A DNA stretch of 64,000 bases from Actinomyces oris (GTDB lineage Bacteria; Actinomycetota; Actinomycetes; Actinomycetales; Actinomycetaceae), in the NCBI RefSeq assembly GCF_001553935.1, contig NZ_CP014232.1, positions 1,488,001-1,552,000 on the forward strand, written 5' to 3'. The notes under the pieces were generated by a model. That model had not been told where the DNA came from, did no database searches, and was given only the letters and a program-made list of their open reading frames with translations. Below, piece after piece: positions 1 to 64,000 of the stretch. Numbering within the stretch: position 1 is the stretch's first letter; each line of letters opens with the position of its first letter. The position numbers and the translations under genes are program-made.

Positions 1-748
1 TCATCCACTGCTTGCCGGTCACGGTGATCCCCACCAGCGCCGACCCCACTGGAGCACTGGCCGCATCAGCAACCGGATACTCTCTAACCTTAGCGAGCGG
101 ATCCGGACCCACGACGACAGTGAGGACCACCCCGGCAGCGTCATCAGGAGATGGCTCTGCCGTGACTGATGCGCCCAACGCGGACCCCAGCCGCTCCGCG
201 GCTTTGGCCGTCTCAGCGGGAGACATGCTCGGCAGCGAGCGAATAGTGACCTCGAGACCGCGGGGCACACGACGAATCGCCGTGACTTCGGGAACGTAGA
301 GGTCCTCAATGATGTCGTCGCCGACCAGCGCATGATGGCGAACTCGGCGCTCCAGACCGGCAGCAGAGCACGCCGAGATCCAACGCAGCTCCCGCAGATT
401 CCGTAGGACGCGATCGACATCGTCGCGCCTCCAGTACGCGAAGATGGCCGCCCGGCTTGACCACGGCATCTCACTCGGGCGGAGAGTGGTGCGAATGGGC
501 ACACGGTGCCAAGCCAGCCACGACGCAAACGCGCACGCTATGACGATAGCCACCGCGACGAGGGCGAACGACCACCGATTCCGCTCCGCAGCGATGAACC
601 CCCAGACAGAGAGTGCTGTGAGGGTGGTGGTGACTGTGGTTGCTATAGCCACCGTCAGTTGGCGCTCCCACCGGCGGAGCATCGGGCCACGACGACGGAC
701 GCGGCGCCGCCCGGCATCAGGCTGATCAAAATCTGCTGCGGTACGCAT
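1..748 (-). CDS. FtsK/SpoIIIE-like transfer ATPase, N-terminal part (runs off left edge)
   Basis: The reading frame is open from the ATG at 748 to the window edge, about 249 residues. An Arg-rich N-terminus is followed by two hydrophobic segments near residues 31-52 and 57-72. Next comes a soluble region with 'YVPEVTAIRR' and 'SPAETAKAAERLGSALG', which matches the pre-motor region of actinobacterial FtsK-like Tra proteins (usually 'PGQTP..Y..AAE.L'). The Walker motifs would lie to the left and are not seen. The start overlaps the upstream stop as TGATG, so the two genes are translationally coupled. By family knowledge such proteins pump double-stranded plasmid DNA during mycelial or cell-to-cell transfer. 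That it is the element's transfer motor is an inference from this N-terminal part and from its neighbours. Confidence 0.75.
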   Translation of the reverse strand, partial: MRTAADFDQPDAGRRRVRRRGPMLRRWERQLTVAIATTVTTTLTALSVWGFIAAERNRWSFALVAVAIVIACAFASWLAWHRVPIRTTLRPSEMPWSSRAAIFAYWRRDDVDRVLRNLRELRWISACSAAGLERRVRHHALVGDDIIEDLYVPEVTAIRRVPRGLEVTIRSLPSMSPAETAKAAERLGSALGASVTAEPSPDDAAGVVLTVVVGPDPLAKVREYPVADAASAPVGSALVGITVTGKQWM

Positions 749-1185
749 CAGCGACCGCCCTTCCCGCCTGCGGACTCATCTTCGAGGAGCTCAACCTTCG
801 GCTTCGAGGGTGCGGACGTTGCAGGGTTCGGAACCTCTACGAGCCTGTCGCAGGTAATGGCCTGGCGTGTCTCCGCACGATCGCCGAACGATGTCACGGC
901 GTACTGCTTGACCCACACGCGGCCATCCATCCTATAAAAATGGCCGAACTTATAGTTACCTCGCTCGATAACCGAGATCGTGGTGCCAGTGTCAGGTCCA
1001 CCCCAACGACTCGGGCCGACCACGCCGGTCGCGTACGTTGGGTCGCCGCTCTTGGCGAGCTGGGGCGTACCGTCCTGCCGCATGCGTGGCCTGGCATCCT
1101 CCGCGGTCAGATCCTTGCCCATACCAGCAAAAATGACGTCAGAGAACTGGGTCGAGTCGTACTCAACGTCAGACAGGTCAAGCAT
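748..1185 (-). CDS. Small element protein of unknown function, coupled to tra
   Basis: This is a 145-residue protein. The start at 1185 is chosen because GAGGAG lies six bases upstream; a longer reading from 1308 has no such site. The protein is soluble and polar, starts 'MLDLSDVEYDS', and has a central part 'ISVIERGNYKFGHFYRMDG' followed by 'VWVKQYAVTSFGDRAE', which looks like a small beta-rich fold. The C-terminus is Lys/Pro/Glu-rich. The stop overlaps the start of the FtsK-like gene (TGATG), so it is probably made together with the transfer motor and may work with it. I do not recognise the family. Similar small genes sit just ahead of tra in other actinomycete integrative elements. Confidence 0.65.
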   Translation of the reverse strand: MLDLSDVEYDSTQFSDVIFAGMGKDLTAEDARPRMRQDGTPQLAKSGDPTYATGVVGPSRWGGPDTGTTISVIERGNYKFGHFYRMDGRVWVKQYAVTSFGDRAETRQAITCDRLVEVPNPATSAPSKPKVELLEDESAGGKGGR

Positions 1186-1612
1186 GATGAGCTCCTCAAT
1201 GTACCGAAACCGATACAACAGATGTTCGCTTCGGTGCACACGATAACCCCCGTCTCGGTAGGCGTCAACCTCGGCGTGAATACTGGTAGATCGGAGAAAA
1301 ATAGACACATATAAACTGGAGCTACGTGCCGTCCTGTGAGCATGTTCTGCTGACCATCTATGATCATAACCGGTACGGTAAGTGTCGCGTCAGCCGCACC
1401 AAAGGCCTTGTGCTGCCTCAAATCCTGAGTGTCGTTCTCACACATGAAAACTTCCGACGGGCGGCGATGCTGAGCTGCACCGAAGCTGACGGATGTCCCG
1501 CAATGGCACTACGAAGTGGCCGTTGAGCGGGGTGGGGTGTCCGCATTCTTTAGGTACATACAAGTCTTATGTGATGCATTGCATAGTTCGCTGGTTCGGT
1601 AGCATCGCGGTC
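1186..1612. other. Divergent intergenic region without a supported gene
   Basis: This 427-base gap separates the leftward tra operon from the rightward HTH gene. It is AT-richer than its surroundings and must hold the promoters for both directions. Open frames exist on the minus strand up to 1445, but none has a ribosome binding site or a recognisable protein. Confidence 0.4.
1579..1612 (+). promoter_or_regulatory. Candidate promoter giving a leaderless HTH mRNA
   Basis: TTGCAT (1579-1584) and TAGCAT (1600-1605) are separated by 15 bases, and the -10-like box ends seven bases before the ATG at 1613. No ribosome binding site precedes the ATG. Transcription would start at or next to the start codon. 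The short spacer keeps confidence low. Confidence 0.35.
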
Positions 1613-1909
1613 ATGGATGACCTGGAGCGCGAGAGGTGTCGAGCCAGCTGTGAAGCGATGGCCGCGGGGGCGATCGCCGCCGCCAGGGCGCTAGCTGATG
1701 GGGAGGCTCGACCTGACCAGCCTGACCGGCAGGTTGTCGAAGCTCTGAAGGCGCTGGCGACTGCTCAGGCCACCCTCACGGAAACGCAGCGAGCACTCAT
1801 CAATGCAGCGCTAGATGCTGGCGTGAGTGTGAGGAGGACGGCGGCGGCTGCTGGGCGACCAGTGGTGACGGTGCAAAAATGGCGGAAAGACGCCAAAGAA
1901 TCGGATTGA
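1613..1909 (+). CDS. Small helix-turn-helix protein of the mobile element
   Basis: This is a 98-residue protein starting 'MDDLERERCRASCEAM'. The first 60 residues are Ala-rich and predicted helical. The last 30 residues, 'AGVSVRRTAAAAGRPVVTVQ', read as a helix-turn-helix of the type found in small plasmid regulators and in the C-terminal DNA-binding segments of resolvase-like proteins. It is transcribed away from the tra genes and towards rep and ends at a strong hairpin at 1936. The start at 1613 is preferred to a longer frame from 1493 because of the nearby promoter-like sequence and the clean N-terminus. A role in repressing element transfer or copy number is inferred from position only. 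Confidence 0.6.
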   Translation: MDDLERERCRASCEAMAAGAIAAARALADGEARPDQPDRQVVEALKALATAQATLTETQRALINAALDAGVSVRRTAAAAGRPVVTVQKWRKDAKESD

Positions 1910-1935
1910 CCGTAACTTCTCTCTACAGGATCAAG

Positions 1936-1956
1936 GGGGCCGCCTTCGGCGGCCCC
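1936..1956 (+). terminator. Terminator hairpin after the HTH gene
   Basis: A perfect 9-bp GC stem (1936-1944 with 1948-1956) closes a TTC loop 26 bases after the stop at 1909. There is no T-run, which is usual in high-GC actinobacteria. Confidence 0.6.
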
Positions 1957-1994
1957 GGTTGGCGGCGCGCTCCTCGCGTCGCGCGCCGCCAACC
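1957..1994. repeat. 14-bp perfect inverted repeat next to the terminator
   Basis: Arms 1957-1970 and 1981-1994 are perfectly complementary around a 10-base loop. It follows the previous hairpin immediately and lies just past the 3' end of the leftward rep operon. It could terminate that operon, or it could be a secondary-structured origin for the rolling-circle replicon. Nothing in the sequence decides between the two. Confidence 0.55.
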
Positions 1995-1996
1995 CA

Positions 1997-2404
1997 CTAA
2001 CGTGCTTGTGCCCTGCATCGCGAAATGCGGGACACGGATCGAAAGAACCGCAACATCACACCGAGAAACGCGGCACGCCACGAGATGCCGCCCCCGTACC
2101 ACATCGGCACCAGCGCAGCGATGATGAGGCACCGCCGCGGGCCGGAGGGCAGGCGGGCCTGATGAAGCGCGCCCGAGCGCACACGCGTGACCAGGACAGA
2201 ATCGCGCAGCAGCCAGTGATAGCGGCGAGACGTCCACCGCCATCCTCAACGACAGTCGGCACCGTCGCGCTGCCGGTCATCCATGGTCGGATGATCCGAC
2301 CCCAACAGTGCGGAAATCACCAGCCAGGAAGCCATCAAGGTACCGCCTACCGGAGCCACCATTCTCTAAGCAACTCTGGTTGCCACCGAGGCCGCAACAG
2401 TCAT
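1997..2404 (-). pseudogene. Small membrane protein gene with two in-frame stops
   Basis: From an ATG at 2404, six bases after the rep stop, one frame reads as a coherent protein of about 135 codons interrupted by a TAG near codon 13 and a TGA near codon 53. The pieces include 'LMASWLVISALLGS', then 'LLRDSVLVTRVRSGALH', then a hydrophobic stretch 'CLIIAALVPMWYGGG' and a basic tail. A small membrane protein directly after rep is common in these elements. The two stops argue for a decayed gene. A shorter protein could still start at the GTG at 2182 and keep the hydrophobic part. Readthrough is possible but there is no evidence for it. Confidence 0.45.
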
Positions 2405-2409
2405 CGCAC

Positions 2410-3849
2410 TCACCCGCCGTCGAGCAAGATGCCTGACCCGGGGTCCGGAGGAGCCCAAGCCAACGCGGTACCAGGATCGCGCTCGATCTCACCGCGGATA
2501 CGTCGCGCGTCCCGCGACCAGGACGTGGCCGATGCGTGCCGCCACACAACACTGTCGCCCAGTACGGAGCCTCGAGCCTGTGAGCAGTAGTCCTGTCTAC
2601 GCCGACGGCAACGCGTGAGACTCAAACGATCAGGGCTCCAGTCCCGTGACGTACTGAAGGCCCTTCCGTGCCAACCGAATGAGCGGTGTCCGCCGCCACG
2701 ACACCGATAGGAGCGCTGCAACTGCGAGTTGTGTGCCTCGCAGCACCGGCGATGACGAGCGCCATCCGCTCCGCCGCCAGGACGACCGCACCGCCAGGCA
2801 TGTGCAGCTTGAGTCATCCGTCGAATGTGACTGCGCCGGGCAATCTCATCAGGTGACGGGGTGCATGGCATCTCCTCGTCATTGCCGTCAGAGCCGGCAG
2901 CAACTACGTCCTTGAGAACGTAATTGATGACCTTCGACATATAGCCCGAGGCTCTATAAGCCTGCTGCTCCGAGCCAATCACGTCGGCGCGGAGCTGAGC
3001 ACCCCATCGCAGAGTCCGGCCCGACGGAGAGGAGGTGGACACGCCTGCGCAAATCCTCTCCAGAGTCGATGCGCGCTGAGAGCCAGGCTCGGACCAGATG
3101 AACCGCCGGTCCGCCCCGGTAACGCCGAGATCGACCTCAGACACCGACAGCGGCAGCGAGATCAAGACATGGAAATGGATCAAACCGCGGCTCTGCCACT
3201 CCGCGACCCGAACATACGACAACCGGGCCGAAGAGGTGCCCGTCACCCGGGCCAGCCAGTCCGACAGCGCGTCCGTGGTGCGCGTGAAAAGACGTGGAGC
3301 ACATCCGTTGAAGTCGACCGCGCCGCTGTAGTCGTATGAGGCGAGGTCAATAGGGACGCCACGCAAAGGCGAGTCATGACGATGGCGCCGACCGCACTGG
3401 CACAGCGGCGGAGCACCCGAGGCTGGCGACTTCGGCACCCGGTGGACTTCCCCGAAGGAAGGCGCGGTCAGAGTCAACAGCACGAACCTCTCACCGGCAT
3501 CAACCCGAGCCCGAAGACCGCTGTACACGACTGCTCTGACGTCGCCTCTATACAGACGTGCACAAGATGGACACGACAGCACCGAGCGTGACCCGCAACG
3601 GATACTAACGACGCCAGACCGTCCCGATGCCTCGTCGTCGTAGCGCATCGGGACGGGGTGCCGACACGGCAGGCGTGCAAGCAAAGCCTCGTCCTGCGCG
3701 GCGAGGTCAGTATCACCCTCTAGCCTCGCTCTAACCATCTCCGCCAGCACCGGGCCAGCCAGACGATCAGCCTCCGAGAGATCCCCGGCCACCAGTGCCC
3801 GAAGAAGGTTCATATGCGCTTCCGAACCGGTCGCTGACACAGACGTCAT
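2410..3849 (-). CDS. Rolling-circle replication initiator (HUH, RepSA-like)
   Basis: This is a 479-residue initiator that would nick the element at its origin to start rolling-circle replication of the excised circle. An N-terminal zinc-binding region has 'CGSRSVLSCPSCARLYRGD' (near residues 84-102). The HUH metal motif is 'GLIHFHVLI' (about 223-231). The catalytic tyrosine region is 'GYMSKVINYVLK' (about 301-312). The C-terminal signature 'FGWHGRAFSTSRDWS' is typical of this family, so the frame is continuous and shows no frameshift. The ATG at 3849 has only a distant AGGAG; an ATG at 3813 has GGAA closer and may be the real start. The gene begins 15 bases from the tRNA fragment, so its promoter must lie within or beyond the attachment site. 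Confidence 0.85.
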   Translation of the reverse strand: MTSVSATGSEAHMNLLRALVAGDLSEADRLAGPVLAEMVRARLEGDTDLAAQDEALLARLPCRHPVPMRYDDEASGRSGVVSIRCGSRSVLSCPSCARLYRGDVRAVVYSGLRARVDAGERFVLLTLTAPSFGEVHRVPKSPASGAPPLCQCGRRHRHDSPLRGVPIDLASYDYSGAVDFNGCAPRLFTRTTDALSDWLARVTGTSSARLSYVRVAEWQSRGLIHFHVLISLPLSVSEVDLGVTGADRRFIWSEPGSQRASTLERICAGVSTSSPSGRTLRWGAQLRADVIGSEQQAYRASGYMSKVINYVLKDVVAAGSDGNDEEMPCTPSPDEIARRSHIRRMTQAAHAWRCGRPGGGADGARHRRCCEAHNSQLQRSYRCRGGGHRSFGWHGRAFSTSRDWSPDRLSLTRCRRRRQDYCSQARGSVLGDSVVWRHASATSWSRDARRIRGEIERDPGTALAWAPPDPGSGILLDGG

Positions 3850-3865
3850 GTAAACTGCGCCCGAA

Positions 3866-3907
3866 CTCCTAAAGCGGGTGTCGTTGGTTCGAATCCAATC
3901 GAGGGCA
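3866..3907 (+). other. attR: 3' fragment of tRNA-Arg(CCT)
   Basis: The bases match tRNA positions 32-73. They comprise the anticodon loop CTCCTAA with anticodon CCT, the 3' anticodon stem AGCGG, variable loop GTGTC, T-stem/loop GTTGG-TTCGAAT-CCAAT, the 3' acceptor strand CGAGGGC and discriminator A at 3907. The 5' half (acceptor, D-arm, 5' anticodon stem) is absent; unrelated sequence precedes it. This is the footprint left when an element integrates into the 3' end of a tRNA gene and restores the complete tRNA at its other end. The strand tells that the complete tRNA lies to the left, reading rightward. Confidence 0.85.
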
Positions 3908-4092
3908 CTGACACCACCGGGTCAGTTCGGCAAGCCTCGCTGCCGGGCCGGCTCGATGAGTTCCACCAGGGCTCGTCTGGATGAGGGCGCAGACGCACTG
4001 CGCTGCGGCCGATGCCGGTCGGCCCATATCGCCGCCGGCCCATGGGGCGTGCCACGCCGCGGTGCGTCTCCACGCCCAAGGGTCGATCGGCC

Positions 4093-4106
4093 TATATCTT
4101 GAGCGT
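4093..4106 (+). promoter_or_regulatory. -10 box close to the ATG at 4107
   Basis: TATATC at 4093-4098 ends eight bases before the ATG at 4107, and no ribosome binding site intervenes. The mRNA would be leaderless or nearly so. No clear -35 box is visible. Confidence 0.4.
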
Positions 4107-4328
4107 ATGACGCCTTCGTTCTTCTCCTTCGGCCGCAAACGGCGCGATGCTGCCCTGCGGGAGGAAGAACACAAGGGAGCCCGATCCTCGGCCGGCTCGG
4201 ATCAAACCGCGAGCCGACGGCGTTTCGCCGCGGATCTGGGGGCTGTGGCCGCGGCGCCGCGTCAGCCTGAGTCCGCCCCCGCGCCGGCACCCCCCGCCCC
4301 GCGCGCCCTGCCCCGGCACCCCCGCTGA
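4107..4328 (+). pseudogene. 5' fragment of the large helicase-like gene, separated by a frameshift
   Basis: The frame gives 73 residues starting 'MTPSFFSFGRKRRDAALREE' and ending in a Pro/Ala-rich stretch at a TGA at 4326. Family members begin with a similar basic segment and linker. Adding one C to the C6 run at 4290-4295 would join this frame to the one that continues 'PLSAADVERRERIDTALSTW' and on into the downstream protein. I therefore read it as the true N-terminus of the gene at 4394-8419, split by a one-base contraction, assembly error or phase-variable tract. Confidence 0.55.
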
Positions 4329-4393
4329 GCGCGGCGGACGTCGAGCGGCGCGAGCGCATTGACACGGCCCTGTCCACCTGGCGCAGCCAGCTC

Positions 4394-7300
4394 GTGGACC
4401 TGGGGGGCGTCGCCAGCCTGGACGACATCACCCTGCTCGACGGCGTCGTCGACCTCACCGCAGCACACCCCTCCGGCCTGGCTCAGCTCTACGCAGGCCG
4501 CCCCACCAACCTGTCCAGCATCGTGCGCGAGCGCAACGCCCTGGGTGAGGCCCGCCAGTCCCTGCGCGAGGTCTCGGCGCGCACTGACGTCCTGGCCCGC
4601 CAGTTCGGCGTCGCCCCGGTCTACCTGGCCATTGGGGTGGCCACCTGGAACGAGACGGTCCCCGAGGACGGTGAGGACGACGGCAGCATCCACCTGGCCG
4701 ACGGCGCCTCACCGGAGGCGGACCTGACCGCCCAGATCCCGCACGTCGAGCGCATCGCTGCCGAGCACGCCGCCCGCAACGCCCTGGCCGCCGCTGGCCT
4801 GACCGTCCCCGAGGCCCCCTCGGCCCCGCGCGTGCGCACGGTTAACGCCCCGGTCCTGCTGCGCCCCGTGCGCCTGACCACCGCCACCGCGGACGCCACC
4901 CTCACCCTGGACCCCACCATCGAGGTCAACCCGGTCCTCACCCGCGCCCTGCGCCGCTACCAGTGCACCACCGACATCGGGGACATCGCCCGCGCCGCCC
5001 TGTCTTCGGCGGGCTTCACACCGCGCGCGGCCCTGGCCCGCATCGGCGCCCTGGGCCGGCAGTTCCTGCCCGGCTTCGAGATCCACGAACGGCTCGTCGT
5101 CGGCGCCTTCGTCCACCCCGGTCAGGCCCTGGTGGAGGACTTCGACGCCGTCCTGGAGCGCTCACGCACCTCCGCCCTGGTCGCTGCCATCGCCGGGGAC
5201 GAGGGCGCCCGCGAGGCCCTCAGCGTCGAGCTGCCCCCCGCTGTCCCCACCGATCGCGTCCCCGGCGCCGAGCGCGGCGTGGGTGATCTGGAGCCCGCCC
5301 AGCTCGACGTCATCGAGGCGGTGGGCACCGGGGCGAGCTTCCTCATCGACGCGCCCCCCGGCTCCGACGTCGCCGGCACCCTGGCCGCCGTCTTCGCCGA
5401 CGCCGCCGCCTCCGGACGCACCGTGCTGCACGTGCCCGCCACCAGCGCCGACGGGCACGCCGTTGCGGCCGCCCTGCGCGAGGAGGGTCTGGGATCCATG
5501 GTCCTGGACCTCACCGAGGACGCCGCCTGGCGCCAGCACGCCTCCGAGGGCATCCGCGAGAGTCTGGGCGTCCAGCCGCCCCAGCTCGACGTCGCCGGGA
5601 TCATCTCCATGCGGGACCGTCTCACCTCGGTCCGCTCCCGCCTGGACCGCTACGTGCGCGCCCTGCACCGGCCCCGCGAGCCCTGGTCGGTCTCCGCCTA
5701 CGAGGCGCTGCAGAAGCTCGCCGAGCTCACCAGCCGCCGCGACCGGGCCACCACCCGGGCCCGCATCGACGCCGAGCACCTGGGTCGCCTCGACGAGGAC
5801 GGCCGAGAGCAGGCCCTGACCCTCCTGCGCCGCGGGCACGCCCTGGGGCTGTTCACCCCGGAGGTCTCCTCCAGCGCCTGGAACGGGATCCCGGTGGAGG
5901 ACATGGACGAGGCCACCGACGCTCTCGTCCACCTGCGTGCCCTGGCCAATGACCTGCTGCCCACCATCCAGGAGCACACGGCGGTGGTCGCCCGCACCAC
6001 CGGCCTGAGCCGGGCCCGCAACCTGGGCCAGTGGATCGAGCAGCTTGACATGTTCGACGGCGTGCGCGAGTCCCTGGACGTCTTCCTGCCCGAGGTCTTC
6101 GAGCGCTCCGCCGCCGACATGGTCATCGCCACCGCCTCCAAGCGCTGGCGCGACGAGCGGGGCATCCACATGGACGGCTCGCGGCGCCGGCGCTTCACGC
6201 GCCAGGCCAATGACCTGGTGCGGCCGGGCCGCGTCGTCGATGACCTGCACGCCGAGCTGGTCAAGGTCCAGCGCCGCCGCGAGGTGTGGCGCCGCCACGA
6301 CCCCGACGGCGGCTGGCCCCGCCTGCCCCAGGGCCTGGACGAGATGCGGCGCACCGCCGGCCGAGCCCGCGGCGCCGTGACCGAGGTACAGCCGCTGCTG
6401 GGTCGCGCCCAGGACTCCCCGGTGCTCATGGAGATGCCCCTGGAGGATCTCCTGGAGCTGACCCGCTCCCTGGCCGCCGACGACCTCACCGCCCAGAAGC
6501 TCCCGGAGGTCAACCGCATCCGCACCGAGCTCGAGAGCCTGGGACTGAACGACTTCGTGGCCGACATGGCCGCCCGCGGCGTCGAGGCCGACCAGCTCGA
6601 GCCCGAGCTCACCTACTGCTGGTGGTCCTCCCTGCTGGCGCAGACCCTCGCCGCCGACCCCGACCTCGGTGGTCTCGACGCGCGCGCCCTGTCCCACATG
6701 GCCGTCTCGCTGCGCGAGCTCGACGCCGCCCACACGCGGTCCCTGTCGGGCCCCGTGGCCCAGGCCTGCGCCCGGCGGGTGCGGGCCGCCGTCGAGCAGG
6801 ACAAGGCCGACGCCCGCGCCCTGTATATCGCCCTGGCCCGCGAGGACGGCGTCCCGCTGCGGGAGATCATCGACGCCCACCCCATGGCCCTGCTGGCCCG
6901 GCCGATCTGGATCGTCCCGCCCACACTCGTGCCCCAGATCTTTTCGCCCACCGCGGTGGTGGACCTGGCTGTGTTGGACGCCTCCACGCCCATGCCCGTC
7001 CCGCAGGTGCTGCCCGCCTTCGTGCGCGCCGAGCAGGTGCTCGTCGTCGGCGACTCCCGGCGTGCCACGACCGGCCTGGCCGCAGAGCTCGGCCCGCTCC
7101 TGCCCTCGCGGACTCTGCCGACGGCCCGCAACAGCCTCGACGCCGGTATCGCCTCCTTCCTGGCGGCCAACGGCTACGAGGGGGTCGTCGAGGCCGTGCC
7201 CTCCCCGCCGGGGGACACCTCCCTGACCCTGGAGCTCGTGGACGGGCGGGGCATGCCGGCCCCCGGGCAGACCGCGGTCGAGACAGTGGAGGCCGAGGTC

Positions 7301-8419
7301 TCACGCGTCGTCGACATGGTCATCGACCGGGCACTGACCCGTCCCGAGGAGTCCCTGGCCGTCATCGCCCTCAACCGGCTGCACGCCGACGCCCTGCGCT
7401 CGGCCATCACCCGGGCGGCCGCCGGCGCCCCCGCACTGGAGGAGTTCTTCGCCCCCGGGGCGGCAGAGCCCTTCACCGTCGTCGAGCTGGCCGAGGCCCG
7501 CGCCCTGCAGCGCGACCACATCATCATCTCGGTGGGTTACGCCAAGACCCCGCACGGGCGCACCATCCACAACTTCGGGCCCGTCTCGGACCACAGCGGC
7601 ATGGTGGGGCTCGTCGAGGCCCTGTGCGCCTCGCGGGGCAGCACCCAGGTGGTCTCCTGCCTGGCGGCCGCAGACATTGACCGCGACCGGCTGCGCGCCC
7701 CTGGGGCCCGCCTGCTGCGTGAGGTCCTGGCCCGGGCCGAGGACTCCTCCCAGTCCGGCAACTCCGCCGGCAAGGTGCCCGACCGGCTCCTGGTGGACCT
7801 GGCCGAGCACCTGTGGCGCAAGGGCCTGTCGGTCGTGCCCCGCTACGGGACCGACGGCGGCGTGCGCATCCCGCTGGCCATCGGCCACCCCGACTACCCC
7901 GACGAGCTGCTCGTGGCGGTCCTGACCGACGACGTCGATTACATCTCCGAGCCTAGCCTGCGCCGGCGCGACCGGCACCGCGTCGAACGCCTTGAGCGGC
8001 GCGGGTGGCGCGTCCACATGGCCTTCTCCGCCGGGGTGTTCGTGGACCCGGAGGCCGAGGCGAAAGCCGTCGAAGAGCTCGTCCTGGCCGTCCTGGTGGA
8101 GCGCCAGGGGGAGGCTGCCCCCGCCATGGAGGCCGTGCCGGACCGTGTCGACGACGCGGTGCGCGCCGTCCCCGAGGCGCCCGAGCCCGAGGCCACCGAG
8201 GCCCACGAGCGCACCGAGCGCCCTCGCATCGCCCAGGGGCTGCCGCTGCAGGCATATTCCGACGACCAGCTCGATGACCTCATGGCCTGGATCCGCTCCG
8301 ACGGCGTGGGCCGCTCCGAGGCAGGGGAAGTCGAGGAGCTGCGGTCCGCTCTGGCGCTGCGTCGCCGCGGATCGGGGATTGACGCGGTCCTGGCCAACGC
8401 CGTGCGGCGCACCCGCTGA
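4394..8419 (+). CDS. Large helicase/nuclease-like protein with degenerate catalytic motifs
   Basis: This frame gives 1,341 residues. The layout matches the DUF4011/superfamily-1 helicase proteins with a C-terminal Vsr-like nuclease fold. The N-terminal part contains 'TRLSS'-type sequence 'PTNLSSIVRERNALGEA'. The Walker A site is 'LIDAPPGSDVAGT' (about 316-328) and has no Lys. The Walker B/motif II region is 'VLDASTPMPVPQ' (about 858) where 'FDEAS' is usual. Motif III is 'VVGDSRRA' instead of 'VVGDPKQ'. The nuclease-like tail (about 1130-1220) keeps 'RRRDRHRVERLERRGW', but the acidic 'ID/E-x-DG' residues are replaced by 'IPLAIG' and 'AVLTDD'. The GTG at 4394 is the first start in frame, yet conserved-looking codons continue upstream to 4271, so the real start is probably 4107. 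Function unknown; catalysis is doubtful. Confidence 0.75.
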   Translation: MDLGGVASLDDITLLDGVVDLTAAHPSGLAQLYAGRPTNLSSIVRERNALGEARQSLREVSARTDVLARQFGVAPVYLAIGVATWNETVPEDGEDDGSIHLADGASPEADLTAQIPHVERIAAEHAARNALAAAGLTVPEAPSAPRVRTVNAPVLLRPVRLTTATADATLTLDPTIEVNPVLTRALRRYQCTTDIGDIARAALSSAGFTPRAALARIGALGRQFLPGFEIHERLVVGAFVHPGQALVEDFDAVLERSRTSALVAAIAGDEGAREALSVELPPAVPTDRVPGAERGVGDLEPAQLDVIEAVGTGASFLIDAPPGSDVAGTLAAVFADAAASGRTVLHVPATSADGHAVAAALREEGLGSMVLDLTEDAAWRQHASEGIRESLGVQPPQLDVAGIISMRDRLTSVRSRLDRYVRALHRPREPWSVSAYEALQKLAELTSRRDRATTRARIDAEHLGRLDEDGREQALTLLRRGHALGLFTPEVSSSAWNGIPVEDMDEATDALVHLRALANDLLPTIQEHTAVVARTTGLSRARNLGQWIEQLDMFDGVRESLDVFLPEVFERSAADMVIATASKRWRDERGIHMDGSRRRRFTRQANDLVRPGRVVDDLHAELVKVQRRREVWRRHDPDGGWPRLPQGLDEMRRTAGRARGAVTEVQPLLGRAQDSPVLMEMPLEDLLELTRSLAADDLTAQKLPEVNRIRTELESLGLNDFVADMAARGVEADQLEPELTYCWWSSLLAQTLAADPDLGGLDARALSHMAVSLRELDAAHTRSLSGPVAQACARRVRAAVEQDKADARALYIALAREDGVPLREIIDAHPMALLARPIWIVPPTLVPQIFSPTAVVDLAVLDASTPMPVPQVLPAFVRAEQVLVVGDSRRATTGLAAELGPLLPSRTLPTARNSLDAGIASFLAANGYEGVVEAVPSPPGDTSLTLELVDGRGMPAPGQTAVETVEAEVSRVVDMVIDRALTRPEESLAVIALNRLHADALRSAITRAAAGAPALEEFFAPGAAEPFTVVELAEARALQRDHIIISVGYAKTPHGRTIHNFGPVSDHSGMVGLVEALCASRGSTQVVSCLAAADIDRDRLRAPGARLLREVLARAEDSSQSGNSAGKVPDRLLVDLAEHLWRKGLSVVPRYGTDGGVRIPLAIGHPDYPDELLVAVLTDDVDYISEPSLRRRDRHRVERLERRGWRVHMAFSAGVFVDPEAEAKAVEELVLAVLVERQGEAAPAMEAVPDRVDDAVRAVPEAPEPEATEAHERTERPRIAQGLPLQAYSDDQLDDLMAWIRSDGVGRSEAGEVEELRSALALRRRGSGIDAVLANAVRRTR

Positions 8420-8432
8420 AGCCGCCCGAGCG

Positions 8433-8804
8433 GTGCTGGATAACGCAGTGAATGACCGGGTTGCCGTGAGTGATGCCGCGAGTGACGGCGTGAACCACAC
8501 AGTGAATGACGCCGCCGTGACCGGTGGATCGGGCCGCGGGCGGGCCACGGAGGCGGAACCTGCCGCAGACAGAGGCGTGACGCCCGGACGCGGGCGCGCG
8601 CGGCGCCGTCGTCGAGTGGTGGCCCTCTCGCCCCGGGACCAGGCGCGTGTGGCCCGCGGTCAGAACCCGGAGGACCTGGCGAGGCCTGACTACGAGCACG
8701 ACGCCCTCAGCGGTCCCGCAGAGGGCCTCGACGCCCCCACCCCCGGCGGTGCGGGCTCCAATGACGCCCGCCTCCGACGCGACGTGCCCCCTCACTGGGG
8801 CTGA
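8433..8804 (+). CDS. Small basic/acidic hypothetical protein downstream of the helicase-like gene
   Basis: This frame gives about 123 residues from the GTG at 8433; GTGs at 8448 and 8466 are equally possible and none has a clear ribosome binding site. The middle is an Arg block ('GRARRRRRVVALSPRDQ') and the end is acidic with 'RPDYEHDALSGPAEG' and 'NDARLRRDVPPHWG'. A closing segment of the form 'ND.RLR.D.PPHW' recurs in short actinobacterial proteins, which is why I take it as a real gene. It lies 14 bases after the preceding stop, so it is probably co-transcribed. It has no membrane segment and no recognised domain. Confidence 0.55.
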   Translation: MLDNAVNDRVAVSDAASDGVNHTVNDAAVTGGSGRGRATEAEPAADRGVTPGRGRARRRRRVVALSPRDQARVARGQNPEDLARPDYEHDALSGPAEGLDAPTPGGAGSNDARLRRDVPPHWG

Positions 8805-8826
8805 TATCGAGCCGCCGTGGGCAAGG

Positions 8827-8865
8827 GGAAGGCCCCGCCGATCAGGAGGATCGGCGGGGCCTTCC
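8827..8865. terminator. Bidirectional terminator between convergent genes
   Basis: A perfect 17-bp stem (8827-8843 with 8849-8865) encloses a five-base loop. It lies between the rightward gene ending at 8804 and mscL ending at 8904 on the other strand and would serve both. Confidence 0.8.
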
Positions 8866-8903
8866 GGTGATGCGATAAGGCGATGCTCAGATCGCTGCGG
8901 GAC

Positions 8904-9344
8904 TCAGCGCTTGGCGGCGAGCAGGTCGCGGATCTCGGTGAGCAGCTCGACGTCGGAGACCTCGGCGGCCTCCTCGGCGGCCTTCTGCTTGGCCATGCGC
9001 TCCTTGACCTTGTTCATCGGCATGACAATGGCGAAGTAGACGGCGATGGCGATAAGGAGGAAGTTGATGATGGTGGTGATGATCGTTCCGGGCATCACGT
9101 AGCCCTTAGCGTTTGTGGCGAGCTCCTGGGCGGTGGCCAGGTGGAACGTGTACTTACCGTCCTGGTACAGCGAGAACGCTCCCAGCGAGTCGAAGTTCGG
9201 CTGGCCGATGAGCTGACCGAGGATGGTCATGATGACGGTGGTGATCGAGTCAACGATCGGCTTGAACGCGCCACCAATGATGACGGCGACGGCGAGCTCG
9301 AGGGCGTTGCCCTGGGCAATGAACTCCTTGAATCCCTTAATCAT
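8904..9344 (-). CDS. mscL: Large-conductance mechanosensitive channel MscL
   Basis: This is a 146-residue pentameric membrane channel that opens under membrane tension to release solutes during osmotic downshock. It starts 'MIKGFKEFIAQGNALELAVA', the conserved N-terminal helix and pore-lining TM1 with 'VIIGGAF'. A periplasmic loop with 'FHLATAQ' follows, then TM2 'IINFLLIAIAVYFAIVMPMN' and the charged C-terminal bundle 'VELLTEIRDLLAAKR'. Length is normal for the family. The start has AAAGGA seven bases upstream (TCGCC spacer). It is probably monocistronic: a terminator lies downstream and its upstream neighbour is a separate gene 100 bases away. Confidence 0.95.
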   Translation of the reverse strand: MIKGFKEFIAQGNALELAVAVIIGGAFKPIVDSITTVIMTILGQLIGQPNFDSLGAFSLYQDGKYTFHLATAQELATNAKGYVMPGTIITTIINFLLIAIAVYFAIVMPMNKVKERMAKQKAAEEAAEVSDVELLTEIRDLLAAKR

Positions 9345-9446
9345 GGCGATCCTTTCTAGCGGCGCGGGCAGACGTCTGCCGGGAGTGCGCCATCGGGGGC
9401 TGAAAGTGAGAGTGTCTTATCATTCGCGTAAGACGTCGCAGCGGCA

Positions 9447-10418
9447 TTAGGGGCTCAGCGCAATGCCGAGCGTGCTATTCGTAGCCGCGCCAACTACCAG
9501 AGTAGCGCTACTTGCAGGAATAGCCAGTGTGATAAGTGTTACTTTCTTGTTTCCTGTCCATTGTCCACCCTCTCCGACCTGCTGAATCATCACTACTCGC
9601 GCTCCGGAACAGAGAACCGTGCTGCGCGTTCCAAAAGGTGCAGCCGGTATTCCTTGGGAAATGCTCAGAGAAGACTCTTGAAATCCTGGTGATTCCTGGT
9701 CGGTTGGTGAAGAAGGTGTGTCAGGGCTTCCTGTGGGACTCGGTGTCGAGGTGTTCCCCGGGTCTTTCGGTGCGGTGGGGGACTCGGACTGCTCTCCGGG
9801 ATTCTGTGCCGTCCCGCCCGAAGAGGTGCCGTCCTGACCCGGCGGCGCCCAGTCCTCAGAGGCCTGCCCGATGATGTCCACCCGCGCGCCAGGGCGGGCC
9901 AGCTCGGCGCCGACGTCGATAGGCACCTGGACCAGTCGCTCGTCGTCTCCCAGCTGCTGGGCCAAGGAGCCGCTGGTCATCGAGGCCGTCAGCACCGTGC
10001 CTTTCTCCAGGGAGATGGCGGCCCGACTCCCGACCGCCTGCCCCGCGGAGGTCAACGGGGACTGGGGGAGGGCGCCGGCCGGAAGGTTGCTGATCGAGAC
10101 GTCCTGCTCGGTGAGGACCGCGCCGGCGCTGATCGAGCGCGAGGCGACAAGAACCTGCTGCCCGCGTTCGGGGCCGGGACGCAGCACGCTGAGGGCCACC
10201 AGGACCGCGGTTCCCAGGCAGAGTGCCACCACCAGGTGGCGATGGCGCCACAGCAGAAGCGATGGACGGCCCCCGGCCCATCCGGTCCATCCGGCCCGGC
10301 CACTGGGGCGGGCCGGACGGGAGTCGGAGGCGATGGAGCGCGGCGACCCGCCGTGATCCTGAGGATCCCGAGAGGCGCTGAGAGAGGGGTGGAGGGGCAG
10401 TCCGTGGCGAGGTCTCAT
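9447..10418 (-). CDS. SAF-domain (CpaB/RcpC-like) membrane-anchored protein
   Basis: This is a 323-residue protein with one N-terminal membrane segment ('HLVVALCLGTAVLVALSVL', about 60-78) and a SAF domain with 'QVLVASRSISAGAVLTEQDV' followed by 'LEKGTVLTASM'. After the SAF region comes a long Ser/Pro/Thr-rich insert (about residues 190-255) and a C-terminal beta segment ending 'VTLITLAIPASSATLVVGAA'. SAF proteins of this type are periplasmic or extracytoplasmic partners of Flp/Tad pilus machines, but no pilus gene is nearby, so the job here is unclear. The start at 10418 is the best in-frame ATG, though its ribosome binding site is weak. The 3' half is noticeably lower in GC than its neighbours. 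Confidence 0.75.
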   Translation of the reverse strand: MRPRHGLPLHPSLSASRDPQDHGGSPRSIASDSRPARPSGRAGWTGWAGGRPSLLLWRHRHLVVALCLGTAVLVALSVLRPGPERGQQVLVASRSISAGAVLTEQDVSISNLPAGALPQSPLTSAGQAVGSRAAISLEKGTVLTASMTSGSLAQQLGDDERLVQVPIDVGAELARPGARVDIIGQASEDWAPPGQDGTSSGGTAQNPGEQSESPTAPKDPGNTSTPSPTGSPDTPSSPTDQESPGFQESSLSISQGIPAAPFGTRSTVLCSGARVVMIQQVGEGGQWTGNKKVTLITLAIPASSATLVVGAATNSTLGIALSP

Positions 10419-10530
10419 GTCATCAGGGTCCGGTGGCCGGTGGCCTCCCGGCACGCCCACTCCTTGGCATTGTGGACAGAGGGCGCCACCGGCGAGCCTG
10501 TGGCCCCCGGAGGCCCGCGGCGTCGGTGGC

Positions 10531-11193
10531 TCAGGACTCCGACGACAAGGAGTGCGCCGGCGAGCCGGCAGCCAGCAGGAACCACTCCTGGGCCGTGATG
10601 ACGGCGTCCACGGGCTCGTCATGCTCCTCCATCGGCAGCGGCCCGGGCACCAGCTCCTCGGGGTGGAGGATGGCGAAGGTGTGCGCCTCGGGGGAGCGCA
10701 GCGGCAGCATCCGGTCGTACCAGCCGCCGCCCTGTCCCAGGCGGCGCCCGGCGCTGTCCACGGCCAGTGCCGGAATGATGAGGGCGTCCACCTGGCCGAC
10801 CGCCTCGGCCGGCAGCGTCGGTCCACTGGGCTCCGGAGGGCGCCTCGGGGCCCGCTCCGCCAGGTCCTCACTTCCCTGGAACAGCCCCCAGCAGCGTGCC
10901 AGACGGGGGCCGAGCACCGGCAGCAGGACCTGGACGCCGCCCTCGTGAAGCCGCTCCAGCAGTAGTCGGGTACAGGGCTCTGCCCCCACGGACACGAAGG
11001 CCGCCACCCTCTGTGCGCCGGCCACCGCCTCCAGAGCGTGCTCAGTCAGTGCCTCGCAGTCCGCCGAGTGCCCCTGGGGCGGGTGGTGGTGATGGGCGCG
11101 TCGGTGCGCCCGCAGCACCTTGCGCAACTCGTCCTTGGCGTCGTCGAGCTCGAGTCGGCCCGTGTCGGGAAGGTCCAGCGCGCCGGTCGTCAT
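10531..11193 (-). CDS. 5-formyltetrahydrofolate cyclo-ligase
   Basis: This is a 220-residue cytosolic enzyme that converts 5-formyl-THF to 5,10-methenyl-THF with ATP, recycling a folate storage form. The family signature is clear: 'PALAVDSAGRRLGQGGGWYD' near residues 135-154, followed by 'MLPLRSPEAHTFAILHPEEL'. The N-terminal 'KDELRKVLRAHRRA' fits the usual 'K..LR......R' start. The start at 11193 has GAGGATGGGG just upstream. It is transcribed away from the moeA/glp gene, and this divergent pairing is widely conserved in actinobacteria. A His-rich stretch 'AHHHHPPQGH' after the first helix is a local oddity. Confidence 0.92.
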   Translation of the reverse strand: MTTGALDLPDTGRLELDDAKDELRKVLRAHRRAHHHHPPQGHSADCEALTEHALEAVAGAQRVAAFVSVGAEPCTRLLLERLHEGGVQVLLPVLGPRLARCWGLFQGSEDLAERAPRRPPEPSGPTLPAEAVGQVDALIIPALAVDSAGRRLGQGGGWYDRMLPLRSPEAHTFAILHPEELVPGPLPMEEHDEPVDAVITAQEWFLLAAGSPAHSLSSES

Positions 11194-11275
11194 GGCCCCA
11201 TCCTCGCAGGTGATGACGCGTCGTGTCTGAACCGTTCGTCCCGGCGGGGCACGGCGCATGTCGTCAACCTGACGG

Positions 11276-11288
11276 TAACCTGAGTGCC
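11276..11288 (+). promoter_or_regulatory. -10 box for a leaderless moeA/glp transcript
   Basis: TAACCT (11276-11281) ends seven bases before the ATG at 11289. No Shine-Dalgarno sequence is present. Transcription should start at the A of the ATG. Confidence 0.45.
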
Positions 11289-12500
11289 ATGAGAACAGTG
11301 GCCGAGCACCTGGCCGCCTGCCTGGAGATCGCCCAGGCGGCAGCACCCCTCGACGTGGTCCTCCCCGACGCCGTCGGATGCGTCCTGGCCCAGGACGTCG
11401 TCGCCGGAATCGACCTGCCCGCCGTGGACCTGGCTGGACAGGACGGCTACGCGGTCATCGCCCAGGACGTCGCCGAGGCTGATCGCCACAACCCGCTCGT
11501 GCTCGACGTCGTCGACGCGGTGCGCGCCGGCGACATGCGCCCCTGCCACCTCGTCTCCGGTGCCGCCGTCCTCATTGACTCCGGCGCCCCCATGCCGCTG
11601 GGCGCCGACGCCGTCATCCCCTGGGCCGACACCGACCGTGGCGAGTCCCGGGTGACCATCCACCGCGCCGTCGCGGCCGGCGACAATGTCCGCCGCCGTG
11701 CCGAGGACGTGAAGTCGGGCACGACTGTCCTCAAGCGAGGCTCGCGCATCAGCGCCCGCCATGTGGCCCTGCTGGCGGGCCTCGGGATGCACCGGGTGCG
11801 CGTGCGCCCCGCCCCGCGCGTCGTCGTGGTCTCCATCGGGGACGAGCTGGTCGAGCCCGGCCAGTCCCGCGAGGCCGGGGACGTCTTCGACGCCAACGGC
11901 CACGCCCTGGCCTGCGCGGTCACCGACGCCGGCGGCCAAGCCTTCCGGGTGGCCGCCGTCCCCGACGAGCTGCGCGCCCTGGCCGACACCATCGAGGACC
12001 AGCTGGTGCGCGCCGACGTCCTCATCACCACCGGGGGCTTGAGCGTCGGGCAGGGCGACACCGTCAAAGACGTTCTGGCCCCCCTGGGCTCGGTGCGCTT
12101 CGACGCCGTCGCCATGTCCCCGGGCCGCCAGCTCGGCGTCGGGACGGTCGAGGGGACCCCGATCTTCTGCCTGCCCGGCGACCCGGTCAGCGCCCAGATC
12201 GCCTTCGAGACCTTCGTGCGCCCGGTCCTGCGCCAGATCGCCGGACGCACCTCCCTGCACCGCTCCAGCCTGGCGGCCACCATCTCCGAGGGCTGGCACT
12301 CCCCGAGCGGCAAGCGCGAATTCGTCCCCGTGCACGTCAGCGGCTCGCCATCCCGCGGATACCGCGCCGAGCCGACGGCGCCGCCGGGCACGGTCCGACT
12401 GCACGGCCTGTCCGAGGCCAACGCCATCGCCGTCGTGCCCGAGGACACGAGCACCGTGGTGGCCGGTGACACCCTCCACTGCCTTCTGCTGGACGCCTGA
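11289..12500 (+). CDS. glp: MoeA/gephyrin-like protein, probably the divisome protein Glp
   Basis: This is a 403-residue MoeA fold protein. Visible motifs: 'VDLAGQDGYAV' in domain I, 'GDELVEPGQ' (about 183), 'TTGGLSVGQGD' (about 249), 'SPGRQLGVG', and 'CLPGDPVSA' (about 297). In molybdenum cofactor synthesis MoeA inserts Mo into adenylated molybdopterin. However, the order cyclo-ligase / moeA-like / rimJ-like / glpR-sepX matches the corynebacterial locus, where this homologue is Glp, a gephyrin-like protein that binds FtsZ and the membrane receptor GlpR. That context favours a cell-division role. No other cofactor gene is nearby. The stop overlaps the next start (TGATG), indicating an operon. 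Confidence 0.88.
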   Translation: MRTVAEHLAACLEIAQAAAPLDVVLPDAVGCVLAQDVVAGIDLPAVDLAGQDGYAVIAQDVAEADRHNPLVLDVVDAVRAGDMRPCHLVSGAAVLIDSGAPMPLGADAVIPWADTDRGESRVTIHRAVAAGDNVRRRAEDVKSGTTVLKRGSRISARHVALLAGLGMHRVRVRPAPRVVVVSIGDELVEPGQSREAGDVFDANGHALACAVTDAGGQAFRVAAVPDELRALADTIEDQLVRADVLITTGGLSVGQGDTVKDVLAPLGSVRFDAVAMSPGRQLGVGTVEGTPIFCLPGDPVSAQIAFETFVRPVLRQIAGRTSLHRSSLAATISEGWHSPSGKREFVPVHVSGSPSRGYRAEPTAPPGTVRLHGLSEANAIAVVPEDTSTVVAGDTLHCLLLDA

Positions 12501-13246
12501 TGTCCGACTCTGCCCCGACGACGCCCGCCGACTCCCTCGGCGGGGAGCTGCGGCGGGCCATCGCCGGCCTGCTGCTCGGGGCCGGGATGCCGGCGCGCTT
12601 CACCTGGCCGGTACGCCTCGAGCCTGAGGCCGCCCTGGGGGAGCGGGAACCCGGTGCCACGCAGTCGCCCGAGCGCCCCTCAGTCGTTGTGCGCGAGCTG
12701 CGGGCCGAGGATGAGGCGCCCTGGAGGGCGCTGCGGCTGGCGGACACCGACCGGCTCGCCCCCTGGGAGGCCACCTTGCCAGCCGGTGGCGGGGAGACGC
12801 TGAGCACCTTCCCGGTCTTCCTGCGTCGCCAGACGCGCCGGGCCAGGCTCGCCGAGGCGATGCCCTTCGTCGTCGAGGTCGACGGCGCCTTCGCCGGCCA
12901 GATCGCCGTCGACCCGATCACCTGGGGGGCCACGCGCAGCGCCCAGGTCGGCTACTGGATCGGCTCGGCCTGGCAGGGCAGGGGGATCATGCGACTGGCC
13001 GTGGCCCTCGTCCTGGACCACCTGCTGGGGCCGGTGGGGCTGCACCGCGTGGAGATCAACGTGCGCCCCGACAACGAGCGGAGCCTGGCCCTGTGTCGCG
13101 GTCTCGGGCTGCGGGAGGAGGGGCTGCGCCGCGGCTACATGCACATCAACGGCGCCTGGGCCGATCACCTCTCCTTCGCGGCCCTCGCTGAGGAGGTTCA
13201 CGGGCCCGAAGGCACCGGCTTCGAGCAGCGACTCGCGCGCGGGTGA
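12500..13246 (+). CDS. RimJ-like GNAT N-acetyltransferase
   Basis: This is a 248-residue protein with a GNAT domain in roughly residues 55-235. The acetyl-CoA binding region is 'VGYWIGSAWQGRGIMRLAVA' (about 152-171), followed by 'GLHRVEINVRPDNERSLALC', the classic RimJ/RimL ending of the fold. RimJ-type enzymes acetylate N-terminal residues of proteins such as ribosomal proteins; the substrate here is unknown. The first 55 residues are an extra low-complexity region. The start overlaps the glp stop as TGATG, so translation is coupled. In the corynebacterial counterpart locus the same gene separates glp and glpR. Confidence 0.85.
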   Translation: MSDSAPTTPADSLGGELRRAIAGLLLGAGMPARFTWPVRLEPEAALGEREPGATQSPERPSVVVRELRAEDEAPWRALRLADTDRLAPWEATLPAGGGETLSTFPVFLRRQTRRARLAEAMPFVVEVDGAFAGQIAVDPITWGATRSAQVGYWIGSAWQGRGIMRLAVALVLDHLLGPVGLHRVEINVRPDNERSLALCRGLGLREEGLRRGYMHINGAWADHLSFAALAEEVHGPEGTGFEQRLARG

Positions 13247-13487
13247 CGATTTTTCACGGCGGTCGCGCCGGTGGGGGTGGGGTGCTCGCGGGGGAGCGGC
13301 GGGTGTGCCGACGGCGCGTTCGGGCAGGCTGTCTGCCGGTCGGTCACGGCGTGCCTAAAGAGGTGAAAGGAACGTGTGTGACTCATGTGGCGACAGGGGT
13401 GTCGTACTGACAGTGTGACGTCGTGAATCCCAGGTATTTCGAAGGAAAGCCGGAGTGTTCCTGCTCGGGGGCGAGGGCAGGCGCGCT

Positions 13488-13499
13488 TACGGTTGCTGT
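13488..13499 (+). promoter_or_regulatory. -10 box for a leaderless sepX/glpR transcript
   Basis: TACGGT (13488-13493) ends six bases before the GTG at 13500. This supports the start at 13500 over an upstream GTG at 13455. Confidence 0.35.
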
Positions 13500-15116
13500 G
13501 TGGGAATCGAGATCTGGGCAGTCATCGCCCTCATCACGGTTCTCTCCGTGTACCTCCTTCCGCTTTTAGTGGGGCGCCGCGAGATGGCTCGCCGCTCCAA
13601 TGTCCAGGACCGCTACTCGGCTGAGCTGCGGGTCCTGGCCACGGGTGCGGCCGCCGTCGAACGCGACGACACCTGCGCGAACAGTGGGCATGCGGAGCTC
13701 TTTCGACGTCGACCGGAGGTGAGGGTGATGAACAGGCCCGCCGTGAGGAATGTGCGCGCCCTGCGCACCGAGCGCGAGCTCGACCGTGCCCGCCAGGTTC
13801 ACGCCCAGGGGCGTGAGCGCCGCCGGGTCGCCGCCTCGCACCGTGGGATCGTCGCCAGCGTCCTGCTCGGAGTCACGCTCGGCGCCTGGGTGCTGGGCCT
13901 GGTCACCGCGCTGCCCTGGTGGCCCGCCCTGCTGCCCTCCGCCCTGCTGGGGGCCTCGATGGTGGCCGGGCGCCGCGCCGCTCTGGCCTCGGCCGCGGCG
14001 GACCGCCGTGAGCGCCGCCGCATCGCCGAGCTCGAGCAGACTCTGGTGACCCTGACCGGCCGGCGCTCCTCCGCCTCAGTCGTGGCCGCGCCCCGCTCTG
14101 TCGCCAACGGCGTGCGCAGCGCCTCCAGTGGTGCTGGCAGTGCTGTCAGCGCCAGTGCGGCCTCGCCGGCCGTGTCCGCGGTGTCGGCTGAGTCGGTCGA
14201 GGCTGCCGGCGACTCCGGCGCGCAGGACTCCTTCATCGAGCGCCTCACCCGCGAGGGCGCCCAGCGCCCGGCCGCGCGCTCGGTGTCTGCCGAGTCGGCT
14301 GGGTCCACTGAGTCCGCTGTGTCCGCCGAGCCCGTCGCCGGCAGCCCCTCCGAGGCGACCAGCAACGCTGACCTGCGCCCCTCCCAAACCATCGACTCCG
14401 AGGAGGAGCGCCTGGCCAGGCTCGACGCGGACCTTGATGACGAGACCGCTGCCGCCGTCGCCGCTGAGCGTGAGGCGACCCGCCGCGCCTCGGTGTACGT
14501 GCCCTCCCGCCACGCCGGCCGGGTCACCCGGGACATGGGCGTGCGCGAGGCGGTCTCCCGCGACGGCGACGAGGAGAGCTCGCCGCGCACCAAGGACTTC
14601 GTCGCCTCCCTGCCTGCCTCGACCTCCCGCAGTCTGTCCGGCTGGGGCAAGCTCTTCGCCGAGGCGAGCGCCATTGAGCAGGAGGCTCAGGAGCGCGCCG
14701 CTGCGGCCCCCTCCCCGCAGGCTGCCGCTGAGCCGGCCCGGCGCGCTGCCGACTCCGCTCCCCAGGCTGCCTCCCGCACTGCTTCAGAGCCTGCCCCCGC
14801 GGCCGCCCGCCCGCAGGCCCCTGCCGCTGCCCCGGCGGCGACGGAGGGAGTCGTCAAGGAGGAGGCGACGACGTCGACCCCGCCCCAGGGTTGGCGACCG
14901 GTCCACGTCCCCGCCCCGACCTACACGCTGGCGGCCCGCGCGCCCCGGCGCTCCTACGCCGACCCGGTGGTTGACCCGGGCACCTCCGCACCGGTGCCCG
15001 CCCGCCCGCAGTCGGCCCGCGGCTACATTCCCGCTCCTGTGGAGGATGAGGAGGAGCTCTTCCACCCCATCGACCTCGACGCGATCCTCGAGGGGCGGCG
15101 CGCAGCCGGCGAATAG
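13500..15116 (+). CDS. sepX: Divisome membrane protein SepX/GlpR
   Basis: This is a 538-residue membrane protein. The N-terminal segment 'IEIWAVIALITVLSVYLLPL' is directly followed by 'LVGRREMARRSNVQDRYSAE', the pattern of SepX/GlpR proteins of streptomycetes and corynebacteria. Two more membrane segments lie near residues 118-160 ('IVASVLLGVTLGAWVLGLV' and 'PALLPSALLGASMVAG'). The rest is a long Ala/Ser/Glu-rich disordered cytoplasmic tail ending in 'EEELFHPIDLDAIL'. In those organisms the protein stabilises the division ring and acts as the receptor for Glp. The GTG at 13500 is favoured by family N-termini, by membrane topology and by a nearby -10 box. A GTG at 13455 has a better ribosome site (AAGGAAA) and would add 15 residues. 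Confidence 0.8.
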   Translation: MGIEIWAVIALITVLSVYLLPLLVGRREMARRSNVQDRYSAELRVLATGAAAVERDDTCANSGHAELFRRRPEVRVMNRPAVRNVRALRTERELDRARQVHAQGRERRRVAASHRGIVASVLLGVTLGAWVLGLVTALPWWPALLPSALLGASMVAGRRAALASAAADRRERRRIAELEQTLVTLTGRRSSASVVAAPRSVANGVRSASSGAGSAVSASAASPAVSAVSAESVEAAGDSGAQDSFIERLTREGAQRPAARSVSAESAGSTESAVSAEPVAGSPSEATSNADLRPSQTIDSEEERLARLDADLDDETAAAVAAEREATRRASVYVPSRHAGRVTRDMGVREAVSRDGDEESSPRTKDFVASLPASTSRSLSGWGKLFAEASAIEQEAQERAAAAPSPQAAAEPARRAADSAPQAASRTASEPAPAAARPQAPAAAPAATEGVVKEEATTSTPPQGWRPVHVPAPTYTLAARAPRRSYADPVVDPGTSAPVPARPQSARGYIPAPVEDEEELFHPIDLDAILEGRRAAGE

Positions 15117-15184
15117 CGCCGGGCGCTCCCGCGGCACGCCGCCGGGCGACCCGGGTGCGGTGGGCGGGCTCACCGCCACCGAAC

Positions 15185-15215
15185 TTGCCAGGACTCCCGA
15201 CGGCGATGCTAGGAT
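15185..15215 (+). promoter_or_regulatory. Promoter for tRNA-Ala
   Basis: TTGCCA (15185-15190) and TAGGAT (15210-15215) lie upstream of the tRNA with a 19-base spacer. The -10 box ends 12 bases before the first tRNA base. Confidence 0.45.
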
Positions 15216-15227
15216 CGGTCCGCACTT

Positions 15228-15303
15228 GGGGCTATGGCGCAGTTGGTAGCGCGTCTCGTTCGCAATGAGAAGGTCGGGGGTTCGAATCCCCCTAGCTCCA
15301 CCA
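15228..15303 (+). tRNA. tRNA-Ala(CGC)
   Basis: The sequence folds into a complete cloverleaf. The acceptor GGGGCTA pairs with TAGCTCC including one G-T pair. The anticodon loop TTCGCAA gives anticodon CGC between the stem TCTCG/TGAGA. The T-arm is GGGGG-TTCGAAT-CCCCC. The discriminator A is at 15300 and CCA (15301-15303) is encoded in the DNA. It would read GCG codons, common in this high-GC genome. Confidence 0.95.
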
Positions 15304-15308
15304 CCTCG

Positions 15309-15346
15309 AAGGTCTGCCCCGCCAGGAAACTGGCGGGGCAGACCTT
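15309..15346 (+). terminator. Terminator after tRNA-Ala
   Basis: A perfect 16-bp stem (15309-15324 with 15331-15346) with loop GGAAAC is followed by a short T-run, a standard intrinsic terminator six bases after the tRNA. Confidence 0.85.
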
Positions 15347-15571
15347 TGTCGTGGATGACGTGGACGAAGGCGGTGCAGAAGTGATCTCCGTCACGGGTGT
15401 TAGGTGTCAGGTGGTGGAGGTGCGCGGAATTGCGGGGACGTGACGGGCTGGCAGCACGATGTGGCAGACCGTCGAGGACGGGTGTTCGAGACTTTTGTCT
15501 GCGGTGACGGCGATCTCGTGCGTATCCTGGACAGGAAACCAACCGAGTGGACTGTTAATGGGGGGAGTACC

Positions 15572-16855
15572 TTGCCGCAGCATGATCGGATGAGGCGCCG
15601 CAGTTTTCTCATGGGCGGTCTTGCCCTCGCCGCCTCGAGCACTCTTTTACCTGAGCTGCAGACGGCGGCTCACGCCTCCCCGGCCCCGGCCGCCGGCCCT
15701 CCCGCGGCGCCCTCGCAGGTGCTATCGGATATGCAGGACCCGCGCGCCTGGACCCTCTCATCTCCACACGGCTCCATCCGCCCCGACACCTCCACCCACT
15801 CCCATGGGAGCCAGTCGCTGGAGATCACCACCACCGGTGACTTCGGCCGCCCCACCAGTGCGGACCTGACTCTGTCGGGCATCGACATGACCGACTGCCA
15901 GTGGGATCTGTGGCTGCGCGCCGAGGACTATCGGCAGATCGAGAGCATCCAGCTCGAGCTCGGAGGGGAAGGGGAGGACTGCCTGCGCCTGGACGTGGCT
16001 CCCGACATGCGCACGCTGCGCACCGGTACCTGGTGCCGGGTGACCGTCAACCGCGCCGCCGAGCGCGCCGTCGTCGGCCATCCTCGGCTGGACCGGGTGA
16101 CGCGAGTGCGCCTGAAGATCGTCCCCGCCTCCGACTCGTCCTCGAGCCGCCTGTGGCTCGGCTACCTGGCCACCCTGCCCTCGGCCGCCAGCGGCATCGT
16201 CTCCATCTCCTTCGACGACGGCTACGACAGCGACTACAAGACGGCCCGGGCGATCCTGCAGGACTGCGGCATCGGCGCGGCAACCTCCTACGTCATCGCC
16301 GACAAGGTTGGGCTGCCCGGCCGCATGAGTGCCAACCAGCTCGCCGAGATGCGTGAGCGTCACGGCTGGGACATCGCCGCCCACGCCTCCACCGACCTCA
16401 CCACCCTCGACGAGACGGGGGTGCGTCGGGAGCTGGAGACCATCAGGTCCTTCCTTCTCGAGCACGGCTACCCCGAGGGTGCCGCCCACTTCGCCCTGCC
16501 CATGGGGCGGTACAACGACCTCGTGCTGCGCACCTCCCAGGACTACTTCACCTCGATGCGCACCATCGAGAACGCCCCGGAGACCCTCGCGCCGGGGGAC
16601 CCGTTTCGGCTGCGCGTCTTCTACTGCGGCTCCTACACCACCGAGTCCCAGGTTGAGAAGGCGCTGGCCCGCTGCCGGGAGCACCGCTGCTGGACCCACA
16701 TGGTCTTCCACCGCATCGACGAGCAGCCCGACGGCGCCCCCGAGTCGATCAGGGCAGACAGCTTCGAGCGCTTCATGAGGCGAGTGGCGGACTCCGGCCT
16801 GCCCGTCAAGACGGTTCCCGAGGTCATGCGCAGCCAGTCGCCCGCCCTGGCCTGA
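15572..16855 (+). CDS. Secreted polysaccharide deacetylase
   Basis: This protein has about 427 residues. A TTG start at 15572 is chosen because GGGGGAG lies five bases upstream; the ATG at 15590 is in the same frame. The N-terminus 'MRRRSFLMGGLALAAS' has the look of a Tat or Sec signal peptide with an AxA cleavage site. Residues 45-200 form a beta-rich accessory region. The NodB-type deacetylase core starts at 'VSISFDDGYDSDY' (about 209), with the acid pair that binds metal and acts as base, and continues with 'DIAAHASTDL' (about 266), supplying the metal-binding His. The gene is followed 55 bases later by a beta-glycosyltransferase. Together they suggest synthesis and partial de-N-acetylation of an exopolysaccharide, as IcaB/PgaB do for poly-N-acetylglucosamine. 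The polymer is inferred. Confidence 0.85.
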   Translation: MPQHDRMRRRSFLMGGLALAASSTLLPELQTAAHASPAPAAGPPAAPSQVLSDMQDPRAWTLSSPHGSIRPDTSTHSHGSQSLEITTTGDFGRPTSADLTLSGIDMTDCQWDLWLRAEDYRQIESIQLELGGEGEDCLRLDVAPDMRTLRTGTWCRVTVNRAAERAVVGHPRLDRVTRVRLKIVPASDSSSSRLWLGYLATLPSAASGIVSISFDDGYDSDYKTARAILQDCGIGAATSYVIADKVGLPGRMSANQLAEMRERHGWDIAAHASTDLTTLDETGVRRELETIRSFLLEHGYPEGAAHFALPMGRYNDLVLRTSQDYFTSMRTIENAPETLAPGDPFRLRVFYCGSYTTESQVEKALARCREHRCWTHMVFHRIDEQPDGAPESIRADSFERFMRRVADSGLPVKTVPEVMRSQSPALA

Positions 16856-16910
16856 GGCGCCGTCGCCTCCTGGAGCGGAACCGGCACCCCGATACGGAAG
16901 GACTGACGCT

Positions 16911-18443
16911 ATGACCTGGTCCTTCGGCCTGCTCGTGCTGCTGGTCTGCCTGGTCATCCTGCTGGCCTGCTTCGCGGTCAAGCTGCTGTTCAAGCGCGGG
17001 ACGCGACTCCGGGCGGTCCGCAGAGAGGGATACGGCGAGAAACGGGGCGCAGGGCGCGGTGGGGTGGTCGCTGTGCGCAGCGCGGTGACGACGCCGGACG
17101 AGGCTCAGCGATCGGCCGACGCCACCGGGCTGCCCCGGGCACTCATGCGGGCCGGTGGGCCCCTGCCCGCCGTCGTCGTGGCCCTCGGCGTGGCGGGGTG
17201 GATGTGCTGGCGGATGCTGGTCAGCCGGCACCACGTCCTGGACGCGTGGATCGTGTGGACCTTCGATGTCCTCTTCGTGATCGTGGCCGTGCAGCTCGTG
17301 GTGGCCGGTTTCGAGGGGCGTGTCATCGGCCGCGGCGAGGCGCATCGGGTCGCCGTGCTCGTGCCGCTCTACAACGAGGATCCCGACGTCGTGGTGCGGA
17401 TGCTCTCCGCCCTGCTGCACCAGAGCTCGCCGCCGGCCGAGATCCACGTCGTCGACGACGGCTCCACCCAGGGCGCCTATGTGGCAGAGCGGGACTGGTT
17501 CATCCGGCAGGCGGCGCTGGCCGGCATTTACGCCAGCTGGCAGCGCACCCCCAATGAGGGCAAGCGTCACGCGCAGGTGCACGGTTTCAGGAAGATCCGT
17601 GACGCCGACCTGTTCGTGACCGTCGACTCCGACTCCATGCTCGACGCCGAGGCCCTCCATGAGATCGTCCAGCCCTTCAGTGACCCCCGGGTCATGTCGG
17701 TCGCCGGTGTCATCCTGGCGATCAACAACCGGGAGAACCTGCTCGCCCGGGTCACCGACGTGATCTTCGTCGGCCAGCAGCTCATCGACCGCTCCTTCAT
17801 GTCGCAGCTCGGCTCGGTCATGGTCAACTCCGGCGGCCTGGCCGCCTACCGGTGCCCCATCCTGGCCGAGAACATCGACACCTACCTGAACGAGAGCTAT
17901 CTGGGGCGGCACGTGGAGTTCTCCGACGACTCCTTGCTGACCCTCTTCGCCCTGCTGCACGGCAGGACCGTCCAGCAGCCCTCGGCCTTCGCTTTCGCCT
18001 GGATGCCCGACCGCTGGAGCCACCACTACCTCCAGCAGGAGCGCTGGTTCCGCGGCTCCTTCATCCGCGGGCTCTGGCGCATCCGCTTCCTGCCGGTCCT
18101 CTCGTGGGGCTGGTGGCGCCAGGCCACCGGGTGGATGCAGATCTGGCTGGTGATCTCGGTCTTCGTCTACCTGCTGCTGTGGCGTCCGCTCGTCCTGGGC
18201 GGCGGTGTGCCGCCGACGGTGGTGCTGGTGCCTTTGGCGATCGGGCTGGCGCAGAGCTCGCGGTACATCTCCGTGTGGCGCTCGGACACCACCGGCCCCC
18301 AGAGGTACGCCAGCCTCCTCCTGTCCCCGGTGGCGACGCTGTGGTCCGCGCTGATCCTGCGTCCCCTGCGGGTCTGGGGGATGGTCACCAGCGCCAAGAT
18401 GGGGTGGAACACGCGCCAGCAGGTCGAGGTGACCTCGCAGTGA
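16911..18443 (+). CDS. Processive family-2 glycosyltransferase (hyaluronan/chitin/PNAG synthase-like)
   Basis: This is a 510-residue membrane enzyme. There is one N-terminal membrane segment, then two near residues 85-135. The catalytic GT-A domain follows with 'AVLVPLYNEDPD', 'VVDDGST' (about 181), 'VTVDSDSMLD' (about 237), 'FSDDS' and the processivity motif 'QQERW' (about 375). Several membrane helices close the chain. This arrangement is that of HasA, NodC and IcaA/PgaC synthases, which polymerise a beta-linked amino sugar or hyaluronan and export it through their own channel. No UDP-glucose dehydrogenase is adjacent, which argues mildly against hyaluronan. The neighbouring deacetylase fits a GlcNAc homopolymer. 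A palindromic repeat follows the stop. Confidence 0.88.
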   Translation: MTWSFGLLVLLVCLVILLACFAVKLLFKRGTRLRAVRREGYGEKRGAGRGGVVAVRSAVTTPDEAQRSADATGLPRALMRAGGPLPAVVVALGVAGWMCWRMLVSRHHVLDAWIVWTFDVLFVIVAVQLVVAGFEGRVIGRGEAHRVAVLVPLYNEDPDVVVRMLSALLHQSSPPAEIHVVDDGSTQGAYVAERDWFIRQAALAGIYASWQRTPNEGKRHAQVHGFRKIRDADLFVTVDSDSMLDAEALHEIVQPFSDPRVMSVAGVILAINNRENLLARVTDVIFVGQQLIDRSFMSQLGSVMVNSGGLAAYRCPILAENIDTYLNESYLGRHVEFSDDSLLTLFALLHGRTVQQPSAFAFAWMPDRWSHHYLQQERWFRGSFIRGLWRIRFLPVLSWGWWRQATGWMQIWLVISVFVYLLLWRPLVLGGGVPPTVVLVPLAIGLAQSSRYISVWRSDTTGPQRYASLLLSPVATLWSALILRPLRVWGMVTSAKMGWNTRQQVEVTSQ

Positions 18444-18499
18444 GTCGGTCGCGCCCGCTGCTCACGTCCTACTTCGCTTACTTCGACCCGTGCCCCACT

Positions 18500-18567
18500 A
18501 ACACTTCGACCGAATCTTCAGAAACGACCCGGAGCCGCGTCGTTTCTGAAGATTCGGTCGAAGTGTT
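18500..18567. repeat. Long palindromic repeat, copy 1
   Basis: Two perfectly complementary 29-base arms (18500-18528 and 18539-18567) surround the 10-base centre CCGGAGCCGC. A second copy lies at 20328-20395. This copy is between the convergent 3' ends of the glycosyltransferase and the ArsR gene and could terminate both. Confidence 0.9.
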
Positions 18568-18623
18568 GAGGCCGACGACGGAGGCTTGTCCTGGCGCCGT
18601 GAGAGTGCGCGCCCGGGCGGTCG

Positions 18624-18950
18624 TCAGTCCGGCCACTGCCCCTTGCCGGCGGGCAGGCCGACGGCGGCCAACAGCCCCGGAAAGCGTTGCTCGATGACGT
18701 CGTCGCGCCGGGTGATGCGCCGGTGCTTGCCCTCGCGCTCGGTATGCATGAGCCCCGACTCGCGCAGCACCCGGAAGTGGTGCGACATCGTGGACTTGAC
18801 GACGTCGTAGCTCAGGTCCCCGCAGTACAGGGCGCCCTCATCGGCGATCCGACGCAGGACGTCACGGCGGATGGGGTCAGACAGGGCGCCCAGGATCGCG
18901 TCCAGGGAGATGTCGCCCGCCTTGGGGTGGAAAAGCTCCCTGTCCTTCAC
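18624..18950 (-). CDS. ArsR-family winged-helix regulator
   Basis: This is a 108-residue regulator. It starts at the GTG at 18950, which has AGGGA about eight bases upstream. The fold is readable: 'LGALSDPIRRDVLRRIAD' is the typical first helices, 'VVKSTMSHHFRVLRESGLM' is the recognition helix-turn-helix, and 'TEREGKHRRITRR' forms the wing. There is no obvious cysteine metal site such as ELCVCDL; the corresponding stretch is 'GALYCGDLSY' with a single Cys, so it probably senses something other than arsenite. It is divergent from an MFS exporter 120 bases away, the standard arrangement for a repressor and its efflux pump, and it very likely controls both promoters. Confidence 0.85.
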   Translation of the reverse strand: MKDRELFHPKAGDISLDAILGALSDPIRRDVLRRIADEGALYCGDLSYDVVKSTMSHHFRVLRESGLMHTEREGKHRRITRRDDVIEQRFPGLLAAVGLPAGKGQWPD

Positions 18951-19006
18951 GGTTCGTCCCTGCCTCTCTGTCCCAGCCTTCGCCCCCGGTGCGCACCGGA
19001 CGGGGG

Positions 19007-19060
19007 TTGACAAAGAGTATCGTCTCCTACAATTCTTAGTACGTCAAACATCGAACTAAG
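19007..19060 (+). promoter_or_regulatory. MFS promoter with candidate ArsR operator
   Basis: TTGACA (19007-19012) and TACAAT (19028-19033) have a 15-base spacer. Immediately downstream, CTTAGT and ACTAAG form an inverted repeat with 14 bases between them (about 19035-19060), ending in the AAGGAGG ribosome site of the MFS gene. A repressor here would block transcription and cover the start region. Confidence 0.55.
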
Positions 19061-19070
19061 GAGGTTTGAG

Positions 19071-20300
19071 ATGACTGAAGAAGCTAGTGGCTCATCGCGC
19101 GTGTCCGTCGATGACAAGAGAACGCCGCCGAAAGGTGTCCGCGTCTCGACCATGGGCTGGCTGTCCTTCTTCACCATGTTCGTCATCGGGACCGACACCT
19201 TCCTCGTCGCGCCCCTGCTGCCCCTGCTTCAGCGCGAGCTCGACGTCCCCCTGTCCCGGGCCGGTTGGCTGGTCTCCGCCTACGCCTTGGGGTACGCGCT
19301 GTTCGCCCTTGTGGCCGGTCCTGTCTCGGACCGCCACGACCGACGGCGGGTCATCCTCTCCGGCCTGGCGGCCTTCGCCGTTCTTACCTGCGCGTGCGGT
19401 CTGGCCTGGAGCTTCTGGAGCATGGTCGCCGCCCGCTTCCTGGCTGGCGTGAGCGCCGCCTTCGTCAGCTCCCAGATCTGGGCCTCCATCCCAATGACGG
19501 TGCCCCGGCCATCCATCATCACGGTCATGGGCTACGCGACCGCGGGACTGGCCGTTGCTCAGGTGGCCGGCGTGCCGATCGGCTCCTACCTGTCGGTCAG
19601 AGGGTGGCAGCTGCCGTTCTTCGTGGTCGCGGCGGTCAGCGTTGTCCTGTGGGGACTTCTCTTCCTTGCGTTCCCGCACGTGCGCCCGGTGGGGGAGTCC
19701 GTCGACGTCGTCGGCTCCTACCGGAGGGTCCTCGGCTCTCGGGTGTTGCGGTGGTCGCTCCTCGCCTACCTCGTGTTCCAGACCGGCAACTACGCCTCGT
19801 TCTCCTTCATCGGCTCCTGGTTGGCCAAGGACTTCGGTGCCTCGCAGACCGCTATCGGGAAGGCCATGATGATGATCGGACTGGGAACTGCGCTGGGGTC
19901 GATCCTCGGTCCGCGGCTCGTTGCAAGGGTCGGTGAGCGGCGGTCACTGTGGGCCGGCATTCTCGTCCAGGGTGCGTTCTACCTCCTGGCCGCGGCGATG
20001 CCGATCATTGCGCACACCATGTGGGGTGCTGTCATCGCCTTCGCGGCGGCCCTGGTCGTCTCCGGCTTCCTCCTGCCGGTTCTCATGGGGCAGCTGCAGG
20101 CCCACGCCGGCCAGGCGCGAGGAACCGTCTCCTCACTGTCGAACACGGCAATGTACCTCGGCGCCACGGTCGCCGGCGCCGTCGGCGGAGACCTTCTCAC
20201 CCGACTCCCCGGCTTCTGGGGCCCCAGCCTCATGACTGGTCTCGCATTCCTCCTGGCCATCGCCATCTACAGGGGTGCTGGCGCCCTGACCTCCGAGTGA
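19071..20300 (+). CDS. MFS drug:H+ antiporter-type exporter (DHA1 group)
   Basis: This is a 409-residue protein with twelve predicted membrane segments. The signature loop between helices 2 and 3 reads 'GPVSDRHDRRRVILSGLAAF', matching the MFS 'G.LaDr.GrR' motif. Helix 1 contains 'FFTMFVIGTDTFLVAPLLP', typical of DHA1 exporters with a conserved acidic residue. Helix 5 has 'GLAVAQVAGVPIGSYL', matching the drug-antiporter motif C region. Translation starts at 19071 after a strong AAGGAGG site. It is divergent from an ArsR regulator that likely controls it. The substrate cannot be told from sequence. The ArsR/MFS pair is flanked by two nearly identical palindromes, which may mark it as an inserted cassette. 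Confidence 0.88.
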   Translation: MTEEASGSSRVSVDDKRTPPKGVRVSTMGWLSFFTMFVIGTDTFLVAPLLPLLQRELDVPLSRAGWLVSAYALGYALFALVAGPVSDRHDRRRVILSGLAAFAVLTCACGLAWSFWSMVAARFLAGVSAAFVSSQIWASIPMTVPRPSIITVMGYATAGLAVAQVAGVPIGSYLSVRGWQLPFFVVAAVSVVLWGLLFLAFPHVRPVGESVDVVGSYRRVLGSRVLRWSLLAYLVFQTGNYASFSFIGSWLAKDFGASQTAIGKAMMMIGLGTALGSILGPRLVARVGERRSLWAGILVQGAFYLLAAAMPIIAHTMWGAVIAFAAALVVSGFLLPVLMGQLQAHAGQARGTVSSLSNTAMYLGATVAGAVGGDLLTRLPGFWGPSLMTGLAFLLAIAIYRGAGALTSE

Positions 20301-20327
20301 GCCGGGCGCTGCATGGCATCGCTTCTG

Positions 20328-20395
20328 AACACTTCGACCGAATCTTCAGAAAAGACCCGGAGCCGCGTCGTTTCTGAAGATTCGGTCGAAGTGTT
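20328..20395. repeat. Long palindromic repeat, copy 2
   Basis: The arms are 20328-20356 and 20367-20395 around the same centre CCGGAGCCGC. It differs from copy 1 by a single base in the left arm (AAAGAC for AACGAC). It lies 28 bases after the MFS stop. A short shared stretch, GAG followed by CGACGACGG, continues to the right of both copies with one difference. Confidence 0.9.
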
Positions 20396-20509
20396 GAGGA
20401 CGACGACGGCCGCCCTGATCCGTTGTGCATCGAATGAGCTGTTAACGATCGTTTTCGGACACGGTGCTACTCTCACCCCGGAATCATCCCGACATCGAGA
20501 GATCTCACC

Positions 20510-22504
20510 ATGTCCACAACAACCTCACGCGGCTCCACTGCGGCGAAGCCGTCCAGTGCTGGCTCCGGCCCGGTCAAGGAGCTGACTGCCCGCGGCATCG
20601 TCATCGGCGGCATCATCACGCTCATCTTCACCGCGGCGAACGTCTACCTCGGCCTCAAGGTGGGGCTCACCTTCGCCACCTCGATCCCGGCCGCCGTCAT
20701 CTCCATGGCGATCCTGCGCCGCTTCTCCGATCACACGATCCAGGAGAACAACATCGTCCAGACGATCGCCTCGGCGGCCGGGACGCTGTCCGCCATCATC
20801 TTCGTGCTGCCCGGACTCATCATCGTGGGCTGGTGGACCGGATTCCCCTACCTCCAGACCGTCCTGGTCATCATCCTGGGCGGCATCCTCGGCGTCACCT
20901 ACTCCATCCCGCTGCGGCGCGCGCTCGTGACCAACTCCGACCTGCCCTACCCCGAGGGCGTGGCCGGCGCCGAGGTCCTGCGCGTGGGCGACACCAGCGA
21001 AGGGGCCGAGGAGTCCAGCCGTGGACTGGGTGTCATCGTGCGGGGCTCCATCGCCTCGGCGGCCCTGTACTTCCTCAACGCCCTCAAGGCCATCAGCGTC
21101 GACATCTCCGGGGTCTTCCGGGTCGGTGCCGGCGCCACGATGATGGGCACCTCCCTGTCCCTGGCGCTGGCCGGCGTGGGCCACCTGGTCGGCGTCGGCG
21201 TCGGCATCGCCATGATCGTCGGCCTGCTCATCTCCTACGGGGTGCTGCTCCCGATGCGCACCTGGGGCGCGGCAGTGGCCGACAAGGACCTCGCCGACTT
21301 CGTGGGCGCCACCTTCGCCAGTGAGGTGCGGATCGTCGGCGCCGGCGCCATCGCCATCGCCGCCATCTGGACCTTCCTGAAGATCCTCGGTCCCATCGTC
21401 ACCGGCATCCGCGAGTCCCTGGCCTCCAGCGCCAAGCGCGACGCCGGTGAGGAGATCCCCCTGACCGAGCGCGACCTGTCGATGAAGACGGTCATCGGCG
21501 TCACCGTCGGCTCCATGCTGCCCATCGGTGTGCTCCTGTGGCTGTTCCTGCACGGGACCTCCGTGGCTCACCACGCCACGGGCCTCATCATCGTCTCCAT
21601 CCTCTTCATCCTGCTGACCGGACTGGTCGTCGCCTCGGTGTGCGGCTACATGGCCGGCCTCATCGGCTCCTCCAACTCACCGATCTCCGGCGTCGGCATC
21701 CTCGTGGCGGTCACCGCGGCCGCGCTGGTTCGCACCATCGCCACCACCTCCTCGCCTGACGACGTCCGCACCCTGGTGGCCTACACCCTGTTCGTCACCG
21801 CGGTCGTCTTCGGCGTGGCCACCATCTCGAACGACAACCTCCAGGACCTCAAGACCGGCCAGCTCGTCGACTCCACCCCGTGGAAGCAGCAGGTGGCGCT
21901 CGTCATCGGTGTCGTCTTCGGCGCCATCGTCATCCCTCCGGTGCTCAGCCTCATGCAGGGCGCCTTCGGCTTCGCCGGCGCCCCCGGCGCCGGTGCCGAT
22001 GCTCTGGCAGCGCCGCAGGCGAACCTCATCAAGCACCTGGTTCAGGGCGTTCTCGGTGGGGACCTCAACTGGAGCCTGCTGGGGCTGGGCGCCCTCATTG
22101 GCGCCGTCGTCATCGCCATCGATGAGATCCTGCGCCGCAACACCAAGTACTCCCTGCCGCCGCTCGCCGTCGGCATGGGCATGTACCTGCCCACTGCCGT
22201 CACCGTCATGATCCCGATCGGTGCCGCCCTCGGTCACCTCTACGACCGCTGGGCCGAGCGCACCGCCAACCCGGAGCGGGCCAAGCGCATGGGCACGCTC
22301 ATGGCGACCGGCCTCATCGTCGGCGAGAGCCTCGCCGGGGTGGTCTACGCCGGGATCGTCGTGGCCTTCGGCGGCAAGGCGGACCCGCTGGCCATCATGC
22401 CCGAGAGCTTCGCAGGCATCGCCCCCTGGGTGGGCGTGGTGCTGTTCGTCGGCACTCTGTGGTACCTCTACCGGGGCGCCCGCCAGGAGAGCACTCGCGA
22501 CTGA
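20510..22504 (+). CDS. OPT-family oligopeptide transporter
   Basis: This is a 664-residue integral membrane protein with some fourteen to sixteen hydrophobic segments. The N-terminal 'ELTARGIVIGGIITLIFTAA' with 'NVYLGLKVGLTFATSIPAAV' is the OPT signature, followed by 'NNIVQTIASAAGTLSAIIFV'. The loop 'RRALVTNSDLPYPEGVAGAE' and later 'GYMAGLIGSSNSPISGVGI' are also conserved in this family. Bacterial members import peptides or metal-chelate complexes using the proton gradient. The start at 20510 has only a weak purine stretch upstream (GAGAGAT). It stands alone between the palindromic repeat and ppgK, so it is probably a single-gene transcript. The substrate is unknown; oligopeptides are the default assumption. 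Confidence 0.92.
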   Translation: MSTTTSRGSTAAKPSSAGSGPVKELTARGIVIGGIITLIFTAANVYLGLKVGLTFATSIPAAVISMAILRRFSDHTIQENNIVQTIASAAGTLSAIIFVLPGLIIVGWWTGFPYLQTVLVIILGGILGVTYSIPLRRALVTNSDLPYPEGVAGAEVLRVGDTSEGAEESSRGLGVIVRGSIASAALYFLNALKAISVDISGVFRVGAGATMMGTSLSLALAGVGHLVGVGVGIAMIVGLLISYGVLLPMRTWGAAVADKDLADFVGATFASEVRIVGAGAIAIAAIWTFLKILGPIVTGIRESLASSAKRDAGEEIPLTERDLSMKTVIGVTVGSMLPIGVLLWLFLHGTSVAHHATGLIIVSILFILLTGLVVASVCGYMAGLIGSSNSPISGVGILVAVTAAALVRTIATTSSPDDVRTLVAYTLFVTAVVFGVATISNDNLQDLKTGQLVDSTPWKQQVALVIGVVFGAIVIPPVLSLMQGAFGFAGAPGAGADALAAPQANLIKHLVQGVLGGDLNWSLLGLGALIGAVVIAIDEILRRNTKYSLPPLAVGMGMYLPTAVTVMIPIGAALGHLYDRWAERTANPERAKRMGTLMATGLIVGESLAGVVYAGIVVAFGGKADPLAIMPESFAGIAPWVGVVLFVGTLWYLYRGARQESTRD

Positions 22505-22546
22505 GGGGCGCTGCTGGAGTCTGTGGCAGCCATTGTTTCCTCCGAC

Positions 22547-22598
22547 CGTCCTCGCGGTCGCCGTCCCTGCACTAGGCTGGGCGGCGGCCGCGAGGACG
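22547..22598. terminator. Hairpin between the OPT gene and ppgK
   Basis: Arms 22547-22563 and 22582-22598 pair with one mismatch around an 18-base loop. It lies 43 bases after the OPT stop and 20 bases before ppgK. It may terminate the OPT transcript or fold in the ppgK leader. Confidence 0.4.
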
Positions 22599-22618
22599 CG
22601 TAGTACCAGGAGGACCTC

Positions 22619-23392
22619 ATGACTTCGACAGCACCAGCAGTTTCCGTGGCATGCGGGATCGACATCGGCGGATCGGGCGTCAAGAGCGCCCTGGTCGACC
22701 TGGCCACGGGCACGTTCATTGGTGAGCGCGTCCGCATCGACACTCCCGAGGAGTCCACACCCGCGGCCGTCGCCGAGGTCTGCCGCGAGCTCCTCGAACA
22801 GCTCGAGGTGGGCGACGACGTCCCGGTCGGCGTGGCCCTGCCCGCTCCGATCGTCCACGGCACGGTCCCCTTCATCGCCAATCTCGACAAGTCCTGGACG
22901 GGCGTCAACCTCACCGAGCTCATGCGCGAGCACCTGGGCCGGCCGGTGACTGGGCTCAACGACGCCGACGCCGCGGGCCTGGCCGAGGTCGCCTTCGGTG
23001 CCGCCAAAGACGTGCCCGGGACCATCATTGTCACCACCCTGGGCACCGGGATCGGCTCGGCCGTCATTGTTGACGGAACCCTGGTCCCCAACACCGAGCT
23101 CGGGCACCTGGAGATTGACGGCTACGACGCCGAGAGCCGGGCCTCGGCCGGGCAGCGCACCGCCCAGGACCTGTCCTGGAAGAAGTGGGCCAAGCGCCTC
23201 CAGCGCTACTACTCCCACGTGGAGATGCTCTTCTCCCCGGACCTGTTCGTCGTGGGCGGGGGCGTCTCCCGCAAGCACGAGAAGTACCTGCCGCTGCTGG
23301 ACCTCAAAACCCCGATCGTGCCGGCCCAGCTGCTCAACACGGCAGGCATCGTGGGGGCCGCCTACCAGGCCTCCCGCGCCCGCGCCTCCTGA
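22619..23392 (+). CDS. ppgK: Polyphosphate glucokinase (ROK family)
   Basis: This is a 257-residue cytosolic enzyme that phosphorylates glucose to glucose-6-phosphate using inorganic polyphosphate (or ATP), a typical actinobacterial route into glycolysis. The phosphate-binding loop is 'CGIDIGGSGVKSALVDL' (near 11-27). The catalytic region is 'GLNDADAAGLAEVAFG' (about 105). A second phosphate loop is 'VTTLGTGIGSAVIVDG' (about 138). The PpgK-specific stretch 'SWKKWAKRLQRYY' (about 184-196) and 'DLFVVGGGVSRKHEKYLP' distinguish it from ATP-only ROK kinases. The start has AGGAGG five bases upstream. The full length matches the family. It is the last gene before the rRNA operon. Confidence 0.93.
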   Translation: MTSTAPAVSVACGIDIGGSGVKSALVDLATGTFIGERVRIDTPEESTPAAVAEVCRELLEQLEVGDDVPVGVALPAPIVHGTVPFIANLDKSWTGVNLTELMREHLGRPVTGLNDADAAGLAEVAFGAAKDVPGTIIVTTLGTGIGSAVIVDGTLVPNTELGHLEIDGYDAESRASAGQRTAQDLSWKKWAKRLQRYYSHVEMLFSPDLFVVGGGVSRKHEKYLPLLDLKTPIVPAQLLNTAGIVGAAYQASRARAS

Positions 23393-24002
23393 GAACCCGC
23401 GCAGTCCGGCGCGACGCGATGCAGAGCGGAGCAATGGTGAAGCGAGGCGTCGGAGCGGGGAGACTAGACCTGGCATCCTGAGAACATAGGTGTGACGCAG
23501 GTCGCGCAGAAGTCGTTTGACAGGAGTCGGCTAGGCGTGGCTATAGTACTCCTCGCTGCCGACGCAACCGCACGGTTCGACGGCGGTGCCGGACGGCGGA
23601 AGCGCCGAACCGGAAGGAGTAATCCTACCGGTGTGGAAAAAGCAGAATAGTTCAGAGATCAGGGTCACGCGATCCGAATTTGATTCCCGAACGACAGCCT
23701 GCTTATGCTAGTCCGGTCGCCTTCGAGAGGCAAGCAAGGAGTTCTTCCTGGTCTTAAATCTCGGTGGGTGTGTTGTTTGAGAACTCGATAGTGTGTCATG
23801 TTTTTTATGCCATGGCCCTGGGGGCTGCGCATGATTTTGGTTGTGTGTGGTTTTTGGGGCTTGTTTTGTTTTGGTTTGCCTGGTCCTCATTTCTTTTGTT
23901 GTGGGGGTTGGGTTGGGCCTGGTCTGGTTTTCTGGACTGTTGTACTGACGTTGGGTTCTGGCTGGCTGTTTGTGGTTGGTTGGGGCCTGGTTTTGTTGGT
24001 TT
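23393..24002 (+). other. rRNA operon promoter and leader region
   Basis: No protein gene is supported in this 610-base stretch. It contains a likely rRNA promoter near 23517-23547, a boxA-like segment TGTTTGAGAACTC around 23773, and then a strikingly G/T-rich leader (about 23800-24000) that precedes 16S. Antitermination and precursor folding are its expected roles. Confidence 0.65.
23517..23547 (+). promoter_or_regulatory. Likely main rRNA promoter
   Basis: TTGACA (23517-23522) is exact consensus and TATAGT (23542-23547) is close to consensus, with a 19-base spacer. It lies about 450 bases before 16S. Confidence 0.6.
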
Positions 24003-29137
<5,135 letters not shown>

Positions 29138-29311
29138 AACACCCCAACACGCCAGTGGTTAAACCCTGGCGGGGGTGAGCAACCACAGTAAAGCGAAGCG
29201 TCCACTATACGGTCCACACCCAACCCATACCACCAACCACACACAGTGTGCGTTGACAGGCGGCCCGATAACAGAATCACAAGAACACACTGACGCACTG
29301 CCCACGTAGTC
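29138..29311 (+). other. 23S-5S spacer
   Basis: This 174-base spacer carries the 3' half of the 23S processing stalk (29199-29211 and flanking pairs) and a small hairpin CCAGTGGTTAAACCCTGG near 29149. No gene is seen. Confidence 0.6.
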
Positions 29312-29430
29312 GTCTCGGTGGTCACAGCGACAGGGAAACGCCCGGCCCCATCCCGAACCCGGAAGCTAAGCCTGACAGCGCCGATGGTACTGCACCCGCC
29401 AGGGTGCGGGAGAGTAGGACACCACCGAGC
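29312..29430 (+). rRNA. 5S ribosomal RNA
   Basis: The terminal helix CTCGGTGGT (from 29314) pairs with ACCACCGAG (29421-29429). Internal landmarks CCCATCCCGAACCCGGAAG and GGGAGAGTAGGAC are typical of 5S. Length is about 119 bases. Confidence 0.93.
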
Positions 29431-29440
29431 ACACACTTCA

Positions 29441-29477
29441 ACTGGCCCGGAACCGCCACGAGCGGCTCCGGGCCAGT
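29441..29477 (+). terminator. rRNA operon terminator
   Basis: Arms 29441-29456 and 29462-29477 pair with one mismatch around a five-base loop, ten bases after 5S. Confidence 0.8.
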
Positions 29478-29647
29478 CACTTATGCTCTCCTACCAACAC
29501 GACGCTCAACACCACCCTGCGATGCAGGCGCACGTATCACGATGACTCTCATCCCTCCTGCCGCGGGATCCATCGTCGGTGCAGGAGTAACTGTTCTGAG
29601 CGTTCTTCATGGTGGCCGCGTACGGTGCCATGCTTCTCGCCCCGCAT

Positions 29648-30556
29648 CTACGCCGTCGTCGCGGTGAGCGACAAGGGGCGTTGGCCTGTGGGCATGAGGA
29701 TGGAGTCAACGAAGGCCTGCGCCGCCGGGCTGGGGTTGAAGGAGTCCCACGCGAGGTACTCCACCCGTACCGGACTGTCGCTGACGGGGATGCACACGCA
29801 TCCGGGCGCCTCTCGGGCCACGCTGGGAGCGACAAGAGCGACCCCCAGTCCCTGACGCACCAATCCGGTGAGGAGGTCAGCCGTGTTCACCTCCAAGCTC
29901 ACCTCACGGCGGAGCCTAGCCCTTTCAAAGGCCAGATCGGACTGCTCGCGTCCCGACGACCCCTCCGGAAAGTCCACGAACGGCTCGTCTGCCAGGTCCT
30001 TCAGGCGGAGTCGGCGTCGCCCCGCCAATCGGTGCCCCTCTGACAGCACCGCCACCAGGCGCTCCTGTGAGAGCTCTCGCGTCTGCACGCCCCGCGGAGT
30101 CACGCCTTCCGCCAGGCCGAGGACACCCACGTCCAGCTCCCCAGCCGCAATACGACGCAGGAACTCATCACTGCCACCAGTGCGCACGTGAACGCCCACC
30201 TCGGGATAACTGCGACGGAAAGCGCCCAGAACCGCCGCAATATCCACTGCCGTCACAGTCGGGATCACCCCGATGGTCAGTGACCCCCGGATCTGTCCGT
30301 GAGCGGCCGCTGCCGAGGCCTTCGCGCGCTCGGCCGCCTGGAGGCACAACCGAGCCTGCTTCACGAACGCCTCCCCAGCGGGCGTCACCTCCACCTTGCG
30401 GCTCGTGCGCGCGAACAGCCTCACCCCGAGCTCGCTCTCCAAGGACTTGATCTGCCGGCTCAGAGCCGACTGCACCACGAAGCACCGCTGAGCCGCGCGC
30501 GTGAAGCTCTGTTCCTCAGCGATGGCCACGGCGTACCTCAACTGCTGCAACTCCAC
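29648..30556 (-). CDS. LysR-family transcriptional regulator
   Basis: This is a 302-residue regulator. The N-terminal winged helix reads 'MELQQLRYAVAIAEEQSFTR' then 'AAQRCFVVQSALSRQIKSLE' and 'VRLFARTSRKVEVTPAG', a textbook LysR DNA-binding domain. Residues 90-290 form the periplasmic-binding-like effector domain starting 'GSLTIGVIPTVT', with 'RRIAAGELDVGVLGL' and 'GLVRQGLGVALVAPS'. It is divergent from an EamA exporter and a NAD(P)-binding protein, which are its probable targets. The shared 78-base region carries two copies of ATGCGCGCA. No effector can be assigned. Confidence 0.92.
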   Translation of the reverse strand: MELQQLRYAVAIAEEQSFTRAAQRCFVVQSALSRQIKSLESELGVRLFARTSRKVEVTPAGEAFVKQARLCLQAAERAKASAAAAHGQIRGSLTIGVIPTVTAVDIAAVLGAFRRSYPEVGVHVRTGGSDEFLRRIAAGELDVGVLGLAEGVTPRGVQTRELSQERLVAVLSEGHRLAGRRRLRLKDLADEPFVDFPEGSSGREQSDLAFERARLRREVSLEVNTADLLTGLVRQGLGVALVAPSVAREAPGCVCIPVSDSPVRVEYLAWDSFNPSPAAQAFVDSILMPTGQRPLSLTATTA

Positions 30557-30568
30557 CCATCAATCTTA

Positions 30569-30618
30569 TGCGCGCATCGCTCCCATCTCATCCATGTCAT
30601 CGACGAATCGATGCGCGC
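30569..30618. promoter_or_regulatory. Candidate LysR binding boxes in the divergent region
   Basis: The palindrome ATGCGCGCAT at 30569-30578 and a second ATGCGCGCA at 30610-30618 lie between the LysR and EamA genes, with start positions 41 bases apart (about four helical turns). Confidence 0.35.
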
Positions 30619-30634
30619 ACCTCAGGCTGGATGC

Positions 30635-31582
30635 ATGACGACTCATGCCGCCCCCTCTCAAGCCACGTGCGACTCCAAGTCGGCCGCGCCCGGCGGCGCC
30701 CTGTCAGGCCGCCGGACGAGAAACGCCTGGATTGCTCTGACATCCCTGGCACCGGCCGTGTGGGGGACGACGTACATCGTCACCACCCACGTCCTTCCCC
30801 CGGGGCATCCGGTCTTCGCGGCACTGATGCGGACACTCCCAGCGGGTGTTCTCGCCCTCCTCGCCTCCCGGACGCTGCCGCACGGAACGTGGTGGTGGAA
30901 GAGTCTTGTCCTCGGAGCCCTCAACATGGCCTGCTTCTTCCCCCTCCTCTTCGTCGCCGCGCAGCGCCTGCCCGGAGGTGTGGCCGCGACACTCGGGGCC
31001 GCGCAACCGATCATCGTCGCAGGCTTCGCCGTTGCCGTCCTGGGTGAGCGCCTATCGGCATGGAGACTGATATTGGGCGTGGTCGGCGTCGTCGGTATCG
31101 CTCTCGTCGTCCTGGGACCACAGGCGCAGCTCGACGCCCTCGGGGTGACGGCCGGCTTGGGCGGAGCCGCCTCGATGGGGCTGGGAGTTGTGCTCACCAA
31201 ACGGTGGGGCAGGCCCGACGGTGTCAGCGCCCTTGCCCTGGCCGGATGGCAGCTCACCGGAGGCGGCCTTCTGCTCATCGTGCCCGCCCTCATCATCGAC
31301 GGCGTTCCGACCGGAATCGATACGGCGGCTGTGGCGGGATACGCCTGGCTCGGGCTCGTAGGAGGGCTGGCCGCCTACGTCCTGTGGTTCGCGGGCATCC
31401 GCAGGCTGCCGGTCACACCGACGGCGCTGCTGGGCCTGCTCTCACCTCTGAACGCCGCGCTTCTCGGGCACGTCATCGCCGATGAGGCACTCACGCCCTT
31501 CCAGTTCCTGGGGTTCGCGCTCGCTCTCACTGCGATGAGCGCAGGTCAGCTCGCCCTTCCCTCCTCCCGCTCCTCCTCGTGA
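30635..31582 (+). CDS. EamA (DMT superfamily) exporter
   Basis: This is a 315-residue protein with ten predicted membrane helices as two EamA repeats. The first repeat begins 'IALTSLAPAVWGTTYIVTTH', the hallmark EamA opening with 'F..mR.lPA' equivalent 'AALMRTLPAGVLALLAS'. The segment 'GVAATLGAAQPIIVAGFAVA' with 'VLGERLSAWRLILGVVGVVG' closes repeat one, and 'LLGLLSPLNAALLGHVIADE' with 'ALTPFQFLGFALALTAM' closes repeat two. Members export amino acids, metabolites or toxic compounds. The start at 30635 follows an AGG-type purine stretch. It is divergent from the LysR gene and 12 bases ahead of the NAD(P)-binding gene, so the two are likely one transcript under LysR control. Confidence 0.88.
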   Translation: MTTHAAPSQATCDSKSAAPGGALSGRRTRNAWIALTSLAPAVWGTTYIVTTHVLPPGHPVFAALMRTLPAGVLALLASRTLPHGTWWWKSLVLGALNMACFFPLLFVAAQRLPGGVAATLGAAQPIIVAGFAVAVLGERLSAWRLILGVVGVVGIALVVLGPQAQLDALGVTAGLGGAASMGLGVVLTKRWGRPDGVSALALAGWQLTGGGLLLIVPALIIDGVPTGIDTAAVAGYAWLGLVGGLAAYVLWFAGIRRLPVTPTALLGLLSPLNAALLGHVIADEALTPFQFLGFALALTAMSAGQLALPSSRSSS

Positions 31583-31593
31583 AAGGACCCCGC

Positions 31594-32286
31594 ATGAGAA
31601 TCACCGTCCTTGGTGCCACCGGCATGGCCGGGACCGCAGTCGTCAACGAGGCGCTCAGCCGCGGTCACGAGGTGACCGCCGTATCCCGACGGCGTTGCCA
31701 TCGGGTTGGCGCCCGCCTCACCTCGCGCCTGCTGGACGTCACCGACGTCGAGGGCGTGGCCGGTCTCCTGACAGACAGTGACGTGGCCGTCGTCGCACTG
31801 CGCCCGCCCGCCGGACACGAGAGCGACCTGGCCCGACTCACGACGGCCGTCCTGGACGCCGCCTCCAGGGGCCAAACGCCCCTGCTTATCATCGGGGGTG
31901 CGGCTGCGCTGAGTTCGCCCACGGATCCCAGCACCCTCGCCATTGACGACCCCACCATTGTGCCGCCGGCCTGGAGAGACGTGGCCCAGGCGAGCCTCGA
32001 TCAGTTCCGGGCGTGCCAGGCGCACCGCTACAAGGGCTGGGTCTATCTCAGCCCTCCGGCGATCTTCGCTCCAGGAGATGCCACCGGCTCCTATCGCCGC
32101 GGAACCACCATGCTTCTGCGGGACGCCCGCGGGCAGTCCCGCATCAGCCCTGAGGACCTGGCGCTCGCCGTCGTCGACGAGCTGGAGTACCCCGGCGGCG
32201 AGCAGCACATCACCGTCGTCGCCGGGACCTGCGGCGACTCAGATCCAGGACGACAGGAACATGTGGGACACCCAGAAGGAACGTGA
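31594..32286 (+). CDS. NAD(P)H-binding (NmrA/YwnB-like) protein
   Basis: This is a 230-residue Rossmann-fold protein. It begins 'MRITVLGATGMAGTAVVNEA', the GxxGxxG dinucleotide loop, after an AAAGGA site. Downstream parts 'DVTDVEGVAGLLTDSDVAVV', 'PLLIIGGAAALSSP' and 'GWVYLSPPAIFAPGDATGSY' match atypical short-chain reductases of the NmrA/YwnB kind. The family includes regulators and small reductases without the usual Tyr-x3-Lys site, and none is seen here. The stop lies 48 bases inside the convergent O-mannosyltransferase gene, so the last residues ('[20 protein letters not shown]') are read from the antisense of that gene and look like a late extension. Confidence 0.8.
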   Translation: MRITVLGATGMAGTAVVNEALSRGHEVTAVSRRRCHRVGARLTSRLLDVTDVEGVAGLLTDSDVAVVALRPPAGHESDLARLTTAVLDAASRGQTPLLIIGGAAALSSPTDPSTLAIDDPTIVPPAWRDVAQASLDQFRACQAHRYKGWVYLSPPAIFAPGDATGSYRRGTTMLLRDARGQSRISPEDLALAVVDELEYPGGEQHITVVAGTCGDSDPGRQEHVGHPEGT

Positions 32287-34431
32287 GACCGTCTGCCCGG
32301 TCCAGATCGGCCACCAGAAGGCGGCTGCTGCGCAGGCCAGGAGCGTGACCACGATGATGAGGCCGATGCCCTCGGTGCGGATCTGCCACGTGGGGGCCAT
32401 CGTCCACTTCGCCAGGGAGGCCCACGGCCTGCGTCGGCTGCCCGGCTGCGGCACTCCGCCGTCGGACCATTCCGGCGTGGAGGCGCCCGACGACGTCGAG
32501 GGGCCGGGATATCCGGTCAGCTCGTCATAGGCCCGTTCCTGGGCCGCATCGGTCCGCGGGTCGCTGAAGGGGATGCCGGGCTCGAGGTCGTCGTCGATGC
32601 CGGTCAGGGCCGGGTTGATGCGGTAGATGCCGGGGTCGGTCTCCTCCATCGGCGGCGTCCACACGGCCGTGCGTGAGAACTGCGGGCCGAAACCGAGGAA
32701 TCTGGCGCCCATGCCGCGCCACGGCCGGATACCTGGGCCGATCTGCCGTCTGTGGAGGGCCACCATCTGTGCATCGGCGCTTGCCGAGCCGGGCAGCGGT
32801 GGCAGCAGCCCGGATGCCATGCCCAGCGCCAGCACGAGGACGAGCACGACGCACGGCACGAAGGCCACCGTGTAGAAGGTGAAGATGGTGCGATCCCGGT
32901 ACTGGAACCAGGGCACATACAGGCCCAGGTAGCCGATGAGGGGCACCCAGGCCCGCCAGTCGCGGTTCTTCACTCCAATGATGATCACGGCCACGAGCGC
33001 CACCACGGCCGACCACCAGATGACGATGTTCCCGATCGAGGTGATGGCTTGAATGCAATCGCCGCCCGTGCAGGTCTGCGGCACCTGAGCCTTGTCCTCC
33101 CAGAAGAAGGATGTCGGTCGGGTCTGCAGCAGCCAGCCGGAGGGCTTCGACTGGTACGTGTGCGGAGAGTCCAGGCCCACGTGGAAGTCGTACATCTGCT
33201 GGTGGTAGGCGATGAAGTCGTTGATGTTCTGGAACGTCGAGTCGTCCACGTACCCGGATAGCCAGGGGGCAGGAACCGGCAGCCCCTGCTTGATCTGCTC
33301 GGCCGTCCACCCGTGCTTGAAGGCACCCAGGTGGGTGAACCAGGACCACCAGCAGCCGACGTAGACCACGATGACCAACGGAATCGCCTGCAGGAAGTCG
33401 CTCACGCCCTGGGCGACCGTCCCCTCCAGGAACCAGGCCCGTGCCCCCACTCGCCGTAGCGCCATCGTGTCCCAGAAGACGACAGCGATGCCGCACACCG
33501 CGACGAGGTAGAGCCCCGACCACTTGATCGAGCAGGTCAGACCCAGCGCGATGGCGGCGGCCAGCAGCCAGGGACGGATCGTGGCTCGCGGGGCGCGTGC
33601 CCCGGGCACGGTCCCCGCCATCTTGCGAGCCAGCCTCGCTCGCGACCACTCCCGATCACGGACCAGGCAGTATAGGGTCAGGGTGGTGAAGAAACCGATG
33701 AAGACGTCCAGCAGCCCGATGCGGGACTCGGTCAGGGCCACGCCGTCGATGGCCAGGAGCAGTCCGGCCAGGCCCGCCAGCAGCGGTGAGCGCGTCAGGC
33801 GCATTGTCAGGCGCGTCAGCAGCATCACCGTGAGGATTCCGGCGACGGCCGGCATGAACCGCCAACCGAAGGGTGACTCCGGACCGAAGATCTCCATGCC
33901 GGCGCCGATGAGCCATTTGCCCAGCTGAGGGTGGACGACGTAGGCGGCCTCCGTGGATAGCCCGGAGAAGTTTCCGCTGGCGAAGGCCGCATCAGAGTTG
34001 GCCGCCCAGCTCCCTTCATAGCCCAGGTGCCACAGGGAGTAGGCGTCCTTGACGTAGTAGATCTCATCGAACATGAGCGTTCTGGGGTGGTTCAACCCGA
34101 TGAGGCGCAGCAGCGCGGCGATGAGGCCGACGACGCCGGTGACGATCCACCCGCGCGCCCTCACGCCGAGGGGCAGCACGGCCCTCACCGGGCCCAGCCC
34201 GAGCAGGGTGCGCAACTCGTTCTCAGTGCGCTCGACGACGATGGGCTCTGCTGGTGTAGGGCCCGTGGGCTCGGCCGGTTCCTGGGCGGACTCGGCCAAT
34301 GCGGGGTCCGCGGCCTCATCCCGCCCTGAGACGGGTTCCTGTGCTCGTTCCTGCTCCGCGTCCGGACCGGGGGCACCGTCGCGGGACTGCTCGGGGGACT
34401 GTTCGGGAGACAGCGCGCTCGGAGTCGTCAC
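32239..34431 (-). CDS. pmt: Protein O-mannosyltransferase (PMT family)
   Basis: This is a 730-residue membrane enzyme that moves mannose from polyprenyl-phosphate-mannose to Ser/Thr of exported proteins as they leave through Sec. Residues 1-85 are a disordered Glu/Pro-rich cytoplasmic tail. The first membrane helix follows, then the essential DE motif in the first outer loop, '[19 protein letters not shown]' (about 117-135). Around ten more helices are visible. A large outer loop with '[20 protein letters not shown]' (about 414) is conserved in actinobacterial PMTs. The C-terminal 'Pro/Ser' insertion before the last helix is longer than usual. The GTG start at 34431 has TACACT six bases upstream, so the mRNA is probably leaderless. 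It is divergent from rsmI. Confidence 0.92.
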
Positions 34432-34484
34432 ACCCCGAGTGTAGGCGGAGGCTTCATCGAGGGCGCACCGACATACTGTGTCCT
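34432..34484. promoter_or_regulatory. Divergent leaderless promoters for pmt and rsmI
   Basis: On the minus strand TACACT (34443-34438) ends six bases before the pmt GTG at 34431. On the plus strand CATACT (34472-34477) ends seven bases before the rsmI ATG at 34485. Neither gene has a ribosome binding site. Confidence 0.5.
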
Positions 34485-35414
34485 ATGACTGAGAGCAGCC
34501 CGCCCGCACCGGCCGCCGCCGACGACGCCAACGTTGATCCCGTTGATGCTCCCGCCGCCCACAGCCCGGATCTGCGCGGCGGGACGATTACCCTGGCCGC
34601 CACTCCGATCGGCAACGTCTCCGACGCCTCCCTGCGTCTGCGCCGTGCCCTGGAGCAGGCCGACCTCATCGCCGCCGAGGACACCCGCCGGCTGCGGTCC
34701 CTGGCTCAGCGCCTCGACGTCGAGCCCCGTGGGCGCGTCATCGCCTTCCACGAGCACAATGAGCGCGAGCGTGCCGCCGAGCTGCTCGAGGCTGCCCGCG
34801 CCGGCCTGCGCGTCCTGGTGGTCTCGGACGCCGGGATGCCCTCGGTCTCCGACCCCGGGTACCGGCTCGTCCAGGCGGCGGTGCGAGAGCAGGTGCCCGT
34901 CACGGTCGCACCGGGCCCCTCAGCGGTGCTGACCGCCCTGGCCCTGTCCGGGCTGGCCTCCGACCGGTTCTGCTTCGAGGGTTTCCTGCCGCGCAAACCG
35001 GGGGAGCGGCGTCGTGCCCTGGAGTCCCTAGCCACCCAGGAGCGCACCATGATCTTCCTGGAGTCCCCCCGCCGCGTCCACGACTCCCTGGCCGCCATGG
35101 CCGAGGTCCTCGGCACTGATCGCCCCGCGGCACTGTGCCGGGAGCTGACCAAGACCCATGAGCAGGTGCTGCGGGCCCCCTTGTCCGAGCTGGCCCGGGC
35201 CACGGCCGACGGCGTCCTGGGGGAGGTGGTCCTCGTGGTCGCCGGAGCCGAGCCCGTCGTCGCCAGTCCTGAGGCCGCCGCGCGCAAGGCCCTGGCGCTG
35301 GCCGAGGCCGGCATGCGCCTCAAGGCGGCCGCGGCCCTGGCGGCCGGTGAGGCCGGTCTGCGCCCCAACGAGGTCTACCGTGCGGCCTTGGAGCTGCGTG
35401 ACACCGCAGACTGA
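34485..35414 (+). CDS. rsmI: 16S rRNA 2'-O-methyltransferase RsmI
   Basis: This is a 309-residue SAM-dependent enzyme that 2'-O-methylates C1402 of 16S rRNA. Residues 33-52 read '[20 protein letters not shown]', the RsmI opening. They are followed by '[20 protein letters not shown]', '[20 protein letters not shown]', '[20 protein letters not shown]' and '[14 protein letters not shown]', all signatures of this tetrapyrrole-methylase-fold family. The first 30 residues are an Ala/Asp/Pro-rich extension. The gene is divergent from pmt, a conserved actinobacterial pairing. The start rests on a leaderless promoter-like sequence rather than a ribosome site. Confidence 0.95.
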
Positions 35415-35458
35415 GCCGACCGGGCTCCTGTCGGGGCCGATCCCGCTATGGTCGTGTC

Positions 35459-36061
35459 ATGAACACCGAGCACCGCACCGGTTCCCAGGCCCCCGCTCGC
35501 CGGGCCCTCATCATCGTCGACGTCCAGCCCACCTTCTGCGAGGGAGGTGCCCTGCCGGTGAGTGGCGGCAACGCCGTCGCCGAGCGCATCGCCGCCTACC
35601 TGTCCTCTCACCGGGGGGACTACGACCTGGTGGTCACCACCCAGGACTGGCACATCGACCCTGGAGAGCACTTCTCCAGCGAACCCGACTTCATCGACAC
35701 CTGGCCCGTTCACGGCGTAGCCGACTCCGCCGAGGCCCAACTCCACCCCGCCCTGAACGGACTCGAGGCCGACGCCGCCGTGAAGAAGGGCCAGTACGCC
35801 GCCGCCTACTCCGGTTTCGAGGGCGTGGACGAGGACGGGCGCACCCTGGCCGGCATCCTGAGCGCCGCCCGTATCGAGGCCGTCGACGTCGTCGGCCTGG
35901 CCGAGTCCCACTGCGTCAAGGACACCGCCCTGGACGCGGTCCGACAGGGTTACCGGGTGCGGGTCCTGACCGATCTGACCGAACCGGTCAGTCCCGAGCT
36001 GGGACGCATCGCCCGCGCCGACATGAGCGCCGCCGGTATCGAGCTGGCCCCCTCCCACTGA
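35459..36061 (+). CDS. pncA: Nicotinamidase (isochorismatase superfamily)
   Basis: This is a 200-residue enzyme that hydrolyses nicotinamide to nicotinate and ammonia in NAD salvage. The catalytic Asp is in 'LIIVDVQPTFCEGGAL' (about residue 21). The metal-site segment is 'VVTTQDWHIDPGEHFS' (Asp/His/His). The catalytic Lys lies in 'DAAVKKGQYAA' (about 104). The nucleophile Cys is in 'AESHCVKDTALDA' (about 146). This complete set, with 'FIDTWPVHGV' replacing the usual 'WP.HCV', indicates an active enzyme. TATGGT ends six bases before the ATG, pointing to a leaderless transcript separate from rsmI, which ends 44 bases upstream. A strong hairpin follows downstream. Confidence 0.9.
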   Translation: MNTEHRTGSQAPARRALIIVDVQPTFCEGGALPVSGGNAVAERIAAYLSSHRGDYDLVVTTQDWHIDPGEHFSSEPDFIDTWPVHGVADSAEAQLHPALNGLEADAAVKKGQYAAAYSGFEGVDEDGRTLAGILSAARIEAVDVVGLAESHCVKDTALDAVRQGYRVRVLTDLTEPVSPELGRIARADMSAAGIELAPSH

Positions 36062-36151
36062 AGGACCGCTCGCATCAGTCACCGGGGCTGCCCGCCAGGC
36101 TGCTCACCGGGGCCGGTCGCCGCGGTGGCCCCGAATCACCCCGAAAACACC

Positions 36152-36190
36152 ATGGGTGCCCTCGCCGATTGCCTCGGCGAGGGCACCCAT
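36152..36190. terminator. Bidirectional terminator between convergent genes
   Basis: A perfect 17-bp stem (36152-36168 with 36174-36190) encloses TTGCC, between pncA and the leftward gene ending at 36208. Confidence 0.8.
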
Positions 36191-36207
36191 GCGTTGCCTG
36201 AGACGGG

Positions 36208-37284
36208 CTACTGGGCCGGCCAGCCGCCGGGCTGCTGGTACTGTCCGGGCTGCCCGGGCTGCGCCTGCGGGTTGTGCTGGCCCTGCTGGCCCTGCTGCAT
36301 GGGCTGAGTGAAGACCGAGGGCTGCGCGGCCTGAGGCTGCTGCTGAGCCTGCTGCTGCCCTGTCCACCCGAACTGGGCGGTCGGGGCCACCTGCGAGTAC
36401 TGGGGCTGGGCTCCCGCTCCCGCGGCCGAAGCTGCGTAAGGGGCCTGCTGGGGGGCCGGCTCGGGCTGCTGGTACTGGGGCTGCTGAGCGTACTGCGCCG
36501 CCTGGGGCTGCTGGTCGGACTGCCAGGCCCCCTGGGTGTAGACCGTCGGGGTCCCGGGCGCCGCGCCGCTCGTCGTGCTGAAGGCCTCGCCCGCCGTGGT
36601 CGGAGCCGTACCGGCGGCTGCCAGCTTGGAGCGCCAGGCCATGCCGCCGGCGCCCATCGCCAGGCCCACCACCGCCATAATGATCGCGCCGACAACCCCG
36701 AACAGGGACATCAGAGTGGCCGTTGCCGACGAGGGGGCGATGATCTCACCCATGGAGACTCCCGCCGTGCTGTTGCAGTCAACGGTGTAGGCGCCAGACT
36801 TCTGGGAGGAGAAGGTCGAGAAGAGCTTGCCGCCCTTGACCTTCGTGGATGACGAGCTGGACTTCGTGTTGACGTCGTCGCCATCAGGAGAGGTCACCGA
36901 GCACTCCGGAGCGTCGTCGCCGTCGCTGTAGAACAGCCCGTAGGTGCTGCCCTTGTCCAGCTTCACCGTGGCGGCCTGGTCGCCTGGCAGGTCGGTGATG
37001 GTGGCGTTGTACTGGCCGCGGGTGACCGCCGAGCCGATTCCGCCGATGATGGCGATGAGGAGGATGGCCAGGCCGGCCGCCGCCAAGGCTGTCGGGGCGG
37101 CCAGGCTCCTGGACGTCGTCGGCTGGCTCGCGGCACCTGAGTAACCGCCCTGAGGCGACTGGAACGGGGCGGCCGGCGGGTACTGCGAGGGCTGAGGCTG
37201 ACCGCCGGCGAGAGCCGGGTCGTAGCCGTTGGCCGACCAGCCTGCTGAGCTCGCTGGGTACTGGGAGCCGGGGTACTGGGACAT
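36208..37284 (-). CDS. Gln/Pro-rich two-pass membrane protein of unknown function
   Basis: This is a 358-residue protein that starts 'MSQYPGSQYPASSAGWSANG' after AGAAAGG. A Pro/Gln/Tyr-rich cytoplasmic N-tail is followed by a membrane helix ('ALAAAGLAILLIAIIGGIG', about 68-86). Next comes an extracellular domain of about 110 residues with two Cys ('DDAPECSVTSPDGDD' and 'GAYTVDCNSTAG') likely disulphide-linked. A second helix follows ('MSLFGVVGAIIMAVVGLAMG', about 195-214), then a long C-tail of 'QPQ/YQQP' low-complexity repeats. The layout is common in actinobacterial cell-envelope proteins. The family is not recognised with confidence. The poly-Gln tails might bind partners or phase-separate; that is speculation. 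Confidence 0.75.
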   Translation of the reverse strand: MSQYPGSQYPASSAGWSANGYDPALAGGQPQPSQYPPAAPFQSPQGGYSGAASQPTTSRSLAAPTALAAAGLAILLIAIIGGIGSAVTRGQYNATITDLPGDQAATVKLDKGSTYGLFYSDGDDAPECSVTSPDGDDVNTKSSSSSTKVKGGKLFSTFSSQKSGAYTVDCNSTAGVSMGEIIAPSSATATLMSLFGVVGAIIMAVVGLAMGAGGMAWRSKLAAAGTAPTTAGEAFSTTSGAAPGTPTVYTQGAWQSDQQPQAAQYAQQPQYQQPEPAPQQAPYAASAAGAGAQPQYSQVAPTAQFGWTGQQQAQQQPQAAQPSVFTQPMQQGQQGQHNPQAQPGQPGQYQQPGGWPAQ

Positions 37285-37526
37285 AACTGGCCTTTCTGGT
37301 CCATCGTGTCCGTGAGAGGCGCGTGGGAACACATCATGACGGCGTGCACGGCAGCAACGCGATGCTGGAAGCTCGCAGCGCACCCGAGACCTCACAGGAG
37401 GTGTCGATATGTCGGAACAATCACCGGGCGGGAGCCGCACGACTCGGACAGACTACCGGGAGGAGGTGGTGCCCCGCAGGCGGTGGACCAGATCTGTGCC
37501 GTGGACTGAATCGGTCGGGAACCCGA

Positions 37527-37539
37527 TAGGCTGACCTCC
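37527..37539 (+). promoter_or_regulatory. -10 box for a leaderless metG transcript
   Basis: TAGGCT (37527-37532) ends seven bases before the metG ATG. TGGACT at about 37503 is a weak -35 with an 18-base spacer. Confidence 0.45.
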
Positions 37540-39387
37540 ATGACCCACATCCTGTCCGCAGTCGCCTGGCCGTACGCCAACGGCCCGCGTCACATCGGCC
37601 ACGTCGCCGGCTTCGGTGTTCCCTCTGACGTCTTCTCGCGCTACATGCGCATGGCCGGTCATGACGTCCTCATGGTCTCGGGCACCGATGAGCACGGCAC
37701 CCCGATCCTCGTCGCCGCCGACGAGGAGGGCCTCAGCGCCCGTGAGCTCGCCGACCGCAACAACCGGCTCATCGTCGAGGACCTCGTGGCCCTGGGCCTG
37801 TCCTACGACCTGTTCACCCGCACCACCGCCGGCAACCACTACCACGTGGTCCAGGACATGTTCACCACCGTGCGGGACAACGGCTACATGGTCCAGCAGG
37901 TGACCCGCTCGGCGATCTCCCCCTCCACCGGGCGCACCCTCCCCGACCGCTACATCGAGGGCACCTGCCCGATCTGCGGCGCCGACGGCGCCCGCGGGGA
38001 CCAGTGCGACACCTGCGGCAACCAGCTCGACCCCACCGACCTCATCAGCCCACGCTCGCGGATCAACGGTGAGACCCCCGAGTTCGTGGAGACCACTCAC
38101 TGGTTCCTCGACCTGCCCGCCCTGGCTCAGGCCCTGGGTGCCTGGCTCGACGAGCGCGAGGCCTCCGGCACCTGGCGGCCCAACGTCATCAAGTTCTCCC
38201 AGAACCTCCTGGGGGACATCCGCCCGCGCGCCATGACCCGGGACATCGACTGGGGCATCCCGGTGCCCGGCTGGGAGGACCAGCCCACCAAGCGCCTCTA
38301 CGTCTGGTTCGACGCCGTTATCGGCTACCTGTCCGCCTCCGTGGAGTGGGCGCGCCGCAGTGGCGACCCCGATGCGTGGCGTGCCTGGTGGAACGACCCC
38401 CAGGCCCTGTCCTACTACTTCATGGGCAAGGACAATATCGTCTTCCACTCCCAGATCTGGCCCGCCGAGCTCCTGGGCTACAACGGCCAGGGCGCGGCCG
38501 GCGGCGAGCCCGGGCGCCTGGGCGTGCTCAACCTGCCCACCGAGGTCGTCTCCAGCGAGTTCCTCACCATGGAGGGCAAGAAGTTCTCCTCCTCCCACGG
38601 CATCGTCATCTACGTGCGTGACTTCCTCGAGCGCTACCAGGCCGACGCCCTGCGCTACTTCATCTGCGCGGCCGGCCCGGAGACCGCGGACGCGGACTTC
38701 ACCTGGGCGGAGTTCGTGCGGCGCACCAACGGCGAGCTCGTGGCCGGCTGGGGCAACCTGGTCAACCGCACCGCCTCCATGATCCACAAGCGCTTCGGGC
38801 AGATCCCTGAGTCCGCCGAGCTGGAGGACATCGACCGGGCCCTGCTCGACGCCGTCGAGGCCGGTTTCGCCTCCGTGGGAGACCTCATCGCCCAGCACCG
38901 CCAGAAGGCGGCCCTGGGGGAGGCGATGCGCCTGGTCGGCGAGGCCAACAAGTACGTGGCCGACACCCAGCCCTTCAAGCTCAAGGGTGAGGACCCCGCC
39001 ACCCAGGCCCGCCTGGCCACGGTCCTGCACACGCTGGCCCAGGCGGTCACCGACCTCAACCTCATGCTCTCGCCCTTCCTGCCGCACGCCGCCAACGACG
39101 TCGACCGGGTCCTGGGCGGAAGCGGCCGGATCGCCCCGATGCCCCGCATCGAGGAGGTCGACGAGCTCGACCCCGACCACCTGCCCGAGGCCTTCGACGG
39201 TCGCTCCGGCTACCCGATCATCACCGGCGACTACCAGGACGCCCCCACCTGGGGGCGCCACCCGGTGACCGTCGGCACTCCCGTGGCCAAGCCGGCCCCG
39301 GTGTTCACCAAGCTGGACGAGTCGATCGTCGAGGCCGAGCTGGCCCGTTACGCCGACTCCGTGCCCGACGACGTCACCGGCTCCTGA
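37540..39387 (+). CDS. metG: Methionyl-tRNA synthetase
   Basis: This is a 615-residue class I synthetase that charges tRNA-Met. The HIGH motif is '[11 protein letters not shown]' (about 14-24). Four cysteines of the zinc knuckle are 'CPICG' and 'CDTCG' (about 143-164). The KMSKS-type motif is '[10 protein letters not shown]' (about 344-353), with Phe/Ser substitutions typical of the family. The C-terminal anticodon-binding helical domain carries '[14 protein letters not shown]'. There is no extra tRNA-binding EMAP domain at the end. The gene is the first of the conserved actinobacterial block metG-tatD-rpf-rsmA-ispE-uup and is 5 bases ahead of tatD, so those two are co-transcribed. Confidence 0.96.
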
Positions 39388-39392
39388 GATCC

Positions 39393-40319
39393 ATGGGCTC
39401 GAAGAAACGCGACCGCTCCTGGCCGCCGGCCGACGCCGTCGCCCCGTTGGCGGCCCCGGTCACCGACAACCACACGCACCTACCGGTCGCGGCGGACGCC
39501 GGCGGCCCCGGCTCCGAGGCGCCGCTGAGCGCCGCCGAGCTGGTCGAGCGCGCCGCCGCCGTGGGCGTGACCCGCGTGGTGACCTCCGCCTGCGAGGTCA
39601 CCACCTGGCGGGAGAGCCTGGCCCAGGCCCGTGAGCTGCCGGGAGTGCGCGTGGCCCTGGCCGTGCACCCCAACGAGGCCGTCCTGCACGCCGGAGTGCG
39701 CGAGACCGGCCCCGACGGGCTCGAGCCGCGGGCTCAGGAGCACCATGCCGAGCCGCTCGAGGAGGTCATGGTGCGCCTGGAGGAGACGCTCAGGGCGAAC
39801 GCCGACGTCGTCGTCGCCGTCGGGGAGAGCGGCCTGGATTTCTTCCGCACCGGTGAAAAGGGGGCCGTCGCCCAGCGTGAGGCCTTCCGGGCACACATTG
39901 CCCTGGCCAAGGACCTCGACCTGCCCCTGCAGATCCACGACCGTGACGCGCACGCCGCCTGCGTGGAGGTCCTCAAGGCCGACGGCGCCCCCGAGCGCAC
40001 CGTCTTCCACTGCTTCTCAGGTGGGCCGCAGCTGGCCGCCGCCTGTGCTGAGCACGGCTGGTACGCCTCCATCGCCGGCCCGCTCACTTACCCGGCCAAC
40101 GACTCTCTGCGGGAGGCGGTCGCCGCCCTGCCCGACGCGCTGCTCCTAGTGGAGACCGACGCCCCCTACCTCCCGCCCAAGCGCTGGCGCGGCCGCCCCA
40201 ATGCCTCCTACCTGCTGGGTGACACGGTCCGCTTCCTGGCTGAGCAGCGGGGCCTGAGTGAGGAAGACCTCTGCCGGCGTCTGCAGGCCACCACCGAAGC
40301 GGTCTACGGGGCCTGGTGA
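39393..40319 (+). CDS. tatD: TatD-family metal-dependent DNase
   Basis: This is a 308-residue TIM-barrel hydrolase. Metal ligands are visible: 'VTDNHTHLPV' (first His pair, about 27-34), 'VGESGLDFF' (Glu, about 147-155), 'LQIHDRDAH' (His, about 180), 'FHCFSGG' (His, about 206) and 'LVETDAPYLPPKRWRGRPN' (Asp, about 252). All five sites of the family are intact. The protein is expected to be a 3'-5' exonuclease that trims DNA or repairs oxidative damage. It starts 5 bases after the metG stop. The first 25 residues form a short basic extension not seen in most members. Confidence 0.93.
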   Translation: MGSKKRDRSWPPADAVAPLAAPVTDNHTHLPVAADAGGPGSEAPLSAAELVERAAAVGVTRVVTSACEVTTWRESLAQARELPGVRVALAVHPNEAVLHAGVRETGPDGLEPRAQEHHAEPLEEVMVRLEETLRANADVVVAVGESGLDFFRTGEKGAVAQREAFRAHIALAKDLDLPLQIHDRDAHAACVEVLKADGAPERTVFHCFSGGPQLAAACAEHGWYASIAGPLTYPANDSLREAVAALPDALLLVETDAPYLPPKRWRGRPNASYLLGDTVRFLAEQRGLSEEDLCRRLQATTEAVYGAW

Positions 40320-40638
40320 TTGCCGTGGGTCGGCCGAGGACCGACGGGAACCACCCGGGCTCAGACCTATGGACCCTGACATCCTGCGGGGGAGGAGGTC
40401 GCCATCCCGGGAAGAGGAAAAGAGGGCGCAGCAGTGGTGCCGTGGCCGGTTTTGTCCGGACGATGCCTCCCAGGTTGACATCGTTCTTCCAGGGGTGTCC
40501 CAGGTGGGTGACAGGTGGGGATCAGGGCCTGTCTGCACGGTTCCATCACAAGCGCACAGGGTGTGAGCAGGTGCATTGGCACGCCCCTGGGTCATCGGTT
40601 ACGGTGACACGCAGTCGTCAAACGAAGGAAGTTCTATC
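40320..40638 (+). other. Intergenic region with a candidate promoter for the G5 gene
   Basis: There is no gene in these 319 bases. TTGGCA (40576-40581) and TACGGT (40600-40605) with an 18-base spacer could be the promoter of the next gene, giving a leader of about 27 bases with its own ribosome site. I looked for a c-di-AMP riboswitch, common before rpf genes, and could not recognise one. Confidence 0.4.
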
Positions 40639-41643
40639 GTGGGTCGTCACTCCCAGACCAGCTCCCTGAGTACTACACTCTCCGGCCTTGGCTCCTTGGC
40701 CACCAAGAAGCGGACCGCCTCCGGTGGTCACGGCCGTCGTCGCGCCGAGGGGCCCGCCAAGACCTCCCTGACCCCCATGCTCTTCAAGGCAGGGGGTGCA
40801 GCTGCGGCCTTCTCCCTGGCGGTCTCCGGTGCCGCCTACGCGGCCATCTCCGCAGGGGATGACGAGGGTAGCTCCTCCGCGGGCGGTTCCTTCGGGCTGA
40901 TCGGCGGTGAGTCGGACGGACAGGCCAAGGCCGCCGCCACACCGAAGGCCGGCGCCGGCAAGATCGCCAGCGCCCAAACCTCCACCACCACCGTCGATGA
41001 GCCCCAGGTTCACAGCACGGTGAAGAAGGAGACCGACTCCCTGCCCAAGGGTGAGACCAAGGTTGAGACCGCCGGCGTTGATGGTCTCGTGCGCACCACC
41101 TACGAGGTCACCACTCAGGACGGCAAGGAGGTCTCCCGCACCCCGATCGCCCAGGTCGTCGTCACCAAGAAGGTGGACGAGGTCGTCCTGGTGGGCACCG
41201 GCGAGCAGCAGGCCCAGCAGGAGGCCGCCCAGCAGGCTCAGTCGGCCGGTGACGGTCAGGCCGCCCAGGCCAACGGGGGCAGTGAGGGCTCGAACAGCAG
41301 CACTGCGGCGCCCGCGGCCAACCCCGGTGCGGGGACCGACCCCGACAGCGCCAAGGCCATCGCCCGCTCCATGATGGCCGGCCACGGTTGGGGGGACTCC
41401 GAGTTCTCCTGCCTGGAGAGCCTGTGGACCCGTGAGTCCAGCTGGAACTACCAGGCCGAGAACGCCTCCTCGGGCGCCTACGGCATCCCCCAGGCGCTGC
41501 CCGGCACCAAGATGAGTGAGGTCGCCGACGACTGGGCCACCAACCCCACCACCCAGATCACCTGGGGCCTGAACTACATCTCCGGCCGCTACGGCACCCC
41601 CTGCTCGGCCTGGGCTCACTCCGAGTCCGTCGGTTGGTACTGA
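40639..41643 (+). CDS. G5-domain protein with C-terminal lytic-transglycosylase-like domain
   Basis: This protein has 334 residues from the GTG at 40639 (GGAAG seven bases upstream). A basic N-tail of about 48 residues is followed by a membrane or signal segment 'AGGAAAAFSLAVSGAAYAAI'. A low-complexity linker leads to a G5 domain (about 135-190, 'GLVRTTYEVTTQDGKEVSRT' then 'PIAQVVVTKKVDEVVLVGTG'). After a Gln/Ala linker comes the lysozyme-like end 'CLESLWTRESSWNYQAENAS' with 'SGAYGIPQALPGTKMSEV' and 'WGLNYISGRYGTPCSAW', which is SLT-type rather than Rpf-type. It should bind and cleave peptidoglycan outside the cell. It is a neighbour and paralogue of the next gene. Confidence 0.87.
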   Translation: MGRHSQTSSLSTTLSGLGSLATKKRTASGGHGRRRAEGPAKTSLTPMLFKAGGAAAAFSLAVSGAAYAAISAGDDEGSSSAGGSFGLIGGESDGQAKAAATPKAGAGKIASAQTSTTTVDEPQVHSTVKKETDSLPKGETKVETAGVDGLVRTTYEVTTQDGKEVSRTPIAQVVVTKKVDEVVLVGTGEQQAQQEAAQQAQSAGDGQAAQANGGSEGSNSSTAAPAANPGAGTDPDSAKAIARSMMAGHGWGDSEFSCLESLWTRESSWNYQAENASSGAYGIPQALPGTKMSEVADDWATNPTTQITWGLNYISGRYGTPCSAWAHSESVGWY

Positions 41644-41697
41644 GCCGAAGCGGCCCGCTCGGGACGGCATCTCGCCTCGCGGCACCCGGAACGTCGT

Positions 41698-41734
41698 CGA
41701 CGGCGCCCGTCTCCTAGTGAGACTGGCGCCGTCG
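41698..41734 (+). terminator. Terminator after the first G5 gene
   Basis: Arms 41698-41713 and 41719-41734 pair with one mismatch around CTAGT, 55 bases after the stop. Confidence 0.7.
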
Positions 41735-41840
41735 CCATTGTCATGGGACGCAGGTCACGCCGGCGTGAGGTGCTTTATTGTCGTCGCCGTCACGCTTCCA
41801 CTACCGTGGCACTCGCCGTCAACTGGAAGGACGTCTCCCC

Positions 41841-42728
41841 ATGACTCCCCTCGCTCGTTCCCACGACCACGCCTTGCCGGAGGAGCCGCAGGACGCGGCC
41901 CAGGAGCAGCACGGCATGCGCACCATCGCGCTGCGCGCCGGCCTGGCGGCTCTGGCCCTGTCGGTCGCGGTCTCCGGGGCCGCGTACGCCGCTGTCCGCG
42001 CGGGGGAGCCCTCGCGCACCTCCGGTGTCGAGGCGGACGCGAAGGGCACCGATGGTCTGGGGGCTGAAGGCGGTCGCAGCCGAGTCTCGGTCACGCCGAG
42101 TACCCAGAAGGTCACCACCGAGACGGTCGAAGCCGCCGACCCCCACGGGTCGGTCCAGCAGGAGAGCAGCGATCTGTCTGAAGGCGAGACCAAGGTGGCC
42201 ACGGCGGGTGTCGACGGCGTCGTGCGCACCACCTACGAGGTCACCACCGTGGGCGGCAAGGAGGTCTCCCGCACTCCTGTCGCCCAGGTCGTCGTCACCC
42301 AGAAGGTCGATGAGGTCGTTCTGGTGGGCACCGGGGCGGCCAAGAAGCAGGAGAGCAAGCCGGAACAGTCTCAGGGGCAGGGCCAGTCTCAGGGGCAGGG
42401 TCAGACTCAGGCACCCTCGGAGTCCTCCGGAGGTTCTGGCGGTTCGGCGTCCGGCGGCAGTGCCGGCACGACCGGCGGCGGTGCCGGAGACGACGGTGTC
42501 TGGGCCCAGCTCGCCCAGTGCGAGTCCGGCGGCAACCCGGCGACCAACACCGGCAACGGCTTCTACGGCATGTACCAGTTCACCCTGGAGACCTGGCAGT
42601 CCCTGGGCGGAACCGGCTACCCCCACGAGGCCGATGCCGCCACCCAGACCGCCATGGCCAAGAAGCTCCAGGCCCAGTCCGGCTGGGGCCAGTGGCCCGG
42701 CTGCGCCGACAAGCTCGGCCTGCGCTGA
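41841..42728 (+). CDS. rpf: Resuscitation-promoting factor (G5 plus Rpf domain)
   Basis: This is a 295-residue secreted muralytic enzyme. A signal or anchor segment 'AGLAALALSVAVSGAAYAAV' follows a 25-residue N-tail. The G5 domain (about 105-168) has 'GVVRTTYEVTTVGGKEVSRT', nearly the same as in the previous gene. After a Gln/Gly/Ser-rich linker comes the Rpf domain: 'VWAQLAQCESGGNPATNTGN' with the catalytic Glu in 'CESGG', then 'GFYGMYQFTLETWQSLGG' and 'QSGWGQWPGCADKLGLR', including the conserved Cys pair. Rpf enzymes hydrolyse peptidoglycan and wake dormant actinobacteria. The start has GGAAGGAC upstream. Position just before rsmA matches mycobacterial rpfB, although DUF348 repeats are not visible here. 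Confidence 0.92.
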   Translation: MTPLARSHDHALPEEPQDAAQEQHGMRTIALRAGLAALALSVAVSGAAYAAVRAGEPSRTSGVEADAKGTDGLGAEGGRSRVSVTPSTQKVTTETVEAADPHGSVQQESSDLSEGETKVATAGVDGVVRTTYEVTTVGGKEVSRTPVAQVVVTQKVDEVVLVGTGAAKKQESKPEQSQGQGQSQGQGQTQAPSESSGGSGGSASGGSAGTTGGGAGDDGVWAQLAQCESGGNPATNTGNGFYGMYQFTLETWQSLGGTGYPHEADAATQTAMAKKLQAQSGWGQWPGCADKLGLR

Positions 42729-42823
42729 GCGGCCCGAGCCGCGTCCGGGGCGTCGCGCACGCCCCGGGGCTCGATCATCCCGATCATGCAGAGAGCATGC
42801 GGCATGTTCCCAGACATCTCACA

Positions 42824-42857
42824 GTGACAAAAGGCGGGCGCCGGTTACTGTGTCCCC
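42824..42857 (+). promoter_or_regulatory. Promoter for a leaderless rsmA transcript
   Basis: GTGACA (42824-42829) and TACTGT (42846-42851) have a 16-base spacer. The -10 ends six bases before the ATG at 42858. The sequence around it (TACTGTGTCC then ATG) is nearly the same as at rsmI. Confidence 0.55.
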
Positions 42858-43952
42858 ATGACGTTGCCGGCCCCCGAGTCACAGGTGCCCCCGGCAGGAG
42901 CCGCCCCCATCGACGGGCACGACCCTGCAGGAGCCTGTGAGGCCACCTCCGAGACCCCCGCCGAAGCCGCCCGAGCGGAGCACACCCACCAGGACCCCCG
43001 GGATCCTGAGGATCACGGCGCCTCCGCGGGCTCCCGGGCCGCAGGCCTCCTGGGCCCCGCTGAGGTCCGCGGCCTGTCCCAGGCGCTGGGCATCCGCCCC
43101 ACCAAGACGCTGGGGCAGAACTTCGTCCACGACGCCGGCACCGTGCGCCGCATCGTCAGGAGCGCAGGCGTGCGCCCCCAGGACACGGTCCTGGAGATCG
43201 GGCCGGGCCTGGGCTCCCTGACCCTGGCCCTCCTCGAGACCGGGGCGCGAGTGGTCGCCGTCGAGATTGACCCCGCCCTGGCCCGGGCGCTCCCCATCAC
43301 CGTCGCCGACCGCATGCCGCCGGCCGCCGGCCGCCTGACCCTCATCCAGGCCGACGCGCTGAGCATCACCGGCCCGGACTCGCTGGGCGATGCCGGGGCC
43401 CCTCCCACCCGCCTCGTGGCGAACCTGCCCTACAACGTGGCCGTCCCCGTTCTGCTCACCGCGCTGGAGGCCCTGCCCAGCCTGGAGAGCGTCACCGTCA
43501 TGGTCCAGGCCGAGGTCGCCGACCGCCTCGCCGCCGAACCCGGCTCGCGGACCTACGGGGTCCCCAGCGTCAAGGCCGCCTGGTACGCGGCCGCCCGCCG
43601 CACCCTGACCATCTCCCGCCACGTCTTCTGGCCCGTGCCCAACGTCGACTCCGCCCTCGTCGAGCTCGTGCGCCGTCGTCCCCCCACCACGCGCGCCACC
43701 CGCGAGCAGGTCTTCGCCGTGGTTGATGCCGCCTTCGCCCAGCGCCGCAAGACCCTGCGCAAGGCCCTGGCCAGGCTCGCCGGAGGGGCCGACGCCGCCG
43801 AGTCCGCCCTGCGCGCCGCCGGCATCGACCCGACGCGGCGCGGCGAGACCCTCGACATCACCGCCTTCGCCGCCCTGGCCGAGGTGCTGCAGCCCGTCGC
43901 CGCCGATGAGACCGCCGCGCCAACGCCTCCCACCTCACAGGAGCAGTCATGA
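42858..43952 (+). CDS. rsmA: 16S rRNA dimethyladenosine transferase RsmA (KsgA)
   Basis: This is a 364-residue enzyme that dimethylates A1518 and A1519 of 16S rRNA. The first 70 residues are a Pro/Ala/Glu-rich extension that most homologues lack. The core starts '[20 protein letters not shown]' (about 86). SAM motif I is '[20 protein letters not shown]' (about 112) and the catalytic NLPY is '[15 protein letters not shown]' (about 186). The C-terminal '[15 protein letters not shown]' and '[20 protein letters not shown]' are as expected. Its last four bases overlap the start of ispE (ATGA), so translation is coupled. Loss of this enzyme is known to give kasugamycin resistance in other bacteria. 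Confidence 0.95.
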
Positions 43953-44934
43953 GCCATCTGCGTGCCGTCCCCGACGGCCCCACCGGTCCGCGCGAGTCCA
44001 CCGTGCCGCCCCGCAGCGGCTCGGCCAGCTCGGTGCGCGTCGAGGCCCCCGGCAAGGTCAACCTCTTCCTGTCCGTCGGCGCCCCCGGCCCCGACGGCTA
44101 CCACCCGCTCACCACGGTCTTCCAGGCGGTCCGCCTCATCGAGACCGTCACCGCCCGCAGGCAGTCCGCCCAGGACCACGGCACCGTCACCCTCACCCTC
44201 GAGGAGCCCGACGCCGACGTGCCGGCGGACGAGTCCAACCTGGCCGTGCGGGCCGCCACGCTCCTGGCGCAGACCACCGGCGTCAGCGAGGGCGTCGACC
44301 TCCTGCTGCGCAAGCGCGTCCCCGTCGCCGGCGGGATGGCCGGAGGATCCGCCGACGCCGCCGCCGCCCTCGTGGCCTGCAACGCCCTGTGGGGCACGGG
44401 CCTGTCCCTGCCCGAGCTCTCCGCCCTGGCCGCGCGCCTGGGGGCCGACGTCCCCTTCCCCCTGACCGGGGCCACGGCCGTCGGGAGCGGCCGCGGCGAC
44501 CTGGTCACCCCGATCATGACCCGGGGCGCCTACCACTGGGTCTTCGCCCTGGCCGAGGAGGGCCTGTCCACCCCGGCGGTCTTCCACCGCTTCGACGAGC
44601 TGACCGGTGGCGGGCATCCCGCCGTGCGCGATGTGCCCGAGGCCCTCACCGCCGCCCTGCGCGCCGGGGACGCCCAAGCCCTGGCCGGTTCCCTCCACAA
44701 CGACCTCCAGGCCGCCGCCCTTGACCTGCGCCCCGAGCTGGCCGAGGTCATCGCCGTGGCTGAGGAGGCCGGGGCCCTTCGCGCCATCGTCTCCGGCTCC
44801 GGCCCCACCATCGCCGCCCTCGTCGAGGACCCCGGCGACGCCCAACGGGTCTCACGCGCACTGAAGGCCTCGGGCCTGGTCGCCGACGTCCTGCGCGCCG
44901 ACGCCCCCGTGGCCGGCGCCCGGGTGGTGGGCTG

Positions 44935-44935
<1 letters not shown>
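43949..44935 (+). CDS. ispE: 4-diphosphocytidyl-2-C-methyl-D-erythritol kinase
   Basis: This is a 328-residue GHMP kinase of the MEP isoprenoid pathway that phosphorylates CDP-methylerythritol. Motif 1 is '[20 protein letters not shown]' (about 30-49) with the conserved 'K-N-L' segment. The ATP loop is '[20 protein letters not shown]' (about 126-145), with a possible catalytic Asp in it. The final glycine-rich motif '[20 protein letters not shown]' is near 280. About 28 extra residues precede the core. It is flanked by four-base and one-base overlaps with rsmA and the ABC-F gene, making one operon. Its presence shows that the organism makes isoprenoids by the MEP route. Confidence 0.95.
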
Positions 44936-46845
<1,910 letters not shown>

Positions 46846-46967
46846 AAGGCGCCGTGGCGGCCCTGGGGCCTTGTCGCTGGAAGCAGTGGGGAGGGAGCGG
46901 GGCTCGGGGAGAGGGATGAGGCGGGGACTGGAGCGGCGTCGTCGCTGCTCATGACTGCCCGGGCCGC

Positions 46968-47513
46968 TCAGACGACGGGGGCGACCTGGCGGGCCAGCTC
47001 GACGAGATGATCCAGGTTGGGGGCGATGTCCTCGGCGGCGGCACCCCACAGGCGCATGACCAGGTCCACCGGGACTGTGGGCAGGCCCGCCAGCCTCAGG
47101 ACGACGACGCCCTGGGTGGGGCCGTTGGACTCGTAGAAGGCGGAGAACCCCACCATGTCCGGGCCCGGCCGTAGACGCACCAGCTCGGCCTCGGGCAGGA
47201 GCGCGGCGACGAGATGACGCTGGGTGGCACGGCGCCCCTCCTTGGAGCCGTCATCCTTGGCGATCTCCAGACTGAGGTCGACGACGAAGGGCGGATGGGC
47301 GACGTCGTCGATATGCATGAGACGGGCGAAGCGCCCCTGGCGCTCCATGGCCTGCAACTCGTTGAGCAAGGACTCCAGCTCGGAGCGCCACTGCGGTCCG
47401 GTCACTCCCAGGTGGGCGCTGCGGTGCCTGGCCTCCTCCCGCGCCCACCCCGGAGGTGGGAAGGGCGGGATGATCACCCATCGCTGGGGATCAGGAGTGA
47501 CCGCGATCTGCAC
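46968..47513 (-). CDS. Conserved-looking hypothetical protein beside the kinase/FHA cluster
   Basis: This is a 181-residue soluble protein. The GTG at 47513 is chosen because GGAAGGA lies seven bases upstream; an ATG at 47537 would add eight residues. It begins 'MQIAVTPDPQRWVIIPPFPP' and contains 'WRSELESLLNELQAMERQGR' (helical) and a beta-rich region 'HPPFVVDLSLEIA' ... 'MVGFSAFYESNGPTQGVVVL'. The end is 'LVMRLWGAAAEDIAPNLDHL'. The shape, an N-terminal half followed by repeated strands and a helical end, is reminiscent of small secretion-system chaperone-like proteins, but I do not recognise the family. It is divergent from the RDD-FHA gene, with 67 bases between them, and so shares its regulatory region. 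Confidence 0.7.
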   Translation of the reverse strand: MQIAVTPDPQRWVIIPPFPPPGWAREEARHRSAHLGVTGPQWRSELESLLNELQAMERQGRFARLMHIDDVAHPPFVVDLSLEIAKDDGSKEGRRATQRHLVAALLPEAELVRLRPGPDMVGFSAFYESNGPTQGVVVLRLAGLPTVPVDLVMRLWGAAAEDIAPNLDHLVELARQVAPVV

Positions 47514-47580
47514 TGTGTGTTCCTTCCGAGACGTCATCCGACTGCGAGGCAGTGGGCTGGGCGCCTACCATGTCTGTCCT

Positions 47581-48324
47581 ATGAGGACCCGAGAGCGACA
47601 TACGACAATTATGCCTGCATCCGCACGCCGACGTGTGGTCCGCGTGCTGGTGGATGCGGGGCTCATCATCGCACTGTGTGCCGTCACGGAGCGCTGCTGT
47701 GGAATCTTATTCGCTGTCGGGGCGGTTGTGCTGCTTCTTGCTGTGATGACTGCCATGATGGCGATGACAGGCGCCACACCCGGTGGGCTGGTGACGGGGG
47801 TCCGGCTGCGGAGGGTTGCGGAGACGAATAGCCCTCCTGGACGCTCGGCGGTGATTTACGTCGCATTTTTAGGCCTGTCTTTGGTGGCAACCGCAGGGCT
47901 GGCCCCCTTGGTGTTGTGGATTCTCTCACTATGGCGTGCTGAACAGCGCACCTGGTTCGACCGACTGGCCGGAACGGTTCTTCTCAGTGCCAGGCCGACC
48001 TCGGTGTCAGCCTGCTCCCTGGTGGTTGAGGGCTCAGTAATCCCAGTTCTGGGGCCGATTGTTCTCGGGCGTCGGCCGGCCCCGATCGAGTCCCACCCCG
48101 ATGCGCAGCTCGTCGCGGTGCTCCGTTCGGAGGACTCCGTGTCCAAGACGCACGCTCTTTTCGTGCCCGCTTCGGATGGGGTTCTCGTCACAGATTTGGG
48201 TTCGACGAACGGCACCCACATCGAGGACGAGGAGGGGGTTCACCGACTCTCACCCGGCCGAGCGGAGTACGTGCACCGGGGACGGCAGGCATACTTGGGT
48301 GACGGTGTCTGTATCGTCCGTTGA
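47581..48324 (+). CDS. RDD membrane protein with C-terminal FHA domain (short)
   Basis: This is a 247-residue protein. The N-terminal half is an RDD-type membrane module with helices near residues 20-65 ('RVLVDAGLIIALCAVTERCC', 'LFAVGAVVLLLAVMTAMMAM') and 'GGLVTGVRLRRVAE', then another helix at about 95-115 and the closing 'RTWFDRLAGTVLL'. The C-terminal half is an FHA domain with 'GPIVLGRRPAPIE', 'EDSVSKTHALFVPASDGVLV' and 'DLGSTNGTHIED', that is the Gly-Arg, Ser-x-x-His and Thr-Asn-Gly signature residues that bind phosphothreonine. It should tether a phosphoprotein partner to the membrane. A TACCAT box nine bases before the ATG suggests a near-leaderless start. It ends nine bases before the next gene. 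Confidence 0.87.
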   Translation: MRTRERHTTIMPASARRRVVRVLVDAGLIIALCAVTERCCGILFAVGAVVLLLAVMTAMMAMTGATPGGLVTGVRLRRVAETNSPPGRSAVIYVAFLGLSLVATAGLAPLVLWILSLWRAEQRTWFDRLAGTVLLSARPTSVSACSLVVEGSVIPVLGPIVLGRRPAPIESHPDAQLVAVLRSEDSVSKTHALFVPASDGVLVTDLGSTNGTHIEDEEGVHRLSPGRAEYVHRGRQAYLGDGVCIVR

Positions 48325-48332
48325 GGAGAAAA

Positions 48333-50525
48333 ATGATGACAAACAGCCCGAACAGCAGCGCGAACAACGAGGTCTGGTGGACCGAGGGTTCGTGGACAGG
48401 CGTGGTCACGCCACGTGCTGTGATGATCCTGCCCCCGTCGGTGCCGCAGGACCTCACCGAGCGCCTGTGGCGGCTGCTGCGCAGTGAGGAGGCCTCGCTG
48501 ACGCGGGCCCTGGATGAGCTGGTGATGGGGATGGGCGGACGTCTGGGTGCGATCCCGGACTTCGTGCTCGCCGTCTCGGCGCCCGAGGACGTCTTCCACG
48601 TGGCGCTGCGCGGTGCCCCGCAGATGGAGGTCGACGGCAAGGCGCTCGACGCCTCCGCGGTCACCACCTGGTTCGAGACGACCGTGACCGCCCCCAACTC
48701 GGTCATCGTCAGCGCGCCCGACGGCGCCGGACAGGTGCGCCGCCCGGCGGTTGACGCCGTCGTGAGCACCGGTCACCTGGTGCTGCGCGGATCGGAGAAG
48801 TCGAGCGGGACCCCGTCCCCCAGCCGTGCATCGTCGAAGGGGTCCGGTGACTCCGACGACGATGACCCTGACCCGGCTGGTCCTGACTACTCCACCGCTT
48901 CTGCCGGCTCCGCCGGAACCCCCGCTGCTGCCGTGAGGACCTCTCGGTCCTCCCGTCGGGCATCGCGCCGCGCCTCGCGCCGTCAGTCCGCCTCGTCGGA
49001 ACGCTCGGAGCAGGACGACTCGTCTGAAGGGGCGCCTGCCGAGACCGCTGCTTCCGCTGACGTCGTCGACGACCTCATCGAGATCGCGCAGGACAACGCC
49101 GAGCAGCAGGCCCTCGATGGTGCCGAGCTCGCCGCGTCCCTCGAGGCCGCTGAGGCTGCTGCAGCCGACGAGTCCACCGCCGGTCAGTCCGAGGACTCCA
49201 CCGAGGACTCCGACGCCTCCGAGGAGCCTGCCCTGAGCGCCGACTCCGAGGGACCCGCTGACCTGCTGGCCGTCGTGGCCGGTATCTCCGAGGCCGCTGA
49301 GGTGACCGAGGTGACCGAGGTGACCGAGGTGACGCTGTCGCCCGAGCCGGTCGAGTCGGTCGAGGCCCCTGTTACGATCCCGGACGCCCAGACCCCTGAG
49401 GCTGCTGAGGTCGCCACCCAGTCCTCACCGGAGACCTCCGATGAGGATCTGCTGATCGCCCCCGTCTTCGATATCCCGGCCCTGCCGATCCCCTCCGCTC
49501 AGGAGGCAGAGGCCATGATCCCGCCCCCTCCGCCCCCGTCGAGCGAGGATCTTGAGGCTGCTGGTATCAAGGACGCTGCCACTGAGGTCACCGAGGTCGC
49601 CCAGACCCCGGCCGACTTCGTGCCCGTTGAGGCCGCCGAGGCCGCTGTGGTCGCGGAGGCCACTGCTGTTGCCGAGGCCGCCGCGCAGGCGCACGCCGAG
49701 GAAGAGCCCGTACGCTCCGGGGACCACGACGGTCAGACCATCAACGGCCTGCCCGAGGACCTCTCCCAGGAGCTGCGCGCCGAGCTGCTCAACCAGGGGC
49801 TCGGTCCCCTGGAGCCGAGCCAGTCGGCGGAGGCCGCCGAGCCGACCGGATCCGCGTCCGCGGATGCTGCAGTGGTCGAGTTCGTGCAGCCCTCCGGCGG
49901 CGAGCCGGCGACCGCGGAGCTCGGTCGTGGGGACCACGACGGACAGACCATCAACGGCCTGCCCGAGGACCTGGTCGGCGAGCTCGTCTCCCTCGTGGGC
50001 ACCGGGCCCTCCAGCCCGGCCACCCCGGTCTCGGCGAGCTCTCCCAGTGAACCCGACGCCATCCGGATCGTGCTGTCGGCGGTGTGCCCCCAGGGTCACC
50101 CCAACCCCACGAACTACACCGTATGCCGCGTCTGCGGAGCTGAGCTCAACCGTCCGGCCAAGTCGGTGGCCTGCCCCCCTCTGGGGCGAGTGGTCACCTC
50201 CGGCGGCGAGAGCATCGAGCTCAACCGTCCCCTCCTGGTGGGTCGCAACCCTGTGGCCGACGACATCACCAGCGTCGCGGAGGTCCCCCTCCGCCCGCTG
50301 ACCGTCGCCAGCCCCAACCAGCTCGTCTCCCGCAACCACATCCTCATCGACCTGGATGCGTGGAGCGTTCTGGCCCAGGACCTGGGCAACTGCAATGGCA
50401 CCGTTCTCAACCGCCAGAACGAGGCGCCCGTGCGCCTGTCCTCGGCGAACCCGGTGCTCCTGCGCAGCGGAGACGTCCTCGACCTCGGCGATGGTCAGAC
50501 CCTCGCCTTTGAGAACCTCCCCTGA
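48333..50525 (+). CDS. Zinc-ribbon FHA protein with duplicated DHDGQTI motif
   Basis: This is a 730-residue soluble protein, starting at 48333 after GAGGAG. Residues 1-150 form an ordered N-terminal domain ('WTEGSWTGVVTPRAVMILPP', 'LGAIPDFVLAVSAPEDVF'). Residues 155-580 are acidic and disordered, with 'EVTEVTEVTEV' repeats. Two copies of the 15-residue motif GDHDGQTINGLPEDL lie at 463-477 and 533-547. A zinc ribbon of type 'CPQGH' and 'CRVCGAEL' (about 584-604) precedes a C-terminal FHA domain (about 619-729) with 'LLVGRNPVADD', 'LVSRNHILID' and 'NCNGTVLNR'. The stop overlaps the start of the kinase gene. It is the likely adaptor and substrate of that kinase: the Thr in the duplicated motif would be a candidate phosphosite. 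That assignment is inference. Confidence 0.85.
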   Translation: MMTNSPNSSANNEVWWTEGSWTGVVTPRAVMILPPSVPQDLTERLWRLLRSEEASLTRALDELVMGMGGRLGAIPDFVLAVSAPEDVFHVALRGAPQMEVDGKALDASAVTTWFETTVTAPNSVIVSAPDGAGQVRRPAVDAVVSTGHLVLRGSEKSSGTPSPSRASSKGSGDSDDDDPDPAGPDYSTASAGSAGTPAAAVRTSRSSRRASRRASRRQSASSERSEQDDSSEGAPAETAASADVVDDLIEIAQDNAEQQALDGAELAASLEAAEAAAADESTAGQSEDSTEDSDASEEPALSADSEGPADLLAVVAGISEAAEVTEVTEVTEVTLSPEPVESVEAPVTIPDAQTPEAAEVATQSSPETSDEDLLIAPVFDIPALPIPSAQEAEAMIPPPPPPSSEDLEAAGIKDAATEVTEVAQTPADFVPVEAAEAAVVAEATAVAEAAAQAHAEEEPVRSGDHDGQTINGLPEDLSQELRAELLNQGLGPLEPSQSAEAAEPTGSASADAAVVEFVQPSGGEPATAELGRGDHDGQTINGLPEDLVGELVSLVGTGPSSPATPVSASSPSEPDAIRIVLSAVCPQGHPNPTNYTVCRVCGAELNRPAKSVACPPLGRVVTSGGESIELNRPLLVGRNPVADDITSVAEVPLRPLTVASPNQLVSRNHILIDLDAWSVLAQDLGNCNGTVLNRQNEAPVRLSSANPVLLRSGDVLDLGDGQTLAFENLP

Positions 50526-51991
50526 TGCTGGATCACAAGGGACCGCCTCCGGTCATCTCCGGGTTCACGTACCTGGAGAGACTCGGAGCGGGAGGCTACT
50601 CCACGGTCTACCTCTTCGAGCAGCACATGCCCCGCCGCGAGGTCGCGGTCAAGGTCATGAACGCTGACGTGGAGGACAAGACCGCCTCCCGCTTCGAGTC
50701 GGAGGCGAACCTCATGGCGCGGGTCTCCTCCCACCCGGCCATCCTGTCCATCTACGGTGCGGGCGTCTCCGCCGATGGCCACCCCTTCCTGGTCATGGAG
50801 TACTGCCCGCCGCCGCAGCTGGGCGCCATCTTGCGCCAGGGTCCCCTCAATGTCGCTGAGACCCTGTCCACGGCGATCCAGATCGCCGGAGCGGTGGAGA
50901 CCGCTCACCGGGCCGGCATCGTCCACCGGGACATCAAGCCCGCCAACATCCTGTTCACCACGTACCGTCGTCCGGTGCTCTCGGACTTCGGCATCTCCGC
51001 CATGAGCGGCCCGGAGGGGACCGAGGAGCTGCGGGGGATGAGTGTGCCCTGGGCCCCGCCCGAGCAGCTGGTCGGGATGCGCTCGGCCAATCCCGCCTCC
51101 GACATCTACTCCTTGGGGGCGACCACCTTCGCGATGCTCACGGGGCGCAGCCCCTTCGAGACCGACGGAATCCCGGATGTCTACGAGCTCTCCCGCCGTA
51201 TCGTCAAGGACCCCCTGCCTCCGCTGGGGCGCCAGGACGCCCCGCCGTCGTTGCACCGCGTGCTGTCGGTGGCGATGGACAAGAACCCGGACTCGCGCTA
51301 CCCGACGGCGCTGGCCTTCGCCCGCGCGCTTCAGCAGGTCCAGGCCGAGCTCGACCTGCCGATCACGACCGTTGACCTGTTCCAGGAGCCGGACAAGGCC
51401 GCGAAGTCGGCTCGGCGCCCCAGTCACGACGAGACCGACACCGCCACGAAGATGGGGGTGTTCAACCAGGTCGATGTCACCAGCGAGCACATCGCCATGC
51501 GGGTGGAGCCCGACGGCGAGGACAAGGGCTCGTCGTCGGACTCGGAGGCTGGTGAGACGGGCCGCCCGAACCGCATGCGGGGCGTGCTGACCGGTCTGCT
51601 GGTCGTGGCCATGGTGGCGGCCGTCGTCGCCGCGATCGTGGTCTCCCAGAACCAGGACAAGCAGAAGAAGCCCAACAATCCCATTGCCACGATCGCCCCG
51701 CAGCCCGACGCCAACCCCCTGCAGGCCTCAGTTCCCATGGTCGGCGATATTGTCGGCGAGGCGCAGGGCGACGGCACGGTGAAGTTCAGCTGGGGTGAGC
51801 CGGAGACGAACTGGTCCGGCAGCTACCTCTACCGGGTCAAGCTGCCCGATGAGGAGACCGAGCTGGACTCCGTGCGCACCAATGAGGTCGTCGTGGACGC
51901 CCAGCCGGCTCGCACCTGCCTCGAGGTCACCGCGGTGCGCGCGGACGGTAAGGCGTCCCCGGCCAAGACCGCCTGCGTCGACACTCCCTGA
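50525..51991 (+). CDS. Membrane Ser/Thr protein kinase with fibronectin-like ectodomain
   Basis: This is a 488-residue Hanks-type kinase. The Gly loop is 'LGAGGYSTVYLF' (about 20-31), the ATP Lys is in 'EVAVKVMN' (about 42), the catalytic loop is 'IVHRDIKPANILF' (about 134), the metal site is 'SDFGIS' (about 155) and the activation segment ends 'PWAPPEQLVG'. All catalytic residues are intact. A single membrane helix 'GVLTGLLVVAMVAAVVAAIV' lies at about 354-375. The outer part (about 400-485) is beta-rich ('DGTVKFSWGEPETNWSGSYL', 'ARTCLEVTAVRADGK') and resembles one fibronectin type III domain. PASTA repeats are absent, so it is not PknB. It resembles Pkb2 of bifidobacterial PFNA clusters. The start overlaps the FHA gene stop (TGATG). 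Confidence 0.92.
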   Translation: MLDHKGPPPVISGFTYLERLGAGGYSTVYLFEQHMPRREVAVKVMNADVEDKTASRFESEANLMARVSSHPAILSIYGAGVSADGHPFLVMEYCPPPQLGAILRQGPLNVAETLSTAIQIAGAVETAHRAGIVHRDIKPANILFTTYRRPVLSDFGISAMSGPEGTEELRGMSVPWAPPEQLVGMRSANPASDIYSLGATTFAMLTGRSPFETDGIPDVYELSRRIVKDPLPPLGRQDAPPSLHRVLSVAMDKNPDSRYPTALAFARALQQVQAELDLPITTVDLFQEPDKAAKSARRPSHDETDTATKMGVFNQVDVTSEHIAMRVEPDGEDKGSSSDSEAGETGRPNRMRGVLTGLLVVAMVAAVVAAIVVSQNQDKQKKPNNPIATIAPQPDANPLQASVPMVGDIVGEAQGDGTVKFSWGEPETNWSGSYLYRVKLPDEETELDSVRTNEVVVDAQPARTCLEVTAVRADGKASPAKTACVDTP

Positions 51992-52055
51992 GGTCGCGTC
52001 CCGAGGGGATCACGCCCGAGACGTCGTTGAGTGAGCGCCGTCGAGACCATAGCCA

Positions 52056-52093
52056 CTGGGGCCCGCACTCCTGTCCAGGAGTGCGGGCCCCAG
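52056..52093. terminator. Bidirectional terminator between the two halves of the cluster
   Basis: A perfect 17-bp stem (52056-52072 with 52077-52093) with a four-base loop separates the convergent kinase and large RDD-FHA genes. Confidence 0.85.
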
Positions 52094-52117
52094 CGCTTGA
52101 GGGAACCGGTGCGGGAC

Positions 52118-55100
52118 TCAGACGACCTCCACCTTGAAGGCGATGCGGCCGAAGAAGATCGTGCTGCCCTCCAGGGCGGACAGGGCCTTGTCCGGAACGG
52201 CCTCGACGGTGCGCCCATCGCGGTACTCCACCCGAGTCCCGTTGGTGGAGTGCAGGTCGGTGACCCACACTCCGTCCAGCAGCGGGAAGATCGCCGCGTG
52301 CGTCTTGGACACCGAGCGGGTGGGATCGTCAAGAGCGACGCGCTCCGCCCCGGGGTAGGCCGAGATGTTGTCGGGGTCGCGGCCCACCACCGTGGGCTCG
52401 TGGATGAGGATCGGGTTGCCGCCCAGCAGCGGGACGAGACGTACCGACAGGGCCGGAGCGGCCGAGGAGGCCGACGGGAGCGACGGCGTGGCAGTCTGGG
52501 CGCTCGCGTCAGGAACCGGGGTGAGCGGGGACCGGGAGGCACCTGCAGCGGGGGAGGAGACCGGCGTGGCCGCCTCCGGCACGCTGCCTGCACTGCGCCT
52601 GGACACACCCGTGCGGGGCTGCTCCGGCGCCTGAACGGAGGCGGAGCGCTCGTGACGAACGGTGCCGGCATCCGCGGCGCGTGCATCGCTGCGGGACTCA
52701 CTGGGGACGGCGCGTCCATCCGTGGGCGAGGGGATTCCCGGCCCCGCGAAACGGTGTGAGGCGTGAGGCCGGCGCGAGGGGGTCTCCTCCGGGACGGCCG
52801 CACTCGTCGCACTGCCGGCGGAGTTCCGAGCATGGCTGCGGTGGCTGCGCACGGTCGGGTGTGCCGTGCCCTCCGAGGCGGCCGGGACACCACCGGGCAC
52901 GGTGGCGGGGTTGGTCAGGTCCATCGGGGAGGCGTGCTGCGCAGGCGCCGAAACCGTCGTCGGCTGCTGGGGCAGGCCGTCGTCGGAGACGACGACCCCT
53001 TCCGGCAGGGAGTCCACCGTGGCGGCATCAACCGAGGTGGGAACCGAGGACCAGGGCACCGAGTCGATGAGGGCCTGCGTGTTGCGGTCCCCCGAGGGCA
53101 GGATGCTGGAGGTGTCGAAGGTGTGCGCGACCTCCGGGACGGGGCCGGCTCCGGCAGCGAAGCGCTGCCGCTCGGTGGTGAAGAGGCTCTCGCGACGAGG
53201 AACGCCGGGCTGTGACACCGACTCTCGCTGATCCTCGGTAGGTGCAGCAGACGAGCCGGAGGCCTTCTTGCCGGTGTGACCGGGCTGAATCCTCCAGCGC
53301 TGGGCGTGGGCGTGTCGTGGTTCCATCGTTTGTGATGTTACGGGTTCTGTGGCTTGTGAGCGCGGGACTTGTGGTGTGGAAGTCGCATCGTGCGACGTGG
53401 AGGACTGGGATGCCTCGGAATCATCAGCAGTTTTGGAGGATTCCGCTGAGGGCGTCGTCGCTTCGGACTGCTGCTGATCGGCCGGGTGCTCAGATGAGGG
53501 CGGCGCATGGGTCGAGGGTTTCTCGGCCTCGTCACCCCGGCTGTCGGTGTCATCCGTGGGCTGAGACGGTGCGTCCTCCACAACGTCGAGCGTAGCGGTT
53601 TCGGTGTCCATCGGCGAGGGCTGCTGCGACGCGGCGTCGTCGGAGCTCGATGATGCGGTTGCCTGCGGCTCCTCGACGTCCGCCTCGGACGGCTCGTTGG
53701 ATGGTTCCTCGACGTCGGCAGCCGGTTCCTCGACCGGTTCCTCGACGTCGGCAGCCGGTTCATCGACCGGTTCCTCGACGTCGGCAGCCGGTTCATCGAC
53801 CGGTTCCTCGACCGGTTCCTCGGCGTGCTCGTCAGCCGCCTCCTGGGCTTCCTCAGCTGGTTCCTCGGCTTCCTCGGCCGGTGCCGAGCTGATCGGCTCT
53901 GATGATGCCGCTGGTGCCGTGTCGTCCGCTGTCGGCTCTGTGGCCTCGGTGGGGGTGGCCGGTGCCGGCTCCGTGTCCTCCTGAGTGGGGGAAGTCGCCG
54001 CCTCGGTGTCCTCCAGGGCCTCGGGGGCGGTTGCGACCGCGTCCTCGTCGACCGGCCCCGTCGGGGGTCTCAAGGACTTCTCCACCGCCGGCCGGGACTC
54101 GGCCCGGGCTGCAGCCATCGCAGCGGATGCCTGAGGGTCCATAGGGGTGGCGGAGGCGACGGCAACGGCCTGGGCGTCGGTCTCCACGATCGCCGGACCG
54201 GCGGAGGCCGCCGACTTCGCAGAGGCCGACGATGAGACGGTCGCCGCCTTGGTGGCCTTGGCCGCGCTCTGAGACGTGGCTGTGGTCGCCGCGGCAGCTG
54301 TGCTCAGGGCCTGTTCCTCGGCGGAGGTTTCTGAGGCCGTTGATGCGTAGCCGCTCGACGAGCCAGTACTCAAGGCACGACCAGCATGGCGTGCGGGTCG
54401 CCCCGGGCGGGCCGGGCGGGGCCGACGGATCGAGGAGGAGACCGGATCCGACGTCGTCGGGTGCGCGCTCCTGCCGGAGGACTCGGTGGCGCCGGCCTCG
54501 GTGCTGCTCTGGGGACCCGCCGTGGTGGCCTGCTGCGCCTCCTGTGCCGCCTCCTGACCTGAGCGTGCGCGTGTCGAGCCCGGACGAGGGCCGCGTTTCC
54601 TGGCCTTCTTGCCCCGAGCCGCCTTCCCAGCCTTCTTCTCAGCCTTGCGCTCAGCCCGCTCGGAGTGCTGAGTGCGGGAGGCGGACTCGTCTGGTGCCTC
54701 AGCGGCCGGAGAGGAGGGGGCCGCGGCGGGCTCCTGGCTCGTGGTGCTCTGCCCGCCGGAAGGAGACTCGGAAGAGGACAGGGAGGCGCGCCTGGCAGCA
54801 TCCCACGCCTCACCGATGTCCTGGGCGGAGGATGCCTCCGGTGCCTCGGCCCCGGCATCGGCCCGGGGGCTGGAGGAGTCGGGCTCGGTGGCGGGGCGCC
54901 CCTGCGGCTCGGTCGCCGAGGAGACGGGCCGCGCAGGACGCTTCGTTCTGCGGGCGCTGAGCAGCGCCATCCCGGAGAGCTTGTCGTGCCAGCCGCGCCC
55001 CTCGGGGTCGGCGGCCGCCGTACGCATGAGCGCGATGGTGCCCAGGCCGAGCGTGGTGATGCTGACGGCCAGGATGAGATCGGCGTGGAGGAAGGAACCC

Positions 55101-55570
55101 AGAGGTGAGGGGGTCTGGTGGCGGGCCCCCAGCATGCGGATTCTGAGCAGCCTCCCGCCCAGGGACCAGCCGGTGGCGGCGATGGTGAGCCAGCGCGCCC
55201 CGACGACCAGCCCGAAGGCGATGAGTCCACTGGTCAGCACCGGGCGGCCGCCCACCCGCCAGATGACGGCGGTCAGGCCCCCCACCAGAAGTGAGCCGAT
55301 GACGAGATCGATGACCCCGGCGACCACGCGTGCCCGCACCGGGGCCGGGGGGAGGCGGCGGTGCGCAGAGGAGGTCGTGTGCGAGGACGTCCGGGCCGCA
55401 CCTGGCTCCGAGCCCCGGGAGCCGTCGCCGTGCGGGGAATCGGGGGTGCTCGGCGCCGTGCCGTACGGACTGACGACGTCGGTGCGCGTCGCGTCATCGG
55501 ACCGACGGGAGGACGCCGGTGGGCCCGCAGCGGTCGAAGCGCTGCTACGGGCGTCAGCAGTGATCGTCAT
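52118..55570 (-). CDS. Large RDD-FHA membrane protein with long acidic disordered linker
   Basis: This is a 1,150-residue protein that starts after AGGAGG. Residues 70-200 form an RDD membrane module ('VRARVVAGVIDLVIGSLLVG', 'GWSLGGRLLRIRMLG', 'GRGWHDKLSGMALLSARR'). About 800 residues of low-complexity Ala/Ser/Glu/Pro follow, including a 'VEEPVDEPAAD' tandem repeat and basic 'KAGKAARGKKARKRGPR'. The C-terminal FHA domain (about 1040-1150) has 'PTVVGRDPDNIS', 'RSVSKTHAAIFPLLDG' and 'DLHSTNGTRVEYRDG'. It is an enlarged version of the 47581 gene with the same domain order. It is the last gene of the leftward operon and overlaps the transglutaminase-like gene by four bases. It probably acts as a membrane-tethered phosphothreonine receptor. 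Confidence 0.85.
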   Translation of the reverse strand: MTITADARSSASTAAGPPASSRRSDDATRTDVVSPYGTAPSTPDSPHGDGSRGSEPGAARTSSHTTSSAHRRLPPAPVRARVVAGVIDLVIGSLLVGGLTAVIWRVGGRPVLTSGLIAFGLVVGARWLTIAATGWSLGGRLLRIRMLGARHQTPSPLGSFLHADLILAVSITTLGLGTIALMRTAAADPEGRGWHDKLSGMALLSARRTKRPARPVSSATEPQGRPATEPDSSSPRADAGAEAPEASSAQDIGEAWDAARRASLSSSESPSGGQSTTSQEPAAAPSSPAAEAPDESASRTQHSERAERKAEKKAGKAARGKKARKRGPRPGSTRARSGQEAAQEAQQATTAGPQSSTEAGATESSGRSAHPTTSDPVSSSIRRPRPARPGRPARHAGRALSTGSSSGYASTASETSAEEQALSTAAAATTATSQSAAKATKAATVSSSASAKSAASAGPAIVETDAQAVAVASATPMDPQASAAMAAARAESRPAVEKSLRPPTGPVDEDAVATAPEALEDTEAATSPTQEDTEPAPATPTEATEPTADDTAPAASSEPISSAPAEEAEEPAEEAQEAADEHAEEPVEEPVDEPAADVEEPVDEPAADVEEPVEEPAADVEEPSNEPSEADVEEPQATASSSSDDAASQQPSPMDTETATLDVVEDAPSQPTDDTDSRGDEAEKPSTHAPPSSEHPADQQQSEATTPSAESSKTADDSEASQSSTSHDATSTPQVPRSQATEPVTSQTMEPRHAHAQRWRIQPGHTGKKASGSSAAPTEDQRESVSQPGVPRRESLFTTERQRFAAGAGPVPEVAHTFDTSSILPSGDRNTQALIDSVPWSSVPTSVDAATVDSLPEGVVVSDDGLPQQPTTVSAPAQHASPMDLTNPATVPGGVPAASEGTAHPTVRSHRSHARNSAGSATSAAVPEETPSRRPHASHRFAGPGIPSPTDGRAVPSESRSDARAADAGTVRHERSASVQAPEQPRTGVSRRSAGSVPEAATPVSSPAAGASRSPLTPVPDASAQTATPSLPSASSAAPALSVRLVPLLGGNPILIHEPTVVGRDPDNISAYPGAERVALDDPTRSVSKTHAAIFPLLDGVWVTDLHSTNGTRVEYRDGRTVEAVPDKALSALEGSTIFFGRIAFKVEVV
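53711..53809. repeat. Three tandem 33-bp repeats within the large RDD-FHA gene
   Basis: Units at 53711-53743, 53744-53776 and 53777-53809 are identical except for one base in the first. Each encodes an 11-residue block 'VEEPVDEPAAD' (first copy with E for D). Partial units flank them. Confidence 0.9.
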
Positions 55571-58149
55571 GACCGCAACCTCCTGGGGGGACGTGACCGC
55601 CTGCCGGCGGGATGGACGAGGGAGCGCGGGGACAGACGGGCCCATACCCGCCCCAGGCGCGAGCGCTCCGCCCCCATGCAGCGGACGATCGCATCTGAGG
55701 ATTCCCACAACTCCCCTAGAGCGTACGATGGCGGCTCCCCGGAGCTGAAGACCTGGGTGTCAACTGCTCCGGCGAATCGAGGCAGATCGACCTGCGGGAA
55801 GTGAGGAGCCAGCTGCGCAGCCGCCTCCCTCCGAGTGGCTCCCCACCCGGGGTAGCGTCCCAGGTCGCGGGCCCGGTCGAGGATCTCCTCCCAGGCCCCC
55901 AGGGCCTTACCGACACCGGTGCGTGCGCGCCGGCGGCGGCGGCGCCAGGCCTTCCACCCCAGGACCGAGCCTACGATCATCGTGATCGCCAGGATGGAAC
56001 CTCCGACGGCGATGACCGCGGTCGGCAGACCGCCCTTGTCCTTGTCCTGGGGGTCGTCGCGCTGCGGGTCCTCGTAGTTGGGGGGCAGCTGGGCCGGGTC
56101 CTCGTTGGGCAGCGGGGGCTGGAGGACGTTGGGCTCGGGGTTGGAGACCTTCTGGGTGGTCTGCTGCTGGGGAACCTGGTCGCGGTCCGGCGTGACGTCG
56201 AAGGACACCCAGCCCAGCCCCTCGAAGGGGATCTCCACCCAGGCCTTGACGTCCTCGCCGGTGACGGTCTTGGCATCGCCGTCGGTGGCCGGGTCGAAGC
56301 CCATGACGACGCGGGCCGGGATGTTGAGTGAGCGGCACATGAGCATCATGAGCACCGAGTACTGCTCGTCGTCGCCGATGAGGGAGTCGGCCTCCACCAT
56401 GGAGGCGATGCGGGCGGCCCCGTGCCCGGGTTGGGAGGGGCTCTTGGTGCCGTCGGAGTAGTAGCTCGTGCGCAGGCGCTGCTGGAGCGCCCGGATCTGA
56501 GCGATGGGGTTGGACTCGGCTCCGACGATCTCCTTGGCCAGGGAGGCCACCGACGACGGTACCTGCTCGACCGGTCCCAGTGAGGTCTGCGCCAGGGAGG
56601 CCTTGTTGAGGGAGGCCTCGGAGGGTGCGGTGTAGGGGGCGACCCGCTCGGTGAGAACGTCGCCCGAGGCCAGGCCGCTGGTGGCGATCCCGGTGGAGGA
56701 GAACTTGTCGTAGTACATGCCCTCGCGCAGGGCCGATTGACGTGGCCCGGAGGACTCGATGCGGATCGTCTCGGGCATGGTGGGCACCCAGGGGAAGCTG
56801 TAGTCCTCGATGGTCAGGGAGGAGGTCTGCTTGCGCCCGTCGAGCCGGCTGGCCGTCAGCTGGGTCTTGTCACCGATGCGCTCGAAGCGCGACTGCCCGT
56901 TCTCGTTCTGGCCGATGTGGGCCGACAGCCCGTCGTAGGAGTCCAGGGCGGCGATGCGGATGCGTCCGCCTGAGGGCAGGTTGATGGGCTTCATGAGCCG
57001 GGTGTGGGCCTTGTCGGTCTCCAGGGTGCGCACCAGGGACAGTGGGCTGGCGTACTCGGTCACGTCCAGCGGCGGCTGGAACAGGTCGCGCACCACCGTC
57101 CGGGAGGTGGGGACGGTGGGGGTGAGGACCATGGCGGCCAGGGAGGTGACCAGGAGCAGCACGGCGGCGATGACCGTCCCGCGCAGGGCCGCCCGACCCA
57201 GGTCCCCGGTGGAGCGGGCGCTCGTGGTGCCCGAGGTCGTCGAGAAGGAGTTCAGGTCCAGGGCCTCGACGACGTGACTGCGCCGCTGCCGCAGGGAACC
57301 GCAGGTCCACAGCGCCAGGATCCCGACGACGAACAGGACGCCCAGCACGGTGGGGCGCACGGCCTCCTGCCCACCCCAGCCGATGCCGACGGCGGGCAGG
57401 CAGGCCAGGATCAGGCCAGCCAGGACCTCACGGCCCGCCAGGATGAGGCGGGTCGCCAGCGCTGAGACCACCAGCCCGGTCAACCAGGGCAGCACCGTCA
57501 TGCCGCTGAAGGAGCTCAGCGGCATCGGCACGGTCAGGGCGTCTCGCCATACGGTGATCGTGGAGCCCAGCACCGTCTTGATCGCCGTCGTCCCGGAGCC
57601 GACATCGGTCAGCAGCCACGGGGCCACCAGGACGTGGACCAGTGCCAGGGCCGCCATGCTCGGCAGCACGGACAGGCGCAGGCGCGAGCAGACCAACGAG
57701 GTCAGGGCGCCAAAGAGTGCGCCGTAGCCGACGGCCAGGCAGCCTGCCACGGAGGCGAAGACCGGCAGGAAAGGGACCGCACCGATGGCGAGGATCCCGG
57801 CCATGAGGACCAGCTCGAGGGTCGCGGCCGCCAGCGTGGGCGGCTTGGTGCCGCGCCGGGGAGGCAGGAAGCGGCGGGCGGAGAGGGCCGGCCGGGAGGG
57901 GCGCGACAGGAGCGGGCCGGCGCCGGTGATCGAGCGGGCCCGACGCGTCGTCTCGTTGCTGTAGAGGCTGCGCGTGCGCGACGACGTCGCCGTCGACCAG
58001 GAGACGGACTCGTCCGAGCCGCTCAAGGGCGCGGCGGTGACCTGTGAGGGGGCCTCGGCCGGAGAGGACGCCCCGGCCGGCGAGGCGCCCGAGATCGGGG
58101 AGCCCGCGGTGCGGGGGGAGGCGGTGGTGAGGGTCGTCGTGGGGGTCAT
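55567..58149 (-). CDS. Transglutaminase-like membrane protein with apparent loss of catalytic residues
   Basis: This is an 860-residue protein. A 105-residue Ser/Ala/Arg-rich cytoplasmic tail leads to six or seven membrane helices (about 108-270 and 325-345). An extracellular domain of some 350 residues follows, with a TgpA/transglutaminase core near 570-650. There 'LIGDDEQYSVLMMLMCRSLN' aligns with the usual 'GDCDEFA' segment, so the nucleophile Cys is an Asp. 'EDVKAWVEI' replaces the usual 'H-x-W', so the His is a Lys. 'VSFDVTPDRD' keeps the final Asp. A last membrane helix (about 718-740) leads to a cytoplasmic tail. It sits between DUF58 and RDD-FHA genes with four-base overlaps on both sides. 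It is likely a structural or binding pseudo-enzyme. Confidence 0.88.
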   Translation of the reverse strand: MTPTTTLTTASPRTAGSPISGASPAGASSPAEAPSQVTAAPLSGSDESVSWSTATSSRTRSLYSNETTRRARSITGAGPLLSRPSRPALSARRFLPPRRGTKPPTLAAATLELVLMAGILAIGAVPFLPVFASVAGCLAVGYGALFGALTSLVCSRLRLSVLPSMAALALVHVLVAPWLLTDVGSGTTAIKTVLGSTITVWRDALTVPMPLSSFSGMTVLPWLTGLVVSALATRLILAGREVLAGLILACLPAVGIGWGGQEAVRPTVLGVLFVVGILALWTCGSLRQRRSHVVEALDLNSFSTTSGTTSARSTGDLGRAALRGTVIAAVLLLVTSLAAMVLTPTVPTSRTVVRDLFQPPLDVTEYASPLSLVRTLETDKAHTRLMKPINLPSGGRIRIAALDSYDGLSAHIGQNENGQSRFERIGDKTQLTASRLDGRKQTSSLTIEDYSFPWVPTMPETIRIESSGPRQSALREGMYYDKFSSTGIATSGLASGDVLTERVAPYTAPSEASLNKASLAQTSLGPVEQVPSSVASLAKEIVGAESNPIAQIRALQQRLRTSYYSDGTKSPSQPGHGAARIASMVEADSLIGDDEQYSVLMMLMCRSLNIPARVVMGFDPATDGDAKTVTGEDVKAWVEIPFEGLGWVSFDVTPDRDQVPQQQTTQKVSNPEPNVLQPPLPNEDPAQLPPNYEDPQRDDPQDKDKGGLPTAVIAVGGSILAITMIVGSVLGWKAWRRRRRRARTGVGKALGAWEEILDRARDLGRYPGWGATRREAAAQLAPHFPQVDLPRFAGAVDTQVFSSGEPPSYALGELWESSDAIVRCMGAERSRLGRVWARLSPRSLVHPAGRRSRPPRRLRS

Positions 58150-59534
58150 AGTGCTCGCCTCAGGGCGGTGGGAAGCTGCTCAAGACGGTCCATGTCCACG
58201 ACCGGCATGGTTCCGGCGTGGTGGCGCGACAGGCCGTGCTGGCCCGCGCGCAGGGCAACGGTCACCATGGGCAGCGGGGCGAAGCCGCGAGCCCGGGCCA
58301 GCACGGCGCGGTCCACCTGTTGGCCGGTGACGAGGACGACGATAGAGGCATCGGGGTGCGCCGTGCAGGCGTGTCGCACCAGGAGGTCACAGCCGAAGTC
58401 GTCCTCACCGGTGCTCAGCAGGCAGGACGTGTCCAGCATCCGCAGGGCGGAGGAGGTGGGCAGGGCCCCGATCTGGGTGATGAAGCGGACCTCGCGCCCG
58501 TCCTGGATCGCGTCCATGGCCAGTGAGCAGGCGATGGACACCGCGGTCTCGAAGTCCTCCTCGCCGGCATAGTCCTCCTGGCGGGTGGACAGCAGGACGA
58601 GCAGGCTGGAACGGCGGGTCTCCTCGAACTGACGCACCATGAGCCGGCCGGTGCGGGCCGTGGTGCGCCAGTGGACGTTGCGCCGGTCATCGCCGGGGAC
58701 GTACTCGCGCAGGGCGTGGAAGGCGACGTCGGAGCTGGACAGGTCCTGTGTGACGGCGCCCTCGATGTCCCGCAGGACACCGTGCAGGACCGTGCCCAGG
58801 CGCACGGTGCGCGGGTGGATGTGGATATGCTGCGGGGTGCTTAGGGAGCGCTCGCGCTGAAGCAGCCCCACCGGATCGCGCTGGACCGCCAGGACCGGGC
58901 CGACGGTGACGATGCCGCGGCGCTGCGTGGGCAGGACGAAGCCGCGCTCGTGGACGGCCCCGGGGGTCAGGGTCGGCACGACGAAGACGGCGCGCCCCGG
59001 CCCCACCGGCATCTCCATGCGCGAGGGAAGCAGCGGCCGGGTGCGGGGGTTGGTGACGGTCAGGCGGATGAGGGCATGGTCGCCCACGGTGACGCGGGGC
59101 TCGAGGAGGTTGTGGTTGACCGAGTAGCCGCGGCGGGGGATGAGCCACAGCCAGGCGCTCACCGCGACGATGCCGACGGCGGCCGCGGCGCTCCACGCCT
59201 CCTGCCAGCCCATGACGGCCCCGGTCAGTCCGCACGCCGCCAGCAGCACCAGGCTGCCCCATCCGATCGGGGTCACGGTGTGCATCAGCCAGCGCAGTGG
59301 CCGCAGCGCCGCCGCGGCCAGTGCGGTCAGTGCGGTCAGCCGGGACTGCGAGGGCCTGGCGCTCAGGGCCTCGCTCGCGGAGGTCGACGACGCGGCCGAC
59401 GACGCGGACTGCGCGGACGCCGGCGTCCCCGAGGATGTCGGGGCCGCGGCGGAGGAGGTGGATGCGCCGGACCGGCCCGCCGAGCCCGGACGGGCCTGGC
59501 GGGCAGGTTTCTTTGACGTCGTCTGAGGCGTCAT
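58146..59534 (-). CDS. DUF58 protein
   Basis: This is a 462-residue protein. The N-terminus is Ser/Ala-rich and disordered for 70 residues. Two membrane helices (about 98-145, 'IGWGSLVLLAACGLTGAVM' and 'SAAAAVGIVAVSAWLWLIP') are followed by a beta-rich region 'LLEPRVTVGDHALIRLTVTN' and then the DUF58 signature 'YVPGDDRRNVHWRTTARTG' (about 276-294) with 'LMVRQFEETRRSSLLVLL'. The remainder is a von Willebrand A-like fold lacking a perfect metal site. DUF58 proteins act with MoxR ATPases and TgpA-like proteins in many bacteria, probably in assembly or quality control of envelope complexes. It starts six bases after the MoxR stop and overlaps the next gene by four bases. Confidence 0.9.
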   Translation of the reverse strand: MTPQTTSKKPARQARPGSAGRSGASTSSAAAPTSSGTPASAQSASSAASSTSASEALSARPSQSRLTALTALAAAALRPLRWLMHTVTPIGWGSLVLLAACGLTGAVMGWQEAWSAAAAVGIVAVSAWLWLIPRRGYSVNHNLLEPRVTVGDHALIRLTVTNPRTRPLLPSRMEMPVGPGRAVFVVPTLTPGAVHERGFVLPTQRRGIVTVGPVLAVQRDPVGLLQRERSLSTPQHIHIHPRTVRLGTVLHGVLRDIEGAVTQDLSSSDVAFHALREYVPGDDRRNVHWRTTARTGRLMVRQFEETRRSSLLVLLSTRQEDYAGEEDFETAVSIACSLAMDAIQDGREVRFITQIGALPTSSALRMLDTSCLLSTGEDDFGCDLLVRHACTAHPDASIVVLVTGQQVDRAVLARARGFAPLPMVTVALRAGQHGLSRHHAGTMPVVDMDRLEQLPTALRRAL

Positions 59535-59539
59535 GCGGT

Positions 59540-60505
<966 letters not shown>

Positions 60506-60585
60506 GGAATCAATGATCCTTCGGGTGGAGAGAGGTGGGTGTGTGACTTGTTGCGTACTGGGCATCGATCCGGTTAATGAACCGG

Positions 60586-63500
60586 TTATTGCTGGGTGCA
60601 GGTGATGGTCTGGTCCCAGTTCGGCGTCCTGTGCGGGAACGTGTGTCGGGCGTAGCCGTTCTTGTCGAGAGCGATCTCCTCCTCGTTCCAGGCAGGCTGC
60701 CAGTTCCAGGTGTCCCAGTACCAGTAGCCGCAGGACACGGTGCTGTTGGGGTTTCCGGAGATGTCGAAGACCATCTGGTAGCAGGTGCCCCAGGGGCCGA
60801 AGGGGTGGCACCTCTGCGTGTAGTCCACGTAGAACTGCTGCTCAGTGCCGACCGGGTAGGCCTGCTTCTTGTCAGCGTCATCATCGTCGTCATCGTTGTC
60901 GTGCTTGGACGGCCGGGTGACGGTGTCGCAGCCCCACTCGGAGGTACCGGCGTTGGTCCGGGCCCGCACGCACCAGGTGAGCGACTCACCGCGCTTGAGC
61001 TTGCCGTCATAGGTGTCACCGATCTCGACGTTCTCCACGGACTTGCCGCCGTCGTCGGTCTGCTCGTACTCGGCGCCGGCGCCGCTGTTGGCCCCGGGGT
61101 TCCAGGAGCAGGAGACCTTCTTCTGCTTCTTGCCGGTGAGCTCACAGCTGACCGAGGGAGCCGACGGCGGGCCGTAGGGCGCCACCGGCGAGGAGGCGAC
61201 GACGTCGGAGTACTGGCCGCCGCCGTTGGTGCGGGCGTAGACGGTGTAGGCATGCCCGTCAGTCAGTCCCCGGATGGTCGAGGAGCTGGTCCAGGTGACC
61301 TGATCGACGGAGTACTCCACCGTCAGCTCGCCCACGCTCCAGCCGTTGCCGGCGCGGGGTGAGGCACTCACGGACAGCTCGCCGCTGTTGCCGGTGGCCT
61401 TGACGGCCGGGGTCGACGGCGTTAGCGGGGTCGGCTTGTAGGCGTAGCTGGCCTGGCCCGAGGTCTTGGTGCCGTGACCGTTGTCGGCCTCGACCCAGAA
61501 GGTCCAGGTCCCGCGCGAGACCGAGACCGTGGTGGAGGTGGCTCCTCCCACGTTCTTGGAGTCGCTGGTGTGCCCGTTGGAGTAGTGCAGCGTGTAGCTC
61601 ACGGGGCTGCCGTTGCCGTTAGCGGCTTGCCAGCCGATGGTGACCGTGTCCCCGTTGGGGGTGATGACGGGAGTCCCGGGGGTGCCGGGCTCGCCGTAGG
61701 GCGTCACCGAGTTGGACGGGGAGGACCACTCCGAGACCGTCCCCTGGCTGGACCTGGAGCGCACCTGAGCGGTGTAGGCGCGTCCCGGGGCGACGTCGAA
61801 GGAGGCCGAGCTCCCGGAGACGCCCGTCTGCACGCTGCCGTCCGACAGGCGCACGTCATAGGTCGTCGTGCCCCCGAAGGGGTCGTCCACCTCGGTCCAG
61901 GTGGCGGTGACCTTGCCCGAGCCGGCTGTCAGTGTTGGCGCAGCCGGGGTCTTAGCGGTGGCGTTGTGCTGGTAGGACACCGTCGCGGCCTCGGAGTCGC
62001 CGTACTTGTTGGTGGCCACGACCTGGATGCTGTAGCTCTGACCGGGCGTCAGGCCGCTGATGAGGCAGTTCGAGGTCGAGCAGGACTGCTCGGTGCCGTT
62101 GACACTGACCTTGTAGCCGGTGATGGGGGAGCCGTTGGCGGAGCCGTCGGCCCAGGACACGCGTGCCGAGTCGGCGCCCACGGGGGCCACGCTCACCCCG
62201 GAGGGGGCGGCGGGGGCCACCCCACCGACCTGCACGGTGATGGTGCCGGTGACGGCCCGGGACTCCGAGCCGGTGGAGTCCAGCACCTTGTACTGCGCGG
62301 TGATGGTGCCGTGGAACCCGCTGTTGGGGGTGATCGTCACGGTGGTTCCCGAGGCGCTGATCGAGCCCTGGCCGGAGGTGATCGTCGGGGTGCCGGACAG
62401 GGTGATCGGCTTGTCCGGGAAGGGGTTGCTCACCGCCTTGGACACGTCGGTGCTGACCGCCTCGCCGTTGCGGGACTCCAGGTTGATCGGGGCGGTGGTC
62501 ATGCGGGGCTTGTTGGAGGCGCTGACCCGCACAGGCAGGGAGGCGCTCACCGGCGGGTTGACGCCGTCGGAGACCGTGATCGGGATGGAGCCCGTGGTGC
62601 CCTCGGCGGTCTTGTCGGAGGCCTTGACCGACAGCGTCGAGCCGCTCAGGGAGATCTCGAATCCCGCGGGGGCGGGACCGGCCTGGAAGGAGAGCTTGTC
62701 ACTCGGGTCGGGGTCGGTGGCCATGGCTGCCAGATTGGCCGTCACGGCCCCCTCGCCGGGGGCCACCGTTACCTCGGTGGGGGTGAAGGTCGGCGGCCGG
62801 TTCGTCGAGGACTCCACGATGATCGGCAGCGTGAGCGTCGAGCTCAGGGCGTCCGAACCGGTGCCGTCGGCCACGGTGAAGGTCACCGAGGTCTGCCCGG
62901 TGAAGCCCGAGTCGGGGGTGAAGGACAGCGTGGACCCGCCCGAGGCGACCTTGGCGTCCTTGGTGCCCTTGGCCATGTGGATGGAGGAGGTGTCCGAGAT
63001 GACGGGCTTGGTGCCCTCTCGGGTGAGGATGTAGGAGGACAGGCTGATGTCGGTGGTCTTGTCCGCCAGCACCCGGGCGGGCACGGCCGAGGGGTTGATG
63101 CGGGGCCGCAGGGCCGAGCGGGCCGGCACCACGACGACGGCGTGGCCGGTCAGCCCGTCGGCGTCGGTGATCGTGTAGAGCACGAGCCGCTGGGTCTCGC
63201 CCACCGTGAGGCTCAGGGAGTCCTTGCCCACCTCGACGTCGGGGTCGGAGGAGGACAGCTTGAGGTCCCACGGCGAGCCGTCGGTGTCCTTGTCGTTGTC
63301 CAGGACCGGGACGGTGACCTTGCCATTGGCGTCGACCTGGTCGACGGTGACGTAGTCGTCCACGCCCACCGGGTTGGCCAGGGGTGCGTTGTTCGAGACC
63401 TGGACGGTGACGGTGCCGGTGTCGGTGCCGCCGCGTCCGTCGGAGACGGTGTAGGTGACCGAGTGGTTGCCCTCCTTCTCCGGCAGGTCGAGCACCAGGC

Positions 63501-64000
63501 GGCCGGCGCGGGTGGACACGCCCAGGGAGGGGTCGGAGGAGACCGGGTCGCCCTCCAGGGACAGGCTGTCGCCGTCAGTGTCCAGGTCGTTGGACAGCAC
63601 GTCCACGGCCACGGTGCGTCCGGGCTTGGCCACGACCAGGTCGTCGGTGGCCACCGGGGCCACGTTGAGGGGCGAGGCCTGGGCGACGCCCACCCGGACC
63701 GTACCGGTGGCCTGGGCCCCGAAGCGGTCCTCGACGACGTAGGTGAAGGTGTCGGTGCCGGTGGCCCCCTCGGAGGGCGTGTAGGTCAGCCACGAGGAGT
63801 TGATCTCCACCGAGCCCAAGGAGGGGGCCTGGTTGAGGCCCACGAGGCTCACCGAGTCGCCGTCGGGATCGATGCCGTCCAGCGGCACGGTGATGTTCGT
63901 GGCCGAGCCGGCCAGGGTGCGGGCCTCCAGGTTGCGCGGTGAGGGCGCGGAGTTGTGCTCGGCGTCCTGGGCGCGCACCTCTACGGTGAGAATGCCCGAG
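60586..64000 (-). CDS. Giant Ig-like/fibronectin III surface protein, C-terminal part (runs off right edge)
   Basis: This is at least 1,137 residues, and the frame is still open at 64000. From the N-terminal side, about six bacterial Ig/cadherin-like repeats are visible ('DPDGDSVSLVGLNQAPSLGS', 'PVATDDLVVAKPGRTVAVDV', 'GRGGTDTGTVTVQV'). Four or five fibronectin type III domains follow ('APSGVSVAPVGADSARVSWA', 'TPGTPVITPNGDTVTIGWQA'). A Trp/Cys-rich C-terminal module 'SCGYWYWDTWNWQPAWNEEE' ends the chain. No LPxTG or membrane anchor is seen at the C-terminus, so anchoring must be N-terminal. It starts the operon with MoxR and DUF58 and corresponds to Fn3 of PFNA clusters. A role in adhesion or in sensing surface contacts is inferred. 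Confidence 0.88.
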   Translation of the reverse strand, partial: SGILTVEVRAQDAEHNSAPSPRNLEARTLAGSATNITVPLDGIDPDGDSVSLVGLNQAPSLGSVEINSSWLTYTPSEGATGTDTFTYVVEDRFGAQATGTVRVGVAQASPLNVAPVATDDLVVAKPGRTVAVDVLSNDLDTDGDSLSLEGDPVSSDPSLGVSTRAGRLVLDLPEKEGNHSVTYTVSDGRGGTDTGTVTVQVSNNAPLANPVGVDDYVTVDQVDANGKVTVPVLDNDKDTDGSPWDLKLSSSDPDVEVGKDSLSLTVGETQRLVLYTITDADGLTGHAVVVVPARSALRPRINPSAVPARVLADKTTDISLSSYILTREGTKPVISDTSSIHMAKGTKDAKVASGGSTLSFTPDSGFTGQTSVTFTVADGTGSDALSSTLTLPIIVESSTNRPPTFTPTEVTVAPGEGAVTANLAAMATDPDPSDKLSFQAGPAPAGFEISLSGSTLSVKASDKTAEGTTGSIPITVSDGVNPPVSASLPVRVSASNKPRMTTAPINLESRNGEAVSTDVSKAVSNPFPDKPITLSGTPTITSGQGSISASGTTVTITPNSGFHGTITAQYKVLDSTGSESRAVTGTITVQVGGVAPAAPSGVSVAPVGADSARVSWADGSANGSPITGYKVSVNGTEQSCSTSNCLISGLTPGQSYSIQVVATNKYGDSEAATVSYQHNATAKTPAAPTLTAGSGKVTATWTEVDDPFGGTTTYDVRLSDGSVQTGVSGSSASFDVAPGRAYTAQVRSRSSQGTVSEWSSPSNSVTPYGEPGTPGTPVITPNGDTVTIGWQAANGNGSPVSYTLHYSNGHTSDSKNVGGATSTTVSVSRGTWTFWVEADNGHGTKTSGQASYAYKPTPLTPSTPAVKATGNSGELSVSASPRAGNGWSVGELTVEYSVDQVTWTSSSTIRGLTDGHAYTVYARTNGGGQYSDVVASSPVAPYGPPSAPSVSCELTGKKQKKVSCSWNPGANSGAGAEYEQTDDGGKSVENVEIGDTYDGKLKRGESLTWCVRARTNAGTSEWGCDTVTRPSKHDNDDDDDDADKKQAYPVGTEQQFYVDYTQRCHPFGPWGTCYQMVFDISGNPNSTVSCGYWYWDTWNWQPAWNEEEIALDKNGYARHTFPHRTPNWDQTITCTQQ

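Follow-up and report, generated by a model that had tools for sequence, protein, structure and literature searches.

The window, a stretch of 64,000 nucleotides of the Actinomyces oris genome, carries a cluster of genes arranged in two convergent blocks. The forward-strand block starts with RDD-FHA1 (47581..48324), a membrane protein of 247 amino acids with an RDD domain and a C-terminal FHA domain, followed by FHA2 (48333..50525; 730 aa), also with a C-terminal FHA domain, and a transmembrane Ser/Thr kinase (50525..51991; 488 aa; Pfam Pkinase, 133.6 bits). The reverse-strand block comprises, from right to left, a Big_9/fn3 surface protein whose C-terminal 1137 aa lie in the window (60586..64000), a MoxR AAA+ ATPase (59540..60505; 321 aa; Pfam AAA_3 at 207 bits plus AAA_lid_2), a DUF58 protein (58146..59534; 462 aa; 46.9 bits), a polytopic TgpA-like protein with an outer transglutaminase-fold domain (55567..58149; 860 aa; Pfam Transglut_core) and RDD-FHA3 (52118..55570; 1150 aa), a membrane protein with RDD domain, a very long linker and a C-terminal FHA domain. 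All Pfam matches lie above the curated cut-offs, and the start codons are our choice among the listed candidates. Neighbouring genes overlap by 1-4 bases or are separated by 5-8 bases, with the exception of the Fn3 and MoxR genes, which are 80 bases apart. Thus, every component named in the initial annotation (a kinase, three FHA proteins, a TgpA-like protein, DUF58, MoxR and a giant Ig/Fn3 protein) is present by Pfam; the split into two convergent blocks, known here from the genes alone, follows from the gene strands, and each block holds one RDD-FHA membrane protein. Where the blocks meet, between the two stops, lies a perfect inverted repeat of 17 bp (52056..52093) with a fold energy z-score of -5.3, which none of 200 shuffles equals. 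A search for a terminator-like site with a T run between the blocks found none, and the stem is a possible, predicted two-way terminator.

Extension of the sequence to the right completed the Fn3 protein, which has 2096 aa and starts at window-equivalent position 66876. It consists of a membrane helix, a β-propeller, 11 Big_9 stretches, two fn3 stretches and a C-terminal region. As for the other proteins of the cluster, its fold is known by prediction; the N-terminal propeller was modelled with a pLDDT of 90.9 and matches YVTN and BamB propellers in the PDB. The same extension agrees with the earlier remark that no PP2C phosphatase is in view: the 19 kb to the right of the window, read by eye, contain sugar-transferase-like and other genes and no PP2C, and the two PP2C_2 matches of the genome sit elsewhere (1241 kb and 792 kb). 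Of 59 genomes surveyed in the order, 28 have the membrane-anchored propeller and 31 lack it. Within the genus, propeller and MoxR are found together in 41 of 49 genomes (in G078, MoxR was seen merely as contig-end pieces) and are both missing from the other 8. The system is therefore dispensable.

A model of the outer domain of the TgpA-like protein (pLDDT 89.3) gave TgpA of Pseudomonas aeruginosa (6g49, 6g4h) as its top fold match, and the sequences match with an E-value of 0.00025. In the alignment to 6g49, however, D594 and K635 occupy the places of the catalytic Cys and His, so that of the Cys-His-Asp triad of active TgpA the Asp is kept while Cys and His are replaced. The catalytic Cys is missing in all 92 readable Fn3-linked loci, whereas Cys and His are kept in 35 of 38 readable unlinked loci. 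At the Cys position, Fn3-linked proteins carry D, E, A, S, G or P, and no conserved nucleophile emerges. His and Asp are retained in the one-strand type of Actinomyces and in some other families; in the convergent type, the His is also gone. Not counted as linked was L137, a Bacillota locus that keeps the Cys and has an unrelated FN3 protein 7 kb off. No readable transglutaminase core was present in L124, L135, L145, L149 and L163, and further pieces of L178, L182, L186 and L202 and the sole piece of L212 were unreadable in the motif table. Among 96 homologues, in which P0038, P0078 and P0080 had no readable core, a Cys stands at the catalytic place in P0095, P0096 and P0039. P0039 seems to have been aligned through a different transglutaminase domain. 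Without its nucleophile, the transglutaminase-fold domain is probably a scaffold or binding domain. Erythrocyte protein 4.2, which acts as a scaffold, is a weak fold match to the window protein from an unrelated context. An excerpt of PMC10318531 describes it as an inactive transglutaminase fold.

The outer part of the kinase consists of one Fn3-like domain that follows the transmembrane segment and contains two Cys conserved in 61 and 60 of 62 sequences. Its profile matches the Fn3 domains of the partner protein at 85 % and 78 %, and Big_9 at 1.5 %. The domain is absent where the outer genes are absent (L173, L177 and a remnant locus in the window genome) and also from seven kinases of one subclade that reside in intact clusters. 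Against the PknB/Stk1 PASTA kinase model NF033483 of NCBIfam, the kinase reaches 203 bits at a cut-off of 450. FHA2 has a long low-complexity middle and, as judged by eye, a Cys-rich ribbon-like stretch; its relatives were found in every locus type tested, and three genus loci (type C) have no FHA gene nearby.

This gene content invites comparison with the PFNA operon of Bifidobacterium, which is composed of pkb2, fn3, aaa-atp, duf58 and tgm, to which some species add prpC, a hypothetical gene and fha. The five core genes and their linkage are common to both systems, as are an accessory FHA protein and an Fn3 protein some 2000 aa long that carries two fn3 domains close to its end. The kinship proposed in the initial annotation therefore holds for the core genes. 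It does not extend to the arrangement: the fixed order pkb2-fn3-aaa-duf58-tgm and single direction of transcription given in excerpts of PMC8430577 are not seen in the window, where the kinase and FHA2 are encoded on the opposite strand and at the far end. The window further differs by its two convergent blocks, the lack of PP2C and the presence of two RDD-FHA proteins besides FHA2. As far as excerpts of PMC10688814, PMC6803598 and PMC8430577 go, the operon or its genes are held to be restricted to bifidobacteria, and one of them suggests a eukaryotic origin of the FN3 domains. We find the cluster in the genus of the window and many others. It is part of a broader actinomycete family, to which the bifidobacterial operon also belongs and which we define by Fn3, MoxR, DUF58 and a pseudo-transglutaminase; the window has the propeller, a MoxR within the family clade and the Cys-less TgpA-like protein. 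The loci of family f3 share the propeller, the Cys-less motif and the MoxR clade with the window. We call them bifidobacterial on the sole basis that a named Bifidobacterium has a TgpA (P0090) whose best matches lie there (50, 44 and 37 %); no Bifidobacterium title appears among the 80 loci listed, out of a set limited to 585, in our scan of named genomes.

To see whether the link of kinase and FHA genes with the Fn3 genes is lost as a rule outside the genus, which would weaken the functional connection drawn in the initial annotation, we surveyed the order. A kinase or FHA gene accompanies 27 of 31 Fn3-linked loci from 26 genomes (kinase 20, FHA 26), and likewise 12 of the 15 Fn3-linked loci among those listed in the named-genome scan (kinase 12, FHA 9); since the flanks were limited, these counts are lower bounds. 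Combined, at least 39 of the 46 linked loci found beyond the genus have a kinase or FHA gene beside the outer genes, and the remaining 7, some at contig ends, have neither in the fetched flank. Loss of the link is not the rule. All eight kinds of gene occur together in 15 loci. Among the loci listed, linked clusters are found in Arthrobacter, Pseudarthrobacter, Microbacterium, Agromyces and others, the four named genera living mainly in soil or on plants. The closest homologues come from Actinomyces, a host-associated genus.

Within the genus, 26 of the 40 loci fetched are of the convergent type without PP2C, and 23 of these 26 have the extra RDD-FHA1 copy. Because the same type recurs so often, the convergent layout is not due to chance. 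The one-strand type retains PP2C and is represented in the window genome merely by a remnant. MoxR trees alone being unsuitable for the history of the paralogues, we used TgpA and kinase trees (with 23 of the convergent loci plus the window; L182, L186 and L202 left out). Locus counts and trees show that the window layout, called 'expanded' in the initial annotation, is not peculiar to this genome: it is a paralogue type conserved within its genus. The signalling half also occurs without the outer half, in the remnants L014, L224, L225, L173, L176, L177 and L047, so the two halves can part. We had considered the reduced loci L047, L173, L176 and L177 as cases of genome-wide loss of the outer genes and rejected this, as each of these genomes has a second Fn3-DUF58-TgpA locus without MoxR.

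In a MoxR tree that includes 13 of the 26 convergent loci and the window, the Fn3-linked MoxR proteins form one clade, which includes that of the window and also contains L098. Five genomes lack MoxR between Fn3 and DUF58 and have their single MoxR at the other locus, a pattern that suggests that MoxR may be shared in trans between paralogous loci. A tree test for concerted evolution (with 23 convergent loci plus the window) was marginal, with p = 0.045 from few genomes. The analysis covered the MoxR locus of 33 of the 40 genus genomes with MoxR (31, G019 and the window); the other seven (G059, G075, G077, G079, G086, G091, G095) are all close to the window. In Bifidobacterium longum, MoxR is reported to be phosphorylated by Pkb2 (excerpt of PMC8430577). 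Loss of the DUF58 metal site was tried as a second hallmark of the family and discarded: half of the linked rows (23 of 46) have the Asp, and among the unlinked ones D and N are mixed. MoxR-DUF58-TgpA operons without Fn3 (such as L079, L083, L113, L159) have these three genes in the same order; however, they keep the catalytic Cys and His, their MoxR falls outside the Fn3 clade and no propeller is found in the fetched flank. The mycobacterial moxR1 operon, set beside the window by description, also has MoxR next to DUF58, followed there by a vWA protein; excerpts of PMC12067865 give this arrangement and remark on its resemblance to PFNA.

These data suggest a motor of MoxR and DUF58, controlled by phosphorylation and with its MoxR shared in trans, that acts on a surface complex for which a dead transglutaminase provides the scaffold; we give this mechanism an even chance. 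MoxR, coupled through DUF58, would act on a complex in the membrane, formed by the polytopic TgpA-like protein together with the giant outward-reaching propeller/Ig/Fn3 protein. The kinase would read the state of the outer complex through its Fn3-like domain and phosphorylate threonines on the inner side, where the RDD-FHA proteins and FHA2 would dock onto them and recruit or gate the motor. In many relatives, PP2C would reset the state. The genus has at least two paralogue types, and one MoxR could serve both the one-strand and the convergent type. We infer complex formation, the signalling direction, the MoxR target and the sharing in trans; gene content, Cys loss, paralogue clades and MoxR's absence at one locus with presence at the other are as read from the sequence. 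The broader proposal, that PFNA, rather than being an operon for sensing the host in bifidobacteria, is a branch of an envelope machine general to actinomycetes and marked by the propeller/Ig/Fn3 protein and a dead transglutaminase scaffold, with paralogues driven by one interchangeable MoxR that is alike through gene conversion or single after reciprocal loss, we hold tentatively, at slightly below even.

A simpler possibility is that MoxR, DUF58 and the TgpA-like protein serve surface-protein maturation alone, folding or exporting the Fn3 protein next to a general regulator made of kinase and FHA proteins. The remnants with a lone signalling half and the 7 linked loci without kinase and FHA in the flank would fit, but the adjacency at the other 39 linked loci beyond the genus and the likeness of the kinase outer domain to the partner's Fn3 domains render it unlikely. 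Still less probable is that the TgpA-like protein remains an enzyme that uses other residues to cross-link or cleave the Fn3 protein. Its fold is kept with TgpA as best match, and so are His and Asp in the one-strand type and some other families; yet a nucleophile is not conserved and the His is lost from the convergent type, and transglutaminase activity through another residue was rejected on the former ground. With the Cys gone, protein cross-linking is no longer a ready account of 'tgm'. A role in conflict or defence, as in MoxR-vWA systems, is hardly credible and was rejected: Pfam bpMoxR does match MoxR (51 bits), and there is a propeller, but AAA_3 scores far higher, the Pfam scan of the window proteins revealed no vWA or effector domain, and PADLOC returned a generic kinase likeness, a weak ATPase likeness and, for the six remaining proteins, no hit.

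Communication with the host, as proposed for bifidobacteria, would give the Fn3 protein the roles of adhesin and cytokine receptor, with the kinase signalling host contact. The closest homologues, from host-associated Actinomyces, are consistent with it. For bifidobacteria, excerpts of PMC8430577, PMC6803598 and PMC10688814 report that an FN3 fragment binds TNF-α, and describe adhesion and induction by TNF-α. Against this, 26 genomes of the order that belong to other genera carry linked clusters. Those in the soil and plant genera named above argue in the same direction, and we consider this explanation improbable for the cluster. Since relatives occur in many other actinomycetes, the proposed dialogue with the host immune system is probably not the original function. 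Binding of an external ligand by the Fn3 protein, as suggested in the initial annotation, is conjecture, and the spread of relatives across the order makes a host-specific ligand unlikely as the original function. Therapeutic ideas rest on the bifidobacteria-only view; the distribution over many actinomycete families shifts the question to cell-envelope biology and opens other organisms to experiments. The five natural clusters without their own MoxR, with one MoxR elsewhere, allow a direct genetic test of sharing.

A small reverse-strand gene without Pfam family (46968..47537) lies divergent from RDD-FHA1 and may or may not be part of the system. It is absent from the 16 other loci of the same test and present in all five convergent-type loci, at 58-98 % identity.

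The cluster at the right end of the window consists of two convergent blocks with eight genes in all, as judged from ORF lists and Pfam, and the window end falls inside it. The plus-strand block contains RDD-FHA1 (47581-48324), FHA2 (48333-50525) and the kinase (50525-51991). The minus-strand block, read from right to left, starts with the giant Fn3 protein, whose gene runs past the window end, followed by MoxR (60505-59540), DUF58 (59534-58146), the TgpA-like protein (58149-55567) and RDD-FHA3 (55570-52118). A 17-bp perfect inverted repeat separates the stops of the two blocks. The window represents positions 1488001-1552000 of a one-contig genome of 3.04 Mb, and the adjoining stretch completed the Fn3 gene, with a product of 2096 aa. 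Among named sequences, those closest to the TgpA-like protein come from Actinomyces, and the window's genus is called so on that basis. Right of the cluster, past glycosyltransferase-like genes, two large, similar, secreted-looking proteins were noticed by eye (11788-13344 and 14624-17692 of the fetched locus L004).

The initial annotation had equated these genes with the PFNA set of Bifidobacterium. Because neither the published order (pkb2-fn3-aaa-atp-duf58-tgm) nor its single direction was found here, the window system is a relative of PFNA and not the PFNA operon as published. The mycobacterial moxR operon has already been likened to PFNA in PMC12067865, and no account of this cluster in Actinomyces was found in the searched open-licence literature. 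Most likely, a phosphorylation-gated MoxR machine would act on a putative surface protein complex. Of the new findings, the strongest are the broad occurrence of the system, the absence of the catalytic cysteine in every readable Fn3-linked locus, the propeller, and the evidence that MoxR is shared.

According to Pfam, the Fn3 protein carries 11 Big_9 and two fn3 stretches. Its N-terminus shows a conserved region behind a membrane helix, which AlphaFold2 (32 sequences) confidently predicts as a β-propeller (pLDDT 90.9), with the YVTN and BamB propellers as best PDB matches; the word "propeller" is absent from PMC12607495. The outer part of the kinase is a single Fn3-like domain, whose two cysteines are conserved in 61/62 and 60/62 kinases. 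In a profile comparison this domain matched a pair of Fn3 domains in the giant protein (85 and 78 %), but neither its Big_9 domain (1.5 %) nor its C-terminus (0.1 %). Two kinases from loci without the outer genes (L173, L177) have neither outer domain nor membrane helix. However, the outer domain is also missing in seven kinases of intact clusters, all from one subclade (L061, L065, L066, L075, L076, L077 and L118), which counts against a general rule.

The sole PDB sequence match of the TgpA-like protein was Pseudomonas TgpA (6g49, E 0.00025). The alignment places GDDEQY opposite GFCAHY and DVKAW opposite DAHAW, so that D594 and K635 occupy the Cys and His positions of TgpA. The outer domain was predicted with a pLDDT of 89.3 and again has TgpA as its best fold match in the PDB. 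Across loci, the catalytic Cys is missing in 45/45 readable Fn3-linked ones (the propeller was seen in 43 of these, and the other two, L048 and L094, lie at contig ends) and in all 47 readable additional linked loci. Unlinked loci keep both Cys and His in 35 of 38 readable cases, the exceptions being two Chloroflexota records with Ser (L117, L165) and L098 from Nocardioides potassii, whose TgpA lacks the Cys, whose MoxR falls inside the Fn3 clade and in whose fetched flank no propeller gene was found. Within Actinomyces, the His is present in the one-strand type (single direction, PP2C-bearing) and gone from the convergent type. Judged by these residues, the transglutaminase of the cluster is predicted to be dead. 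In PMC6803598 and PMC8430577, the putative function of tgm is that of a transglutaminase or cysteine protease, and no account of a dead transglutaminase in this cluster was found in the searched open-licence literature. EPB42 (protein 4.2) offers a precedent for an inactive transglutaminase (PMC10318531), and it is also a weak fold match of the outer domain.

MoxR of the window kind was found in 40/49 genomes of the genus and the propeller in 41/49; with one genome (G078) scored MoxR-positive by pieces at contig ends, both are present in 41/49 and neither in 8/49. Among 40 fetched genus loci, 26 are of the convergent type, with PP2C in 0/26, and eight of the one-strand type, with PP2C in 8/8. 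Three are reduced, with L047 as a fourth outside those 40. A third type, seen in 3/40 loci from three genomes (L203, L204, L205), has Fn3, MoxR, DUF58, TgpA and kinase genes with no FHA gene close by. In quick trees with 24 convergent-type rows each, window included, this type forms a single clade (support 100 by TgpA, 99 by kinase). Thus, the convergent layout seems to have a single origin and to have been retained since. The first branches to split in the TgpA tree (L196, L198, L199) lack RDD-FHA1, which may be a later addition.

A remnant in the window genome (2315180-2318435, minus strand; L014 6180-9435) contains a 121-aa Fn3 stub, a 542-aa FHA2 and a 422-aa kinase, which stops just past the membrane helix, without outer domain. 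The remnant's FHA2 shares 71-73 % identity with the FHA2 proteins of G101 and G096, where the one-strand type is intact, and G077 has same-sized genes in the same order. This likeness suggests that the window lineage formerly had the PP2C-bearing type and probably lost most of it, PP2C included. Another decayed copy, Fn3 stub-RDD/FHA-PP2C, lies at 3425-3440 kb in G088 (L225). A PP2C_2 search of the window genome yielded two matches only. The PP2C at 1241 kb adjoins two kinases and two FHA genes, presumably the usual pknB/pstP locus. The other, at 792 kb, has a MoxR-DUF58-VWA trio and a gene for an FHA protein as neighbours; this locus (L012, 783-799 kb) is a second MoxR system with PP2C, FHA protein, LmeA, MoxR, DUF58 and VWA. 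Its PP2C shares 39-46 % identity with most cluster-type PP2Cs tested and 36 % with that at 1241 kb, and could serve the window kinase.

In six fetched genomes with both types, MoxR is 80-100 % identical between the loci, compared to 35-53 % for DUF58, TgpA and kinase; the G089 copies are identical as protein and 99 % as DNA. As MoxR of one type averages 80 % to the other between genomes, the G101 pair, at 80 %, shows no excess. A MoxR tree constrained to keep the convergent type in one clade was rejected, though marginally, by the AU test (p 0.045), and such a clade appeared in 0 % of 200 bootstrap trees. Four genomes (G019, G064, G073, G098) have an Fn3-DUF58-TgpA locus without MoxR, the G064 contig stopping ahead of the kinase, and their only MoxR at E 1e-95 lies in the reduced remnant of the other type. 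In G076, MoxR is missing from the convergent cluster and present in the one-strand cluster. These genomes suggest that a single MoxR may serve both clusters.

Against 59 genomes of the order, the window MoxR gave two similarity levels, high and low. The window genes and their neighbours were expanded into profiles, and annotation of 40 fetched regions with these showed Fn3-MoxR-DUF58-TgpA to be a frequent arrangement, which nine loci (five families) continue on one strand with RDD/FHA, PP2C, FHA2 and kinase. The propeller profile matched 28/59 order genomes. In the class, 37/148 genomes gave a match with E of at most 0.001, 12 of them above 200 bits and the rest weak or partial. Two genomes of family f5 bear a second propeller/Fn3 gene (G005, L215; G041, L226/L216 with L049), that of G005 with no MoxR within 20 kb. 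Among the best 80 of 585 confirmed stretches in the named-genome scan, 15 are Fn3-linked, and at least six loci carry the arrangement together with RDD/FHA, PP2C, FHA2 and kinase. Linked genera include Arthrobacter, Pseudarthrobacter, Microbacterium, Brachybacterium (B. epidermidis, judging by its name, being perhaps a skin isolate) and Agromyces, and linked loci with short Fn3 proteins occur in Wenjunlia, Actinoplanes and Thermomonospora.
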